DNA of 64,000 bases, from NCBI GenBank assembly GCA_963969365.1, contig OZ017748.1, positions 2,787,001-2,851,000 on the forward strand, in the 5' to 3' direction. A model generated the notes under the pieces. That model saw only the letters and a list, made by a program, of their open reading frames with translations, searched no databases and was not told the origin of the DNA. Shown one piece after another: positions 1 to 64,000 of this stretch. Within the stretch, counting starts at the first letter, position 1, and each line of letters begins with the position of its first letter. The stretch is from Asterochloris sp. CNOR1. Taxonomy: Eukaryota > Chlorophyta > Trebouxiophyceae > Trebouxiales > Trebouxiaceae. Made by a program: the position numbers and the translations under genes.

Positions 1-3000
1 ATGGCTGCGCCGCGCCAGCCTGCTGGGTCTGGCGGGCACCCTGGGAGGGGCCCTGCACTGCTGCGTGATCAAACCTCTGCTGTTGCTCAACATGGGAGGG
101 ACCCTGAGCCTGGGCCTGCACAGGCACCACAGCAGCCTGCTGCTGGTGCTGCGCATCCACTTGGCTGGGACCCGGGGGCTGGCTCTGCAGAGGCACCAGT
201 GCAGCCTGCTGTGGCTGCGCTCCTGGGGGTGGCACCCCAGGCTGGGCGTGCATGGGCACCATGGCTACCTGCAGCTGCTGCCTGGTCGCCGTGGGGCCCT
301 GCGGTGCCGCCTGCCTGCCTTCATGGCTGCCCATGGGCACCTGGCTACGAGTGGCAGCAGCAACTCGCAGGTGGCTGCTGGCATTGGGCGCCAGCCCCAG
401 ATGCGGTGGGAAGGCCTGCCCAGGCGCAGAGGCAGTGTAGACAGGCGCAGGGAAGCCAGGGGCTGTCATGGGAAAAGGCATCCCGCCGACACCTGGCCCT
501 GCAGCAACAGCATTGAGCAGCATGTCGTGCTGTGGAGGTGTAGGGCATGCGGTATGGTATTCCTGACACTGAAGCAGTTGCTCTGCAGGCAGGGAGCAAA
601 GAAGATCGAGGCAACGTAGACCTGGTCCTGTCAGTAAACAGCACATGCAAAGCAGGCTCACCCTGGTGGTGAAAGGGGTGGCCCATTGCAGCAGGCAGAG
701 CTTGTGAGCCCACCCCAGCCATCCCTTGTGGTGCATGCGCATAAGCCCTGCGCTGCTCATAGTTGGGGTGGGGACCGCGCATGGGCCCAGTGGCTGCCCA
801 AGCGGCCTGCCGAGCCATCATGAATTCCACAGTGCGCTTCAGCTCTGCATTCTCCTGGACAGCCTGCAGCGACAGCAGCAGCAAGGCTCCAGTTGGTAAC
901 AGGGGCTGACAGGGAGCCCAGCAGTGAGCCATGAGAAGGCAAGCAAGGCTTGACAGCAGGACGTGGAGATGCCAGCAGCATGGCTGCTCCGTGCGGCAGC
1001 AACGAGGCTCATCAGCAAGGGGGCCATGCCACTCCAGAAGACTCACATGCCTTTCTGCATATCCCGCATAGAGAAAGAAAGCGCTTGCATGAGTTTGCAT
1101 TGCCAAACCCTCTTGCACAATGTCCACAAGCACGATGTCCACCTGCATCCTCCCATGGGTTTCCCAGCTGCATGCTCTATGAAAAGCACTGCCTGTGCTT
1201 CTGCTGGTGCAATGCGCATGGTTGCCTAATGGGCAGATCTGCCTGGCCGCTGCAGCTCAGCCAGCAGGTCCAGTACCTTTGCACATGCAGCTGCTGCTTG
1301 ACACAGCGGCGCTTGCAGCACAGTACCCCGCTTCCATTGCCTGAAGCAGTGCATGTCCAGCAGCATTCCACGAGGGGAGTGCCGCTGAGCACCACATGGC
1401 AGTGCCTCACATCTGCAACCAGGCCCAGCAGCACTGCCTTCAGCACCCCACCCTAGCCCAGCTGCAGTCAGCCTGTGAGGCAACCCTTGACTGGCGCAGC
1501 TGTGCCAGCGCTCGCTGCTCCACTGCACTTCCAGGGCAAAGCCAAATTGTACGCTGCAATGAAACCCTAAACCCCGCCCCGCACTGCCCAGTGCTGCACA
1601 AAGGCAGTCCCACCTGCTGCAGCTGTGCCTGGAAGTAATCTCGGGAACTCTCAGTAGCGCTTTGGTTGTCCTTGGCGCTTTCCAGCTCTTGAACGAGGTC
1701 ATTGAACCTGCAGGTGTTGCAATCTGAGTGAACAAGCAAAATGGAGCACAGACCATCCAGTAACTCCGGCAGGACTGCTGACTGCAGGGTGAGTGCAACC
1801 CTTGTTGGGAGTGTGGTCCCAGAGAGCACCGGCCAGCGCAAAGGGGGACATAGGCAGGCGGCAACAGCAAAGAACGAAAGGTAGACACAGCGTGCAAGGG
1901 CCGTCCCTGCAGGCAGTCCAGGCTTGTGCTGGGCATGAATGGCCAAGAGCTACAGGCTCACAACTAGTGGAATGCACACAGGGCATCATGTCCTGCCACA
2001 ATGCATGTATTGGGTGTGCTCAAAAGCAGGACCCATCTTCACAAACACAGCACATTGCTCTGCCTGCAGCTCTGGCATAAGACCTTGCGTTGGCACACGA
2101 CAAGCACCCATCTAGAGCAAAAATGGTGTCATCCCAGACTGGATGACCCATTGTCGCAAACAAGCTGTGCAATGTCCTGCCTACAGCTCTTGCACCATGG
2201 GGTGCACAGGCCCTGCTGCACACCTACCCACTCTACAGCCCATGCAATGTGCTCCTCCCCGCCCTTCGGCCTCCTGACCCATATTCAACAGCCCGTCCCA
2301 GCACCGCAAGCAGCTTCTTTGATCAGAGACACCGCAATCTGCAATCTCACTCTGTGGCCAGCCCATTGTATTCGGCCACATGCTCCTCCTGGGCAGTCAG
2401 CTTCTCAGCAGCCATGGCCTTGTGTTCGCGCAGGAGCTGCTCCTGCACCTCCTGCAGCCTCCTCTCCAGACCCTGCAGTGGCAAAATAGAGTTGTCGGGC
2501 TGTGCCATGAGGGGGCTGCTGGGTGCTGTGCACACCCTGGCACAAGCATGCCAAGTGCATGGGAGGCACCAGTGCTCCAGTCACCAGTGTGCTCTTCTGG
2601 CAACCCAAGATTTGTTTGCAGGTCAAGAATGCAGCTGGCATCGATCCTGGTCAACAATATGTCATGCGCCCCACATGCTGAGCCATCTCACTTGCACCCT
2701 GTTGGCCTGAGCGGCAGGCGCTCCCATGCAGCACAGCTTTAATGAGGCCTGCTGAGTGGCAGGACACACTTCAGCCTGCTGTCTCTCACTGCTTTGGCGT
2801 CGAGCACCTCCAGCAGCTGCTGCTCCTTTTCAGCCAGCTCCTTCTGTAAAGTCTTGTTCTGCCTACCCCATTCGGCTGCCTGGGAGGTTTCCTGCATGCG
2901 GCGCTCCAGGAGACGCATCTCCTGCACACAGGCATCAGCATGCTGCGCCACTCATCTGGAGCAGGTGTCAAGCGCAGTCTTGCCAGCAAGACAGCAGGCC

Positions 3001-3229
3001 GTGCCTGTCTTGCACTTCCGTCCTGGAACTTGGCCAGTTGGGGGCTAATCTCCATGTGTCGCCTCTCTAATTCATCTGGAAATAGCCTCACGCTGGCTGA
3101 CCCGGCGCTGCTGGGCTCCGGACTGTGTCCATTGCCGTTCATCAATAGGGTGGCATCGCTTGTTGACTGCGGGCCAGATTGCGGGCGATGCATGGCGCTT
3201 GCCCAACGATGCCACTGCACTGGTTGCAA
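1..3229 (-). CDS. Coiled-coil protein with Pro/Gln-rich C-terminal region (partial)
   Basis: Minus-strand gene that leaves the window at base 1. The likely start is the Met at 3229 (or 3193), followed by a Ser/Gly-rich stretch (MNGNGHSPEPSS) and FPDELERRHMEISPQLAKFQ. Later exons are heptad-rich: about 2930-2760 (LLERRMQETSQAAEWGRQNK, KELAEKEQQLLEVLDAK), about 2500-2350 (LERRLQEVQEQLLREHKAM, LTAQEEHVAEYNGLA), about 1710-1620 (DLVQELESAKDNQSATESS) and about 860-672 (VQENAELKRTVEFMMARQAA). From about 590 down to 1 one minus frame stays open and is rich in Pro, Gln, Ala and Val, with related units such as QQAALVPLQSQ and QQAAVVPVQAQAQ. I recognise no family. The picture is a long coiled coil with a disordered tail, as in scaffold or cytoskeletal proteins, but function is unknown. 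Exon borders are approximate. It is divergent from the next gene, about 130 bp between starts. Confidence 0.55.
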
Positions 3230-3358
3230 TGTTGCTCAAGCGATTGCAGGGCAAGGCACAGCATGGATGCGCATTGGTTGAGCGGGGACTTTCTTTGACG
3301 TATTGTGGTCTCTGGAGCTCTCCTCTCACTCGATTGGGTGCCCTCCTGAGCGGCATCA

Positions 3359-6300
3359 ATGCTGCTGTCAAGAGCCTGCGTGAGGCATAGCTGGCCTGCA
3401 GATAAGCCATCAAGACGCCCACATACAGTGCCCTGGTGCTTCACCCAGCAGCACAGGGGTGTTCTGTCATTCAGGACTTGTGCAGGAGCAGTCAGAACAC
3501 CATCAGAACACCATCAGGGCAATGGCCGCACCAGTGACCCAGCAGGCAGCTCAGCCTTCCCCCCAGCTGAGCTGCCACAGCAGGACCACAGCAGCACTCT
3601 GATAGTTGTTTTCCGTTGGCCCAAGGGACTTGGGGGCAATGAGGTGTCAGTTGTCGGTGAGATGCTCAGCACCTTTGATGCTGAGCAAGATGGGGGCCCT
3701 TCCCAGGTCAACACGAGAACTGCTGCCAATGCAGGGTCCTTCAATGGCTGGTCGCAGCCCCTTGTGCTAGGGAGGTCTCCTGAGACTGGCGACTTTGTGC
3801 GCAGTCTGTCCCTGCCACCAGGGACACATCAGGTAGGGCCGCGTTGGCCAGCAGAGTACAGATAGCCAGGCCTCAGTCCCTGCCCTGCGATGCTCATGCT
3901 TGTGCTCTGCGTAGCCCAGTCAGCCTGCCTGCATGAGTTGTTGAGCCAAATTGCTGTGCGTGTCGGCCTGCTTTGACTCACCCTGCATGGTGCCTTCAGT
4001 ATAAATTTCTGGTGGACACCCAGTGGCGGACCAGTGCTGCTGACCCCTTAGTCACAGACCAGCAGGTAGGCACTGTCACAGCTGTTGGCTTGCTGGAACA
4101 ATCGGTCCGTTGTTGCAGTGGAGACCCAGACACACCGCAGCAACCTCCTTGACAGCCCTTGGCATGCTGGCTGCAGACAGGGCTGCTCAACAATCAGCAG
4201 ATGGCAGCTCATAATGCAACGTTTCACTGGCGCGGGAGCCTTGGTGGGACAGAGGTCTGCATTGCTGGCGACTTCAATGCCTGGGCGGTGAGCCAGCTTC
4301 CTCCTGCAGCCAGGCTGCTTTCCAGAGACAGAGGTCTGCATCTGCCGGGCAGTTCAGTTGAGTGGTGAGCCAGAAGCCACCAAGGGGAAGTGCTTCCCAG
4401 GGAGATACATTGCAAGCTAGGCTGCTTCTCGGCACAGAGTCTTTACAAGGTTGTGTGCCATTTCATTTCTGTGCGTTGAGACAGACCCTCTGCAAGTCTG
4501 GCTGGGCCAGTCTGTGTGGCTGAAGGAAACTTGCAGTGTGTCCCATGCTGCCGGCTAACACGTGGCCAGCCACCCTTGGCATTGCGTGGTGGCAGCTGAG
4601 ATCGTGCTGCACGTTGGTCAACATTGGGTGCCACTCTGATCTGCTACTTCGCCTGCAGGAGCTGCTCCCACTCAGACAGGACCCGCAGACCGGAGACTGG
4701 GTGCTGCCCTGCAGTCTTCAGGTGCAGAGGCACGCCTGACAACCGTGCAGCGCATCCTGCACGCCATCCCATCCACCTCCCCTATCATTTGCAATCTGGC
4801 ACAGGGCTTCACTGCCTGCCTGGTTGAAGCTGCACACCTCCTGAAGCAAGATCCCAGCAACCTCACCTTGTGGCAGCCACTGCTCGTCTGGTGCCCAGTC
4901 AGTCCTTGTGCATCTGCAGCCAGGTGCGTACGCCTACCAGTTCCTGGTGGATGGGCAGTGGCGCACCTCCCCAGACGCTCCCGTGGACCTGGATGGCAAG
5001 GGGCACCTCTGCAATCGGGTGGGGTGTCAGATTCACCCTGCACAGCCCAGCCTGCTGCCCACTCATCTGCCCTCCCCACCCTGCGACAGTGCCACACGTC
5101 CCCCCGCCAGGTGCAGCCAGCAGACGGTCGTCCCAGCCAGCTGGTCCATGCGCAGGCGCTGAGGTGTTGTTGACATGCATCTCCAACCTCTCTCAGCAGC
5201 TGGGCCTGGGTGCATCCCAGCCACATGTGATTGCTGATGGAGGCCTGGGCCTGGTGCAGATGTCTGTGGGTGTGCCGGAGGCCTTCCAGATCTTCTATGC
5301 GACTGGCTGGAACCAGGCGACTGTGCTCTACAGGGTACTCCCGAGGGCAGGCCAGGCGCCGGCAGCTGCACAGGTGTGTCCCGAGACTGACCCAGGCGGC
5401 TCCTCGCTGCCTCTGCCATGTCCTGGCCATGCTTCAATTGAGGACCACAAGCGGGTCAACACAAGACCTGGTGTCATTGCTTGAGAAATGAGCGCAAAAA
5501 ACCCTGTGGTCTGCCACCTGGGCCGCCATCTGGAGTGACCCTTACTGATCTCTCTCTGAGAGGCGGCATGCCTCCTGCTGCGGGGCTGGAAGAGGCCCAC
5601 ATGCTGCCTTCAGCTGTGAAGCTGAATTTTGAATCTTCTTGCAGGGCTGGCAACATGCCAGCATGTTCCCGACAGCCAGCAGGGCCAAGCCTGGCGGGGG
5701 CAGCTGGCTTAGTGCCTTGATTCCGGTGCCAAGTGCACAGACCCCCCGCAATGGGCGCCCCGAGGGGCTGCAATTGGAGTTCTATGTGGAAGGGGAGGAT
5801 GGCCAGGTGAGATGAGTGTCAGCCTGGCTTCCCCAAAGTGCTTTGGCCTGATCAGCTGCCTCTGCGCCCTGATTGTGAGTTGCTGCCCCTCACTGCTGGC
5901 TCCTGGCAGGGAAATCTGGTTCGTGAGCTGCGCCCTGCGTGGCAGGGGCTCGCTCGTTTTCCTCTGCATCCCCAAGTGGCCAGGCAGCCACATCAAGCAC
6001 TGCTTGGTGCGCTCTGCAATTTCCCATAGTCCAGCCAGAGCATAGAGGCCCAGTGCAGCGGCGTAGTCTTGCCTCTGAGATGCACTCTGGATGCCACCCT
6101 GCATTGACACCACCCATGAGGTGTGCAGGCCTGCTGTGCAGGGGCCAGCTTGTGTCGGGCAGCTTCTTGTGTGGTTGGCAACAGCGCAGCCTGTTGGTGC
6201 ATGCATGCAGGTGCTGCCTTCCAAAGGGCCAGTTGTACAGTGGTGCAGCCCCGTCTCAGGTGTACCTGTGTTTGTATGCTGGTCTGCCCTGACTTCATCA

Positions 6301-9300
6301 CCTGCATTGTTGCAGGAGGACCGTCCCTCTGGCGGCTCCACCTACCTTTGCCCCAGTGTTGGCGCTTTCAAGCTGCGACATGGGCAGCTGCGCCCTTTTC
6401 CCCAGCCCACGGCCGCCCCCACCATGCTGGTGCGATGCCATCCTTGCTCACCTTGGCCACCTCGCTGTGGCTTGACTACACATGCAAATGGACTTCATTC
6501 CAGCACTGAACTCTCCTACGTGGCAGCATCTTGCTTCTTGAATCTCTCTCTGTGCAGCCTGCTCTGCTGTGGTCACTGCACAGCATCCCCTGCCCTTTGG
6601 CTTCCCTTCGTCACCATGCACAAGAGAGGCCGGGCATGGCTGACAGCGTCCTCCACCCCCTGCGGGCAGTGTTGCAGGTGCCACAACCATTCAGTACAGC
6701 CCTCAGAAAGCCCTTGGTTGACCTGTGCAGGTGTCAGACTTGGGTGACACCATGGCAGACTTTCTCACAAACAGGAATAGTGTGGACGCCAGCCCTGCTG
6801 ACATCACATCCCTCCTGCCAGGGCACCTGCTGCAGGTGCTGCTTTTGGCTGCGGCAGCCAGATCACGCCATTAGGAGGCTGTTTAGTAATCTGCACAGCT
6901 GCCACCTGTTGACCCCACACATCACCTGAAATGTCCAACATCATTCAGGCCCTGCCTCCTGTCAGCATTTTACCTCTGACAAGCTGCACCACTGCCAGCT
7001 GCTTCTTTCAAATGGATCCCGTTTTGCAGGTGTCAGACCTGGACGGGACCATGGTGGGCACAACCCCAGAGGCTGACGAGATGACGTCTGCCTTCACGCG
7101 ATACTGGGAGGGCACAGCCGCCCTGTGCAACAGTGTGCTCGTGTACAACACAGGGCGCTCCTTAGGGCAGTTCAAGGGGCTGCTGCAGGAGAAGGCGGGG
7201 GTGCTGGCCGTGCCAGACGCACTCATCACGGCTGTGGGAACTAAGGTGGGCTTCTTGAGGGCATTCCCTGAAGAGGCAGATGTTGTCAAGGGGGCTCCTA
7301 CAGGAGGTGTGAGCAATACGTTGTTACTTCACAACACTGGGCGTTTCCCCTCCTGGTGAAGGAGCTCCGGTGGATAAAGGGGGGTGCTGGCCACGCCCAA
7401 CGCGCTCATCACGGCTTGGGGGCCCACCATGTGGGATTCTCAATGTGGCAGCTGAGCCCTATGGGGGAGCTATTGCAGGCTTGGACGGGTGCTGGCCATG
7501 TCAAGTGCGCTGGCTCGGGCCGTGGGCAGCCAGGTGGGAGCTGCAAGGGTTTGGTCAAAGCCCTGAGCAGGCGGGCACTTAGAGCAGCCTGTCATCGTGC
7601 CCACGCTATGCTGAACTGAGATCTGGTAATCGGGAGGTTCTGCGCCAATGCATGAGGTCTGGGATGTGGCATGCTCGGCGTGCTGCATGGCATGGCTCAG
7701 GTCCAGCTGATCAGCACTGTGTGTCCCATGGCAGACGTTGTCACCAGTGGGAGGGGAGCTATGCATGGGCTTCAGGGAGGTGTGCCAGGCCTGACCAGGC
7801 GCCCTGACCCAGCGCCCTGGCCTGCAGATCTTCCTGCTGGACACGGAGGGCGACCTGCGCGGGGGGTGCAGCGGGCAGGCCTGGGTGGAGGACGGGCAGT
7901 GGAACCGTGTCCTGGACGAGGGGTGGGACCTGGGGAGGGTCAAGAAGGTGCGGCTCCTTGGAGCATGCCACAACTTGAGCACTGGGGCACACATCCATCC
8001 AGGCATCAGCTTGCCGGTGGCAGGGAGTGAGTCCGGCATGTGGCCCTGCATGCGCATGCACCGATGCCTGCCTTCAAAACGCAGGCAGGTTGCACGGCAG
8101 GCACAGGGCACAAGCTGAGCAGAGCAGTCCTCAAGACTGGAGACAGGTGAGTACTGCAGGGCTTTCCAGCGCCTGCAAGTTCTTCCTTTGAAACTTCGCT
8201 CCTTGTCCCCTCAGGGCATGCAGGGGCTCAAGCTGCTTTGCACTCCACTGAGACTAAAAGAAGTGCTTCTGTGTCCGTTCAGGCCAAGCAGACGGTGCGG
8301 CTGCAACACCCATGTCAGCTTGGCGCTGCCTGCAGTCTTTGATTTGCAGGGGTGGTTGACCTAGACACTTCGCGGCACAGAACTGAGAACGATGTGATTG
8401 GCCAGGTGCAGCTATTGACCTGTGTGGCCCCCTGCTACAGGTGGCTGAGCAGGTAGTGTCACAGCATGGCAGCGACGGCGCGGTCCACTGGCTGGACCAC
8501 GGCACCGAGCACCCCCACCGCATTGCGCTGAGCGTGCGCAGCGACAAGGTGCAAGTGTGTATGCGCCAGCTGAGCGAGGGGCTGAAGGCGCACGGCGTGC
8601 AGGTGGGTTGCCGGCAGAGGGGCCCAGCACCAGCATTGTCTGCAGGGAGCACTGAAACGTGGCTGTGTCGGCCCCATGTATGAGCATGGTTGGGGCCACT
8701 TCAGCCTGCACTGCTCTGCTGAAGTCAGCTGGAATGGTTGCGCTGCATCCACACACCCTGGTACTGCAGCAGGCATATGATGTGTGACCAGACTGGTTTG
8801 CGTTGGTGCCGGGATCTGGCAGTCACCCCGTGCAGGATCATTTCCTGCTAAGGATGGGCTCTGTGACCTGATTCAGGTGGGTCCAAGTCTGCGCCGTGCA
8901 GGTGGGTTGCCACACACTGCTCTCTGATGCAGGAGAAAAGAGAAGCGCAGCTGCTGGCCCACTGCTGTCAGCAGACCTATCCTCTAAGGAAAGACCAGCA
9001 ACTGAAGCTGGCTGAGATGTAATGCAGTGTGGATGAGTTGTCTCTTGGGACAAGGGCAGATTGCAGGCCTGTGAAATTTCCTGTGTTGGTCAGCTTGCTG
9101 GCTGCACCAGGGAGCAGCCCACAAAGGCTCAAGCATTCCCGATGCCCTGGTCGACTGCTGCATTGGCAAAAGGCTTGTGCCTAGCCATGCATAGCTGCCT
9201 GGTGGTGCCGTCTGCTGGCAAATAGCGCCACTTGGGCTGCATCAGCATTCGAGCTCAGGCTGTTGAGGTTCAGTCTGCTGTTACACTGGCCAACCCCACT

Positions 9301-10113
9301 TGCCTGGACTGCAACCGCTGTAGGGGCTGGGAGCAAAGCCGGTCACTTTGTTCTAGTCTGCTGCTACACGGGCATGGTGCTGTCGTCTGCAGGTGCGTCT
9401 CATACTGTCAGGCTTTGGGGAGTGGCGCTACCTCGATTGCGTCAGCATCCGGGCTGGCAAGCAGGAGGCGCTTGAGTACGTGCGCCAGCTCTTTAACGTG
9501 CCAGTGGACCGCTGCATGGCCGCAGGAGACTCCGGCAATGACACCCTCATGCTGGCAGGTGGGCTGAGGCTGGTCAGTGATGCACAGTGTGTTTGGGGCA
9601 GGCCGCCAGCTTGCTGCCAGCTTGGTGTTTCAAGGCATGCTGTGCTGGCTGATGGGGTGACTTTGGCAGCATCTTATTGCTCGCTGGAGGACCAGCTGCA
9701 CCCAGCTGGTGCTGGTGCTGCTCATTGTCAGCTGCCTGTAGAGCTTGCTCAGAATAGGCTTACTTTAGGTGCCTGCTAAGCTGACGGGTGCCTGCTGGTA
9801 ACCACATAGGCAGCTGCCCACAAGCTGCCTTCATGTTTAGGAAAACAGCAGCATGGCAAGACACCGCTGAATTCTGCCTGCAGAGAAGCATGCTGCATGT
9901 TGCCTGCGTACACCTTAGAACCGGTGGCCAGCAGTGTGTCAGAAGGCAGCAGTCGTGTCTGCAGGGGAACACAAAGCCATCATCGTGGGCAACGCGCAGA
10001 TGGAGCTCCTCAACTGGCTCATGGAGCAGCCGCAAAGTGCCCGGGCAGTGTACACAGATGCTCCCATGGCGCAAGGGATCCTGGAAGGAATTGCTCGCCA
10101 TGGCCTCTACTGA
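3359..10113 (+). CDS. Starch-binding (CBM48-CBM48-CBM25/53) fusion to sucrose-phosphatase-type HAD phosphatase
   Basis: Exons 3359-3832, 4000-4065, 4201-4287, 4659-4721, 4920-5018, 5197-5373, 5645-5806, 6316-6429, 7030-7245, 7828-7947, 8441-8602, 9393-9558 and 9965-10113 join in phase to about 684 residues. The first 45 residues are basic and Ser-rich, like a plastid transit peptide. Two CBM48/AMPK-type glucan-binding modules follow (SFNGW, YKFLVDTQWRTS; then GDFNAWA, YAYQFLVDGQWRTS). Next comes a CBM25/53-like module (QIFYATGWNQATVLYRV, GWQHASMF, LEFYVEGEDGQ). The C-terminal HAD domain is of sucrose-6F-phosphate phosphatase type: DLDGT nucleophile motif, YNTGRS, Lys in SIRAGKQEAL, GDSGND, and a C-terminal VGNAQMELLNW. 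All catalytic residues are present. Known: SPP enzymes dephosphorylate sucrose-6-phosphate. Inferred: an enzyme docked on starch in the plastid, or a phosphatase acting on a glucan-derived sugar phosphate. Several introns contain decayed exon copies (listed separately). Confidence 0.85.
6731..6835 (+). other. Candidate cassette exon duplicating the HAD nucleophile exon
   Basis: Bases 6727-6755 resemble the start of the real HAD exon (7026-7055), including the upstream GCAG and the reading frame: VSDLGDTMAD here against VSDLDGTMVG there. The frame stays open for 35 codons and ends CTGCTGCAG before GTGCTG, so it could splice in phase 0. Skipping it joins APTML directly to VSDLDGT, which is the expected start of the HAD domain. 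I therefore think it is a duplicated exon kept open, either a relic or an alternative cassette. In the copy the second motif Asp is shifted (DLGDT instead of DLDGT), so it could not serve as a normal active site. Confidence 0.5.
7321..7540 (+). repeat. Two decayed copies of the upstream HAD exon inside its intron
   Basis: The exon segment about 7130-7255 is echoed at about 7321-7445 and again, more weakly, at about 7474-7540. In the first copy GGTGCTGGCC and CTCATCACGGCT are exact and ACAACACTGGGCG matches with one change. Many differences are C/T or A/G. Both copies lack a consistent open frame, so they read as relics rather than exons. Confidence 0.7.
9223..9257 (+). repeat. Decayed copy of part of the next exon
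   Basis: About 33 bases (from TAGCGCCACTTGGGCTGCAT on) match the coding segment near 9425-9458 (TGGCGCTACCTCGATTGCGT on). There are about ten differences, mostly transitions. It sits in the intron just upstream of the exon it resembles. Confidence 0.5.
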
Positions 10114-10142
10114 CTCGGGATATCTTCAGGAACACATGACTA

Positions 10143-10147
10143 TGTAA
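10143..10147 (+). terminator. Putative poly(A) signal TGTAA of the CBM-phosphatase gene
   Basis: TGTAA lies 30 bases after the stop codon at 10111-10113. TGTAA is the usual green-algal polyadenylation signal. Confidence 0.5.
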
Positions 10148-10575
10148 CTATTGCCCCCTACCCCTGATCAATTCAGATCCTCCCGTCTGCAGCACCCCTT
10201 TAAGTATCACTGCCTGCCTGTGTCCCTTTGAGAATGTTGAATTAATTACACTGACACAAACACAAGGTTGCCATTCTTTGCAACCTGTGCTGATGCTCAC
10301 AAGGCTTGTGTGATCACACAAAGCATTCCTAGTAGTCATCATGTCGTGCTGTGCAGCAGGCAGGGGGGAAAGAGGGGAGCAACGGGTTGCTGGGGGGGCA
10401 GACTGTCATTCCATCACGACACAATCTGCTATTTGTCTGCTATGTAAATCTAACTGGCTTGGGCAGCTGTAGCAGTTTGGTTCAGGACTCATGATGTGCA
10501 GCCTTCCTGCAGCAACTGGGACCTGCAACACGATCTGGCCAAGTGGAACTGGCTAACGATCTAGGGCAGTGGTGC
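10148..10575. other. Intergenic spacer between convergent genes
   Basis: The 3' ends of the CBM-phosphatase gene (plus) and the histidine kinase gene (minus) face each other here. I see no convincing coding frame, RNA gene or repeat beyond a short G-run near 10370-10400. Confidence 0.5.
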
Positions 10576-13500
10576 TCATAGGCGTCCCACCCAGTGCCGC
10601 TTAGAGTTACAGGAAGTCTTGTGGGCTTCATGCTGCAATCTTGTGAGAACGTCACGCAGCTTGCTCGCGTCATATGGCTTCTCCATGTAACCACTCATCC
10701 CTGCAGGGACCAGTGCGCTGCAGTGAGTGACGTGTCCATACACCAGCACTATGCAAAGCAGCATCCCCCACCCTGCAGTCATACGTCAGAGCAAGACATT
10801 TGATACCCTGTCTGTTAAAGGCTGCAAGTCAAGCTGTGACGGTGAGGACCCCTGGTAGAGGGCAGCATGCTGCTGAGAAGCCGTGTCAGCAGTGCAGGAC
10901 AGCAAGACCACAGCAGCAAGGACCAATGGTGCAGGACACCACCATGTGCCTCCTCTCCCACGAGGGGTGTACCACCTTCCTCACATGGGGCTTGCGTACG
11001 GTGTAACCTAGCTAGCCAGGCTAGGCCACAGCAAAGGCCCACGGGTCCAGAGCAGCTTTGCATGCATTGCTGGAAGCCCTCACCTGCATCGCGGCAAGGG
11101 CCCTCCACGCTGCCCAGCATGTCGGCCGTGAGCGCAAAAATCCAGCGCGGCTGCCTCTGGGGGGGCACCTCATGCGCAATGTGGGTGGCGGCCTCCACGC
11201 CATTCATGCGCGGCATGCGCAAGTCCAGCAGCAGAACATCGTAGCACGTCTGCTGCACGGCCTGCAGGCAGGGCAGGAAGCATACTGTCAGCACAGAGGG
11301 CACCTGCTATCTGGGCAACGTCACACCAAAGCGGACAGGCTGTCTGATGCAGCCTGCAGCCAGCAGCTGGCAGGCTCCAAGACTCCCAGACGGGTCCACC
11401 AAGAGCAGGGCATGCCCACAGCACCTCTGCAAAGGAACACCTTGTGGGTGGTGGAGCATCAGAAGCTACTGCTGAAAACAATCACGATAGCCCTGCAGCC
11501 CAAAGGAGCAGGATTGCCACTAAAGGACAGCCGTTCAAGGCATTGCCTGACCTGCAGCGCCTCCAGGCCATCGCCCACAGCATCTGCATGGAAGCCAATG
11601 TGGGCCAGCAGCCTGACCAGGACCTTCCTGTTGACCACATTGTCTTCTGCCACCAGAACCCTGAGAGTTTCGCTGCTGCGCCCGTTACTGCTGCATCTGG
11701 AGGCGCTAGCCGCCGCAGTGGCCTGCAGCGACTCCCCCGAGGGCCTTCCCGCTTCTGACTGCCCCGTAGTTGCCGCCACATCAGTGGCGGCTGTGAGGCT
11801 TTGCACCTCAGCCACAGACTTGGGCGGGGAGCTGCTGCATTTTTCCATGGAGGGGGGACTGAAGCAGGCAGAGGCTGCCCTGCGGCAGTCCCTGGCCTCG
11901 CTGGAGGCACTGCTGGGGGCTAGCGCCCCGACCACAGACTCCAGCGTGGAGCTGCCGCGCACATTCTGTGCATTTATACCGCAGGTGCAGCTGCCCTGGC
12001 ACGTTTGCGAGGCAGAAGCTGCCCTGCGGCGGACCCTGGCCTCGTCGTCGGAGGCCCTGCTGCTGCAAGCCGTTGCAGCAACAGAGTCTAAAGAGGTGTG
12101 ACGGTCACGGGCGTCCCCAGCACATTGGCTGCTGAAAGACTGCGCCTGGCTGGCGGAAGCTGCTGCCCGTGGGGGGCTGGTGCAGGGCAGCAGGTCATGG
12201 GCAGTATACCTGCGGTCATGCCTTGTGAGCTCCTTTGAGGTGCTGCAGGACAGCGCCTGGCAGGCTGCTGCTGCCCTGCGGGCCGACTCTGAGAGGTGCT
12301 GGTTCAGGCTACCAGGTGCAGCGGCCTGCCCCAGGCCTGCTGGCAGGCTGCGGCTGGGAAACAGTATGTCCTGAGTCGGTGAATGGCTTGCACGTCTGAG
12401 AGGCTCCTTCAAGGACTGGCTACGACGGCCACCCAGGACCACCTCCGTCACCTGCAGGCAGCAGCTGGGACAGGTGTGCATGGGTAGTACATGCATACCA
12501 ACAGGCAGCCCACAGTACGGCTGGCAACCATGATGAGCAGGCCAGGGAGGCAGGCTCTGCCATGTTCACAGTGCATAAAGCCGTGAGCTGCAGCTCGACA
12601 GCCGGCGCCACAGATGCTGGCGCGCCATCCCAGCATGGCAATGCATCAGATCAGAGCTGCCGGCACAGGCCTCAAAGTGGCCGCTTGGCTCTGTGACCCC
12701 CACATCAGGATATGCTGCTGCTGGCAGTGCTCGGGCAGCATGAAGCCCACCTGGCCATGTGTCTGCCGCGCCTGCCCTGCTTCCTGACTCTCCTGTGCTT
12801 CAGCTGACACATCTGCTACAGGCAGCACGGCCTGCACATCTCCACTCTCATGATTGCTGGCCTCTGCAGATGTCTCAGAGGAACTGTCTGTCACTGACAA
12901 ATTGCCAGAGGAGGCTGGCTGCCCAATGTGTGGGGCAGTTGGCCTCTTGCAGGAGTCCTGCCGCCCTGCTGCCATGGTCAGCTGGTCTGAGTCCTGGCGC
13001 GCAATGTCTGCCAGATTCCTCTTCCTGCTGGCGCTGCTTTCTGTGCAGAGAAACAGGCGCCAGTGGCTGCTGTCAGGCTGTGCAGGTGCCCACCCCAGCA
13101 CCTGCGGTTCCAGTTTGCCACCAGCTTGCGCAGCTGTGGGGCTGCGCTTCCCAGGTGAGGGCTGGCTGCAAGACAAGCTCCGCTGGCGGCACAGCCGCAG
13201 CAGGGCCTCCGAGGTGGTCAGGCACTGGGGGACAGATGCCAGAGCGGCAGAGTGCTGCTTGCCCCCCAGCAGGGCGCTGTGCTCCACCACTGTGGACAGG
13301 GAGCCCCTGCCGCCCACTAGGCGCCCATCGAGCGAGTGCGCCCGTGGGGGCGGGGGGCTTCTCTCAGGGACCCGACTGTCCGTGACCTGCACAGAGCACA
13401 CCAAAGGGTGCAGACTCTTGGACATGGGGTGGCCTCAAGCCTACATGGGGGACAAGTGCCCCGTCAAGAGGGGCACGCCAACCCTCAAGTGAAACACGAG

Positions 13501-15519
13501 CAGCTCACCCAGCAACTGCCTGGCCTGGCGTCAAGGCTGCAACCCCTGGCCAGCTGACAGCAGGCAGCTGTGCATCTGGCCAAGTCAGAGTGTGTAGCAT
13601 CAGGCGCCTTCATCTGAGGTGAGCCCTGCTCACATGAGTGTTGTGGCGTGGTGATATGGATCAACCAGTCAAGTGTTGGGCCAATGCCAGAGCAAACAGA
13701 AGACAGTGAACTCACCCTGGTGCTGCTGGCTCGCAGCGTCTTCTCCAGCGCCTGCAGCAGCTGCGAATGCAGCTCATGACCAGCTGCATCGATCATGCCG
13801 ACCAGGTTGGCAGGTCCGGGCGAGAGCTTATCAGGCCCCGTGCCCTCCAGCAGCAGCTGGGAGCAGGCCCTCACTGCGCTCAACGGTGTTCTGAGGTTGT
13901 GGGACAGCTCATCCCGAAACACCTCGTCTGCTGCCACCCGCGCCACCTCAGCTGCCTGCACAGGGCAACAGTGATCGTCAGGCAGTTGAGCACTGAGCGT
14001 GGATGATAACCAGACAGCTGTGGGCAGCAGGCGCAGAAGGCCCTGCCACAGGAGGCAGCACAGCATGGTCTGACCAGCCTGACAACCCTTGCGACGCCGG
14101 CTGCCTGTACCTCACCGCGCAGCAGGGACTGGCACATCCCCAGGGGACCACAGGCCTCTGTCGAACAGCAGATAATGGGTCTACAAGAGTACAGGATATG
14201 CACAAAGTCCCTCTTCCTCTGGCAAGCAGCCCACCATGTCCTTGCCGAGGCCCAAGCAGAACCCACAACACTGGGCTGTCCCTGCCAGGCGGCACAGTAC
14301 AGTCTCGCAGAGGCACAGTACACTCTAAGATTAGTGTCCTCTGCATGCAGCTCCAGCTTGCCTTGCTGTTCCTGTGCAGATCCCTGTGCCGCCGCTGCAG
14401 CGTTTGAAAGTGGTGGCTGCTGCGGCGCTGCTGCTGCTGCAGCTGCAGCTGCAGGGCGGCCAGGTTTGCAGCCTGCACCAGAATGCCCTGCTGGTGGGGG
14501 CTCATCTTGGAGCTGGCAGAGCCAAACGCCAGGCAGAGCACGCCATCGCCTGGCAGTCGACAGGCCCAGAAGCTTGCCACTTTGAGCTTGTCAGCCACCC
14601 TGCACACGTTGCGTTGGTTTTGGACATGTTGATGAGCCTGATGAACTTCAAACAAAACTGGCACGTAATCTGGCAAGCTGATCTGCATCTTGAGATTCTG
14701 ACAAGCATGATGGAACTTCAACGCAATCTGACACATGTCCTGGCAAGCTGATCTGATTGCAACCCGCAACTCTGAGCAGTGATGGTGTGCAAGGTCGCAG
14801 CAGCGTTTGTGGGTGCATGACAACACCAAAGCCCAGACACCAGAGCACATACTGCATCGGCGCGCAGCACTTGCCACGCATCAAGTGCGACAGCCTCACC
14901 TGCGCTGCTGCGGGTTGGCAGAGGCGTCCCGCCAGTTCCCATGGAGAAGCTTTGGGAGTGGAGGTGTGGCCAGGTCCTCCTTGGAGTCGCTGCCGCCAGC
15001 TGGGCAGCTGCTAGCGTGCTCCCCCCGCTGCAGGTTGAGGCTGCTCCGGTGCTGCTGGCACATTGTCCAGCTCATGAGGGAGTTGAAGTCGGTGATCTGC
15101 TGCTGGCTGACAAGGCCATGGCTGGCGACGTTAACCATGTCAGCATCCAGCAGGGCAGCCACGCGGCAGCTCAGAGTGGTGTGCGTGAGCTGCATCAACA
15201 TCTGCAGTACAGGTGGGCAGGCACTACGTTTTGGGGCATAAACAATTGCGAGGCCAGGTTACGCAAATCAGGAGGATCAGCACACCTGCAGGCCCTGCTG
15301 TAGCATGTCGCTGAGGGGTAGGGTCACCACCTCCTCCGAGCTGCGGCCTGAGAGGCAGGAGCATGACGAGGTGCCCCGGCTCAAGGGAGAGCTTGCGCAG
15401 CTGCCACGCCCCTGCACACCAGCTGCAGCTGCAAAGGGGTTGTGCTGGATGGTGGTGCCATCAGCAGATGGGTCCTGGCTTTCTTGCTCTGCTCTTGTTT
15501 TGGATGTTGACAAGCCCAT
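10576..15519 (-). CDS. Hybrid histidine kinase / response regulator (GAF-like, HisKA, receiver)
   Basis: The gene starts at Met 15519 (MGLSTSK, an N-myristoylation-type MGxxxS start) and ends at 10576. A GAF-like region is at about 14598-14370 (GDGVLCLAFGSASSKMSPHQ). Exon 13955-13716 is the phosphoacceptor HisKA helix pair, with H-box SHNLRTPLSAVRACSQLLLE. A long Ser/Ala-rich linker follows, including exon 12451-11552 with internal repeats (SLDSVAATACSS, TLESVVGALAPSS). The receiver domain spans three exons: VLVAEDNVVNRKVLVRLLAH (end of 12451-11552), DVLLLDLRMPRMNGVEA with the phospho-Asp (11261-11084), and GMSGYMEKPYDASKLRDVL with the conserved Lys (10700-10576). I could not find the N, G1 and G2 boxes of the HATPase domain in any minus frame between the HisKA and receiver exons. 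The gene is divergent from AP-4 sigma. Confidence 0.8.
14640..14757. repeat. Two-copy tandem repeat of about 70 bp in a histidine-kinase intron
   Basis: The 16-base string CTGGCAAGCTGATCTG occurs twice about 70 bases apart. Each copy is preceded by a similar GATG(G)AACTTCAA segment, giving a diverged two-unit tandem repeat within the intron at about 14600-14900. Confidence 0.6.
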
Positions 15520-15825
15520 GAGCCAGGCTCACAGTCCAGCTGCTGCTTAATGAGTGCAAGGGGCAATCCTGACAGCTGTCGCAGGGATCATGTCAGATAT
15601 TGCTGGGAGCAAGTATCGCCTGGAAGACAGCATCTTGCAGGCCGCTTGCCAGGCTGCCTTCCATGGCAGGAACAACACCGCGTATCAAGCCGCGGCAGAT
15701 AAGTCTACTTTAATCAAAGCACTTGTAGTTATATATTATTATATTAAAAGCACTTATAAGTGCTTTTGTTGTGTTGTTTGCTCCCATTCTTCGAGCAACT
15801 CGCGCAGCACGCACTCCCTCGCAAG
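15520..15825. promoter_or_regulatory. Divergent promoter region of histidine kinase and AP-4 sigma
   Basis: These 306 bases separate the two start codons. Bases 15719-15750 are strongly A+T-rich, with TATATATTATTATATT. A perfect palindrome, AAAAGCACTTATAAGTGCTTTT read in two halves, lies at 15746-15767. A third copy of the half-site core (AAAGCACTT) sits just upstream at 15716-15724. No coding frame is supported here. The region is a good candidate for a shared bidirectional promoter. Confidence 0.55.
15746..15767. repeat. Perfect 22-bp palindrome upstream of AP-4 sigma
   Basis: The arms AAAAGCACTTA and TAAGTGCTTTT are exact reverse complements with no loop. It ends 58 bases before the AP-4 sigma ATG. 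It could be a dimeric factor site or a cruciform-prone element. Confidence 0.7.
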
Positions 15826-16736
15826 ATGGCTGTCAAGTTTGTGCTACTGGTGAACAAACAAGGCCAAACCCGTCTGGCCAAGTACACAGACCAGAGCATG
15901 ACTGTTGAGGAAAGACGTGCCCTGGAAGGGGAGATTGTGCGCAGGTGCCTGGCCAGGGCTGAGAAGCAGGTGCCTGTTGCTGATCAGGACATTCAGCAAC
16001 ACCAGCAGCAGACTGATCACCAAAGTTTGCCCTTGCAGTGTTCCTTCATTGAGCACCGCAACTACAAGGTCATCTATCGGCGCTATGCCTCCCTGTTTTT
16101 CCTGGTGGGTGTAGATGGAGAGGAGGTGGGTCTGGTGCCCGGGCGTGCACCCTGAACCTTCGCTCTGGCAACGCAATCCTCTGCATGTCAGGCAGCACAA
16201 GCGCAAAGGCAGTCTTCTCCAGCAGCTGCAGCACATGCGCGCAGCAAGTCATGTGCAAAAGAAGTCACGGCTGCCCAGCTCAGCCACAAGGCGTCATGAA
16301 CCTCCTGCCTGCAGAATGAGCTGGCAATCTTGGAAATGATCCACTGCTTGGTGGAGACGCTGGATCGGTACTTTAGTAACGTTTGTGAGCTGGACTTGAT
16401 GTTCAATCTCGAAATGGTGAGCGCATCAAGTACGTCGCACCTATCCTGGGACGGGATGCAGTGGCAATCATTGGACACTGCTGCAGCCAATGCGGTCTGG
16501 CAAGCACTGCAGTAGCAGCCCAGCACTGAAGGAGCCGGTCGGCGTGGCAGTCACGTTGGGCCATCGCTTGACCAGCCCTGCGTGACACGCAGCCAAGTAT
16601 ATGTGGCAAAATTGGGCATGCCCATGTGCAGGCACACTTCATAGTGGACGAAATGCTGATGAATGGCTGCTTGGTGGAAACAAACAAGCAGAACGTGTTG
16701 CAGCCAGTGCAGCTGCTAGAAAAGGCTGCGGCATGA
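15826..16736 (+). CDS. AP4S1: AP-4 complex sigma subunit
   Basis: Four exons (15826-15969, 16039-16125, 16315-16416, 16632-16736) join in phase to a 145-residue protein, the usual length of the family. Landmarks are [78 protein letters not shown] and [20 protein letters not shown]. These match plant AP-4 sigma better than AP-1, AP-2 or AP-3 sigma. It is the small chain of the AP-4 heterotetramer, which sorts cargo at the trans-Golgi network without clathrin in known systems. The ATG is the first in frame and begins the conserved domain directly. The mu subunit of the same complex is about 9 kb downstream on the same strand. Confidence 0.93.
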
Positions 16737-16874
16737 TATACACTAACAGTTTTGCTATGCATTTCATTGCATTGTCTTCGCAGCACGAGAGGCGCTGATC
16801 ATCTGCTCTGTGATGCTGCTCAGCTTGTATATTGCTGGAACTACCCCTCGTCCTCGTCAGAACTTCCTGGTGCT

Positions 16875-19800
16875 TCAATCTGGAAAGGCTGGCCATGTAA
16901 CTGACCGTTCACAAAGCCTGCTGCCGCTGACTGGGCCTGCACAGAGCACAGATGATGTGCTGGACAGGCACTTTCCAGCAGGTTCGATTGTAGCACCGGC
17001 CAGCAGATCTGTTTCCTGGCAGCTCACCAACAAGCCCAGGACAATCACCATGTCTGGCTCCGCCTCCAGCTTTGCAATCTGCTGCAGCAGCCTTTGGTCC
17101 TTCTGGCGGCTGCGGTACGGCCAGCTCCCTATGTCCACCTCTCTGCAGACTCGCTTGAGAGTGTTCTCGCAGACCTGCAGCGTCTTGGCTGCCTCCTGCA
17201 AGCAGGCACGGACTTTGTGGAACACTGTCAGACAAGCCGGAACAAGCAGCAGGTCTGTGTGAGGGCTGCCTTGCCTCGATTGGCATGTTGAAGAACCCTC
17301 CCCTCTCCAGAAACTGAGCGGTGATGCACTCAGTGCGCTGCTGCGCATGAGCCCGCCTGCCATGGTCGGTGCTGCTGTGCATGTCTGTGGTAGCACCGCT
17401 CTCACATTCATAGGGTGCTTCAGCGCCAACAGCTGCACCCGCAAACTGGGCAGCTTCCGGGGCCACCTGGCCAGTGCTACTACCTGCATGATACAATGCC
17501 CTCAAAGCATGCGCTGGTGAGTGGAGGGCACAGCAAGTCAGAGCAAGCAGCTGGCAGGCAGTCTGCCTGTGTGCCCAAGCTCATGCAGCTGCAGGCTGGG
17601 CCCACCTAGTGCTGCTGACTGCGGTGCCTGCTGCTCATTCAGCCTGAGCAGGGCCTCACTCCTCTGCACGTCAGGCAGGGGCTTGCTGCATGTGGTTGTG
17701 GTGCTGCTGACAGAGCCGCAAGTGCCTGCACAGGAGCTCTGGGAGGGCTCCAAGCCCTGCGCAGCGTGAAAAGTTGGTGTCGTCAGGTCAACATCTTGTG
17801 CACCAGGCAATGCCCACCAGTCTCTGCAGGGCGGGCCTGGCAGACCTCATGATGCTTGGGGCCCCAACAGTCCAGCGAAGGTGACGCTGCAGGTTGCTGA
17901 GCCAGATGGCAAGCTGGCAGAGCCTCACCCTGGCAGCCTCCTGCTGGTACACTTCGCAGCTCCCTGCCTTGCCCGTGCCAGCTGGCTTGTGCATGTCAGG
18001 GGGCACCCTGCCGGGGGGTCTGCCCCTGCGAGCAGCGCCGTTGAGCCTAACAGCAGGCGGGAGAAGTTCGGAGCCCAGCACGCAGTGACCTCGTCGCTGC
18101 GTGGACTGCAACAACGACGCCTCAGCCGCCATGCGCTCCAGTTCACTCCCAGCGTGCAGGCGCGGCAAGCTGATGGGCACTGCCGGAACAGCTGCACCCT
18201 CCTGCCCATGCGCTGGGTCAGAAGGAAGGCCTGAAGCACCGGCTGCAGCTGCCTGCATTGGTACCGCAGGGTGCTGGATGACACCCAGTCCGCATGCCAT
18301 GCCTGTTGTTGGTCCTGGCAGCACCCCCTGAGCCATCTGGAGCGCTGTGTCTGGCCCTCCAGCTGCTGCACCTGGAGTGTCGGGCTGGACAGCTGCAGCA
18401 GCCCTGCTCTGAGCACGCCTGGCTCTAGCACCTGGTCCAAGCGCACACCTCACTGCAGCCTCCTGATCTGCATCACCTCTTCCTGCTGCAACGCCACTGC
18501 TGGCTGCGGCTGCCTCGACACCTCCTGCAGCTGCATGTGTCGGCCCCTGCTGTCTGTCTGACGGCCGAGCGCGCTTGGTTCTGCTGCTGCCGCCCTGGCT
18601 GACCCTTCTGGGGGGCCTCCTGAGACTGAACACTTTCCTGGCCGTGGCGGGAAGTTGGTGAGCTCCCTGCTCTTGGTCCAGAGGACTGCGTCAACACGGA
18701 CAGTGTAAAATCTGCTGTATGCCATGCACACCATGAGTGTCACATGCAGGCACAGACAGCAGTCAGCACAAGGCAGCCGCACAGTTGTGGGCAGATCACC
18801 TGCCATGGTCAGCTGGGGCGCTCATTTCTTCCCCCGCAGCCCTCAAAGTGGGAGCAGTGGCTCCCAGCCTCCCCTCTTGCATCTGCCTGAAGCGGGCCAG
18901 GGCCAGATGCAGTCCGCGCATGCCTCCAGTGGCAGGCGGCCCAAGCTGCGCTGCAGCAGGCGGCTGTGGCTGCTGGATGTGTGCATCCTCCCCATGTGCC
19001 CGGCTGGCTGATGCAGCCTGCACAGTCCGCGGAGCAGGTACTTTCAGTATCCTGGCGGGTGCCCGGTTCCAGGATGCAGCACACGTCGGTTGCCTGACAA
19101 GGTGGGTCCAAGGTGCCCCAAGGGGCTCACAAGCAGTCTCCTGTGATGCCTGCCAAGGGGCATGCCCTGGGCTGCCGGATGCCCACTGCCAAGGGCTCGT
19201 CTATGCTTGAGTAGCACCTTGGCTGGCCGGTGTGCCTGGCTGCGGCCCCGTTTCCTGCCCGTCCCAGACCCTGCCCCACGCCGTGCTGCACGTGCGCGCC
19301 TGCCTGCACCTCGTTGCGGCTGCTCACAGGCCTGCACGCTGGCAGCTGCCCCTGCACGCAGAGCGCTATCTCTGATGTGCTGCACTTCAGTGCTCCAGTG
19401 ATGCAAGGAGGCAACGATGTGCTGAGGCTGCTCTGTGTCATGCATGCAGGGCCATGAGCTCTCAGGCTGGTGTAACTTGCAGAGGGCCTGCAACATACCT
19501 CTGTGCACTATAGAAAGGCGGCTTCTGTGCGGCAGGAGGTCTCTGCCAACTGCAGAGACACATTGCCCCTTGATGCAACAGTGAGAGCGACTGCAGGTTG
19601 AGACAAGATGCACCTATGGCCAGGGCTGAGGGCGGCCTTGGGGGCAGCTCCGGAGCAGGGTTCTGCCCAATGTGCCGCGGCAGCGGCGGCAGCGCATCAC
19701 GTGCCTGCACCTGAGGCAGCATCAGGTCCATGAGGTCCTCCAGTGAGTGCCCCTCCAGGCCTGGCACCACGTGTGCCTCTGCGCACCTGCAGGCAAGATT

Positions 19801-21068
19801 GTGTGTGAGCTGCAGGCGCCAAACCAAGCAGGGCAGCAGCATCCAATACTGGCACCCTTGTCTGAGGCTTCCATGCACAGTGCTGAGCAACCTGCCAGCG
19901 GTGCCCTGTAAGGCCCTCACCAGCAGGTGCGGCATGTCAGTGAAAGCTGGCCAAGCAGATTGGGTAGCCTTTGCTTGGCGGCAGCCACACAGCTGACCCC
20001 TCGGCTGGTCCAAGCAGAACAGGTAGCCTCAGCATGGACAAGAACACATCTTACAGCTCGGCCGAGTTGAGTTCTGGGAGGCCCAGGCAGTCCAGCCCCT
20101 CCCACATGGTGACTGGGTCTGCCGTCACCGCTGATGGTCCCACAGCCTCTGTGTGGAGGCCCAGCTCTGGTCCCTGATCGGCAACTCCTGCAGCCTCTGC
20201 CGGGTCCACCAGCCCGCCGCACTGCCAGCCACCAGCATGCCTCCCCTGCTGGTGTGCCTGCTGCTGCTGTTGAGCTGCTGCCGGGCTGTGCAACCGTCTC
20301 GGCTGGCGACACGCATGGTCCTTCCCAAAGGCAGATGTGGGCAATGCACCAGGGAGGGGTACTGGACCCCTGTCTATGTCATTAATGGCCAGTATGGTGG
20401 CGTGGGCGTTGTGCAGCAGCCCCGACACTCTCTCTGCAGCAGGAGGGACTGTGGCATTGGCTATCTCAGCTGTACTGGCCACGAGCAGCACAGGCCAGGG
20501 AGTCATGCTCCTGCTGCAGACTATTGTCATGCAGCCTGTGCACTGCATGAGACTGTACACTACATCTGAAGCTGACAAGCCAGGTGGTAGGGCGCCCACA
20601 TTAGTCTTGCTGTGTGCCAAGAGACTGTACCAAGGGCACTGCACACACCTGTGGCAGGCTGCCCAAGGGAGAAGTCCTCCAGCAGAGGCAAGGAGTCAAG
20701 GCTGTAGCTGCAATGCCTCTCCTCTAGCATCATGGGCAGCCCTGGCACAAGGACCGCTTCAGACATGTCTGCGGACAATCTTCCTGGCCGCTCATCACCT
20801 TCCTTGGGCAGCCAGCCCTCCCCAGGAGGGCCTGCTGCCTCACCGCCGTGGTGATCAGTCTGGCGTGCGGTCTGCAGGCCAGCCATGGCATTCTCAACAT
20901 CACAACGTCTCATGGTCGCTCTGCAGGCACTGCAATCCCCCCTCAGGTGGCTTGTCAATACCCTGTTCCTTCACTGACCCGGCTTTGAGCTTGTGTCTTT
21001 GCTTGCTTGGAGGTCTGCTTGGGTGCCCTACCAGCAGCACAGCGAAGTTTGCGCTTGGTTGGGGCCAT
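16875..21068 (-). CDS. RWP-RK domain transcription factor
   Basis: The RWP-RK domain is in the exon that begins at about 17228 after CTGACAG: FHKVRACLQEAAKTLQVC, ENTLKRVCREVDIGSWPYRS and QKDQRLLQQIAKLEAE. Spacing and the Cys-Arg-Glu/WP-Arg core fit the family, but the usual Arg of RWPYRK is Ser here (SWPYRS). The proposed start at 21068 gives a very basic N-terminus (MAPTKRKLRCAAGRAPKQ), a possible nuclear signal. Between lie acidic-hydrophobic segments like activation regions (SYSLDSLPLLEDFSLG, TMWEGLDCLGLPELNSAE, HSLEDLMDLMLPQVQ) and a long Ala/Gly/Pro-rich exon at about 18630-17880. Known members control nitrogen responses, gametogenesis and mating type in green algae; which applies here cannot be told. 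The exon chain between start and domain is approximate, and the end could be at 16875 or further spliced. Confidence 0.7.
16896..16900 (+). terminator. Possible poly(A) signal TGTAA of AP-4 sigma
   Basis: First TGTAA after the stop at 16736, 160 bases downstream. It overlaps the 3' end assigned to the convergent RWP-RK gene, so the two transcripts may overlap. Confidence 0.35.
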
Positions 21069-21477
21069 GCACAGCGGCAGCGGACCAGAAGGAACCTTGA
21101 AAGCGGGAGAAATTTGGCTAGCGAAGCCGGCGTTACAATGGGTTTGGGGCAGAGGCTTTTCGCAGGCCGAGGCTGAGGCAGGCTTTTCCTTGACTGGCCT
21201 TGGGTACAGCGGAGCCAACACGGTGCAGCTATCTCTTTCAGTCTCTTCTGTGACCTCTACAGCTTTACATAAAAAGAAACATGCACTTAACATTCATGGC
21301 AACAGGGGCGCTCATATACAGCAGTACAAGAGCTGCCATCAGATGGAGAAGTCCCTGTCTGGGAACATGACAGGGGCTCCCAGCGTCCTGCAGGGCAGAG
21401 GAGAGCAGGTTGCAGCACCGTCTGAGGGCAGGCCGAAGGACAGCATAACCCCAGGCAGGCCGGCCACTCATATGGCG
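21069..21477. other. Spacer between two minus-strand genes
   Basis: Holds the 3' UTR of the SERINC gene and the presumed promoter of the RWP-RK gene. I see no supported coding frame or repeat. Confidence 0.4.
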
Positions 21478-24400
21478 CTAGGCCCTGCAGTCATTAACAA
21501 CCAGAGACATGCAGACAGATCACTCACCAGGCGTACAACCCTGCAGTCAGCCACTGGGCCACCACTTTGACCCATACACTGGTCCACCCAACATCTATCA
21601 AGTCCTTCTCCTCAGCGGCCGTGCCCCAGCCAGTCATCAGCATGGCAATGTACATGCTGGCCAGCGCAAAGATGAAGTGGAAGAAGCTGTAGTTGTAGGT
21701 GACCTCTTCAAACTCGTCCATGGCCTTCTCATCGCGTTCTGCTGTGCCCTGCCGGCCTGCAGCACATTGACGCAGAGTGGGTGAGGGACGCTGGTAAAGA
21801 CAGAGTTGGCTGGGACAGGTGGAGCCCTCGCTGCGGCTGCCCTAGTGGGCTGCTGCAGGCAGGGGATTGTGTTCAGCGCATGAAGCCGGCTGCCAGTGGA
21901 GGACCGGGGAGGGCGGTGCAAGCAGACAACGTGCAGCCAGCTGGCCTTCTTGCTGTGCTCAGATTTTGCACCGATGAGGTGCAAGGTGACCAGGTGGTAG
22001 CACTTGGCTGCACAATGGCATGCAGCCAGCTCCACAGCTGGGCACAAACAGCAGAGCCGCCTGCACCAGACAAGAGCACCCGACAGGGGGCATATAGAGC
22101 ATGCATGCTGCCCCTCAGGCACCAACTCCTGGGCACTCCCCCAGCTGTGCAGAGGGCAGCCCCTGCCCGGATGGCAGCAGGGGCCCTGCATTCATCCAGG
22201 ACAGGCCTCGCCGGTCCTCCAAGTTCCCTGTCCAGCCCCGCAGAGGTCAGCCCTCCTGCGCGAGACCCCCATCCATGCACCAATGCCAAAGTGATGCAGT
22301 TAGGACCCAGCAACGCAGTGTGCGGGCACATGTGGGCAAGCCTATGCCAACAGCCCCTCTGCGGTGCCGCAAATCTGGGTTGCTGCCGTCCCCTGGATCA
22401 TGATCTGATCCTCAGGCTCTCGACCCAGACCTGCAGACGCGAACCCCTTCTGTCCCCTCATCTAGCCCCCACCAGGGGACAAGAGGCATGGCTCATGTTC
22501 GCTTGAGCCACCGGTACCCCAGCAGCTTGCTGTATCACAGGCCATCTGGACAAGCCCCAACAGACAAGCCGAAACTGCCTCATGGCTCCCCTTCCAGTCT
22601 GCCCCAGAGGCCCTCTGAACCCCCCATGAGCAAGCCCAGCTCACTCATGCGCTGGTCCTGCGGCTCTCCATCCAGGCCGGCGGATGTGAGGCCCTCCTCC
22701 TCATCCACCCCCACCAGGGGCTGCTCCGAGGCGCCCTGCACCCCCCGAGAGAAGGTCTGCGTGTTGCTGCCCGCCCGCAGCGCGCTGTACACCACTGACA
22801 CGATGGTGATGACCATGCCGATGGCCAGAGTGCTGCCTGAGGCCGCCGTCAGGCGCTTGCCCAGGCCGTTGCACTGGTAGTCATGGGGCTCGCTCTGCAG
22901 GGAGCTGTAGCACAGGTAGGTGCAGTAGAGGGTGACCACCGCGGCGGGGAAGAGGCTGCCGTTGCGGGCCTGCAGGGCAGCGGAGGCTTTCAGTCAATGC
23001 AGCTGCACAGGCAGACCATGTTGACTTGGTCATGCAGGGTAGCAGACCACTGCTTGTGGCTGCCTGCAGGGGTGCTGGGAAGGCGTTGCAGCACTGTGCA
23101 AGGCAGGTGCTTCATCTTGAATTTAACAAGCAGGGCAGCATCGCCTGCCCGCCATGCGAGGCTGTTGCCATGCAACAATCAAGGCAGCTTCTGTGCTTCA
23201 ATGCCCAGTGTTCACCAGTGGGTGGATGGACAGCAGAGAGAAGGAAAGGCACAGCAGCAGGGTGAGGACGATGATGACAATGTTGAAGCTGCAGCCGCCA
23301 GCAGCTCCAGCAGGGTTGAACCAGTAGAACATGATGCCGATGAGGGTGAGGGCGCCCACATAGCAGCTGACTGTGAGGCCCAAGAGGCCATACAGGAACC
23401 TGCAGGCAGAGGCGAGGCCACTTGCACCTGCAACTCTGCTGTTCAAGCGCTGCCTGTGAAGGCAGCAGGTGGCATCGTGCAGGGCTGTTGCAGGGTCACC
23501 GGTCACCAGTGATATGGCCGAAGCAACAACACTGTGCTGACCATTGGCCATACATTGAAGATCTGCCTCTCAGCAGGGCAACTGCCCCAGCAGTGTCTCT
23601 GGAACAGCCAGAACTGGCGTCAATGCAGAGTTTGCTGCATGTGTGTAACAAGGCTGCCAGAGCGGCCTGCCATGTGACATGCTGTCGTCCACACTGCTCT
23701 GCAGTCTGCATGTTGACGTGGTTCTGTGCGGCCCAAGTATTTGTCACAGCCTGCACAATGGTATTTCATGACCACTTGGTTGCTCACCTGTGGTCATCCT
23801 TGTTTACCCAGGAGTCATTCCAGCTCTGGGCCATGTCCACCAGGATGATCATTTGGACAATCATGAACACCCCTGACCCGAAGCGTGCCAGCCAGGCTGC
23901 ATGGCAGGCACAGGGTGGTATCAGACGCTGAAGCCTGGGGCAATGCAGTAGTTCACACCTCACAGGCCTTGAATGAGTGCCCTTCAAATGTTCATGCAGT
24001 TCAGCTGCAGCGCCTGGCTAGCAGATGACAATGCCTGAGCCTCTTAGCCTCACTATTAATCAGCGCTGCCCCATGCAATAAGTTGCAGGCTGGCAAGGGG
24101 CTGCCCAGCCACCAGCACACAATTGCCAAAATGCCCACCAAGAGCAGCAGGTTACTCAGCAAAGAGGATCTGCGTGCCCAAACCCCCCAGGAGCCCATGC
24201 CGTCACTCCACATGCAGCCAGATCACTCGGAAGTCTCTGCCTGCCACCCACCATGCAGCAGCTACCGAAAGTCATACATGCATGATTCACCAAGTCATGA
24301 TAGGCATCGACTGCAAGCCAGCTCACGCCAATGCGCCTATAACCCATAAGACCTGCAGCCAGCTTGCCGTGGGCATTGACCCACTTGCTGGGAAGAAGAA

Positions 24401-25483
24401 GGGCAACAAGGGAAGCCCCCCCGCCACACTGAAAGCAAGACCAGCCTGCTGGCGCAGAACGCCCTGGCCACCCAGCTCACCATATGCATTGACCAGGCCC
24501 ACTGGGAAGAAGAAGGGCAGGGCATTGAAGCCCAGCCACAGCATGAGCTTGACCAGCCAACCCCCATGGTGCAAGAACTGGTCCCGCTTGTCGCTCTTGT
24601 ACTTGACGCCCACCAGCACAGCGGACATCAAGCCGAAGAACAGCTGCAGGCAGCACAGAAGTGGGTTGAGCTGGTGACATGCATTGCAGCTCGATGCCAC
24701 AGAAGAGCTGCACGCATCCAGCAGCGAGCTTAGGCAGTAGCCTCAGGTCTCATGACCCACACAAGAGCTGCATGCACCCTTGCTGCATGAATAAGTGTGA
24801 AGTCGGGGGAAATGCACTGTCTCATAGCCAGTGTGTCAGCTGGCCCAATGAGGCTTGCTACACATGCCAGCAGCACCATCATTGTGCATGCGCAATGGAT
24901 GGCACAACTCACGAAGTTGCCCATGCTGAGACGGTACACGGCCTGCTGCCCGTACCAGCGGTCGCTGATGTCTCCAGTGGCCTGGTGCACAATCCCTGCA
25001 GGTAACAAGTTCATGAGCCTGCCAGAGAGTGTGACGCTGCATGCCTAAAAGGGCCAGTACAGGAGCAATGCCAAGCCTTTCACAGGGAGCCACATAAGCC
25101 GCTGGCATATGCAGCATGTATGCTCGCATACGCTAGCATGACTGCAGTAGAAGGGCCTCACATGGGATCTTCTCGATGAGCGGCTTGGCGAAGTCGCGCA
25201 GGATCCAGGCTAACACCATGGCCAAGGTGAACAGGGCGCAGTATGCCAGCCTAGCGCTCTTGCGCAGCATCTCCTTGGTCACGCACTGGCAGGCTTGACA
25301 GGCACACACTGCCGCACAGCTGGCCAGCCAGCTGCCCGCAGTGCCAAGGATGAACATGATGTAGGGCCTCTCTCCTGCTGCGTGGATGAGGCTGCTTGTG
25401 TTGCTGTTGCTGCCCTGGGGCTCTGGCGCTGTGCGCCCCAAGTTTGGGTTGAGCTGACCGGTGACTTGAACGGAGTGCTTCAA
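21478..25483 (-). CDS. SERINC/TMS1 family multipass membrane protein
   Basis: Exons from start to stop are 25483-25162, 24995-24913, 24643-24481, 23896-23788, 23399-23216, 22969 to about 22590, 21756-21528 and 21484-21478; the phases I checked agree. Characteristic segments are PYIMFILGTAGSWLASCAAV, DRWYGQQAVYRLSMGNF, PFFFPVGLVNAY, LARFGSGVFMIVQMIILVDM, AQSWNDSWV, LYCTYLCYSSLQSEPHDYQC and FEEVTYNYSFFHFIFALASM. About ten to eleven hydrophobic helices are expected. Known: SERINC proteins sit in endomembranes and the plasma membrane and have been linked to lipid (phosphatidylserine, sphingolipid) handling and scrambling. The acidic loop before the last helices (GVDEEEGLTSAG) is typical. The last coding exon carries only the end of a Trp codon, an Ala codon and the stop. 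The ATG at 25483 is the first that opens the conserved region. Confidence 0.9.
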
Positions 25484-25952
25484 TCAGTGACTCCTTGCAA
25501 CTGCAGATCCCTGCAATCAGCCGTCTTGCTCGGCACTGCAACTGCTCCCAGTTCTGAGACACGACTCAAGCCGGCCAAAGTTTACTCTCCATGCCAACTG
25601 GGCCGGTAAAGGACACAATCCTGGGCCACGAAGTGCCCTTTCCCCTCTCTGACCTGTACACAGCGGGCTTGACCGTAGCATTGTTCCTTCCCACTGTGGT
25701 GCTGGTGCACAGGACTGTGGCATTCCTGATCAGACTGATCAGCAGTGGCAAGAAGCAGCACTGAAGCCAGCTCCTGCATTAGCAGGCTGCGCTGACAGCT
25801 GAAGGGCAATCAGCAACAAATCAGCGCCTCTGGAGCAGGCAGTCCCTGGGCACTTGGCCTGAGAACACTGCAGCTTGCTCAGGAATAAGCCCCTCCCCTC
25901 AGCTGAGGCAGCAGCCGCACCACCAGCATCCTGGCTCAGGAGGGTACACCCC
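25484..25952. promoter_or_regulatory. Divergent intergenic region of SERINC and AP-4 mu
   Basis: There are 469 bases between the two start codons. Several short frames exist but none shows family features or consistent splice sites. Presumed to hold both promoters; no clear TATA box was found. Confidence 0.4.
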
Positions 25953-28900
25953 ATGATCTCGCAGTTCTTCATCCTCTCACCGCGCGGGGATACTGTAATC
26001 ACCAGGGATTACCTGGGCAATGTTCCCAAGGTCAGTAGTACTCCTTTGCATGCTGCTCTCGCCTTTTCAGAGCTCTTACATATTCCTGCGTGCATGCGCC
26101 TCCCTGCATGCTGTGTGAAGCCATTGCATGCTCGCTGTGCCTTCATCCTGGCCCAGGCTAGACATCTGGGTGCAGTCTTCAGGCTTTGATGTCAGAGATG
26201 CAATCTGTGGGGTGGTATGCCCTGATGCATGGTGCAAGGCCATCAGATGCAAGCTGCCAGGCCAGCAAGTCCTGGCCAGCTGATGGCAGCACCTTGCTCC
26301 CATGCTGCAGAGCAGCTCTGAGACCTTTTTTCGCAAGTTCCGGTTCTGGGACGGCGGAGGGCAGGATGCTCCCCCAGTGTTTGAGGTGGACGGCATTCAC
26401 TACCTGCACGTGAAGGTGACAAGCAAAAGCTGTGTGCTGTTTGGAAGCACCCCTGAGACCATGCGGCACACAGACCATCTACTAAGTGCGGGCGTGCCCC
26501 GCCACTCACATAGGCAGCCCAGCTGCGTCCCAACATGCAGTCTGCCCCAACGTGCCCGCCCTGCCTGAAGCTGCACCAAGAGCCAACAAGTAATGCCTCA
26601 GAGCCCCCAGAACGCCTGCAGGCTCGAACAGTGTACAGCGTCAGATCTGTGGCCTGCAGGATGGAGGCGTCCTGTTGGTGGCCACCACTCGAGAAAACCT
26701 GTCGCCCTCTCTGGTGCTGGAGCTGCTCAGGCGGATTGGTGGTATCATCAAGGTCAGGCCTGCCGCAGTTGAGCTCCCTGCTGGACTGTCAGTGACACCC
26801 ATTGCTGCACGCGAGGGCCAAGTCTTGCTTCAGGTCTTGTGTGTGAGAGTTCTCCCAGACTTGGGCCGTACCCACTTCAGCAGGTCCTGCGATAGTCAGG
26901 CATACCTGTCAAAGGCTGGTTTCTGCTTCAGATTGTTGGAAGTGAGAGCGCTCCCACCACTGCTCATGGGTGTGCGTAGTTCAGCAGGATGTGTGATGCT
27001 CAGTCATGACTGACACACCAGCTGCCTGCAGGACTACTGTGGCCTGCTGAGCGAGGAGGCCGTGCGTAAGAACTTTGTGCTGATCTATGAGCTTTTGGAC
27101 GAGATTGTGGACTATGGGTATCCCCAGAACAGCAGCAGCGAGGCACTCAAGGAGTTTGTGCTGAATGAGCCCACGCTGATTCGGCCGGTGAGCTCTTGAG
27201 GCCCCTCTGGACCAGCTACATCTGACTGCCCTGTGTAGCATAAATCGCCCTCCACACCATACGCTGCAAAAGCAGCTGTCAGGCTGGAGATAGGCAGCTG
27301 CTGCATGGCTCGGGCTTGCTTGCCAGGCCGTCCTGTCCAGCTGCACCCTGTCTCAGCACTGCTTGCCTGAATGGTACCAGGTGGGACGCTGTGCCTGGTG
27401 CCACTGCACCATCTGTGCTCTAGCTCGACGCCACGCCCATCTCACTATCTCTGTGCTGCAGCGCAAGATGACCAGCAGCAACATCTTCAGCCAGGTGGGC
27501 AAGGGGCCCACTGGGGTCATCAAGTCAGTTCTGGACACAGCCCGCACAGATGGGGGCAGGCGCGACGAGATTTTCGTTGACATTGTGGAGCGCATCAGCT
27601 GCACCTTCAACACCAGCGGCTACGTGCAGGCGTCCCAGATTGACGGGGCCATCCAGGTAGGCAGCTTGCTGAAAGGCTTGTGCAGACAATTCCATGGCCT
27701 CCGGCTGCCTCTTGCGTTGGTAATTGGCAGCACTGCAGGACCCCAGCTTTGTCATGGCCCTTCAGGTGGGCAGCAACCTCCCAGCGTGTCCTGAGCTGCT
27801 GATGACATGTGTGACAAACAAGCAGGAGAAAGCTCTGTGCAGGCCCCTTGCATACGTCAACTTGAGGGCTGACCTGCCGTGAGGGTCACCTGCTCTGGGC
27901 AGTTTTGCCCCAACAGCCTACAGATCTCCAGACTGATGAGGGCCCACCTCCCAGATTGGCAGCTCTGACACAGACAAGGCTTTGGCTGGAGCCTGCCCAA
28001 CAGACAAGTAGCAGGCAGACAGGCAGGCGCCTGATGCGGGCAATGCATGCTGGCTTGTGTCCATATGCTGCCTGCACAGAGGCAGCAGCATGTTCCAACA
28101 TGTGTCACACGGTCTTTGTCTTAGCGCCCAACCCTGTCATGCACAGGTCAAGAGCTACCTGAGCGGCAATCCTGCCATCTCCCTGGCCCTGAATGATAAT
28201 CTGGCCATTGGGCGCCGAGACGGTACCCATGCAGCTGACTACGGGCATGGCTATGGCAGTGACGTGGTCATGCTAGATGACTGCAACTTCCATCAGGCTG
28301 TGTCGCTGGACCGCTTTGACTCTGAGCGTACGTTGGAGCTCAAGCCTCCAGATGGGGAGTTTGCCCTCATGAATTACAGGTGGGGGCCAACAAGCGGCAC
28401 TGCTAGTGTCGCTTGCAGGGGCAGCAGTGGGTTGCCTGGCTACCAGGTCTGTGCCGCTGCCTATGCTCAAACTCCACAGGAGCAAACATTTGACTGTTGC
28501 TGAGGGGAGCTCATTGCTGCACCATGCCCTTGCAGAGATGTCAGCCACTCTGCAACTCTCAGGTTCGTCAGGGTGACTGCAGGAGCACCTTTGACTTCAA
28601 ACCTCCCTTCAAAATTTACACAACAATAGAAGATGATCGCGATGCTCCCAACAAGGTGAGGCTGCCTGCTTTTGGTCTGCCTCAGCATCGCTTGCCCATG
28701 CACACCATGTGCACACACACACACACAACTCATGCCAAAATCAACCGGCTGCATGGATGCTGAGCTGCTGGCAGCCAGCAGGGCAGTGCCTGGACTCCGT
28801 CTGGCGTTCACACATGCACAGACATGGGGAAGACCCCCGCAAGCTCGCTCTTGCAGCTGCTGGCTGCTTAGGGCCAAGTCTACAGGGCCAGCACAACTGG

Positions 28901-30012
28901 GAGCGAGGCCTTGGCAGGATGATGGAATTGCACAATTGCAGGGCCGGGGATTTATGCAACCAGGGGACCAACATGTGAGCAGCCATTGACAAATCCTGCC
29001 TGATGGGTCCTGCCGCCATGCCTGCAGGCGATCATCTTCATCAAAGTGCGTGCAGAGTTTGCACATGAAAAGAGTGCTGCTGGGCTGGAGGTGGTGGTGC
29101 CCATGCCCCGCCAGGTGCAGCGAGTCACCTGCGAGTATGATAAAGAGGTGAGGTGGTGTCCTACTTGCTTTCCTGCAGGCGCATGCTCCACTGCTGTTGC
29201 CATCAGCGCTTCCCCTGCCAGGCACCATCTGGCCAGGCATAGGCAGGCTGGGTCGTTTCGTACCGTACATCGAGCCCAATTGGCAGCAGACCAAGGCCAG
29301 CCAGAGGCCCTGCCATGGAGTCGTCCATGCAGCACTTGCTGCGCTGTCCAATGTGTCCTTAGCATACCACAGCAGGGCTGCTACATTGTGTGCTGGGCTT
29401 CAGGTGAAACCTCCTGGCAACCAGTCATGGGACTGGTCTGAGAAACAGCATCGGCTCGTCTGGCGCCACAAAAAGGTTCAAGGCGGCACAGAGCATACCC
29501 TGAAGGTGAGGGAGCAGGCTCCTTAGTGTGGCGTTCAGGAAGGCAGCCAGCCTGCTCACCCTCGCTCAGCTGCATGCTCGAGAACACTGTGGGATCCCAG
29601 GCACAGTGCGCTGGCGAACTCGAGAACACTGGGATGCAGCTCCCCTCGAACATGGTGCTCTGCTGCACTTTCAAGCATTTGGGTGCTGAGCAGAAAGCCA
29701 GCAAACTGCAGCTTGTCCCATTTTCCTGGACATTGTCAACAGGCAGCACTGCCACCAAAGCTGGACCCAGCCGGCTGTAGCGCACATGTTGGTGCTTGGG
29801 TGCAGGTGAGGGCAATGCTGGAGGACACGCTGACCACAGCAGTGCGCCGTGGCGTGGGGCCTGTCAGCCTTAACTTCACCATCCCAAATCACTGTGCATC
29901 CCGCTTGTTGGTGCGGTATCTCCAGATTCTCAAGACTGAGAAGAACTACAGCCCATACCGATGGGTGCGCTATGTCACTGTGTCAAACTCCTACATCATC
30001 AGAACGCACTGA
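25953..30012 (+). CDS. AP4M1: AP-4 complex mu subunit
   Basis: Exons 25953-26030, 26311-26415, 26660-26752, 27032-27187, 27462-27656, 28147-28379, 28583-28655, 29028-29147, 29404-29505 and 29806-30012. All phases agree apart from a possible small extra exon before 27462. The N-terminal longin-like half includes [43 protein letters not shown] and [19 protein letters not shown]. The C-terminal mu-homology domain, which binds cargo tails, includes [48 protein letters not shown] and [20 protein letters not shown] at the very end. These match AP-4 mu of plants rather than AP-1, AP-2 or AP-3. It pairs with the sigma subunit encoded about 9 kb upstream on the same strand. TGTAA follows the stop. Confidence 0.93.
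26823..26956 (+). repeat. Diverged duplicate segment in an AP-4 mu intron
   Basis: Two similar stretches of about 33 bases near 26823-26856 and 26930-26956 share GCTTCAG, GTGAGAG and CTCCCA in the same order about 100 bases apart. This looks like a decayed local duplication. Confidence 0.4.
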
Positions 30013-30038
30013 GAAATGAAGGATAATATTGATTTGCA

Positions 30039-30043
30039 TGTAA
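30039..30043 (+). terminator. Putative poly(A) signal TGTAA of AP-4 mu
   Basis: TGTAA lies 27 bases after the stop codon at 30010-30012. The next gene starts only about 54 bases further on, at 30097. Confidence 0.55.
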
Positions 30044-30096
30044 TCTAGCTGCATGCAACTCTATCTGACGATAGTTAGAAAGCTTTGAACACCACA

Positions 30097-32148
30097 ATGG
30101 GCGCATTTGATGCTTGTCAGACGCACTGCCATGCAGCTGTGAAGCCTGCAGTGCTCAGGCTTGCCAGAGTGCACAGTGGTGCAAGGCAGGCACAAGGAGA
30201 GCAGCTGCCTCTGAGCCACTCCTGTGGAGCTTTGACACATTTCAGGCACACAGCTAGGAAGCAGCGGCTGCATAAGCAGTGCTGCAGGGCCCAAGCAAGC
30301 ATTGAATTGGAAGAGGTTGACCCCCGCACAGGGGAGATCATCAGCGGAGCCAGCGTCAAGGGCAGAATTGCAGGGTGAACAGAAGCACCAAGCGCTTGGC
30401 ACGCGCAGAAACACTCTGGCAACTTGCCACTGATGTTTGCAGGAGGTCGGTGCAGGCTGGACAGTTCAAGTGGGCGTACCGACAGGCAGAGGTTGACGAG
30501 AGCAATAAGGATCCAAGCAAACACACAATTATCATGCTGCACGGCTTGGGGTCTTGCAGCTATGCCTACAGGTAAACGCCACTGAGGCTGCTGGAGTGTG
30601 TAGATCACCTCGGATCACTTTATGAGGTCTGCACGCTATTCTGGCCTGGTCCTTTGAGGTCAGGGGAGCTGCCTGCACTCAGCTGGCCTCCTACCTGTAT
30701 CTGCAATCAACCCCTGTTGCCAGTGCAGGGAGCTGGGAGGCATGCTGGGGAAGAAAGGCTGGAATGTGATTGCCCCTGACTGGCTTGGTCATGGCAACTC
30801 AGACAAGGTAAGCACCTGCACGTGACTGTTCAATTTGTATGGACTTCAAACACACGAGACATATACAGTAAGCGTCCAGGCTGTGCTCCAGAAGGGCAGC
30901 ACAACTGACTGCGCCAGCTCCAGTCAGTTTGCGCCAGCCTGAGCTTTGACATTGGGCATGATCAAGACTGTCTGCTTCCATTGGCAGGCTGTGTGGTACG
31001 GCAGCTCATCCCCAAGCTCTGCCTCTGTAGCCAGATCCCAGCAAGTTTGACTACTCCCAACGAGCCTACATGGGAGCCCTGGGCGCCTTCCTTGATGCTG
31101 TGATCCCTGGCGAGACATTCACCCTGGCCGTCCAGGTATAGTTGGCCATTGGCCTGCGCTTTGACAACCGCATTGCTGCACACAAACAGTGCTCTGTTTG
31201 CCTACTGCACAGTCGTTTTTGCTGTGCCGGGCTGTGCTTGAACACCGGCTGGCAGCACACAGTGCACTGCATGCCTTCAGCTTGGGAAGTCTTCTTGGCT
31301 GAGCACACCACACCGCCTGCTTCATGCTGCTGGCCCGTGTCAAAGTATCTGTGACAAGTGGCCAGCACCAGGCCTTTTCTGTTGGCCTGCAGGGCTTTGT
31401 GTTGAGCCAGTATGCCATGCTGTGGGCAGCGGAGAACCCTGGCAGAGTGGAGCGGCTGCTCATGTTCAATACTCCCCTCAACCGCAAGACCAAGCTTAGA
31501 CCCGAGCTAGCAGCATACAAGAGCCGCCTGGCGTTTGCCAGGCCTGATCCCAAGGTAGCAGCCTCGCTGACCTGGACTGCATAAATGCGCAGTTGTGATG
31601 ATGGCAGGATGGCACAACCTAAGCGGCTGGCTGGCTGTGCTGCTGCAGAAGAAGCCATTTGATGGCGCAAATTTTGCAGCAGGAGGCCTGGCTTATGCCC
31701 TTGACTACTCTATTGCCCAAACCTATAATGCAGCTTATGAGGCAAGCCCCATGGCAGCCTCAACTGCCATTGCTGAGACCATGAGTCAGGTGTGCAAATA
31801 CCTTTCATTGTAGCAGTCTGCACTGCACAGCTGCCTGCATAAGGGCTGCTCTGCGCTGGCTGCATGAGCATCACTCTGACCTCCATTGCGCCTGTGCAGC
31901 TCGACTTCCCTGCATTGCTGGGGGAGGTGAACGAGGCCTACCGGAGATGGAAAGCTCCAACACTGCTTCTATTTGGTCAGGCAGATCCCTTTGTTGAGTC
32001 CAAGGGCGTCTTTGAGTGGCTGGAGGACAAGCGCACCAACATGAAGCTTGCCCGTGTGGACACCAGGCTTGGCCATGCCCCACAAGAGGACTACCCAGAA
32101 GCCATCATGGACCTTATTACGGCCTTTCTGGAAGGTGCAAAAGACTGA
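30097..32148 (+). CDS. Plastid-type alpha/beta hydrolase family protein
   Basis: Exons 30097-30374, 30443-30571, 30729-30807, 31031-31135, 31393-31554, 31649-31789 and 31900-32148 join in phase to about 380 residues. The first 60 or so residues are rich in Arg, His and Ser and lack acids, like a transit peptide. Fold landmarks are IIMLHGLGSCSYAYR (oxyanion-hole HG), WNVIAPDWLGHGNSD, ENPGRVERLLMFNTPL, APTLLLFGQADPFV and LGHAPQEDYPEAIMDL, which supplies the His of LGHAPQEDYP. At the nucleophile elbow, where GxSxG is expected, the sequence is AVQGFVLSQYAM, so the standard serine position is not conserved; Asp and His sites look intact. It may be a non-hydrolytic or atypical member. The ATG is only about 85 bases after the AP-4 mu stop. 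Confidence 0.85.
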
Positions 32149-32385
32149 CAACCAGACTTCAACCTTTCTGCAAAATGCACTTTTGGACTTCCCCAATACT
32201 GAAGAAACATTGCAAGCAAAGACATTGGCTTATGGCGTGGTCACATTCTATGTGTGACAGCTCCCAGAAATTTTGTACTGGGAACAAGCATCTGGAATCT
32301 GTTAAAGGCTGTCGTGGCTGCTGCTGCTGTATGCGTCGGCCGCCTGGCACACGGGCTGCAGCGCTGCATGGCTGAGACATTGCGT

Positions 32386-35588
<3,203 letters not shown>

Positions 35589-35968
35589 CTGGGCCTGAGT
35601 CTATTCAGCTCTGCATCTGGGATGTGATCAGGCGTGGATGACGGCGTTACAGACGCAACTTGCTTTGGCTGGCCACTAGTCAGGACCTCAAGAGAAACAT
35701 GGCGTTCAGTGACTATATGCCTCGCCCTGCAGCAGTGACCTTTGCGATGCACAGTTCAAAAGCCTCTGCCCCCCTATGTTGCTCTGAATTCAGTAAATGG
35801 GTGTATTTTTAGGCATTGACTGTAGTGCCGGCCCAGAGTGGCTTGCCACGTCGCTTTCCGGTCAGACCCTGGCACAGATCATACTCTCCCGCCACTCTCT
35901 CCCGCATTTTGCACCCAGCCAGCTTCGCTACCTTCAACTCAGCCCTTTGCGTGGCAGCAGCAGCAACC
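35589..35968. promoter_or_regulatory. Divergent intergenic region of the AGC kinase and DUF3140 genes
   Basis: There are 380 bases between the start codons. No supported coding frame. The right part (35870-35960) is pyrimidine-rich, as in many 5' UTRs of the plus-strand gene. Confidence 0.4.
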
Positions 35969-38615
35969 ATGGGCTCCTCTAAAGGTGTGCTGAGCCCAGG
36001 CGAGCTCTGTGTGGGCAGAACAGCATTTTAACCTTGCCTGACTGTGCTGCAGGCAAGCCCACTGACCCCAAACTGCGGGAACAAGCCAAGGAGGTGAAAT
36101 GGACCCTTCATGCAGGCATCCCTGCATAAGGGCCTCAGAAGCTTGCATGCGGGGCCTTGCTGTTGCTGCCAGTTGCAGCTCCATCTGGACATGCTCTGCC
36201 TGCAGGAGGTCAAGGCTGGCGGGGAAGGGGGTGCTCCCGGTCAGTGGACAGCGAATAAGGCAATGAGGATGTCCAAAAAGGTGGGCACCCATGCAGTCTC
36301 GCTGGCGTTTTTCTGTTTGCCAGCACCATCCTCCCAGGGTGAGTGCGCCCTCAAAGCCAGCATGCATCATGGGCATGTGGCAGATGTGGTGGCCCAAGAG
36401 ACGCCTTTGACAGAGGCATCCATGCACAGCCATGTTGTGTCCTGTGTGCAGTATGAGGAGAAAGGAGGCGACTATGTCAAGGAGGGTGGCAGCAAGAACG
36501 AGCCCAAGAAGGGCAAGCCAGAGCCAGCAGACAAGGATGCTAAGGCTGCCAAGAAGGGAGCCAAAGTGGGTTTGTCATAGTCTACAGCACTCCTCAAGCT
36601 GATGCACATTGGTCTATACTAAATAGAGATGCTCATTCTAGCCACCTGGTGGGGACATGGGTGCAGAGTCAACAAATCACACGGCAGCAGCATTCTGTCA
36701 GACTTGTGGCCCAGGCTGCTGCCAGCTGTGGGGGGGCTTATGAGGACCTGGGCATGAGCAAGCTGTCCACATGCCCTGCTGAGCTCCATCATCCACAGTT
36801 CCCTTGCATAGGGCAAGTCAGCTGCAACGATTGCTGTAGGCTTGGTGGCTGAGTGCCTCCAACTGTCACGTCCTGCCCAGGATGTTCCTGCCACCCACAA
36901 GACCCTCACGCACCCTCGTACATGCAGAGCGCCACAGACAAGGCCACTGCGGTCAAGAAGACCCAGGAGACCAAGAAGAAGGCTGCGCCAAAGCGCAAGT
37001 CAGCTGCTGGCAAGGACGAGGGAGAGGACAAGTCCAAGAAGGCCACTCCCAAGAAGGCCACGCCCAAGAAGAAGCAGGGAGGCAAGAAGGGAGGGGACAA
37101 GAATGGCGAGGTGCTGAAGCAGTTCCAGCAGCATGTCAACATGGACGAGGATGAGCTCAAGGTGAGGCTGAGACGGTGCGGCAGGACCCACATGATGCAA
37201 TTGTTCCGGCACTGGTGGGACCCTGCCTGCCTGTCTTGGAAGCCAGAGACTGAGGCAATGTTCCTGTTCCAGCAATCAGCAGCATGTCACTAGGGAGGAG
37301 GATGAGCTTCAGGTGAGCATCTGCCGTCGTGCAGCTCCTGGGAATTCAGCTGTGCATCATACCGTGAGATCTGCACACTAGCTATATGTCAAGCTTACAA
37401 CAGCAGAGATTGCAGGCATTCGTCAGCAGTGCCTGGAGGCTGCTGCAGGCTTGGTCAGCCTGCCTGCTGGCAGCCAGAGTTCTGTTGACTGGCCCTGCTG
37501 CATAGCCTGAAGGTGCACGCTTGACAGATGATAGGGGCCTGCTGGTCTGGTGCTACAGAAGCTACAGGTGATGATGCGTGTAGCAGAGGAGTGCCTCTCT
37601 GCGGCCTTTATAAGGCGCTGCTTTTGGGGTGCACTCCGCCCATAGAGCCCATTGCCTGTCGTGCAGAAGTGGCTGGACTCACAGGAGAGCAAAGATGTTG
37701 GGTGGAACCCCTCAGGCGGCGAGAGTGTGGGACGCAAGGTGGGTGACGCAGTCTGCTGCAAGCCTTCTGTTCATGAAGAGCAGAGGTGCCGGTGAAAGAT
37801 GCATGTCGGTGCACCAGCCATTGGCATGTAGCTTCTTGGCAGCTCACACAGCAACAGCTGCTTGCGGTCTGTCCTCGGCATAAAACTGAGAGCAGTGCAT
37901 GTCCCTGCCTGCAGAGCGCCAAGCAGATCATTGAGCTGCTGGAGGTAAGCTTAACGATACTCTGTTCGCTGCCCGTGAGTGCTGACAGCAGTCCATCTCC
38001 CCTGATGCCGGCTGCTGCCAGGCCTGCAAACCTGCATGGGCCACAGCCCACACAGCCGCCCCTAGCTGCCCAGCAGCGCCTGCTGCAGGATTGCATGCTG
38101 GCCAAGCGGCAGAGCTCTATCGTTCCTGCTGGCTGTGAGCCAGTACCTGTTGCGCACCCTGCAGCTTGCAGAGTCCTGAGGTGTGCTGGCCTGCAGAAGG
38201 AGGAGTCGGACCTGACAGATGATGACATCGCCCACATGAAGCATGTCAATTCATACTGCAAGGTACAACTCTGGCATGCACAGGGGCTGTTACATTCAGG
38301 TGTTGTCAATGCTGCAGAAGTCCTTTGCTTTGCTCAGGTTGGCTTTCAGGCCCACCCTGGCCTAAGTTTGTCATCACTGCTTCTCCTGTGCGCCAGCTTG
38401 TAAGTGGTCCCTCACCTGCAGCGCCATCTGAAGCAGCGACCGAAGAAGGATGTGGAGAGCAGCAAGTGGCGCTATTCGCTGATGAACTGGTGAGCAGCAG
38501 GCTCAGCCCAAATTGTCGCAGTTTGTGCACCATCTGCATGTGCAGGCAGAACGCTCTCTACATCTGCTGCCTGCCTGCCTGCAGGGGCCATGACCCCCTC
38601 AAGAATGACAAGTGA
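35969..38615 (+). CDS. DUF5872-like N-terminus, Lys-rich linker and DUF3140 domain
   Basis: Ten exons close in phase to 248 residues: 35969-35984, 36053-36093, 36206-36280, 36452-36565, 36928-37161, 37667-37738, 37915-37944, 38197-38262, 38422-38489, 38585-38615. Residues 7 to about 60 (PTDPKLREQAKE, GGAPGQWTANKAMRMSKKYE) resemble the small DUF5872-type domain. A highly basic linker of H1 type follows (KKKAAPKRKSAAGKDEGED, SKKATPKKATPKKKQGGKK). The C-terminus is a full DUF3140: VNMDEDELK, WLDSQESKDVGW, ESVGRKSAKQIIELLE, DLTDDDIAHMKHVNSYCKRH and WRYSLMNWGHDPLKN. DUF3140 is known mainly from bacteria and some fungi and its role is unknown. The basic linker suggests DNA binding or a nuclear location (inference). 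The ATG begins the conserved part almost at once. Confidence 0.87.
37263..37316 (+). repeat. Decayed copy of the end of the preceding exon
   Basis: The end of the exon at 36928-37161 (GTTCCAGCAGCATGTCA, then GAGGATGAGCTCAAG and the GTGAG donor) is repeated about 140 bases downstream as GTTCCAGCAATCAGCAGCAT and then GAGGATGAGCTTCAGGTGAG. The copy has a small insertion and an in-frame TAG, so it is a relic. Even the donor site was copied. Confidence 0.7.
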
Positions 38616-38655
38616 TGACCTTGTGACTTGGCGCTCACAGCCAATGCTCAGCAAC

Positions 38656-38886
38656 CCTTGACTGATGGTCTTTACATATGCGAACATGGTCAGCATACCT
38701 CGAGCCACACCTGACATGCTCAACACCTCTTTTCCCATGAACTCGCTGAGCTGCACAGAACCACACCTTGACTGTTTCAACATGCATGGTCTGTACATGA
38801 TGGAACATTGCCAGCATACGTCGAGCCACAGCTAACATGGTCGACACCTCTCTTCCATGAAGTTCATGTGCTGCACAGACCCAACC
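38656..38886. repeat. Two-unit diverged tandem repeat after the DUF3140 gene
   Basis: Units of about 110 and 120 bases each begin CCTTGACTG and continue through similar CAGCATAC-TCGAGCCACA, TCAACACCTCT/TCGACACCTCT and CTGCACAGA segments in the same order. It lies in the spacer between two plus-strand genes and shows no supported coding frame. Confidence 0.65.
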
Positions 38887-39077
38887 CCAAAGCTTGATTT
38901 TAGAATCCTAACCTACATCTGTTCACGAGACAGCTATGCTTGCCTCAAATGTGACATGCGAATGCCAGCTCAGGAGGTGTGAGACATCATGCCCCTCTTG
39001 CAAGCGTCTCAGCAGGGTCAGCCGTCAAACAGCACGAGGTGCCAAATGGAGAGGGCACCAAATACTGTTTGCTGCAG

Positions 39078-40760
39078 GTCACTACTTTTGAGGGTCGCCA
39101 TCCTCAGCCACACAATGAACACCAGCTGAACTGGTCAATGTGTTGTGCAGAGCACACGCGTTACCTTCAAGAGGTTGCTGTGGCTGGGAGGCCGCAGGCA
39201 GAGAAAGTGGATGTGCTGCTGCGGGTGAGCCAAATGCCCTCCAGAGCCCAGCTGTGCTGCATGTTGGCCATACATTGTAAGCCTGTCGTGCTGCATATGC
39301 CAGGTGCTAGAAGCTCGCGGCGAGACAGCAGTCTCACCGGGGCAGCGGAGCAATCTGCACCCACTACTGGTGCCTTTGTCCCGTGCGCCCCCTGGGTCTG
39401 ACGGCGCGCCGCTGACATGCATGCTACGGCGAGTCAGTCTGTCAGGCAGTGGAGGTGCAGAGCGGGTGCGAGCCATTGCAGCAGTGACTGAATGGTGTTG
39501 GCACTGCCAGTGGCAGGCTCCCTGCGTACGGCTGAACAGGCTCATGCCACAGGGCGTTGGAGATGCAGCTCTGCAGGCAGAAACCTGACACCTTGGTGGT
39601 GCTGCAGGACATGCCTGTGGTGCAGATGGTGCCGGGCGCGCCCAATCTCAGGCTGCTGGCCCGCACTGTAGAGGAGTTCTTGCACAGGTCAGACTGCAGC
39701 CGCACCCTGCCGAAACCTTTGCACTTGTGACTTACAAGCCTTGCCGATTGGAGCACTGTGTCACCCCTCACAATCTGGTAGAGGTAGCACACCAGAGAAG
39801 TACCTGTCTTGTTGTGAGGCCTGCTGCGTATCATCCTCGCCTGACTTGCCACCGCCTGTACCTGTGCAGGGCCCTTGCAGAAGAGGACGTCTCAGGCGGT
39901 GCAGGGGCGGTGGCTGAGGCTGCCGGCTCCGATGGCCAGCAGCTGTACCAAGCAGGATCAGCTGGGGCCTCACTCAGTCTGGATGCTTACCTGACACGCC
40001 AGGCAGGCATGTATCCAGACGTGGCTGAGCGGTTGGTCAGAAACCACCTCAGCAAGGACGACACCATGTCAGCCCTCATCACAGCAGAGTGGTACATGCG
40101 CAAAAAGAATTTTGTGGGCTGGGGTCGGCCATATGAGTTTAACGCCCTGCTGTACCAGCGCCTGGGCAGGAGGGAAGAAGCAAGAGACAGCGTGAGCGAC
40201 AGTTATGGCAGTGCAATGTTTCCTGCCTGCCCAGGCGCAGCGTCAAGCCCTTCAGGCCGATGCAGAACAGCTGACTCATGTGCAGTGACAGTACGTGCTG
40301 CAGTATCGAGCTGACGCTCCAGCTGCACATGACCTGCAGCAGGTGTTCACATGTAGATCGTGGCCCTGGAATGCTGCCTCAAAAAGGCAAGACAAGCCAC
40401 ATCCCAGACTGTGAGTTTAGCTGCATTGTTGTGCATCTGCAGGCTAAGATGGCGCTGCTCATGCCATGGTGGACGCTCGAGTCTGGGCCCGAGTCTATGA
40501 AGGCTTTGGCTGGCCTCTCAGGGGATGCAGCAAGAATAAGCTTTCTTCTGAATGAACAGACCTCTGCAGCAAATGGTAGACTTCCTCCTGGAGCAATCTC
40601 AGTGAAAGATGCCAGGCAGGTGGCTTTAGAACAGGGAGACATCCTCCTGAACAGTGCAGCAGCTGGAGAAACAGATTGGAACTCTATACGACCTGCCCTT
40701 GCAGACAAGTATCGGATGGCAGGCCTTTCAGAAGTGGCAGATTTTGTGTTGGCAGCATGA
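39078..40760 (+). CDS. Conserved green-lineage protein with helical, TPR-like C-terminus
   Basis: Well-supported exons are 39304-39432, 39569-39687, 39870-40191 and 40443-40760, in phase with each other. An earlier exon ends at 39224 (AGRPQAEKVDVLLR). The true start lies upstream and is unresolved. Conserved-looking stretches are LHPLLVPLSRAP, DTLVVLQDMPVVQMVPGAPN, LDAYLTRQAGMYPDVAERLV, MSALITAEWYMRKKNFVGWG, RPYEFNALLYQRLGRREEAR and MALLMPWWTLESGPESM. I recall similar sequences among uncharacterised plant plastid proteins but will not name one. The repeated helix pairs look like tetratricopeptide-type packing. Function unknown. It ends 240 bases from the end of the convergent SNF2-like gene. 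Confidence 0.65.
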
Positions 40761-40928
40761 GCTGCAGGAGGAATTGTGAGGGAACCCTGAGAGGCAGCTC
40801 ATCTGTGTCAAATCATTTGTGGCATACATTGAACCTTCATGTCTACTGCATCCTCGACAGGCTCAATGGCAAATCTTGCAGCTATTGAGTTGAAGAGACA
40901 ATGCAGAGATGGCCACAAATGCTTGACA

Positions 40929-41134
40929 AAAGACATGAGCACCCTGACAAAGGGGCAGTGAGAGTGGCCTGCACTGAACCTTCAGTTCCGTTGCATCCTA
41001 GTTGGGTTCAATGATGAGCTCCTGCAGCCAGTGACATGAACAAAGGTTGCCATGATTGCTGACAGTTGTTGGGAACAGACATGGCTCAAACCAGACATGA
41101 ACACCCTTTCCAAGGGGCAGCAAGAATGGCTCAC
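40929..41134. repeat. Duplicated segment of about 40 bp near the 3' end of the SNF2-like gene
   Basis: AGACATGAGCACCCTGACAA (near 40930) and AGACATGAACACCCTTTCCA (near 41095) are each followed by AGGGGCAG and a GAGTGGC/GAATGGC end. One copy is intergenic, the other in the last intron of the SNF2-like gene. Confidence 0.55.
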
Positions 41135-44100
41135 CTTGCAGATGTGGGCAGTGACTGCAAACTTGGTTGCATAGTGTTCATCGAAGCTGGAGCTAATGCC
41201 CATCAGGCTGAATAGGACTTTCAGATCGTCAGTGCGGCCAGCCTTGCACAGCCTGTGCTCTCCAAGCAGCCACTTGCTTTGCGCAAAGAGCAGGCCCAAT
41301 CTGGCCGCAGCAGGGCTGCTGGCCTGCAGCACAGGCACTTTCAGGCATGGCGCCAACTTAGCAGACAGTAGCAAGCAGACCTGGAGTGCTCTCACCTGCG
41401 GCGCAGCTTTATGCACATCATCCACCTGCAGCTACATGAACAGGTCTTAGCAAGCGGCAAGCAAAGATGCAGAGCCTCAACATTCCGGCAAGGTGCCCCC
41501 GCAGGTTTCGACTGCCTACCACAACCCTGTGCCAGTGGATCCTGTTCAGCACGGCAGAGAAGCATGTCTGTCCAGCACTGCTGTCTTTCAGTGCACTGTG
41601 AGTGGCCAGGACCACGTCAAAGGATGCTATGTGCGCAAAGCTGTCCGCGGGGCCCCTGCCTGCAGTCATGAATGAGGCATGCTGGAGCCAGGACTGGTTG
41701 CAGGCCACACAGTAGAACGCCATTCAGGACAGCAGCCTCAGCCTGTTCAATGCCAGCTTGCAAAGTGCAGGCAGGCTCAGCCACAATTGCTGCTAAGGTA
41801 GGAAGAACAGCCTCACAAAAGCCAGGTCACATTCAATATAGGCGCAGCCCCTCACTGTGCAGCTTCAGGACTTTTAGTGGCTGCCTGAGGGGGCCTGCCT
41901 CAGACAGCTGCAGATCCCATTCATTCAGCATGCAGCTGGCCACCAGGATCAGCGTGCCTCCATGCACGAGGGGAGGCTGGGAAGTGACCTGCAACAGGTG
42001 GGAGGGGATCGCTTGTAGCTGTGTGACTGAGACAGGGCAGTGACCCGCTGCAGAGCTCTGGTGCAGTTTTCTGGAAGGGCAGCAGTTTTGGCAGCATTGA
42101 TGCTGTACCTGGCATAACATCCTGAGGGCCATGCACAAGAGGAGGTGTGACGGTGACCAGCAGGCATGAGTGCATGACATGCAGCTGCATATCGCTGCCA
42201 GGCATTCGAGCACAACCCAGACAGTAATCAGCAGCACATGGCACAGCATCCTCTGCACCCCTCCAGCCAATTTTGGCTGGCGCCCATACATGTCAGATAC
42301 TTGTACACTAGTTGGTCAGACATACGAGTCTGTATGTCTTGGCATGGCATTAGCTGCAGCAGGCTGCTTGACAGCCATTGCCGCCAAGCTCTGCCTTGAC
42401 CCTCACTGAGCTGCCGTCTGCGCCCTGCACCGTCTTGACTGCGCCATCGGCGGGCTGGTGCCTGGTGCCCCTGCGCCAGCTGTCATGGCACGGCGAGGTA
42501 GCCAGCAGCACCAGCAGGGCCATCATCCTAGCATGCCCACCTGGCATCTGGAGCTTCCCACCTGCAGGCATGACACTCGGAGAAGGTTATTGCACCAGGA
42601 ACAGCTCCCTGCAAAGGCGCAAGCTGCTGATGAGCTGATTGGAGTGGCCATCTGAGCAATCACCGACCAAAGCACAATGTAGGGCCATCAGACACTGCCC
42701 GTTCTCGGGGCCTTGTACAGGCTGAGTCTGCAGCCTGACACATGTCCAAGGCCACCACATGCAGCCCACCTGTCTGGTTGATGATGGGCAGGCTGCTGAG
42801 GCTCAATTCTTCCTGGGTGCCGCACTGCAGCACCTCCAGCAGGGGGCTGTAGTATGCTGTGCGCCTGCTGTTGGCACTACCCTCTGATGGGCACAGGGCT
42901 GCCCACAGAGTCTGCCAGCTTGCCCTGCCTGGTGCTTCCAGTGCCTGCATCCTGTTTATGGCCTGCATCTGTGGACATCACTCATGTAGGCCCCCTGGAA
43001 CAGGGATCATGGCCCATCGGCTTCACTGTGCTGAACTAAGAGTAAATACATGCCTTATGTCCTAGTGCTGGCCAGCCCTTCTGTGTATTGACCTGCTCCA
43101 GTGCAATTTCAGTCTGCATCAGTCTCATTCATCAAGATCTGGCTGGCGGGCACAACAGCTGCCCACCTTCAGCAGGGATCTGGGGATTGTGCACTGCACC
43201 AGAGCCTGCAGGGCCTCCGCATCCACCGTGTTCACTCTATGCTGGCTGGTGGCTGCCTGGCAGAGCTCCCTGATGGAATTGCTTAGGCACTGGTGCTGCT
43301 TGGTCGCCGTGAGCTTGGGCCAGGAGGTCCCTCTGGGAAGACCTTCAGGAAGTGCAGGTCTGCTTTGCTCAAGATGCAGCTGCCATGCTCAGCGTGAAGC
43401 ACAAGCTACATGTGCCTTGCACAAGTGCAGGGCCTGGCAGCGGGGCCTTGCAGCAGAGTGCACCATCCAGTGAGCAGCACAGCTGCCATTAGCAGTCTGC
43501 AGGCAGTTGAAGGTGTCAGCAGATGCTCACTCTTGCGCAGCACAGCCTTGGCTGCATCTGCTCCAGAGGCCAGCGCTGCCACAGCAACTGCTGTGCTGTG
43601 GGCCTGCATGCTGTCCATGGCCTGCACAAGCCTAGGCAGCGCTGGGCATGCCTTGGCTGTGAGCTGCAGGCTGCCGTCCTGCTCCCCCAAGATCAGGCAG
43701 TCCACTTGCAGCACTGCACCTGTCTCAACCTGCTGGGCCACAGTCCATTGTGCCTTGACCTGCAGGCGCACAATAGGGTGGTCCAACAGAACTGCAACAA
43801 CACACAAGCCATTCACTGCCCGACCTCTTTGCTGTAAGGTGCCTTCTGCTGAGCAAAGCTCCAGAATATCGGCTGTTGAGCAGCCAGGGCAGGGGTGCAT
43901 GAAAAGATGCCCCTGAGTTGAAGCTGCTGGGCTCAGAGGCAGGTTAGCCTGGTGAAACAGCAACTGTGAGGTAAACGCCCGCCTGCAGCAGCAAGGCAGC
44001 GGAGTTCACACGCCATAGGCACCCAGACCGGACTGATGTCAGGCAGCACCTGACAGGCGGCCTCAAGCCGCCTGCACATGCCTTACTGGCGACCCAGCAG

Positions 44101-47017
44101 GCAGGCACTGTGCTGCCACAGACAGGCGCATCGCAGCACCTCTGCAGCCTAGCAGCATGTCAAGCTATGACTGGAAGGCAATTTGGTCCACAAGTCTGCA
44201 GAGAACCTGCCAGCGCAGCAGTCCAGCAGCACACAGTGCCTCATGAAATAGTGGAAGCAGCCTGGCTCCCAGCACCCACCCTGCTGGAGATGCCTGCTAG
44301 TGCTTCAGCTGTCTCAGCTGCAGCCGTGTCTCTGGGGCTGACCACCCCGCTCTGCAAACACTGCAGCAGCATTGCTGCACTGTTGTTACGGTGATCCCTG
44401 GGGTCCAGGTACGCCGCCAAGCCGCTGTCATCATGCCTGCAGAGCCAGCAGATCGATGAGGCAGCATTTACATGCTGCAGTGCAAGCAAGCGATAGGCGC
44501 TTGCAAGTGTTGTGAGTGGTGTCAGGCAAAGAGTGTTCATGTAAAAGCAATGGCAAAAAGGCTGCAGGGTTGGGCGTGCTGGTAGAAGACAGCCAGGCAG
44601 CATAGAAATGTGCTCTAGGCTGTGCTGCACCTGAGCAGGGGAAAAGAGAGCCGTCCCAGCTGGTGGCCGCCCATGGACGTGTCAGGCTTGCTCCAAAGCT
44701 GCAGGCATGCCTCATGCAGTGGCGGCTGGAGTTGTTCCTGTGCAGGGTAGCACTAAACCTCAGTCTCAGGATTGGACTACAGCTCCTGGTGCAGAGGGCT
44801 TGTGGTAAAAATATGGAAGAGCTTGGCCGAGGCATGCCTAGAGATGCAGCTGGCAGGCTGCCACCACAAGCCAGTCCATGGCCTTCAAATGTGGCAGGCT
44901 GGCTGTGCGGCAAGCACAACTAGAGTGCCTGGCAGTGCCACAGACAAAGAGGTTGCTGTCACTCAATGCAGATGGCATATGCTCAAGAGCAAACTTGAGA
45001 ATGCTGATTTGTGCAACCAGAGAGGGCGGCGCACATGGCAGGTACATGAAAGGCTTCAGCCATTTCAGCCATTTTCAGCACTGCTGAAGCAAATCGGGTT
45101 AGGATCACTGCGCGTGGCAAGCATGCAGAATGTCCACGTAGTCCCATGAGCATGCTGACCTGTGCCAGCTGAGAGAAGCTCTGCAGGTACTGCAGGAAGA
45201 GGCTATGAGCCCCTTCCAGCTGGGCACATAAATGCAGCAGCTGTCCACATTGCTGGGCTGAAAAGTGCTCTGCTGCACGCATTATGGTCGCTCTGGTTTG
45301 CTCTGGGTCCACTAAAACCTGCCTGCTGTACTCCCCTGCTGCGCAAGGGCCTGAGCTGATGCCGTTGGTCGCTGTCCCAGAGGCGGCAGTGCCTGTTTTG
45401 CCGACTTGTGCACCGTCACTGCCGCTGCCTGCTGCTGCTGCAGCTGCCAAAGCAGAGGCCTTGGTTGCCCGGCGCTTGCGGAGTATGGTGGCACTGCTAG
45501 GTGCCTTCCTCTTACGCGTCGCTGTGGGCTTGACAGGTGCAGGGACAGAGCCCACGCCATCGGCCAGCTGTGGCATAAGGCCAGTGCGCACCACAGCGCT
45601 GCTGAGCAGATGGATCATGCTGCCTTCCATCAGCCTGAGCAGGTCAGCAATGCCCGCCTGAGTGAGGGGCAAGCACAGCTTGAGCCTGACTGCAGCAACC
45701 GGGCATAGCAGCGCTGCTGCCGTCGCAGCTGGGGCCCCAGGGACAGTTGCACCTGGCATCCCTTTCGTGACGTGCCTTTGAGGCTGCGTCTGCAGCCAAG
45801 CCTGGGAGGTGGCAGCAGGTGCGCTGCTGCTTCCATCAGCAGGCACAGGCGCAGCGTGCATGAGGATGCCACTGGGCAGGCTGTTGCCACTGGGTGCGCT
45901 GCAAACCTGCAGGCTGCCCAGAAACCCCAGCTGGCTCATAGGTGTGGTGGCCATGCTGGCAGCTGTAACAAGAAGCCTGCTGCCACTGCCGCTGGAGCCT
46001 GCAGGCTGGGCCCTCTGCCCTGAGGTGGGTGGGCTGCATTCACAGGAGGCCTGGCCGAGCTTCCGATGCCCAGGTGTCCTGCCATGGCTGCCGCCTAGCA
46101 GGCTGCTGAGCTGGGTCCTGTCAAGCGGAGACAGAAGGCTTTTGAGTGAGATCATGGGAGGGCTGCTGATTGTCGGCTGTGCTGCCTCAACAGCTGGTGC
46201 TCCTGCATTGCAGAGGGTGCAGAACACAGATGGGACTATGGCCTGAATAGCGAGAGACCACAGCCGATCTGTGTTTTGCTGCCTGCACAGCATGTATGCC
46301 TGCATTGAGCCAGCGAGGCATGGCGCTTTGTCAGGTGTAGCGGCCTGCTCATGGCGAGGGTGGTACAGCACCCTGCTTGCGGCCAATGTGCCGGCTCCAC
46401 CACTGCTCTACCTGCTGCATAGCAACTGCAAAGGTTCACTGTGTGCAGCAGCGGGCAACTCATTGCTGGCTGTGCTGTCTCAACGGCAGTGACCTGAGAG
46501 CACAGCATGTGGTGCAGCCTTGCTGGGGCTGCATGGTGCAGCCCAGTGTGCGCTTCCATTCTGACAGTGGCGTAGATTGACATCTCAGGCGAGCAATGCT
46601 CAGGACGCGGGCACCCTGCAACCTCGATACTGAAACCACCTCATACCACTCCTTACCTGTAATTGCTGGAGGCGTCTCTGCTGGCGTGGTCACAAGTGGT
46701 ATACCCTGCCGCTGCCCATGTTTATGGTCTGCACTGTCTGCCTGGCTGGCCAGGTCCTGCTGGCTGGGGGCTGGGAGTCTTAAGGCACTCCAGGCTGGGC
46801 CTGCCTGTGTTGCTACTGCGCTGCCTGAGGTCTCGGCCGGTTTCTGGGAGGTGAAGCCCAGGCTCTCAGCCCTGACCAGTGGCAGGCGGTGCATAGAGTT
46901 GAGCAGGAGGTGTGGGGTGTGCAGCTGCGAGGCTGCCTCAGGCTGTGGGACCACGACTGGGCTCTGGCTTGGGTGCAGCCCAGGTGAGGCAGTAGCGCTG
47001 GCGCCTGATCCCATCAT
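40998..47017 (-). CDS. Degenerate, truncated SNF2-like protein
   Basis: The C-terminal third follows the first RecA lobe of Rad5/HLTF-like SNF2 proteins in order. It has YYSPLLEVLQ before motif I; GGKLQMPGGHARMMALL where GG..(E)PGLGKT is expected; VHGGTLILVASCMLNEWDLQ (motif Ia region); FDVVLATHSALKD and LNRIHWHRV; then DDVH for the DEAH box. KWLLGEHRLCKAGRTDDLKV follows where LTGTPxxNxxDDL belongs. The chain then ends with ELIIEPN and a stop at 40998-41000, so the second lobe is missing. Upstream exons (47017 to about 43400) encode a low-complexity N-terminus with a basic stretch (ATRKRKAPSSATILRKRRAT) and helical parts (QQCGQLLHLCAQLEGAHSLF). I join them because all lie on one strand without interruption, but the N-terminal half could be a separate gene. 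Confidence 0.55.
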
Positions 47018-48212
47018 GCTTGCCAGCAGTAGATCACCTGCTCAGGGGTCACACAGGCGACCTGTCAGATCTGACCGGAGCAACTCCTGGGCACATTCGG
47101 CGGGAAGCACGACATTCAGCAGTCAACTATTCGCTTTTCTCGGAGAGCTGTGTTCCCATCTGCTGCACTGAGTGGATCACTGCTGCTGCTTGCCGGGCTT
47201 CAGTAGGAAATGGTGCGGGTGGGCATGGTGCCATGCGGGTGTCCAGCCGGAGTAAAGGGATGACCCCGCCCCTGCCAACCTGCCGGACCACGATGAGGTC
47301 TGCAAGGCATCCATCTAGGTCTTAATTTAAGACCTTTAGATAGAAGACTCTTAAATGCTGTCAAACAGACATAGTCTGAAATGGGGTACTTGCCAATCCA
47401 GCAGAATCAAGGGCACGGTGCACTTGAGGTACAGCCTCCTCTGATGCAGGAAGATCCTGCACAGCCATGATCATGACACCTCCTATAACAACGCCTGTAT
47501 CTGCCAGGAGTTCTGGCCACTGTTGCCCACGTCCATTCCAAGCAACTGCACCAGGTGAGCACGCTGTGCTTGGAGGCCGCGTCTGCCGTTAGATCTGCTT
47601 GCAGCAGAGTCACATCTTTACCCCTGCGGCATGGGAGCATGCTTGTTCAAGAACCCTGACCCTGAAGGTGTTATGTCCTGCAGAAGCCCTCTGAAGCATT
47701 AGTCTCGATGGTGATTGAGCAGGCAGCCGCCATTGGCAGGTCTTGGCACCCTGCGGGCTGCTGTAATAGACCACTGCACAATGCCTGCTCCCTGACCAGC
47801 ACCAGCTCACCATAAAAACCTTTGAAAGAGTATATATCCCTCATCTGTGCTAATGCTGCTGCCAAACCCCAGCAAGGTAAGAGGAGAACATGCTTTGGGG
47901 TCTCAGCACTATACACAGTGACCTATATCTGATTGTGTAGAGCAAGAGGGACGTAGCCAGTTGTTGCTCAGAGCCGGCCAGCAGAGATTGCTTCGAAGCA
48001 GCCTGTGACATGAGATCATACAGGTTAACTATCATCTGTCTGATCGCGCCCTCAGGCCCTTAGCTGCTCACTTGGAGGCTATCTTGGACCATTCCAGGTA
48101 ATTGACGCCCTCATCATCAGGTCTCGAGGAAACTTTGCAGCCAACCGCCAGCTGATCAGTGTGTTGCAGTCAATCTTCGGTTCATGCAGCCAGTCTCTCA
48201 CTAGCACGTCGC
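47018..48212. other. Long divergent intergenic region upstream of CDC14
   Basis: About 1.2 kb between the SNF2-like start (minus) and the CDC14 start (plus). Short frames occur but none shows splice-consistent coding. It contains the palindrome at 47317-47335, around which the sequence is A+T-richer than its surroundings. An untranslated or weakly conserved 5' part of CDC14 could lie in the right half. Confidence 0.4.
47317..47335. repeat. Palindrome with 9-bp arms
   Basis: AGGTCTTAA and TTAAGACCT are exact reverse complements separated by one T. It sits in the A+T-richer middle of the SNF2-like/CDC14 intergenic region. Confidence 0.6.
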
Positions 48213-51200
48213 ATGCTGCAGTCCTTTGGACACCGCATGGCAGGAGGCTCGGCAGATGAACTAGCCCAGGTGGGCAGCAGAAGTTTAACTGCAGCCTGCT
48301 GATGAAAGTCTGCGTGCCCTGGCTCCTGTCTGCCCTTTCCTTACGGCACAGCTACCCTCGAGACTGCCTGAAGCCTCCTGTCCTGGCCTTTACCCCCAAG
48401 CATTTAGGGCGCACTGAGGCCCATTGCTCCCATGTGCAGGCCATTGAGATCATTGCTGGCAGATTCTTCTTCACCCCCCTTCGCACAACAGATGGCCTCC
48501 GACAGTCAGAAATTGCACATGCCTCCCTCTGTTTCAACATTGACAATGAGCTAGTGAGCCAGCAGTGGTCTCTTCCTGCCTTGCTGCAGCCAGAAATTAC
48601 GGATGATTGCTCATCATGATCTGTTCTGCAGCAATCTGCCAGCTGATCTTCAGCCACGGTGTCAGGGGCATGCTGCATGACGCTCTCAGCCTGTTGGCCT
48701 GGAGCTACTGCATCTCCTGCCTTGCCGCAGCCAGTTGTTGCTCATTGGCAATCATCACAAGCTGTCCTGTAGCTGCAACAGCCAGCCCCTTCTTCAGCCA
48801 GTGCCTGGAGCACTTCACAAACTGCATTGCAGGTGTATGAGCCCTTTTATGCTGACTTTGGGCCTCTCAATCTTGGCCTGGCTTTCAGCTTCTGCCAGAA
48901 GACCAAGCGCCTGCTGGAGGTGGGCATGAGCCTCCACAGAGGAAGCTGCCTGAGAAGCTGAGAAAGCAGGCTGCAAGTCACCAACTGCCTGCAAAGGCTG
49001 GCTTCAATGGCTGGAACATGCTTCTGTCTCAAAGCCATCTCAGACCTTGCCTGCAGGAAGGAGACCGGCTAAAAAAGCGCGTCTACTTCTGCACGGGCCC
49101 CCATGTGCACCAGAAGGCAAATGCAGCAGTGCTGGTGAGTGCCTAAACCCTGCAGTCTATACTTGGCTGTGGAGGCAGATATCCTTCACGCACACACCAG
49201 CAATGCAGCAGCTCAGGCTGTCACTCTTAGTCTAGCCAGCTTCTCTGTAAAATGCAACCCAGGCTTCTTGATTTGAACAGCAAGCAGCACCGGTGCTGGC
49301 TGCCAGACATCCTCTGATGTGGTAACTCGTGCCGCCCTGCATCTTCTAGGTGGTGTTCCCCGCAGCCAGTAGCCAAAGGGCACTGGCTCTCAGTGTATGG
49401 GAAACCCTTGTGGTGCAGGTGGGCATCTTCCAGGTGGTCTTCCTGCAGCGCACCCCTGAGCAGGCTTACTCCCGGGTACAGAGCCTGCAGCCCTTTGTGC
49501 CCTTCCGCGACGCCTCCTGCGGGCCCCCTTCTTTCCACCTCACAGTGCTGGACTGCGTCCGGGTGGGGCAGCAGCTGCGGGCATCTGGTGGCCCGTCCTT
49601 GCTCCCTGGCAGCTGACAGCAGCAGCTGCTCAGCCTTGGCACAGCACTCTGCAGCAGCTGCATGGCGCTTGCTTGCAGCATGCCGCCCAGACGCAGCCAG
49701 CACATCACATGGTGTTGAGGACTGAGACGTGCAGCAGGCCCCGTTCTTTGGAGCGGCATTGCTTCCAACTTTCAGATAAACAAGCAGCATGTCGCAGCAG
49801 CAGCAGCATGTGTCAGATTCAGCTGCAATGTCCCCTATGACTTGGCACCCTCCTCCCATGAAAGGCAACGTGCTGCAGGGGATTGCCCGTGCCAAGGCTG
49901 CCGGCTTCATTGACTGGGACCAGCCAGGCTGCACCTTCAGCCTGGAGGAGTATCTGCACTATGAGCAGGTTGAGAATGGGGACCTCAACTGGATCGTGCC
50001 GGGTGGGCCATGCTGCCTGCTTCACACCTGCTTCTGGAGAGCCCTGTCTTCTATCTCCCCTGTTGGCTGTGCAGCAGGGCAGGGCTGCAATGGTCCCCCA
50101 AAAATGCTATGCACGCCTTGCCCCTGTGGAAGCAGCTGTATACAGCAGCGGGTGGAAGCTCACTGCTGTCTGCCTGTCCCAGGCCCTTATACACCCACAC
50201 ATTTCGTCCTGCAGGCAAGCCGCACACTCGTGCAGACTCATGTGAAGTCGGACTGGAGCCTTCTGTCCTGCAAATCAGCTTCCCCTTGGGGCCTTGCACC
50301 AGGGTTTTCTTTGTTTCCCCCGCTCACCCCTAACCTCTGCCCTGCAGGCAAGCTGCTGGCCTTTTCAGGCCCTTCTGCGGTGCCCCGCGTCTTCTACGGC
50401 TACAAGTCCTTTGTGCCTGAGGACTATGACACGTACTTCAAGAAACGGGGGGTGAGCGTGTGAAGCGCATGACTGGCTGCCTCTGGTGGTCTGCCTGACA
50501 GGTACAGCACACCATGCTGCGTGGGGCATAGCCAAGAGGCAGTGGGCACAACAGTGGACAAGCTCTGGCCTGTGTTGCGGCAGGTCGTTTGACTTGCAGT
50601 CTGCTTGATGCATCTGCAGAAGGCACTGTATGACGCTGCGCGTGTCACCTTTGACCTTATTGCCTCTTTGCCAGCCCCTTGTGGCTGGAGAAGCTGCCCT
50701 GAAGCTTTCAACTTGGCTGCCAGGTGCGCGCCATTGTACGCCTGAGCAGTGCCACGAATGACGTCGTACGCTTCACAGCTGACCATGCCACATCGTCACT
50801 TGATTCATTTCTTGCTTGTTGCAGGTGCACGCCATTGTGCGGTTGAACAAGGCGATGTATGATGCTGCGCGGTTCACACGTCTGGGCTTTGCACACCACG
50901 ACCTGTACTTTCCCGACGGCAGCTGCCCTTCCGAACTCATCAGGAACAAGTTTCTGCAGATTGTGGAGGCTGATGAGGGTGAGCTGTCAGCTCTTCATGG
51001 CTGCAGCCATGCTTGGCAGCAGTAAGCAGCTGAGTGGGTGCATGCGGCATGTGCACCTCTCTGAGCACAGTCTGCCTCGAGGTGCATTACGCTGTGCTGC
51101 ACGCTGAATCATGGTGTGCTGGCACTCCTTCATGTGATGCAAGGCTGCTGAAGTGTCCACTCTGCTGGCAGACGGTTCAGGCTGAGGAGGGTGAGGCGTC

Positions 51201-54083
51201 TGCCTGGTTTGCTGCTGATGCTGAGCCTGGCTGCTGCTGTAACCAGCTGCTGTTTGCATGCACTGAGAGTGATCTGTGTCTGCTCAAATTTGCTGCAAGC
51301 CATCTGTTAAGTGGTGCTAGCCATGCTGACCTCAACATCCAAAGAATGCTGGCAGCATGGATCATCTGGGGCTTGGGCGGCGCATTGCATGCTGTGCCTT
51401 GAAATGGGCCTCTGCACAGATGGCAAGCAAGTGGGCTCAACACGGCTGCTCTGCTGATGCGCTGTGCTCCACGGCCTGCAGGTGCCTTGGCGGTGCACTG
51501 CAAGGCGGGACTGGGCCGCACAGGCGTGCTGATCTGCAGCTACATGATCAAGCACCACGGGTTCACCGCGGAGGAGGCCATCGGCTACATCCGCATCTGT
51601 CGCCCGGGCAGCGTGATCGGCCTGCAGCAGAACTACCTGATCCAGATGCACGGCAAGCTCGTGCGGGAGGGGCAGCTGTATCGACAGCAACTCATGTCAC
51701 AGGTGAAGCCTGGGGCGCATTGGGGTGGTGCACATGAGGCATCTTTGCACTGCTCTGCATCCACAAGGGGGCCTACGGACCCGGCCTGCACCGTATTGCC
51801 AGCAGGGTAGCAGCTGCTGGCCACGCAGCTGCACCGAGGCTTGCTGTTTTGTGCCGGCCATGCTGCTGGCTGTCAGTACTGCTAGCCACCAGTGCTGCAA
51901 CTGCACACCCAGGCGCCTTACACTGTCCAAGGAGCCAAACAGACTGAAGGACTCAGTTGCCCTCCCCACAATGCAGAGTGCGTCTGCGGTGTCGCCCCAC
52001 CTGGAGCGCATGCAGCCAGCTGTGGAGACACGTGGCATGGCCGCGCAGCGTGCTGCAGCAGCTGCAGGCAGCCTGCTCAAGCCTAGTGAGCGGTCTGCCT
52101 GACTTGACATGTTCCATGCTTGACAGCATTGCAGGGTCATGCGCGGTGCAGCATGGCCATCTGTGCAGCATCGGCTCCCTGAGCATGTTGTTGCCCTCTG
52201 GCAATGTGGCCAGCATGACTGGGAGCTGAGGAAGTGTCCCTCACGCCAAGCCAAGCAAGCTAAGCAGGGCAAAGGTGCTGAAGGCACCTGCTCCATGGCC
52301 ACGCAAGCACCAAAACAACAAAGAGACAACACTGCTCAAATGCTGTCCTTCAGGTGAGCGTCCCTCCTCAGCGGCAGCGCTTCGGAAGGCAGCATTGTCA
52401 GGCAGAACTGTAGATGCGGCCCCTGCCGGTGGGCGCCTGGTGCGCTCTGTGTCGCTCTCTGGGGGCGGCCAGGAGGCCCAGTCAGCCTCTCCTGCAGCCG
52501 GCAAAAGTACCAGCAGCAGCAGCCACAGCAGCAGCCGAACTGCCGGCAGGTGCGCAGAGATTTAGAATTTGATCAGGACACTGCAAGTGCTTTGATCTTT
52601 GCAGCACAGGTTTTGGGGTGCATGGGAAAAAGTGCTGCTGCACCCGGCCACTGGGAGGCCTTTTGGTTTTGACAACACTGTCTCGCGCTTGATGGTGGCT
52701 GCGGCAGCAGGACACACATCTGCAGCCCCGCAGGCTGCACTGTCCAGATCCATGATGGCCCCAGGTGCCGCACACACTGCTCAACACACTCTGGCAAAGT
52801 GCGTCCATGGACGTATGCCTGCTGCCCTGCAGCATGGCCACACCTTGTAACCTCCGAGGCTCAGCGTTCCCTGCTGTCAGACCTGCTTACAGCCCACACA
52901 TGGGGCCCCTGCTGTCTTACAGGTTGGCTAGCTTCCTGACCTCCAAGCCCACCTCGCTGAACCCCTTTGGGCGGTCCACCTTATCCGGGGGCAGCAGCCC
53001 AAGTACCTCTTCAGCTGCCCGTGCCAGCCTGTACTCCAGTGCCAGCAATGACATCCCTGCAGCTGGCAGGCCCTCCAATAGCGGTGGCACCAGCAACCGC
53101 GCATTCTACCCCGGCACCAGCAGCAGTGACGCTTCCAGCAGCCGCTCCACAGCTGTGGGCCCCCTGCAGGCGGGCATGGGCAGCCTTGCTGCAGCCGGTG
53201 CACCTTACCTGAGCAGTGCAGGGCTGGCAGGCAGCAGCAGCAGCAACAGGATCGCCCGCCCAGGGGTCACACGTGCCCTAGCCCCCAATGGCCAGCCCAG
53301 AAAGGTGGGCTGGTCATGCCTTGTCTACCTGTGATCGCTTCATTGTGTGGCACGTGGAGATGAGGTTGCCTCTGGATCCAGCCTTGCAGCCTTCAGTGCT
53401 TCTGGCCAGGTTGCCCGTGCTGTAAGGCGGGGTTGCTGAAGTTCCAAGCCCCTGCCTAGCTTTGGCAGCCAGGGGACAGCATCATGAGAAGGGGCCTCTA
53501 CATGCGCAGGTGCCAGGAGCACCCCTGCTGTCCATGTGTCAATGGCCCTCCTGCAGCCAGGGCAAGGCGGCAAAGTATCTGACATTGGCTTGATCATGCA
53601 GGCGTCAGCAGCACTGCCAAAGGCGGCTGACCTGAGTTAGACAACTGTGGGTGCAAGCAGCCCTGTCAACTTTGACCGACCTAGGTTCAACTGCTGTGAG
53701 TGCTGACAGCCCTGCCACAGCTGCCTGGCCTGGGTGGAATTGCTGTGGGTGTCCACCAGCCCACACGCAGACGGGATGAGAAAGCAAGCAAGCTGACCTG
53801 GCTGGTGTTGCTGCAGCTACCAACAGCCCTCTTGCAGCCGGGCCAGGGTGGCAAGGCTTCAGATGTGCTGACGGATGGCGAGGAGGTCCAGGAGGGCACC
53901 TGGCGCATCGGCACCTCTGCAGCTGTGGCCACCCCAGGGGCAGAGGCTGCCTCCAGTCGGCTGACGTCACGCAGCCATGTTCCTCGTGAGTCTGTTGAAG
54001 GGTGCAGCATGGCATGCAGCAAGCACTGTTGTGGCACAGCCTGTGTAGCCACCTATCAAGTTGTCAGGCTGAAAGGCAGGTAG
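48213..54083 (+). CDS. CDC14: CDC14-type dual-specificity protein phosphatase
   Basis: Catalytic-part exons 48213-48269, 48440-48553, 48833-48919, 49057-49134, 49419-49562, 49879-50002, 50348-50451, 50825-50978 and 51482-51702 all agree in phase. Family marks are [108 protein letters not shown] and the active site [15 protein letters not shown] with the catalytic Cys. Next comes [20 protein letters not shown]. The tail exons 51977-52085, 52354-52549, 52923-53304 and 53817 onward are Ser/Ala-rich and disordered, with many possible CDK or basophilic sites. The last exon may read to 54083 or splice at 53985 to a stop at 54388. Known: CDC14 reverses CDK phosphorylation at mitotic exit and also works at basal bodies and cilia; land plants lack it. 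Confidence 0.92.
50620..50780 (+). repeat. Two decayed copies of CDC14 exon 8 inside intron 7
   Basis: Real exon 8 starts CAGGTGCACGCCATTGTGCG and includes AAGGCGATGTATGATGCTGC. The intron contains CAGGTGCGCGCCATTGTACG at 50721 and AAGGCACTGTATGACGCTGC at 50620, each continuing with further matches (about 24 of 29 bases in the second). The copies are about 104 and 230 bases upstream of the matching exon positions. Neither keeps a usable frame and splice-site set. Confidence 0.75.
51168..51196 (+). repeat. Decayed copy of the 3' end of CDC14 exon 8 in intron 8
   Basis: CAGACGGTTCAGGCTGAGGA then GGGTGAG matches the exon end CAGATTGTGGAGGCTGATGA then GGGTGAG (22 of 27), including the donor site, about 210 bases downstream. 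Confidence 0.55.
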
Positions 54084-54388
54084 CAGCCTGCATGAGCCTG
54101 ATGGGTTGTCCATGCGATTCCCTGCATACTTAGAGCTGGTATGGCCCAACCCATGCCAAGTCCCTGCACGCACTGTATAGCGAGGCAGCGTGACCTCACT
54201 ATAGATGTGTACCCTGCAGCATACGAGTCCCAGCGTGCTAAGCCCCGCTACCAGTACTAGTGTGATCCATTGCCCGGCATGACAGGCAAGGGCCCGGTTG
54301 AGAGCTGTCCAGCAGAGCAGTTGCAGGCAGCCCATGCCGGGTGTTCACCTCAGATATGTTAGTCGCGTGGGATGGAGAGACAGCCTAG

Positions 54389-54780
54389 TACTTTACAGTT
54401 GAACTTCAGGGTCCCCGCCTCACATGATGCTCAAGCAGCGCATCGGCCCACCAGACTCCCCCTCAAAACTCCAAACCAAATCTCCTTGGCCCTTGCAGAA
54501 ATGCAAGCCATTCTGCTTTTTCATATGCAAACCTCCTGTGCTGCACACTTTAACATCTGGTGAGGTGTTGATCTGTCTGCCAATGACATGTAACATACAA
54601 ACTTCTGTATAGCTCAAGCAAAACGATGTTTGCGAAAGAATTCGGCTGCGAGGGTTTGCGTTGAAGTCAGCAATGCAAAGGGCAGCATAAGAAGTCAAGC
54701 AGCAAAACGTTGGGAGTAATGGTGAAACTTGAGTGAGCAGGAGCCCCCTTGTCTCTGCAACAACTTCTGCTGTGCAACGG
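54389..54780. other. Spacer right of CDC14
   Basis: No supported coding frame. It holds the 3' ends of CDC14 (plus) and of the unassigned minus-strand gene. Confidence 0.35.
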
Positions 54781-55740
54781 CTATGTCTGGAGCTGACTCT
54801 GTGTTGTGCTGTGCGGCGCCATCAGCGATTCTTCGGCAAAGCGGCGAATCTCCACAAGCTCATGATACGAGTTTCGGATGCGGCGGACAAAGTACCTGCC
54901 CACACCAAAGTTGCGGGTTGCCAAGCCCCCCTGAGTCAGGCGCATGAATTTGTGGATTGTGTCAAGGCGGGGGGAGAAATCGGCTGTGTTGATCACCTAC
55001 AGAAGCAGCCAGGCCAGCAGGTGAGAATGACAAGCCCCAGATGGAAGCTGTATGCGATGCTAAAGTAGAGGCAGCAGCTCCTAGTTATGGCGGCTGAGTG
55101 ATTTGAACACGGCACTTGCAGGCAGCACGACAGCTCGTGTCATCCATGAAAATTGGTATGCCATTGTTCGCACCAGCAGCAGCCTGCACTTTTGGGTGGT
55201 TTGTAGTTGCAAGTGCACGCATGGCCGGCAATTCAAGGGTAGGGAAGGGCAGCCTTATCGGAACAGGCTGCCAAGTCGCCCATCCGCGCGCCTGGGCACC
55301 GAGCAGAGCAGACCTGCCAGCAAGGCAAGCTGTGTGTGAAGCGTGCTACCTGACCTGTGATGGACTAAGGGGCCATGTGTGTCAGGGCTGCAGCCACCAA
55401 TGCACGCTTGATCACTGTCAGCTGCCTGTGCAGGCCTTGCCTGGAAGAGTGGGCGCAGAGCCTGGCGCACAATGATGTCTGGCGCACTGTACAGGATGGG
55501 CAGATCCAGGACCAGGGCCATGCGTCTGGGGGTGGTCAGCACTGCCACAAGGGCTGCTGGCGGCCACAGCTTCCGCTGCTCCCTGCCCAGCTTTATCAGC
55601 TGAGCGTCGTGCTCCACATAGGTACTCTTCCTGGGGTTCGAGGGGTCCCCCTGCAGGGTTCCAGCGGGGGCAGGGGTGGCCACTGCTGAGAGGAGGGAGC
55701 AAGAGGAGTGACCCACTGACACACCTCACCAAACACAGGG
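54781..55740 (-). CDS. Unassigned protein-coding exons
   Basis: Two minus-strand exons look genuinely coding but I cannot assign them. The first (about 55689-55440, after CTCTCAGCAG) encodes PSNPRKSTYVEHDAQLIKLG and later PPAALVAVLTTPRRMALVLD and PILYSAPDIIVRQALRPLFQ; a GC donor (CAG/GCAAGG) may end it. The second (about 54996-54781, after TTCTGTAG) encodes NTADFSPRLDTIHKFMRL, GLATRNFGVGRYFVRRIRNS and ELVEIRRFAEES, then a stop. Between them a frame from 55222 (MRALATTNHPKVQAAAGANN) could be a middle exon or the start of a separate small protein. The basic, amphipathic second exon resembles organellar ribosome or assembly factors only in composition. Whether these are one gene, two, or the 3' end of the TilS transcript is open. 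Confidence 0.35.
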
Positions 55741-56482
55741 TTGTCTACCCATGGACTGTGTCAGACTGTGAAGAGGTCACAAGGTGCAAAGCCAGGCGCA
55801 GGGCTGTAGCAGCAGATGGAATGGGAGCCCGCTGACGTCGCTGGCGCAGGGGCGGCTGGGGCCAAGCAAACTGGCAGCTGCCAGGCCAAGCATGGAGCCC
55901 ATTGCATGCCAATGGTGGTGTGAGCACAAGCATGTGCAGCCTGGGGCAGGAGCCATGCAGAGCCGTTTTGCATGAGACCAGGCCCACAGAGTAGTGCACC
56001 AGCTGAGCCTCAAACACTGGTCCAACCATCCAGCAAATCGTGCCCAGGCGCAGCAAGGCTCACTCAAGGGTCCTGCAGGCTGCACGGTGGGCAGCCAAGC
56101 AACAAACCTGTCCCTCTCCAAAAGGCGTGACATGCATGTCAAGTGAGACAGGCCCAGCCCCCGGGTCATGCAGACTGAGGGGTGCGTGCTACCCTGAACA
56201 TAATTCATGCAAGCCACACCCTGACCCATGGTAAGCTTGAGGTGCTGAAAGTATAGCAGCGCTCAACTGAACCACGGCAGCTTGACGGGCGCTGAGCGAT
56301 GCACAGCCTGTCCCACAATGTGACCAAGCCACATCAGGGGTGTCCCCAGCCAGCCACGAACATTGATAGGGAGGCTGCAGAGTGTCTGGCCAAGCGAGCA
56401 CCAAGCCAAGCATCCCCCAGACCTAGACCCAGACCCAGACAGGCCTGACGCGATGTCAGTGAGTGTAGCTGGGGGCTCACCT
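55741..56482. other. Region downstream of the last clear TilS exon
   Basis: Open frames on the minus strand here are rich in Cys and Trp and carry no family signal. It may hold the last TilS exons or its 3' UTR. No RNA gene or repeat seen. Confidence 0.35.
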
Positions 56483-59084
56483 CAGGGTCCGGCAGGCCGA
56501 CGTGAACCACGGGACGCCCGCCCAGCAGCAGCGCCCCGGCCTGCTGCCTCAGCACATCATCCAGCTCAGAGCACGCGCCGCACACGCGCAGCAGGTCCGC
56601 ATGCAGGCTGCGCGGCTGCTGCAGGGCAGCAGTCCCCGCCAAGCCAGCTGCTGCAGCAGCCTCCCCGGTGCTGTGCCCCCTCACAGCCTGGATCACTCGC
56701 GAGCGGGGCTGCCTCTCTGCCCGACGCCCGCCCTGCCCGGGCCCAGCCTGGTAGGCGTGCTGCTGCTGACGGTGCTGCTGCTGCTGCTGCTGCTGCGGCC
56801 AGTGCACAGCCTGCCTGGCAGCGCCACCCTGCGCGCCATTCGGCGCGGCTGCTGCCGCACTGGGGGCTGCACTGTACAGGTGGGCGGGTGGGGGCCCCCA
56901 AGCGCTGCCAACCTGCCCAACAACATCTGCAGGGAGCGCAGGGGCTGGCAGGTGCTGCATGAGCGCCCGCAGGTGGTTACGCAGGTAGTCCTCGTCAATG
57001 TTGGTGGGGTCCCGCACCCAGCGAACGCCCTGCTCCCGCAGGAGCGCCTCCAGCTCGTGCTTGTGCATGTTGAGCAGAGGGCGCAGGTTGAGCACGGGGG
57101 CTTGGCCCACCCCGCCCTTGGCTGCAGGGCAGCACACTTCCACCATTGCACACTCAGCAGGCGCCAAGGGGTGAGCATGGGGGGTCTGACCCTCACCACC
57201 CTTGACTGCAGGGCAGCATGATGCCCAACAGCATGCCCACATCGCACAGAGCAGCAGCAGGCGCTTGTGCAAAAGTGCATGCCAGAGAGCAGAAGGCATG
57301 CTGGAGGCCAGCAGTGGGGAGCAGGACCGCACCAGCGTGCAGGAGCAGGCCTCACGTGAAAGGTCCCAGACCGCGCTCATGATGCCGGCCAGGCCTGCAA
57401 TACCGCTGGCCCTGGTGGCGCGCATGAGGACAGTCTCTGCCTGGTCACCTGCGGGCAGCAGTGGTGGTGGTGTCATCCCCCCGGGGCCGCAACTGCATGC
57501 GCGACGCGGCCAGCCCCATGCACCCCATGTCAGGAGGAACAGCTGCGTGGAGAGCGCTTCTTTGGCTGCCAGACACTGACTCGGTGACCTTCAGGTGTGG
57601 TGACAAGCCCAGCCAGCAGGGTGAGGCCTCGCACTGCCATGCATGGCCAGCCTGCTGCTGCCAAACTGGTGGGCAGCTGTGTTTGTGGCGGCAGGCAGGC
57701 CATGCCGCTGTGCAGGGGCAGCTGACCCGCATGCCGTCCTGGCAGCACAGCATCAATCCCTCAGCAGCTGACCGGCGTGGTGCCCCAGCAGCACGACGTT
57801 GCTCCCTAGCTGGTAGGCGGCTGCCTGCAGCGCGTCCTGGCGGGCGAGCCGCGCAAGCCGCATTGTGGGGCGCGCACTGGTCGCCCACCGCACCTCTGCC
57901 TGCAGTGGGGACACAACAGATGGGTGACTCCCTCCCTTGCAGAGCTCATTGGTTGGAGGAAGATGCAAGAGCATCAGCTGGACAGCAGGGTATGCCACGG
58001 CTTCCCTTGAGGCATGCACGCCAAGTGTCATTGACAAGCGATTTGCCAAGAGAGCATCTGCAGGGCAGTCACTCCCAGCCCTGCAGGTGTGCGTTTCTGC
58101 AACCTGCTGGGTTGGAAGCCACACCGCCCACCCATCATAGGTGACACCCAGGGCAGGCTGTCACCGGCCTCACGCAACTCACCTGCAGGGCGGTCATGCC
58201 CAGGCTGCGTGCGTGCTGCGCGCCCACAGCGGCCTCCCACACACTCTCCGCCCGCAGCCCATGGTCCACGCAGACAGCGGCCACAACTTGCCGGGAGTCG
58301 GCGTCCCCAGCAGTGCCAGCAGCCTTGGGCCCATCCAGGCTGCCGGCTGCTGCCGAAGCCGCTCTGCCTGCTCTGTCACGAAGTGAAGTCAGCGGGCTGC
58401 TTGCTGCTGCGGGGAGAGGGCGCTCTGCTGCGGGCTCCTGGCGAGGAGGATTGGGCAGCAGCCTGACTTTGAAGTAGCTCTGCTGCGGGGGCGGGGGCGG
58501 GCGCTCCATGCCCTGCGTTGCAGGGCTGTCATGGTCGCCTGACGAGATGACTGGGAGGTCCAACTGCTGGCGAAGCTGGTGCACCGGCCAGAGGAACTGC
58601 GGGGCAGTCTCGGGGGTGGGGTTCACCAGGTCTGCTGGCGCCACGCTGTGCAGGGCCTCTGCAATCTCAGCAGTCGGCGGCTCTGCAGGGCACCAAGTGC
58701 TGCGTCACAGCCAGGAGCATCAGTGGGATGCTTCAGGCAAGGGGGCGCCGTGGAGGCTTGACATGCAGGCGGTCCGGTCATCAATCATGCTGTGTTTTGG
58801 ACAGCTCGGGCAGCAGACAGCATTGCTCAGCATAATAGCACGATGCAGCCCAGCCGCAGAAACTGCTGAGCAAGAGCCACACCTGCTGCCCGTGTCCACC
58901 ATGCAGTGAGAGTCGTCAGCGCCATGCTGTCAGGCCCAGCAGACAGAGCAACAGCCACATTGCTGTTAGGGCTGAGCCCAATGCGGGCCATCTCTGCTGC
59001 AAAGCGCCTGGCCAGTCTCGCTGAAACTGACATGTGCCCTTCACGCCAGGCGCAAGGCTGCCGAAATGCGGGCAATCCCGTCAA
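56483..59084 (-). CDS. tilS: tRNA(Ile)-lysidine synthetase
   Basis: Starts at 59084 (MTGLPAF) or the internal Met at 59033 (MSVSARLARRFAAEM). The PP-loop ATP motif is SAGPDSM (SGGxDS in most relatives). Then come VDHGLRAESVWEAA, GSNVVLLGHHAG spliced to DQAETVLMRATRASGIAGL, and LNLRPLLNMHKHELEALLRE with VRWVRDPTNIDEDYLRNHLR. This order is diagnostic for TilS, which converts the C34 of tRNA-Ile(CAU) to lysidine so that it reads AUA. In plants and algae it serves plastid translation. Oddities: a Pro-rich insertion of about 100 residues between the PP-loop and VDHGLR (about 58644-58320), a poly-Gln run from a CTG tract at 56773-56796, and G-to-A in SGGxDS. The clear coding part ends at the donor next to 56482; terminal exons are unresolved. 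The start is only 123 bases from the next gene's start. Confidence 0.85.
56773..56796. repeat. CTG/CAG tract encoding poly-Gln in TilS
   Basis: About eight uninterrupted CTG units; on the minus strand they read as a Gln run (PQQQQQQQHRQQQHAYQ). It lies in the C-terminal part, beyond the catalytic core. Confidence 0.75.
57173..57218 (-). repeat. Decayed copy of a TilS exon start, 83 bp away
   Basis: The exon start at 57134-57090 on the minus strand, with its CTGCAG acceptor, is duplicated at 57218-57173 with about 80 per cent identity. The shared frame reads CCPAAKGGVGQAP in the real copy and CCPAVKGGEGQTP in the other. Confidence 0.7.
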
Positions 59085-59207
59085 ACATTGACATCAGGTG
59101 CACCTGGAATGCGTTCATGAGACAAACTAGGCAGGCATGGTGGCGTGGCGGGTCCTTGTTGACCAGCAGTTTTCGTATTTGTTGCTTGACATGAACCAGC
59201 GGCGCAC
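59085..59207. promoter_or_regulatory. Compact bidirectional promoter of TilS and the CH-domain gene
   Basis: Only 123 bases separate the two outward start codons, so regulatory sites and 5' UTRs of both must overlap. No TATA box is evident. Confidence 0.5.
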
Positions 59208-62200
59208 ATGCTGGGGCAAATGAGCTCAGGTGCCTTGCCCCGACACCTTCTGAAGTGGGTCCTCAGCCTGGACCTGACCTACCCTATCAAGCATCCCAGA
59301 CGGTATGCTGCACTCTGCTCATTCGCCATTGCTCATTGTCACTTGGACCACTTGCTGAGGCTGAATGCGTGCCTGCAGAGATTTTGCAAATGGGTTCCTT
59401 GTGGCAGAACTGCTCTCTTGCTACTTCCCTGCCGACATCCAGCTGCACAGCTACAGCAATGTGCACAGCCTGGAGCGCAAGAAGAACAACTGGTACCTGC
59501 TGGACAAGTTCTTCAAGGCAAGAGGCTTTGCGGCAAGCACCACAAACACATGGCGTTCTGCATATGTCAGCCAGTCTGCCTATCTGTGCTTTGCACGGCA
59601 GCATCCAGCCTCAAGTTGACACCGCAGCAATCTGCATCGCCTAGCAGCGGCACCAGCGGCCATGTCAATGCAGCGTCACAGCCTGCCATCTGCAAGCAGA
59701 AGCCTGCACACTGCACATGGCGCCTCAGGCCAAAATCAGGCCACCTGCTCCCTGTAATTGTACCCAAAACCCGCAGGCAACACCCTCAAGACCCTCTTCA
59801 ATCTGCAGAAATATGCCTTGGATGTCAGCGCCCAGCAGATGCAAGAAGTCATGGATGCCAAGGGGGACGCAGCAGTGCAGCTGCTGCAGACGCTGTTTGC
59901 ATACGTGCACCACCCAGAGGGGCAGACAGCTGCCAGCCATGACGCGCCTCAGCTCACGCAGCAGGGGGAGGGGTCAGGGCCCGCCTTCGTGGGCCCTGGT
60001 GCGCAGCAGGAGGCCTGGACGTATGGCCGTCAGGCGCCAGATCCAAGTGGGGTTGTGCTTCAGCACCTGCAGCCGTCTCCCAGCTGACTGCTCACCATGA
60101 GAGATATTCTGAGCTGCTCAGGCCAAACTGAGCTCTCCGCCTTGGCCTTGAGTCCCCGACTCTGCTGATGCGTGGTGGTGCAGAGCTCGCCACTACCTGA
60201 CCCTGTTTGCTGCTCCCTCTGGTGCAGGTCAGGGGCCAGGAGTGGCGCAGCTGGTTGGTGACTGGGGTGGGCCTCAGCAGCCCCAGCCAGGCATGATTCC
60301 TGCGGCGTACTCAGGCTACAGGCAGGAGCAGCAGCCCCAGGAGCAGCCTGGGAATGCGGCGCAGATGCACCTGCCACAGCATCAGATGCCTGCGGGGCAT
60401 ACAGGCCTGGTCCACCTGCAGACCGCGGCTGCTGGAGTGGACCCCGCTGCAGGGCAGTGGAGCTACGCCAGCACAGGGCCCCAGGCGCCGCCTCAGCAGC
60501 AGGCACAACACCTGCTGCCCAGCCTGCCCCATCCCCAGCACCGCCTCTGGCCACCACACCCTGTCATGGGGCAGCAGGCTCCCTACCAGCAGCCTCCTGC
60601 CTATCCCCAGCAGGCCTACCAGCAGGTTGGAAGATGCACATCCAAATGTCACATGTGACCCAATGTACCTGCCACAAATGAGCGTGGACTGACGTGGAAG
60701 TTGTGTGCTGCTGGCAGGCTGGCGACCCCTGGCAGCAGCAGGCGGCGTTGGGTGCAGGGGCGCCTGGTGCGCCTCAGCAGGCAGGCCTGGCAAGGCAGCA
60801 GGCGCCGCTCCAGCAGCAGGCCACGATAGAGTACGACAAGCGGCCACGTCCTGTGCACTTCACTCCTTACACTCATGAGGACTATGTGCAGCGCAACTAT
60901 GACACCAAGACCCAGAAAGGGTACTGGGCGCTGGGCAGTCTGGGGCTGGGGAATGAGGACCAGGAGCTGTTGGTGAGTGCTTTTGTAGGTACACTGTTTC
61001 AGCCTTTACGGGTGACAGGTTCTCAGGCAGACCTATGTGGCTTGCTGTTGGGTTGCTGGCAGGCGGCAGGCCTGGTGAGCCTGCTGCCCGCGCATTTGGG
61101 ACCTGCATCCTGGGGCTCTGCTGTCGGGTGCGTGAGCAGCTGTGTGGTTTGCAAAGGTAGCCTGGGTCCCCCTGCCGCCAGCGTGCAGCCGGGTGGTCAT
61201 CGGGCCATGCTGCCTGTGTCAGCGCTCAAAGCAAACACCTACTGAGGCGCCGTCCTGCGCTTGTGCAGGCCAAGCGGAAGAAGGCCAATGACGTGAAGGA
61301 GCTGGGGCGCACTATACGGGAGGCCAATGCCAGGCTGGTAAAGACATGTGCAATCTCATATCTTCGACGTGCATTGCGCCTGATGTACTGCCAGCTTTGA
61401 TGTGCATTCCAGGTGCTGATGTGGCTGCATGTACCTGCAAGCCCTTCCCTGTTCTGGTGGATCGGAACGTATGATGTGCCAAGAGCATGCTTGCTTTCTG
61501 GCGGTCGAGAAGCAAAAACAGGTGGCAGGTGCTGGAAAGAGGTCTGCACTTGAGTGTGCTCTTCTCTGAAATCACTCACCTCTTTGTTTGTCAGCTTAAA
61601 CGGACCCGGCATGGATGTAGATGAAACACCTATTCTGTGGGAATAGAACATGGCGCAGCCAGCTCTGCTGGACACATTGAGTGGGCCCAGCCAATGACAT
61701 GCCTTGCACAGTGCTTCCAGCTCTGCCAGGCACACCAAGGCGGTGATGTGTTTTGCATGGCGCTGCCTGGCCAGATTATATGTTTGAGGCCGGTACAGCT
61801 GCAGGCATGCATTGCACTGTGCTGCGACTCAGCCAGGCACACCCAGTTCACCTGCGCTTTGTCTTCGCTGGCTGCAGACGGCGCCCACTGCTCACAAGCA
61901 CAAGGCACCATGCAGCCAGATGCGCCCAGCACATTCCTAGTCAGGCATGTGCTGGCTGCAGGCGGCGGCGGTTCCCACTGCCCTGAAGCCAAAGCAGGAG
62001 GCAGCAAAGCGGCCCACTGCCAGGGAGAAGGCCTGGGAGTTTGCCAGGACCCTGCCGCGGCCTGAGATCAAGCCCAGCTCATCCTGCAGCCCTGCTGCTG
62101 GGTCACCTGCTGCGATGTCTAAGCAGGTCGGTTGTAGATGGCCACAATGCAGCCGTCAGTCTGCCTTCCACTGCTTTTAGCAAGTGAGTTGGCCCCTTGT

Positions 62201-62343
62201 CACCTGCCTCAGCCTGACTTGCACAACCAGTTTTGCCACCTTTGCAGTCTGAGTCAGAGTTGGACCGTCTTCAAGCGCAGCATGCAGCACACCAGGATAA
62301 GGTGGACAGCATACGTCAGGAGTTTGCCAACCTAAAGACATGA
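59208..62343 (+). CDS. SPATA4/SPEF1-type calponin-homology (CH_2) protein
   Basis: Eight exons close in phase to 484 residues: 59208-59302, 59379-59517, 59809-60046, 60228-60625, 60718-60972, 61269-61337, 61962-62126, 62248-62343. The N-terminal CH_2 domain reads LPRHLLKWVLSLDLTYPIKH, DFANGFLVAELLSCYFPADI, NNWYLLDKFFK and YALDVSAQQMQEVMDAKGDA. Residues about 160-370 are Gln/Pro/Gly-rich. A second conserved block follows: FTPYTHEDYVQRNYDTKTQK, GYWALGSLGLGNEDQELL and AKRKKANDVKELGRTIREAN, as in SPATA4. Near the end are REKAWEFARTLPRP and a short coiled coil (ESELDRLQAQHAAHQDKVDS). Such proteins bind microtubules of cilia and sperm tails. The intron after exon 2 starts with GC (AAG/GCAAGA) and its phase and homology fit only that junction. 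A start at 59220 (MSSGALPR) is also possible. Confidence 0.87.
59518..59808 (+). other. GC-AG intron in the CH-domain gene
   Basis: The donor is AAG/GCAAGA and the acceptor ATCTGCAG. Joining 59517 to 59809 keeps phase 0 and rebuilds the CH-domain sequence FFK-KYALDV without gap. No GT donor nearby gives an in-phase junction. Confidence 0.7.
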
Positions 62344-62511
62344 GCGAAAGCCAGAAGCAATCAGGACTGCGCATCAGGCTAGGCTGTTCAGCAATGCGTC
62401 CTCATGTCCAAGTGTGGGCAGTAGCATGAGCAACACACAGTGCTGGGAGGGGCCAGAACAACACATCTAGCAATGAGGGACACAACACAGACCGAAGTGA
62501 TGCTCAGGATA

Positions 62512-63757
62512 TCAGTGTTCCATGATCTTGTCTATCATGGCTGAAAAAGCAGCAAACGTTACGCAGCCTGCACAGGCTGCCTTTGGCCCCGCACTTGCTG
62601 CCAGCGTGCCTCCAGCGAAGCAGCCAGCATAGACACTGTTGTAGATATCATGCCTGGCTCTCATCTTCTCTATGACACACTCTGAGCCAGCGTAGAGTGC
62701 TCCGACTGTGCCAAATCCCTTTGCGTAACTCCTGCAGACAGACCAGACAACATGCTTGACACAGGGGCGTGGGCCCAAAAGGCGGACACACCGAGCGCAG
62801 CCACTTTCAGGCAAAGGTCATACAGGGAAGCAGACACTGCTCTGCTCCCAGGACACTGCAGCTATGCTGAAGGCAATACATCATGGGTTAAAGGGGTGTG
62901 CAGCCTCTGTGTTTGCAGGTCAGGACAAAGCTTACATACAGGGATGGCAGCCATGAGCATACCCACGGCAGCACCTGACCTCAAGCTTGAGGTCAATTGT
63001 AATGTTTATGCAGGCAGCATCGCACCAGCTGCGAGAACGCATGGTTGTGAACATTTGGCGCAGCGCCTGCCTCGTCGTCTGCTTCTCAGCCCCTGGCAGT
63101 GGTGCAAGATTCCCGTCTAGACCAGCACCCTGCAGGCTGTCATGCAGTGCTGAAGGAATTGCTACTTCAGCTTGAGATGCATCGGTTGTGCATTTGCAGA
63201 GCTGTCAGGAGCACAGGACGAAGCAGCGGCAGATGACTGGCGTCACACGAACAGCTGGCGGCTGAGAAGCTACCGAGGTGTCTGTGCAGGGTGAGGAGTG
63301 CGAGACTGCAGTGTGCTCCTGTGCGCAATCTGTGGTCCTTGCTGGCAGGGCTTGCTGGACTCACCGCACTGTCCATGCTGCCCATGACCACACCAAAGAG
63401 CAGCCCCAGAGCAGAGCCCATAACGCCTGAGATGACCGTTCGCACAGCACAGTTGTTCATGAACTCCTGCTGCATGATATCCTCCCCAGACGGCACTTGC
63501 AGCCGCTCATACCTGCAGAGGAGGCGGGACAAAGGGAAAACGAGATCCAGGAGCACTGGGAGCATGCAGCATGAGCCCAACACGGATTGCATGCCGCACG
63601 TCTTAGGGCCTTTCTTGCCTGGCTGATCCTTCTGGGCTTCAGCTGGGGCCTGTTGTGGTGCAGGGGCATCAGCCGCTGGCACTGGGCTGCTTGACAGTGT
63701 GTCCCCACTTGGCAGTGTGTCCACATGTGCATCAGCCTGCTGATCACTGCTGGACAT
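62512..63757 (-). CDS. TIM22: Mitochondrial inner membrane translocase TIM22
   Basis: Four exons (63757-63600, 63512-63365, 63129-63026, 62731-62512) close in phase to 209 residues. After a disordered N-terminus (MSSSDQQADAHVD, then a Pro/Ala-rich part) come the family segments: MNNCAVRTVISGVMGSALGL (first membrane helix), TTRQALRQMFTTMRSRSWSY, AKGFGTVGALYAGSECVIEK, RARHDIYNSVYAGCFAGGTL and KAACAGCVTFAAFSAMIDKI. The paired Cys seen in other TIM22 proteins has counterparts here (NNCAVR and GSECVIE). The protein forms the channel of the carrier translocase that inserts polytopic proteins into the inner mitochondrial membrane. The gene is divergent from the partial gene at the right edge. Confidence 0.93.
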
Positions 63758-63783
63758 GGCACCGATGCAGCGTCACTGGAGGT

Positions 63784-63805
63784 GGTCAACTCGCATGAGT
63801 TGACC
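63784..63805. promoter_or_regulatory. Inverted repeat with W-box-like TTGACC half-sites
   Basis: GGTCAACTC and GAGTTGACC are exact reverse complements around GCAT, 27 bases from the TIM22 start codon. Each arm contains TTGACC, the core bound by WRKY factors in the green lineage. Factor identity is inference. Confidence 0.5.
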
Positions 63806-63873
63806 GCTGATCAACCTATCTCACTTCATGTCACGATGGGCTGCCAAGCGATGGCACAGCTCAGAAAGCTGGC

Positions 63874-63896
63874 TATATAAGTTGCATGCATGCAAC
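63874..63896 (+). promoter_or_regulatory. TATA box and 16-bp palindrome before the partial gene
   Basis: TATATAA at 63874-63880 is followed directly by the perfect palindrome GTTGCATGCATGCAAC (63881-63896). The candidate ATG at 63927 is 46 bases after the TATA element, so transcription would start within or just after the palindrome. Confidence 0.5.
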
Positions 63897-63926
63897 AGCA
63901 TGCAAAGTGTGCACAAAGATGACTTC

Positions 63927-64000
63927 ATGAAGAAGGGGTGGGCGAAGGTGACCAGCAAGCTGAGGAATGAGCTCTGGATTTTTCTTGGGACTTCATACTG
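63927..64000 (+). CDS. Start of an unidentified gene (partial, 5' end)
   Basis: An open frame begins at ATG 63927 and reads MKKGWAKVTSKLRNELWIF to the window edge with no stop. The basic, amphipathic start could be an organelle-targeting peptide or a cytosolic N-terminus. The support is the TATA element upstream and the divergent layout; no family can be named from about 24 residues. Confidence 0.35.
   Translation, partial: MKKGWAKVTSKLRNELWIFLGTSY

Follow-up and report, generated by a model that had tools for sequence, protein, structure and literature searches.

The origin of intron sequence is a long-standing question that is usually approached via whole new introns. In the window studied here, the whole 64-kb stretch of Asterochloris DNA, the question takes another form, as introns of unrelated genes contain decayed copies of the exons next to them. 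A preliminary description of this DNA had reported such copies in at least four genes (a CBM-phosphatase gene, a DUF3140 gene, CDC14 and TilS) and had suggested that short tandem duplication around splice junctions, followed by decay, acts across the genome, adds to intron length and occasionally supplies new cassette exons. All four genes do carry exon copies, in direct orientation, at offsets of 83-229 and with 72-86% identity. Are they part of a general pattern, how did they arise, and what becomes of them?

Materials and methods

The sample comprised the window and 23 stretches of 10 kb from 18 chromosomes, 294 kb in total or 0.52% of the genome. The genome measures 56.38 Mb in 21 contigs, of which 18 are chromosome-sized and the others are 43 kb, 110 kb and at least 203 kb long. 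Sampled stretches are denoted by L numbers (L003, L008, L013 etc.), with positions internal to each.

Genes were predicted ab initio with a two-strand hidden Markov gene finder, which was written for this analysis, seeded with a general splice consensus and self-trained on the same 294 kb. After training, the consensus was CAG/GTGAG for donors and CTGCAG/G for acceptors (the slash marks the junction). Gene structures are intron-rich, with about eight introns predicted for each gene (613 in 77 gene pieces), and the final pass contained 643 predicted introns in the 294 kb. All eight of the 15 window models that were submitted to Pfam matched families, and the predicted CDC14 protein aligned with human CDC14A at 327.7 bits, the alignment including the exon that has copies. 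The gene finder occasionally takes a copy for an exon. It also predicted a gene at 25953-32148 of the window that joins an adaptor medium subunit to an alpha/beta hydrolase-like part (the latter recognised by eye), probably two genes that it merged.

We retained 139 direct repeat pairs with offsets of 40-699 in the 294 kb. Exon-intron pairs (73 of the 139) were those in which one copy had at least 8 exon bases and the other at most a quarter as many, with little intergenic sequence; the other 66 pairs stood outside the test of the side on which copies lie. For the alignment of introns to adjoining exons the splice consensus was trimmed, the 618 introns for which the exons on either side had been modelled were used (25 of 643 were dropped), and introns of up to 60 nt were scored as zero.

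Results

Direct repeats at short offsets

With a threshold of 31 bits and offsets between 60 and 600 bp, self-comparison of the 294 kb gave 138 direct and three inverted matches, and the eight best matches of the window with itself were all direct, with offsets of 69-247. An ungapped scan found 62 runs at offsets of 60-139 (0.78 per offset base) versus ten at offsets of 600-2499 (0.005). The 139 retained pairs represent 99 independent families and are spread over 27 of 29 ten-kb blocks with at least one local pair each (the window's final 4 kb excluded), although they are clustered (index of dispersion 2.6 over the 29 blocks). AGGT or ACCT is retained in 44 of the 139 pairs, and the words TGCA, GCAG, CAGG and AGGT are also conserved in the copies, which is consistent with duplicated splice sites.

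The excess was also present when each of the 618 introns was aligned to its adjoining exon. A Smith-Waterman score of at least 34 was reached by 28 matches, compared with none for the reverse complement and 0.3 for shuffled pairs, and a score of at least 30 by 41 matches, compared with three and 2.7. All ten matches with a score of at least 42 were located at the exon end adjoining the intron. These results confirm that the observed exon-edge copies are real and widespread.

One of the blocks, L014 (C13:500001-510000), was free of duplication pairs; its GC content was the lowest (52%), and four introns were predicted in its 10 kb. It could be a foreign insertion; low-GC viral regions have been described in Asterochloris, according to the available part of PMC6652019. 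At L017:1760-2180, one acceptor with its exon start is present in four successive copies with uneven spacing, and further multi-copy runs were seen in L016, L019 and L010. The window also contains two perfect palindromes, of 22 bp (15746-15767) and 20 bp (62976-62995).

Exon copies in the genes of the window

The CBM-phosphatase gene (plus strand; S6PP and AMPK1_CBM matches) has the largest number of copies, which were located by self-search and gene model. The source copy at 7197-7238, near the end of exon 7030-7245 in the HAD/S6PP part, recurs in decayed form on the donor side, 3´ of the exon, at 7380-7420 (offset 183, 86% identity). The end of exon 4177-4287 with its donor (4248-4296) is repeated 3´ of the exon at 4327-4373 (offset 79), where the donor-like site GGTGAGCCAG is retained. 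The end of exon 8441-8602 with its donor (8593-8612) recurs 3´ of the exon, within the intron, at 8892-8911 (95% over 20 bp, offset 299), a match that is weak alone (E about 1). In the region 6726-6835, positions 6726-6755 are an acceptor-spanning repeat of 7025-7054, and 6731-6835 was modelled as a 105-nt in-frame exon; since the S6PP score rises from 127 bits with this predicted exon to 132 bits without it, it is probably a copy or a cassette exon.

In the DUF3140 gene (plus strand; self-search and gene model), the end of exon 36928-37161 with its donor (37126-37166) is copied at 37277-37317 (offset 151, 85%). The copy has an acceptor-like and a donor-like site and 30 nt in frame (37283-37312), with which the family score is 71.8 bits, compared with 80.9 bits without them. 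The real CDC14 exon 50825-50978 (plus strand), supported by the gene model and the human CDC14A alignment, has two decayed copies of its edge. The first, of the acceptor and exon start (50822-50878), lies 5´ of the exon at 50721-50777 (offset 101, 72%; E 0.99 alone), and the second, of 50849-50877, at 50620-50648 (offset 229, 83%; E 3.5 alone). Another exon of this gene, 53817-53985, has a weak copy (E 3.5) of its start (53826-53854) 5´ of the exon at 53545-53573 (offset 281; self-search and gene model). In TilS, which is encoded on the minus strand and recognised by ATP_bind_3 at 56964-57086 in addition to self-search and gene model, the acceptor and start of exon 56481-57121 (57086-57134) have a decayed copy at 57169-57218, 5´ of the exon in the sense of the gene (offset 83, 82%); a 9-nt exon predicted inside it (57197-57205) is probably a model error. 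In the 64-kb self-search, single-pair E values are 1e-5 to 5e-5 for the CBM-phosphatase (7197-7238), DUF3140 and TilS pairs but 0.99 and 3.5 for the two CDC14 pairs. The splice-site bases, which had been described as part of the matches, are included in the DUF3140, TilS and first CDC14 copies, but the CBM-phosphatase match at 7197 ends 7 nt short of the site and that of the second CDC14 copy 24 nt short. Besides this nuclear gene, TilS-type domains are encoded at C21:12057-12566 and C21:202866-203039; C21, which is at least 203 kb long, could be the plastid genome.

Copies are also found beyond these four genes, again by self-search and gene model. For a Serinc gene on the minus strand (also supported by Pfam), the end of exon 22645-22969 (22645-22720) has a decayed copy 3´ of the exon at 22398-22478 (offset 247, 74%). 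On the same strand, the start of exon 46044-46202 (46160-46194) has a weak one (E 0.99) 5´ of the exon at 46453-46487 (offset 293). In a CH-domain gene (plus strand), the acceptor and start of exon 61962-62126 (61951-62005) are repeated 5´ of the exon at 61867-61916 (offset 84, E 0.99) with TGCAG retained, and the same intron contains an all-intron duplication (61698-61739 and 61806-61846, plus strand). The strongest duplication of the window, at 38665-38883 (99 bp, 82%, offset 121), is intergenic in the gene model, and the process is thus not confined to exons.

Copies lie on the intron side of the junction

Among the 73 exon-intron pairs, 26 cross an acceptor only, 23 a donor only, one crosses both and 23 neither. 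The copy lies 5´ of the real exon in all 26 acceptor-crossing pairs and 3´ of it in all 23 donor-crossing pairs; counted by independent family, this side rule holds in 43 of 43. Random placement of units with the same lengths and offsets gave 7.5 acceptor-crossing pairs with the copy 5´ and 3.7 with the copy 3´, and 7.3 donor-crossing pairs with the copy 3´ and 3.4 with the copy 5´. Copies on the wrong side thus made up about one third by random placement (7.1 of 21.9), versus none of the 49 single-junction pairs observed. In 22 of the 23 non-crossing pairs the repeat was nearer the junction on the side of the copy. In these 22 pairs as in all 43 families, the copy contiguous with the exon body is the exon and the other lies on the intron side. 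The rule is the geometry of a contiguous duplication over one junction, in which the copy that remains attached to the exon body codes.

When units of the observed lengths were dropped at random, 31% covered one junction, 27% fell in introns, 11% in exons, 13% touched intergenic DNA and 10% contained a whole exon. The 139 observed pairs were 75 exon-intron pairs, 28 all-intron pairs, four pairs within one exon, 14 that touched intergenic DNA and 18 with both copies exonic but in separate predicted exons. In a coarser sorting, 62 exon-intron pairs were observed versus 46 by random placement (sd 5.5), 50 intron-intron pairs versus 55 and 14 exon-exon pairs versus 19. Since all-intron and intergenic duplications occur, splice junctions need not be targeted; of the proposed duplication around splice junctions, it stands that junction-spanning units are common, whereas specificity for junctions is not required. 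Exon-intron pairs may be over-represented because selection holds one copy and would keep the pair recognisable for longer. Pairs within one exon are scarce (four of 139 versus 11% expected; three of the four in frame), and this fits the prediction that they are purged.

The gap between the copy and the real acceptor was below 40 nt in two of 37 acceptor-side and five of 36 donor-side pairs; we looked at a minimum of about 40 nt here and do not claim one. Nor do we take a sharp minimum offset near 60 as evidence for a lower limit of intron size, because closely spaced pairs, once decayed, are also not long enough to be detected.

Decay and constraint

The copies are 66-96% identical. In the exon part of the 73 exon-intron pairs their divergence is 0.171 at the first, 0.138 at the second and 0.239 at the third codon position, and of the single changes a share of 0.418 is synonymous, versus 0.299 under random placement. 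The constraint is one-sided: both values agree with a pair in which one copy is constrained and the other drifts. The high share of transitions noted in the preliminary description was found in exon columns (295 transitions and 228 transversions in the 73 pairs) but not in intron columns (84 and 110). Intron columns within the matches diverge by 0.160, less than third codon positions (0.239), which runs against simple neutrality; the splice site and local-match selection perhaps explain this.

The copies contain six stop codons, compared with 14.4 when the same changes were placed at random (two of 500 simulations were as low). One-sided constraint explains this deficit in part, and some copies may still code or may have done so until recently. 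Splice bases are often kept, in 20 of 27 copies at position -2 and 26 of 27 at -1 of the acceptor AG and in 22 of 24 at each base of the donor GT. Frame-changing gaps are present in 20 of the 73 pairs. Purging of the spare splice site was considered from the difference between -2 and -1, where the numbers are too small to claim it.

Abutting units and spaced copies

In several well-preserved pairs, but not in most pairs, the aligned length is about equal to the offset. Full abutting units include the exon-intron pairs at L008 6918 (121 bp, offset 119) and L003 7127 (60 bp, offset 65) and the all-intron pairs at L021 9778 (64 bp, offset 64) and L009 1148 (100 bp, offset 100). The median ratio of aligned length to offset is 0.34 (exon-intron pairs) or 0.44 (all-intron pairs), and partial pairs can be well preserved, too (L019: 77 bp, offset 131, 86%; L017: 47 bp, offset 231, 91%). 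Over the 139 pairs the fraction of the offset that is aligned drops with rising identity, from 0.70 at 60-70% to 0.21 at 90% or more; this trend is biased, since short matches are retained only at high identity, and it gives no support for full units.

We also considered the prediction that similarity continues into the intron part of a unit. Flanks extended past the local match in only three of 130 cases for exon-intron pairs and two of 46 for intron-intron pairs, while simulated flanks with 40% divergence were detectable in 92 of 100. The intron part was similar (p<0.05 versus other introns) in 21 of 70 pairs with 3.5 expected, namely in 13 of 35 acceptor-side and eight of 35 donor-side pairs with 1.75 expected for each. 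It was similar in eight of 16 acceptor units whose intron part measures 20-80 nt, with z values of 8-11 in three, and in one of ten short donor-side units; the intron parts of the L008 unit, of L024 (45 nt) and of L021 (47 nt) are 86-90% alike. As the flanks of all-intron pairs also end sharply, sharp ends are not peculiar to exons. That most matches are sharp-ended and shorter than their offset speaks against a simple form of tandem duplication and is the chief weakness of that explanation; heavy intron turnover by large insertions and deletions, or else spaced copying, is also needed.

Discussion

Origin and fate of the copies

We consider it probable that the copies stem from short tandem duplications that happened to span one splice junction, after which the copy joined to the exon codes and the other turns into intron and decays. 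Head-to-tail duplications with units of about 60-400 bp would be frequent, wherever they fall in the genome. Where a unit covers exactly one splice junction, the copy continuous with the exon would keep coding and the other would lie wholly on the intron side. The splice site beside the intact exon would be used and the protein would remain unchanged, so that the duplication event would survive. The spare exon edge and the spare splice site would become intron and decay, leaving the intron longer by one unit. Duplications within an exon would mostly be purged, and those within introns would be retained but fade faster, since both copies drift. That most pairs were abutting at birth and that the real copy is the one spliced we infer, as we do the mutational step itself. 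The proposal that short duplication followed by decay adds intron length as a genome-wide process is supported by the ratio of direct to inverted repeats, by the side rule and by the intron-exon alignment.

Splice junctions might act as a one-way valve for such duplications. Those that span a junction would escape selection, since splicing discards the spare copy and hides the event, and a high duplication rate would lead to intron growth; junction duplication would be a main source of intron sequence in this lineage; and a standing stock of spare splice sites would be left, possible starts of cassette exons. These three statements taken together are a tentative reading, which we hold to be possible but doubtful. 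Of all predicted intron bases, 8.6% lie within one detectable unit, probably a lower bound because older units fade. The 89 of 643 introns that touch a detectable repeat have a median length of 300, compared with 200, a difference that results partly from longer introns offering more room. New cassette exons, the other proposed outcome, are possible for two candidate copies judged by their open frames, those of the DUF3140 gene (30 nt) and the CBM-phosphatase gene (105 nt).

Alternative explanations

Spaced copying could be the result of templated repair (SDSA or template switching), in which segments of 30-100 bp are copied nearby and the copies are spaced from birth. This would account for copies that are usually far shorter than their offset and have sharp ends, and vertebrate repair-mediated duplications lie near their source with a median of 147 bp, as given in the available text of PMC2671141. 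However, the nearly uniform direct orientation (138:3), the absence of copies on the other side of the exon (none of 49 single-junction pairs) and the full abutting units among well-preserved pairs speak against it, and we regard it as rather unlikely. Selection for working alternative exons, either mutually exclusive exons or alternative splice sites, would agree with the splice bases that are often kept, with the six stops in place of 14.4 and with the two window copies that are open and in frame. Yet the divergence at third positions, only about 1.5 times that at positions 1 and 2, is accounted for by one-sided constraint. Gaps that shift the frame occur in 20 of 73 pairs, one of 73 crosses both junctions of its exon, and the family scores are higher without the two in-frame window copies; there is little chance that this explanation is right. 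Artefacts of assembly or gene finding deserve next to no credence: the gene models are ab initio and were trained on the sequence they describe, but the copies (66-96% identical) are unlike near-identical mis-assembled duplicates, the repeat excess is independent of the gene models, and all eight models given to Pfam matched families. Mobile elements (introners or transposons) are not supported, as both loci that were searched have one match each in the 56-Mb genome (the search skips very common words); for these two examples the origin is a single locus.

The presence of CAG/GT in both copies of several pairs prompted us to consider intron birth according to the Rogers model, in which an AGGT-bearing exon segment is tandemly duplicated and the copies become both ends of a new intron. 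Five introns have at least 28 of 63 matching bases versus 1.1 in shuffled data (588 usable of 643), the loci L013 545-748 and L024 521-818 are candidates, and in 12 of the 73 exon-intron pairs the copy extends to 8 nt or less from the modelled intron's far end. But in the other 61 it stops short of that end, and no 5-nt junction bin of the 588 introns exceeded the shuffled data in register at z of at least 2, slid registers being similar. We rejected this model as the main cause, for which it is highly improbable; it may hold for a few loci. L013:545-748 (C12:500545-500748) consists of a 68-bp unit in three copies that are 93-96% alike, with TTGCAG/GT in register, and holds a modelled 135-nt intron about two units long, which makes it a candidate for a very recent AGGT-type intron birth. 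L024:521-818, a second candidate locus for intron birth by duplication, contains an exon-intron and an intron-exon half in register (offset 253) with CAG/GTGAGG in both and a predicted 3-nt exon between them.

Comparison with known systems

With short tandem duplication over one junction as the preferred explanation, one legible source of intron sequence is pieces of the neighbouring exon, kept in order and orientation. As the side rule is simple to count wherever a genome is annotated, one can measure how fast introns grow by duplication and how often spare splice sites lead to alternative exons.

Introner elements, which form multi-copy families, also provide new intron sequence in green algae; unlike introners, the two loci searched here are single-match. 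Intron gain via tandem duplication of AGGT was reportedly put forward by Rogers in 1989 and by Gao and Lynch in 2009. It shares with our copies a tandem duplication of which one copy is intronised, but it presupposes in-register copies at each end of the intron, and nearly all introns here lack them. The cases that follow are given as the available parts of the articles describe them. In Drosophila, intron gains by tandem duplication have been described (PMC2891723), and another study found one gain resembling tandem duplication and six with short direct repeats at the splice sites (PMC2809761). Donor duplications in Lipomyces are 4-7 nt long (PMC7138796). Repair-mediated proximal duplications are, like ours, short and local and some contain exons or splice sites, but they have a mean spacing of 1.2 kb, copies within 50 bp were excluded as tandem, and one exon copy is inverted (PMC2671141); the copies found here are almost only direct and one-sided.

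Tandem exon duplication likewise leaves unannotated exon copies in introns (PMC9013439, citing Letunic 2002). Like those found here, they are exon-like and lie in introns of the same gene on the same strand; in the text available, they are treated mainly as possible mutually exclusive exons, whereas ours are exon edges with one junction, and duplication of a whole exon with both splice sites was seen in one of the 73 exon-intron pairs. Exonic bases for which a copy of at least 80% identity exists are given there as about 2% in human, 0.08% in fly and 0.06% in worm. In our sample 1.42% of exonic bases have a non-exonic copy (at least 80%, within 700 bp), and the comparison is rough, as the search in that study was different and wider.

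The preliminary description knew of no named account of such copies for green algae. The genome of Trebouxia is described in PMC12712428, and a genome-wide green-algal account was absent among the matches listed in the open-licence literature, which is weak evidence of absence. Precedents do exist: intron gain and exon duplication by tandem copying have been described in animals, plants and fungi, as far as the available passages go, and there is a single-gene precedent in potato RdRp. The ingredients are thus mostly known, and as far as our searches show, the frequency of the copies and their one-sided rule are the new part among the matches listed. The closest precedent among these matches is the single potato gene, in which a tandem duplication extends across an intron-exon boundary (PMC4974935). 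As in our data, the unit there consists of an intron end and an exon start, and the upstream exon copy is partly intronic. Unlike here, the available text concerns one gene, and the event is read as an intron gain with a recruited donor, whereas the Asterochloris sample contains 99 local-repeat families in 294 kb, of which those at exon edges, on acceptor as well as donor sides, were mostly absorbed by an existing intron.
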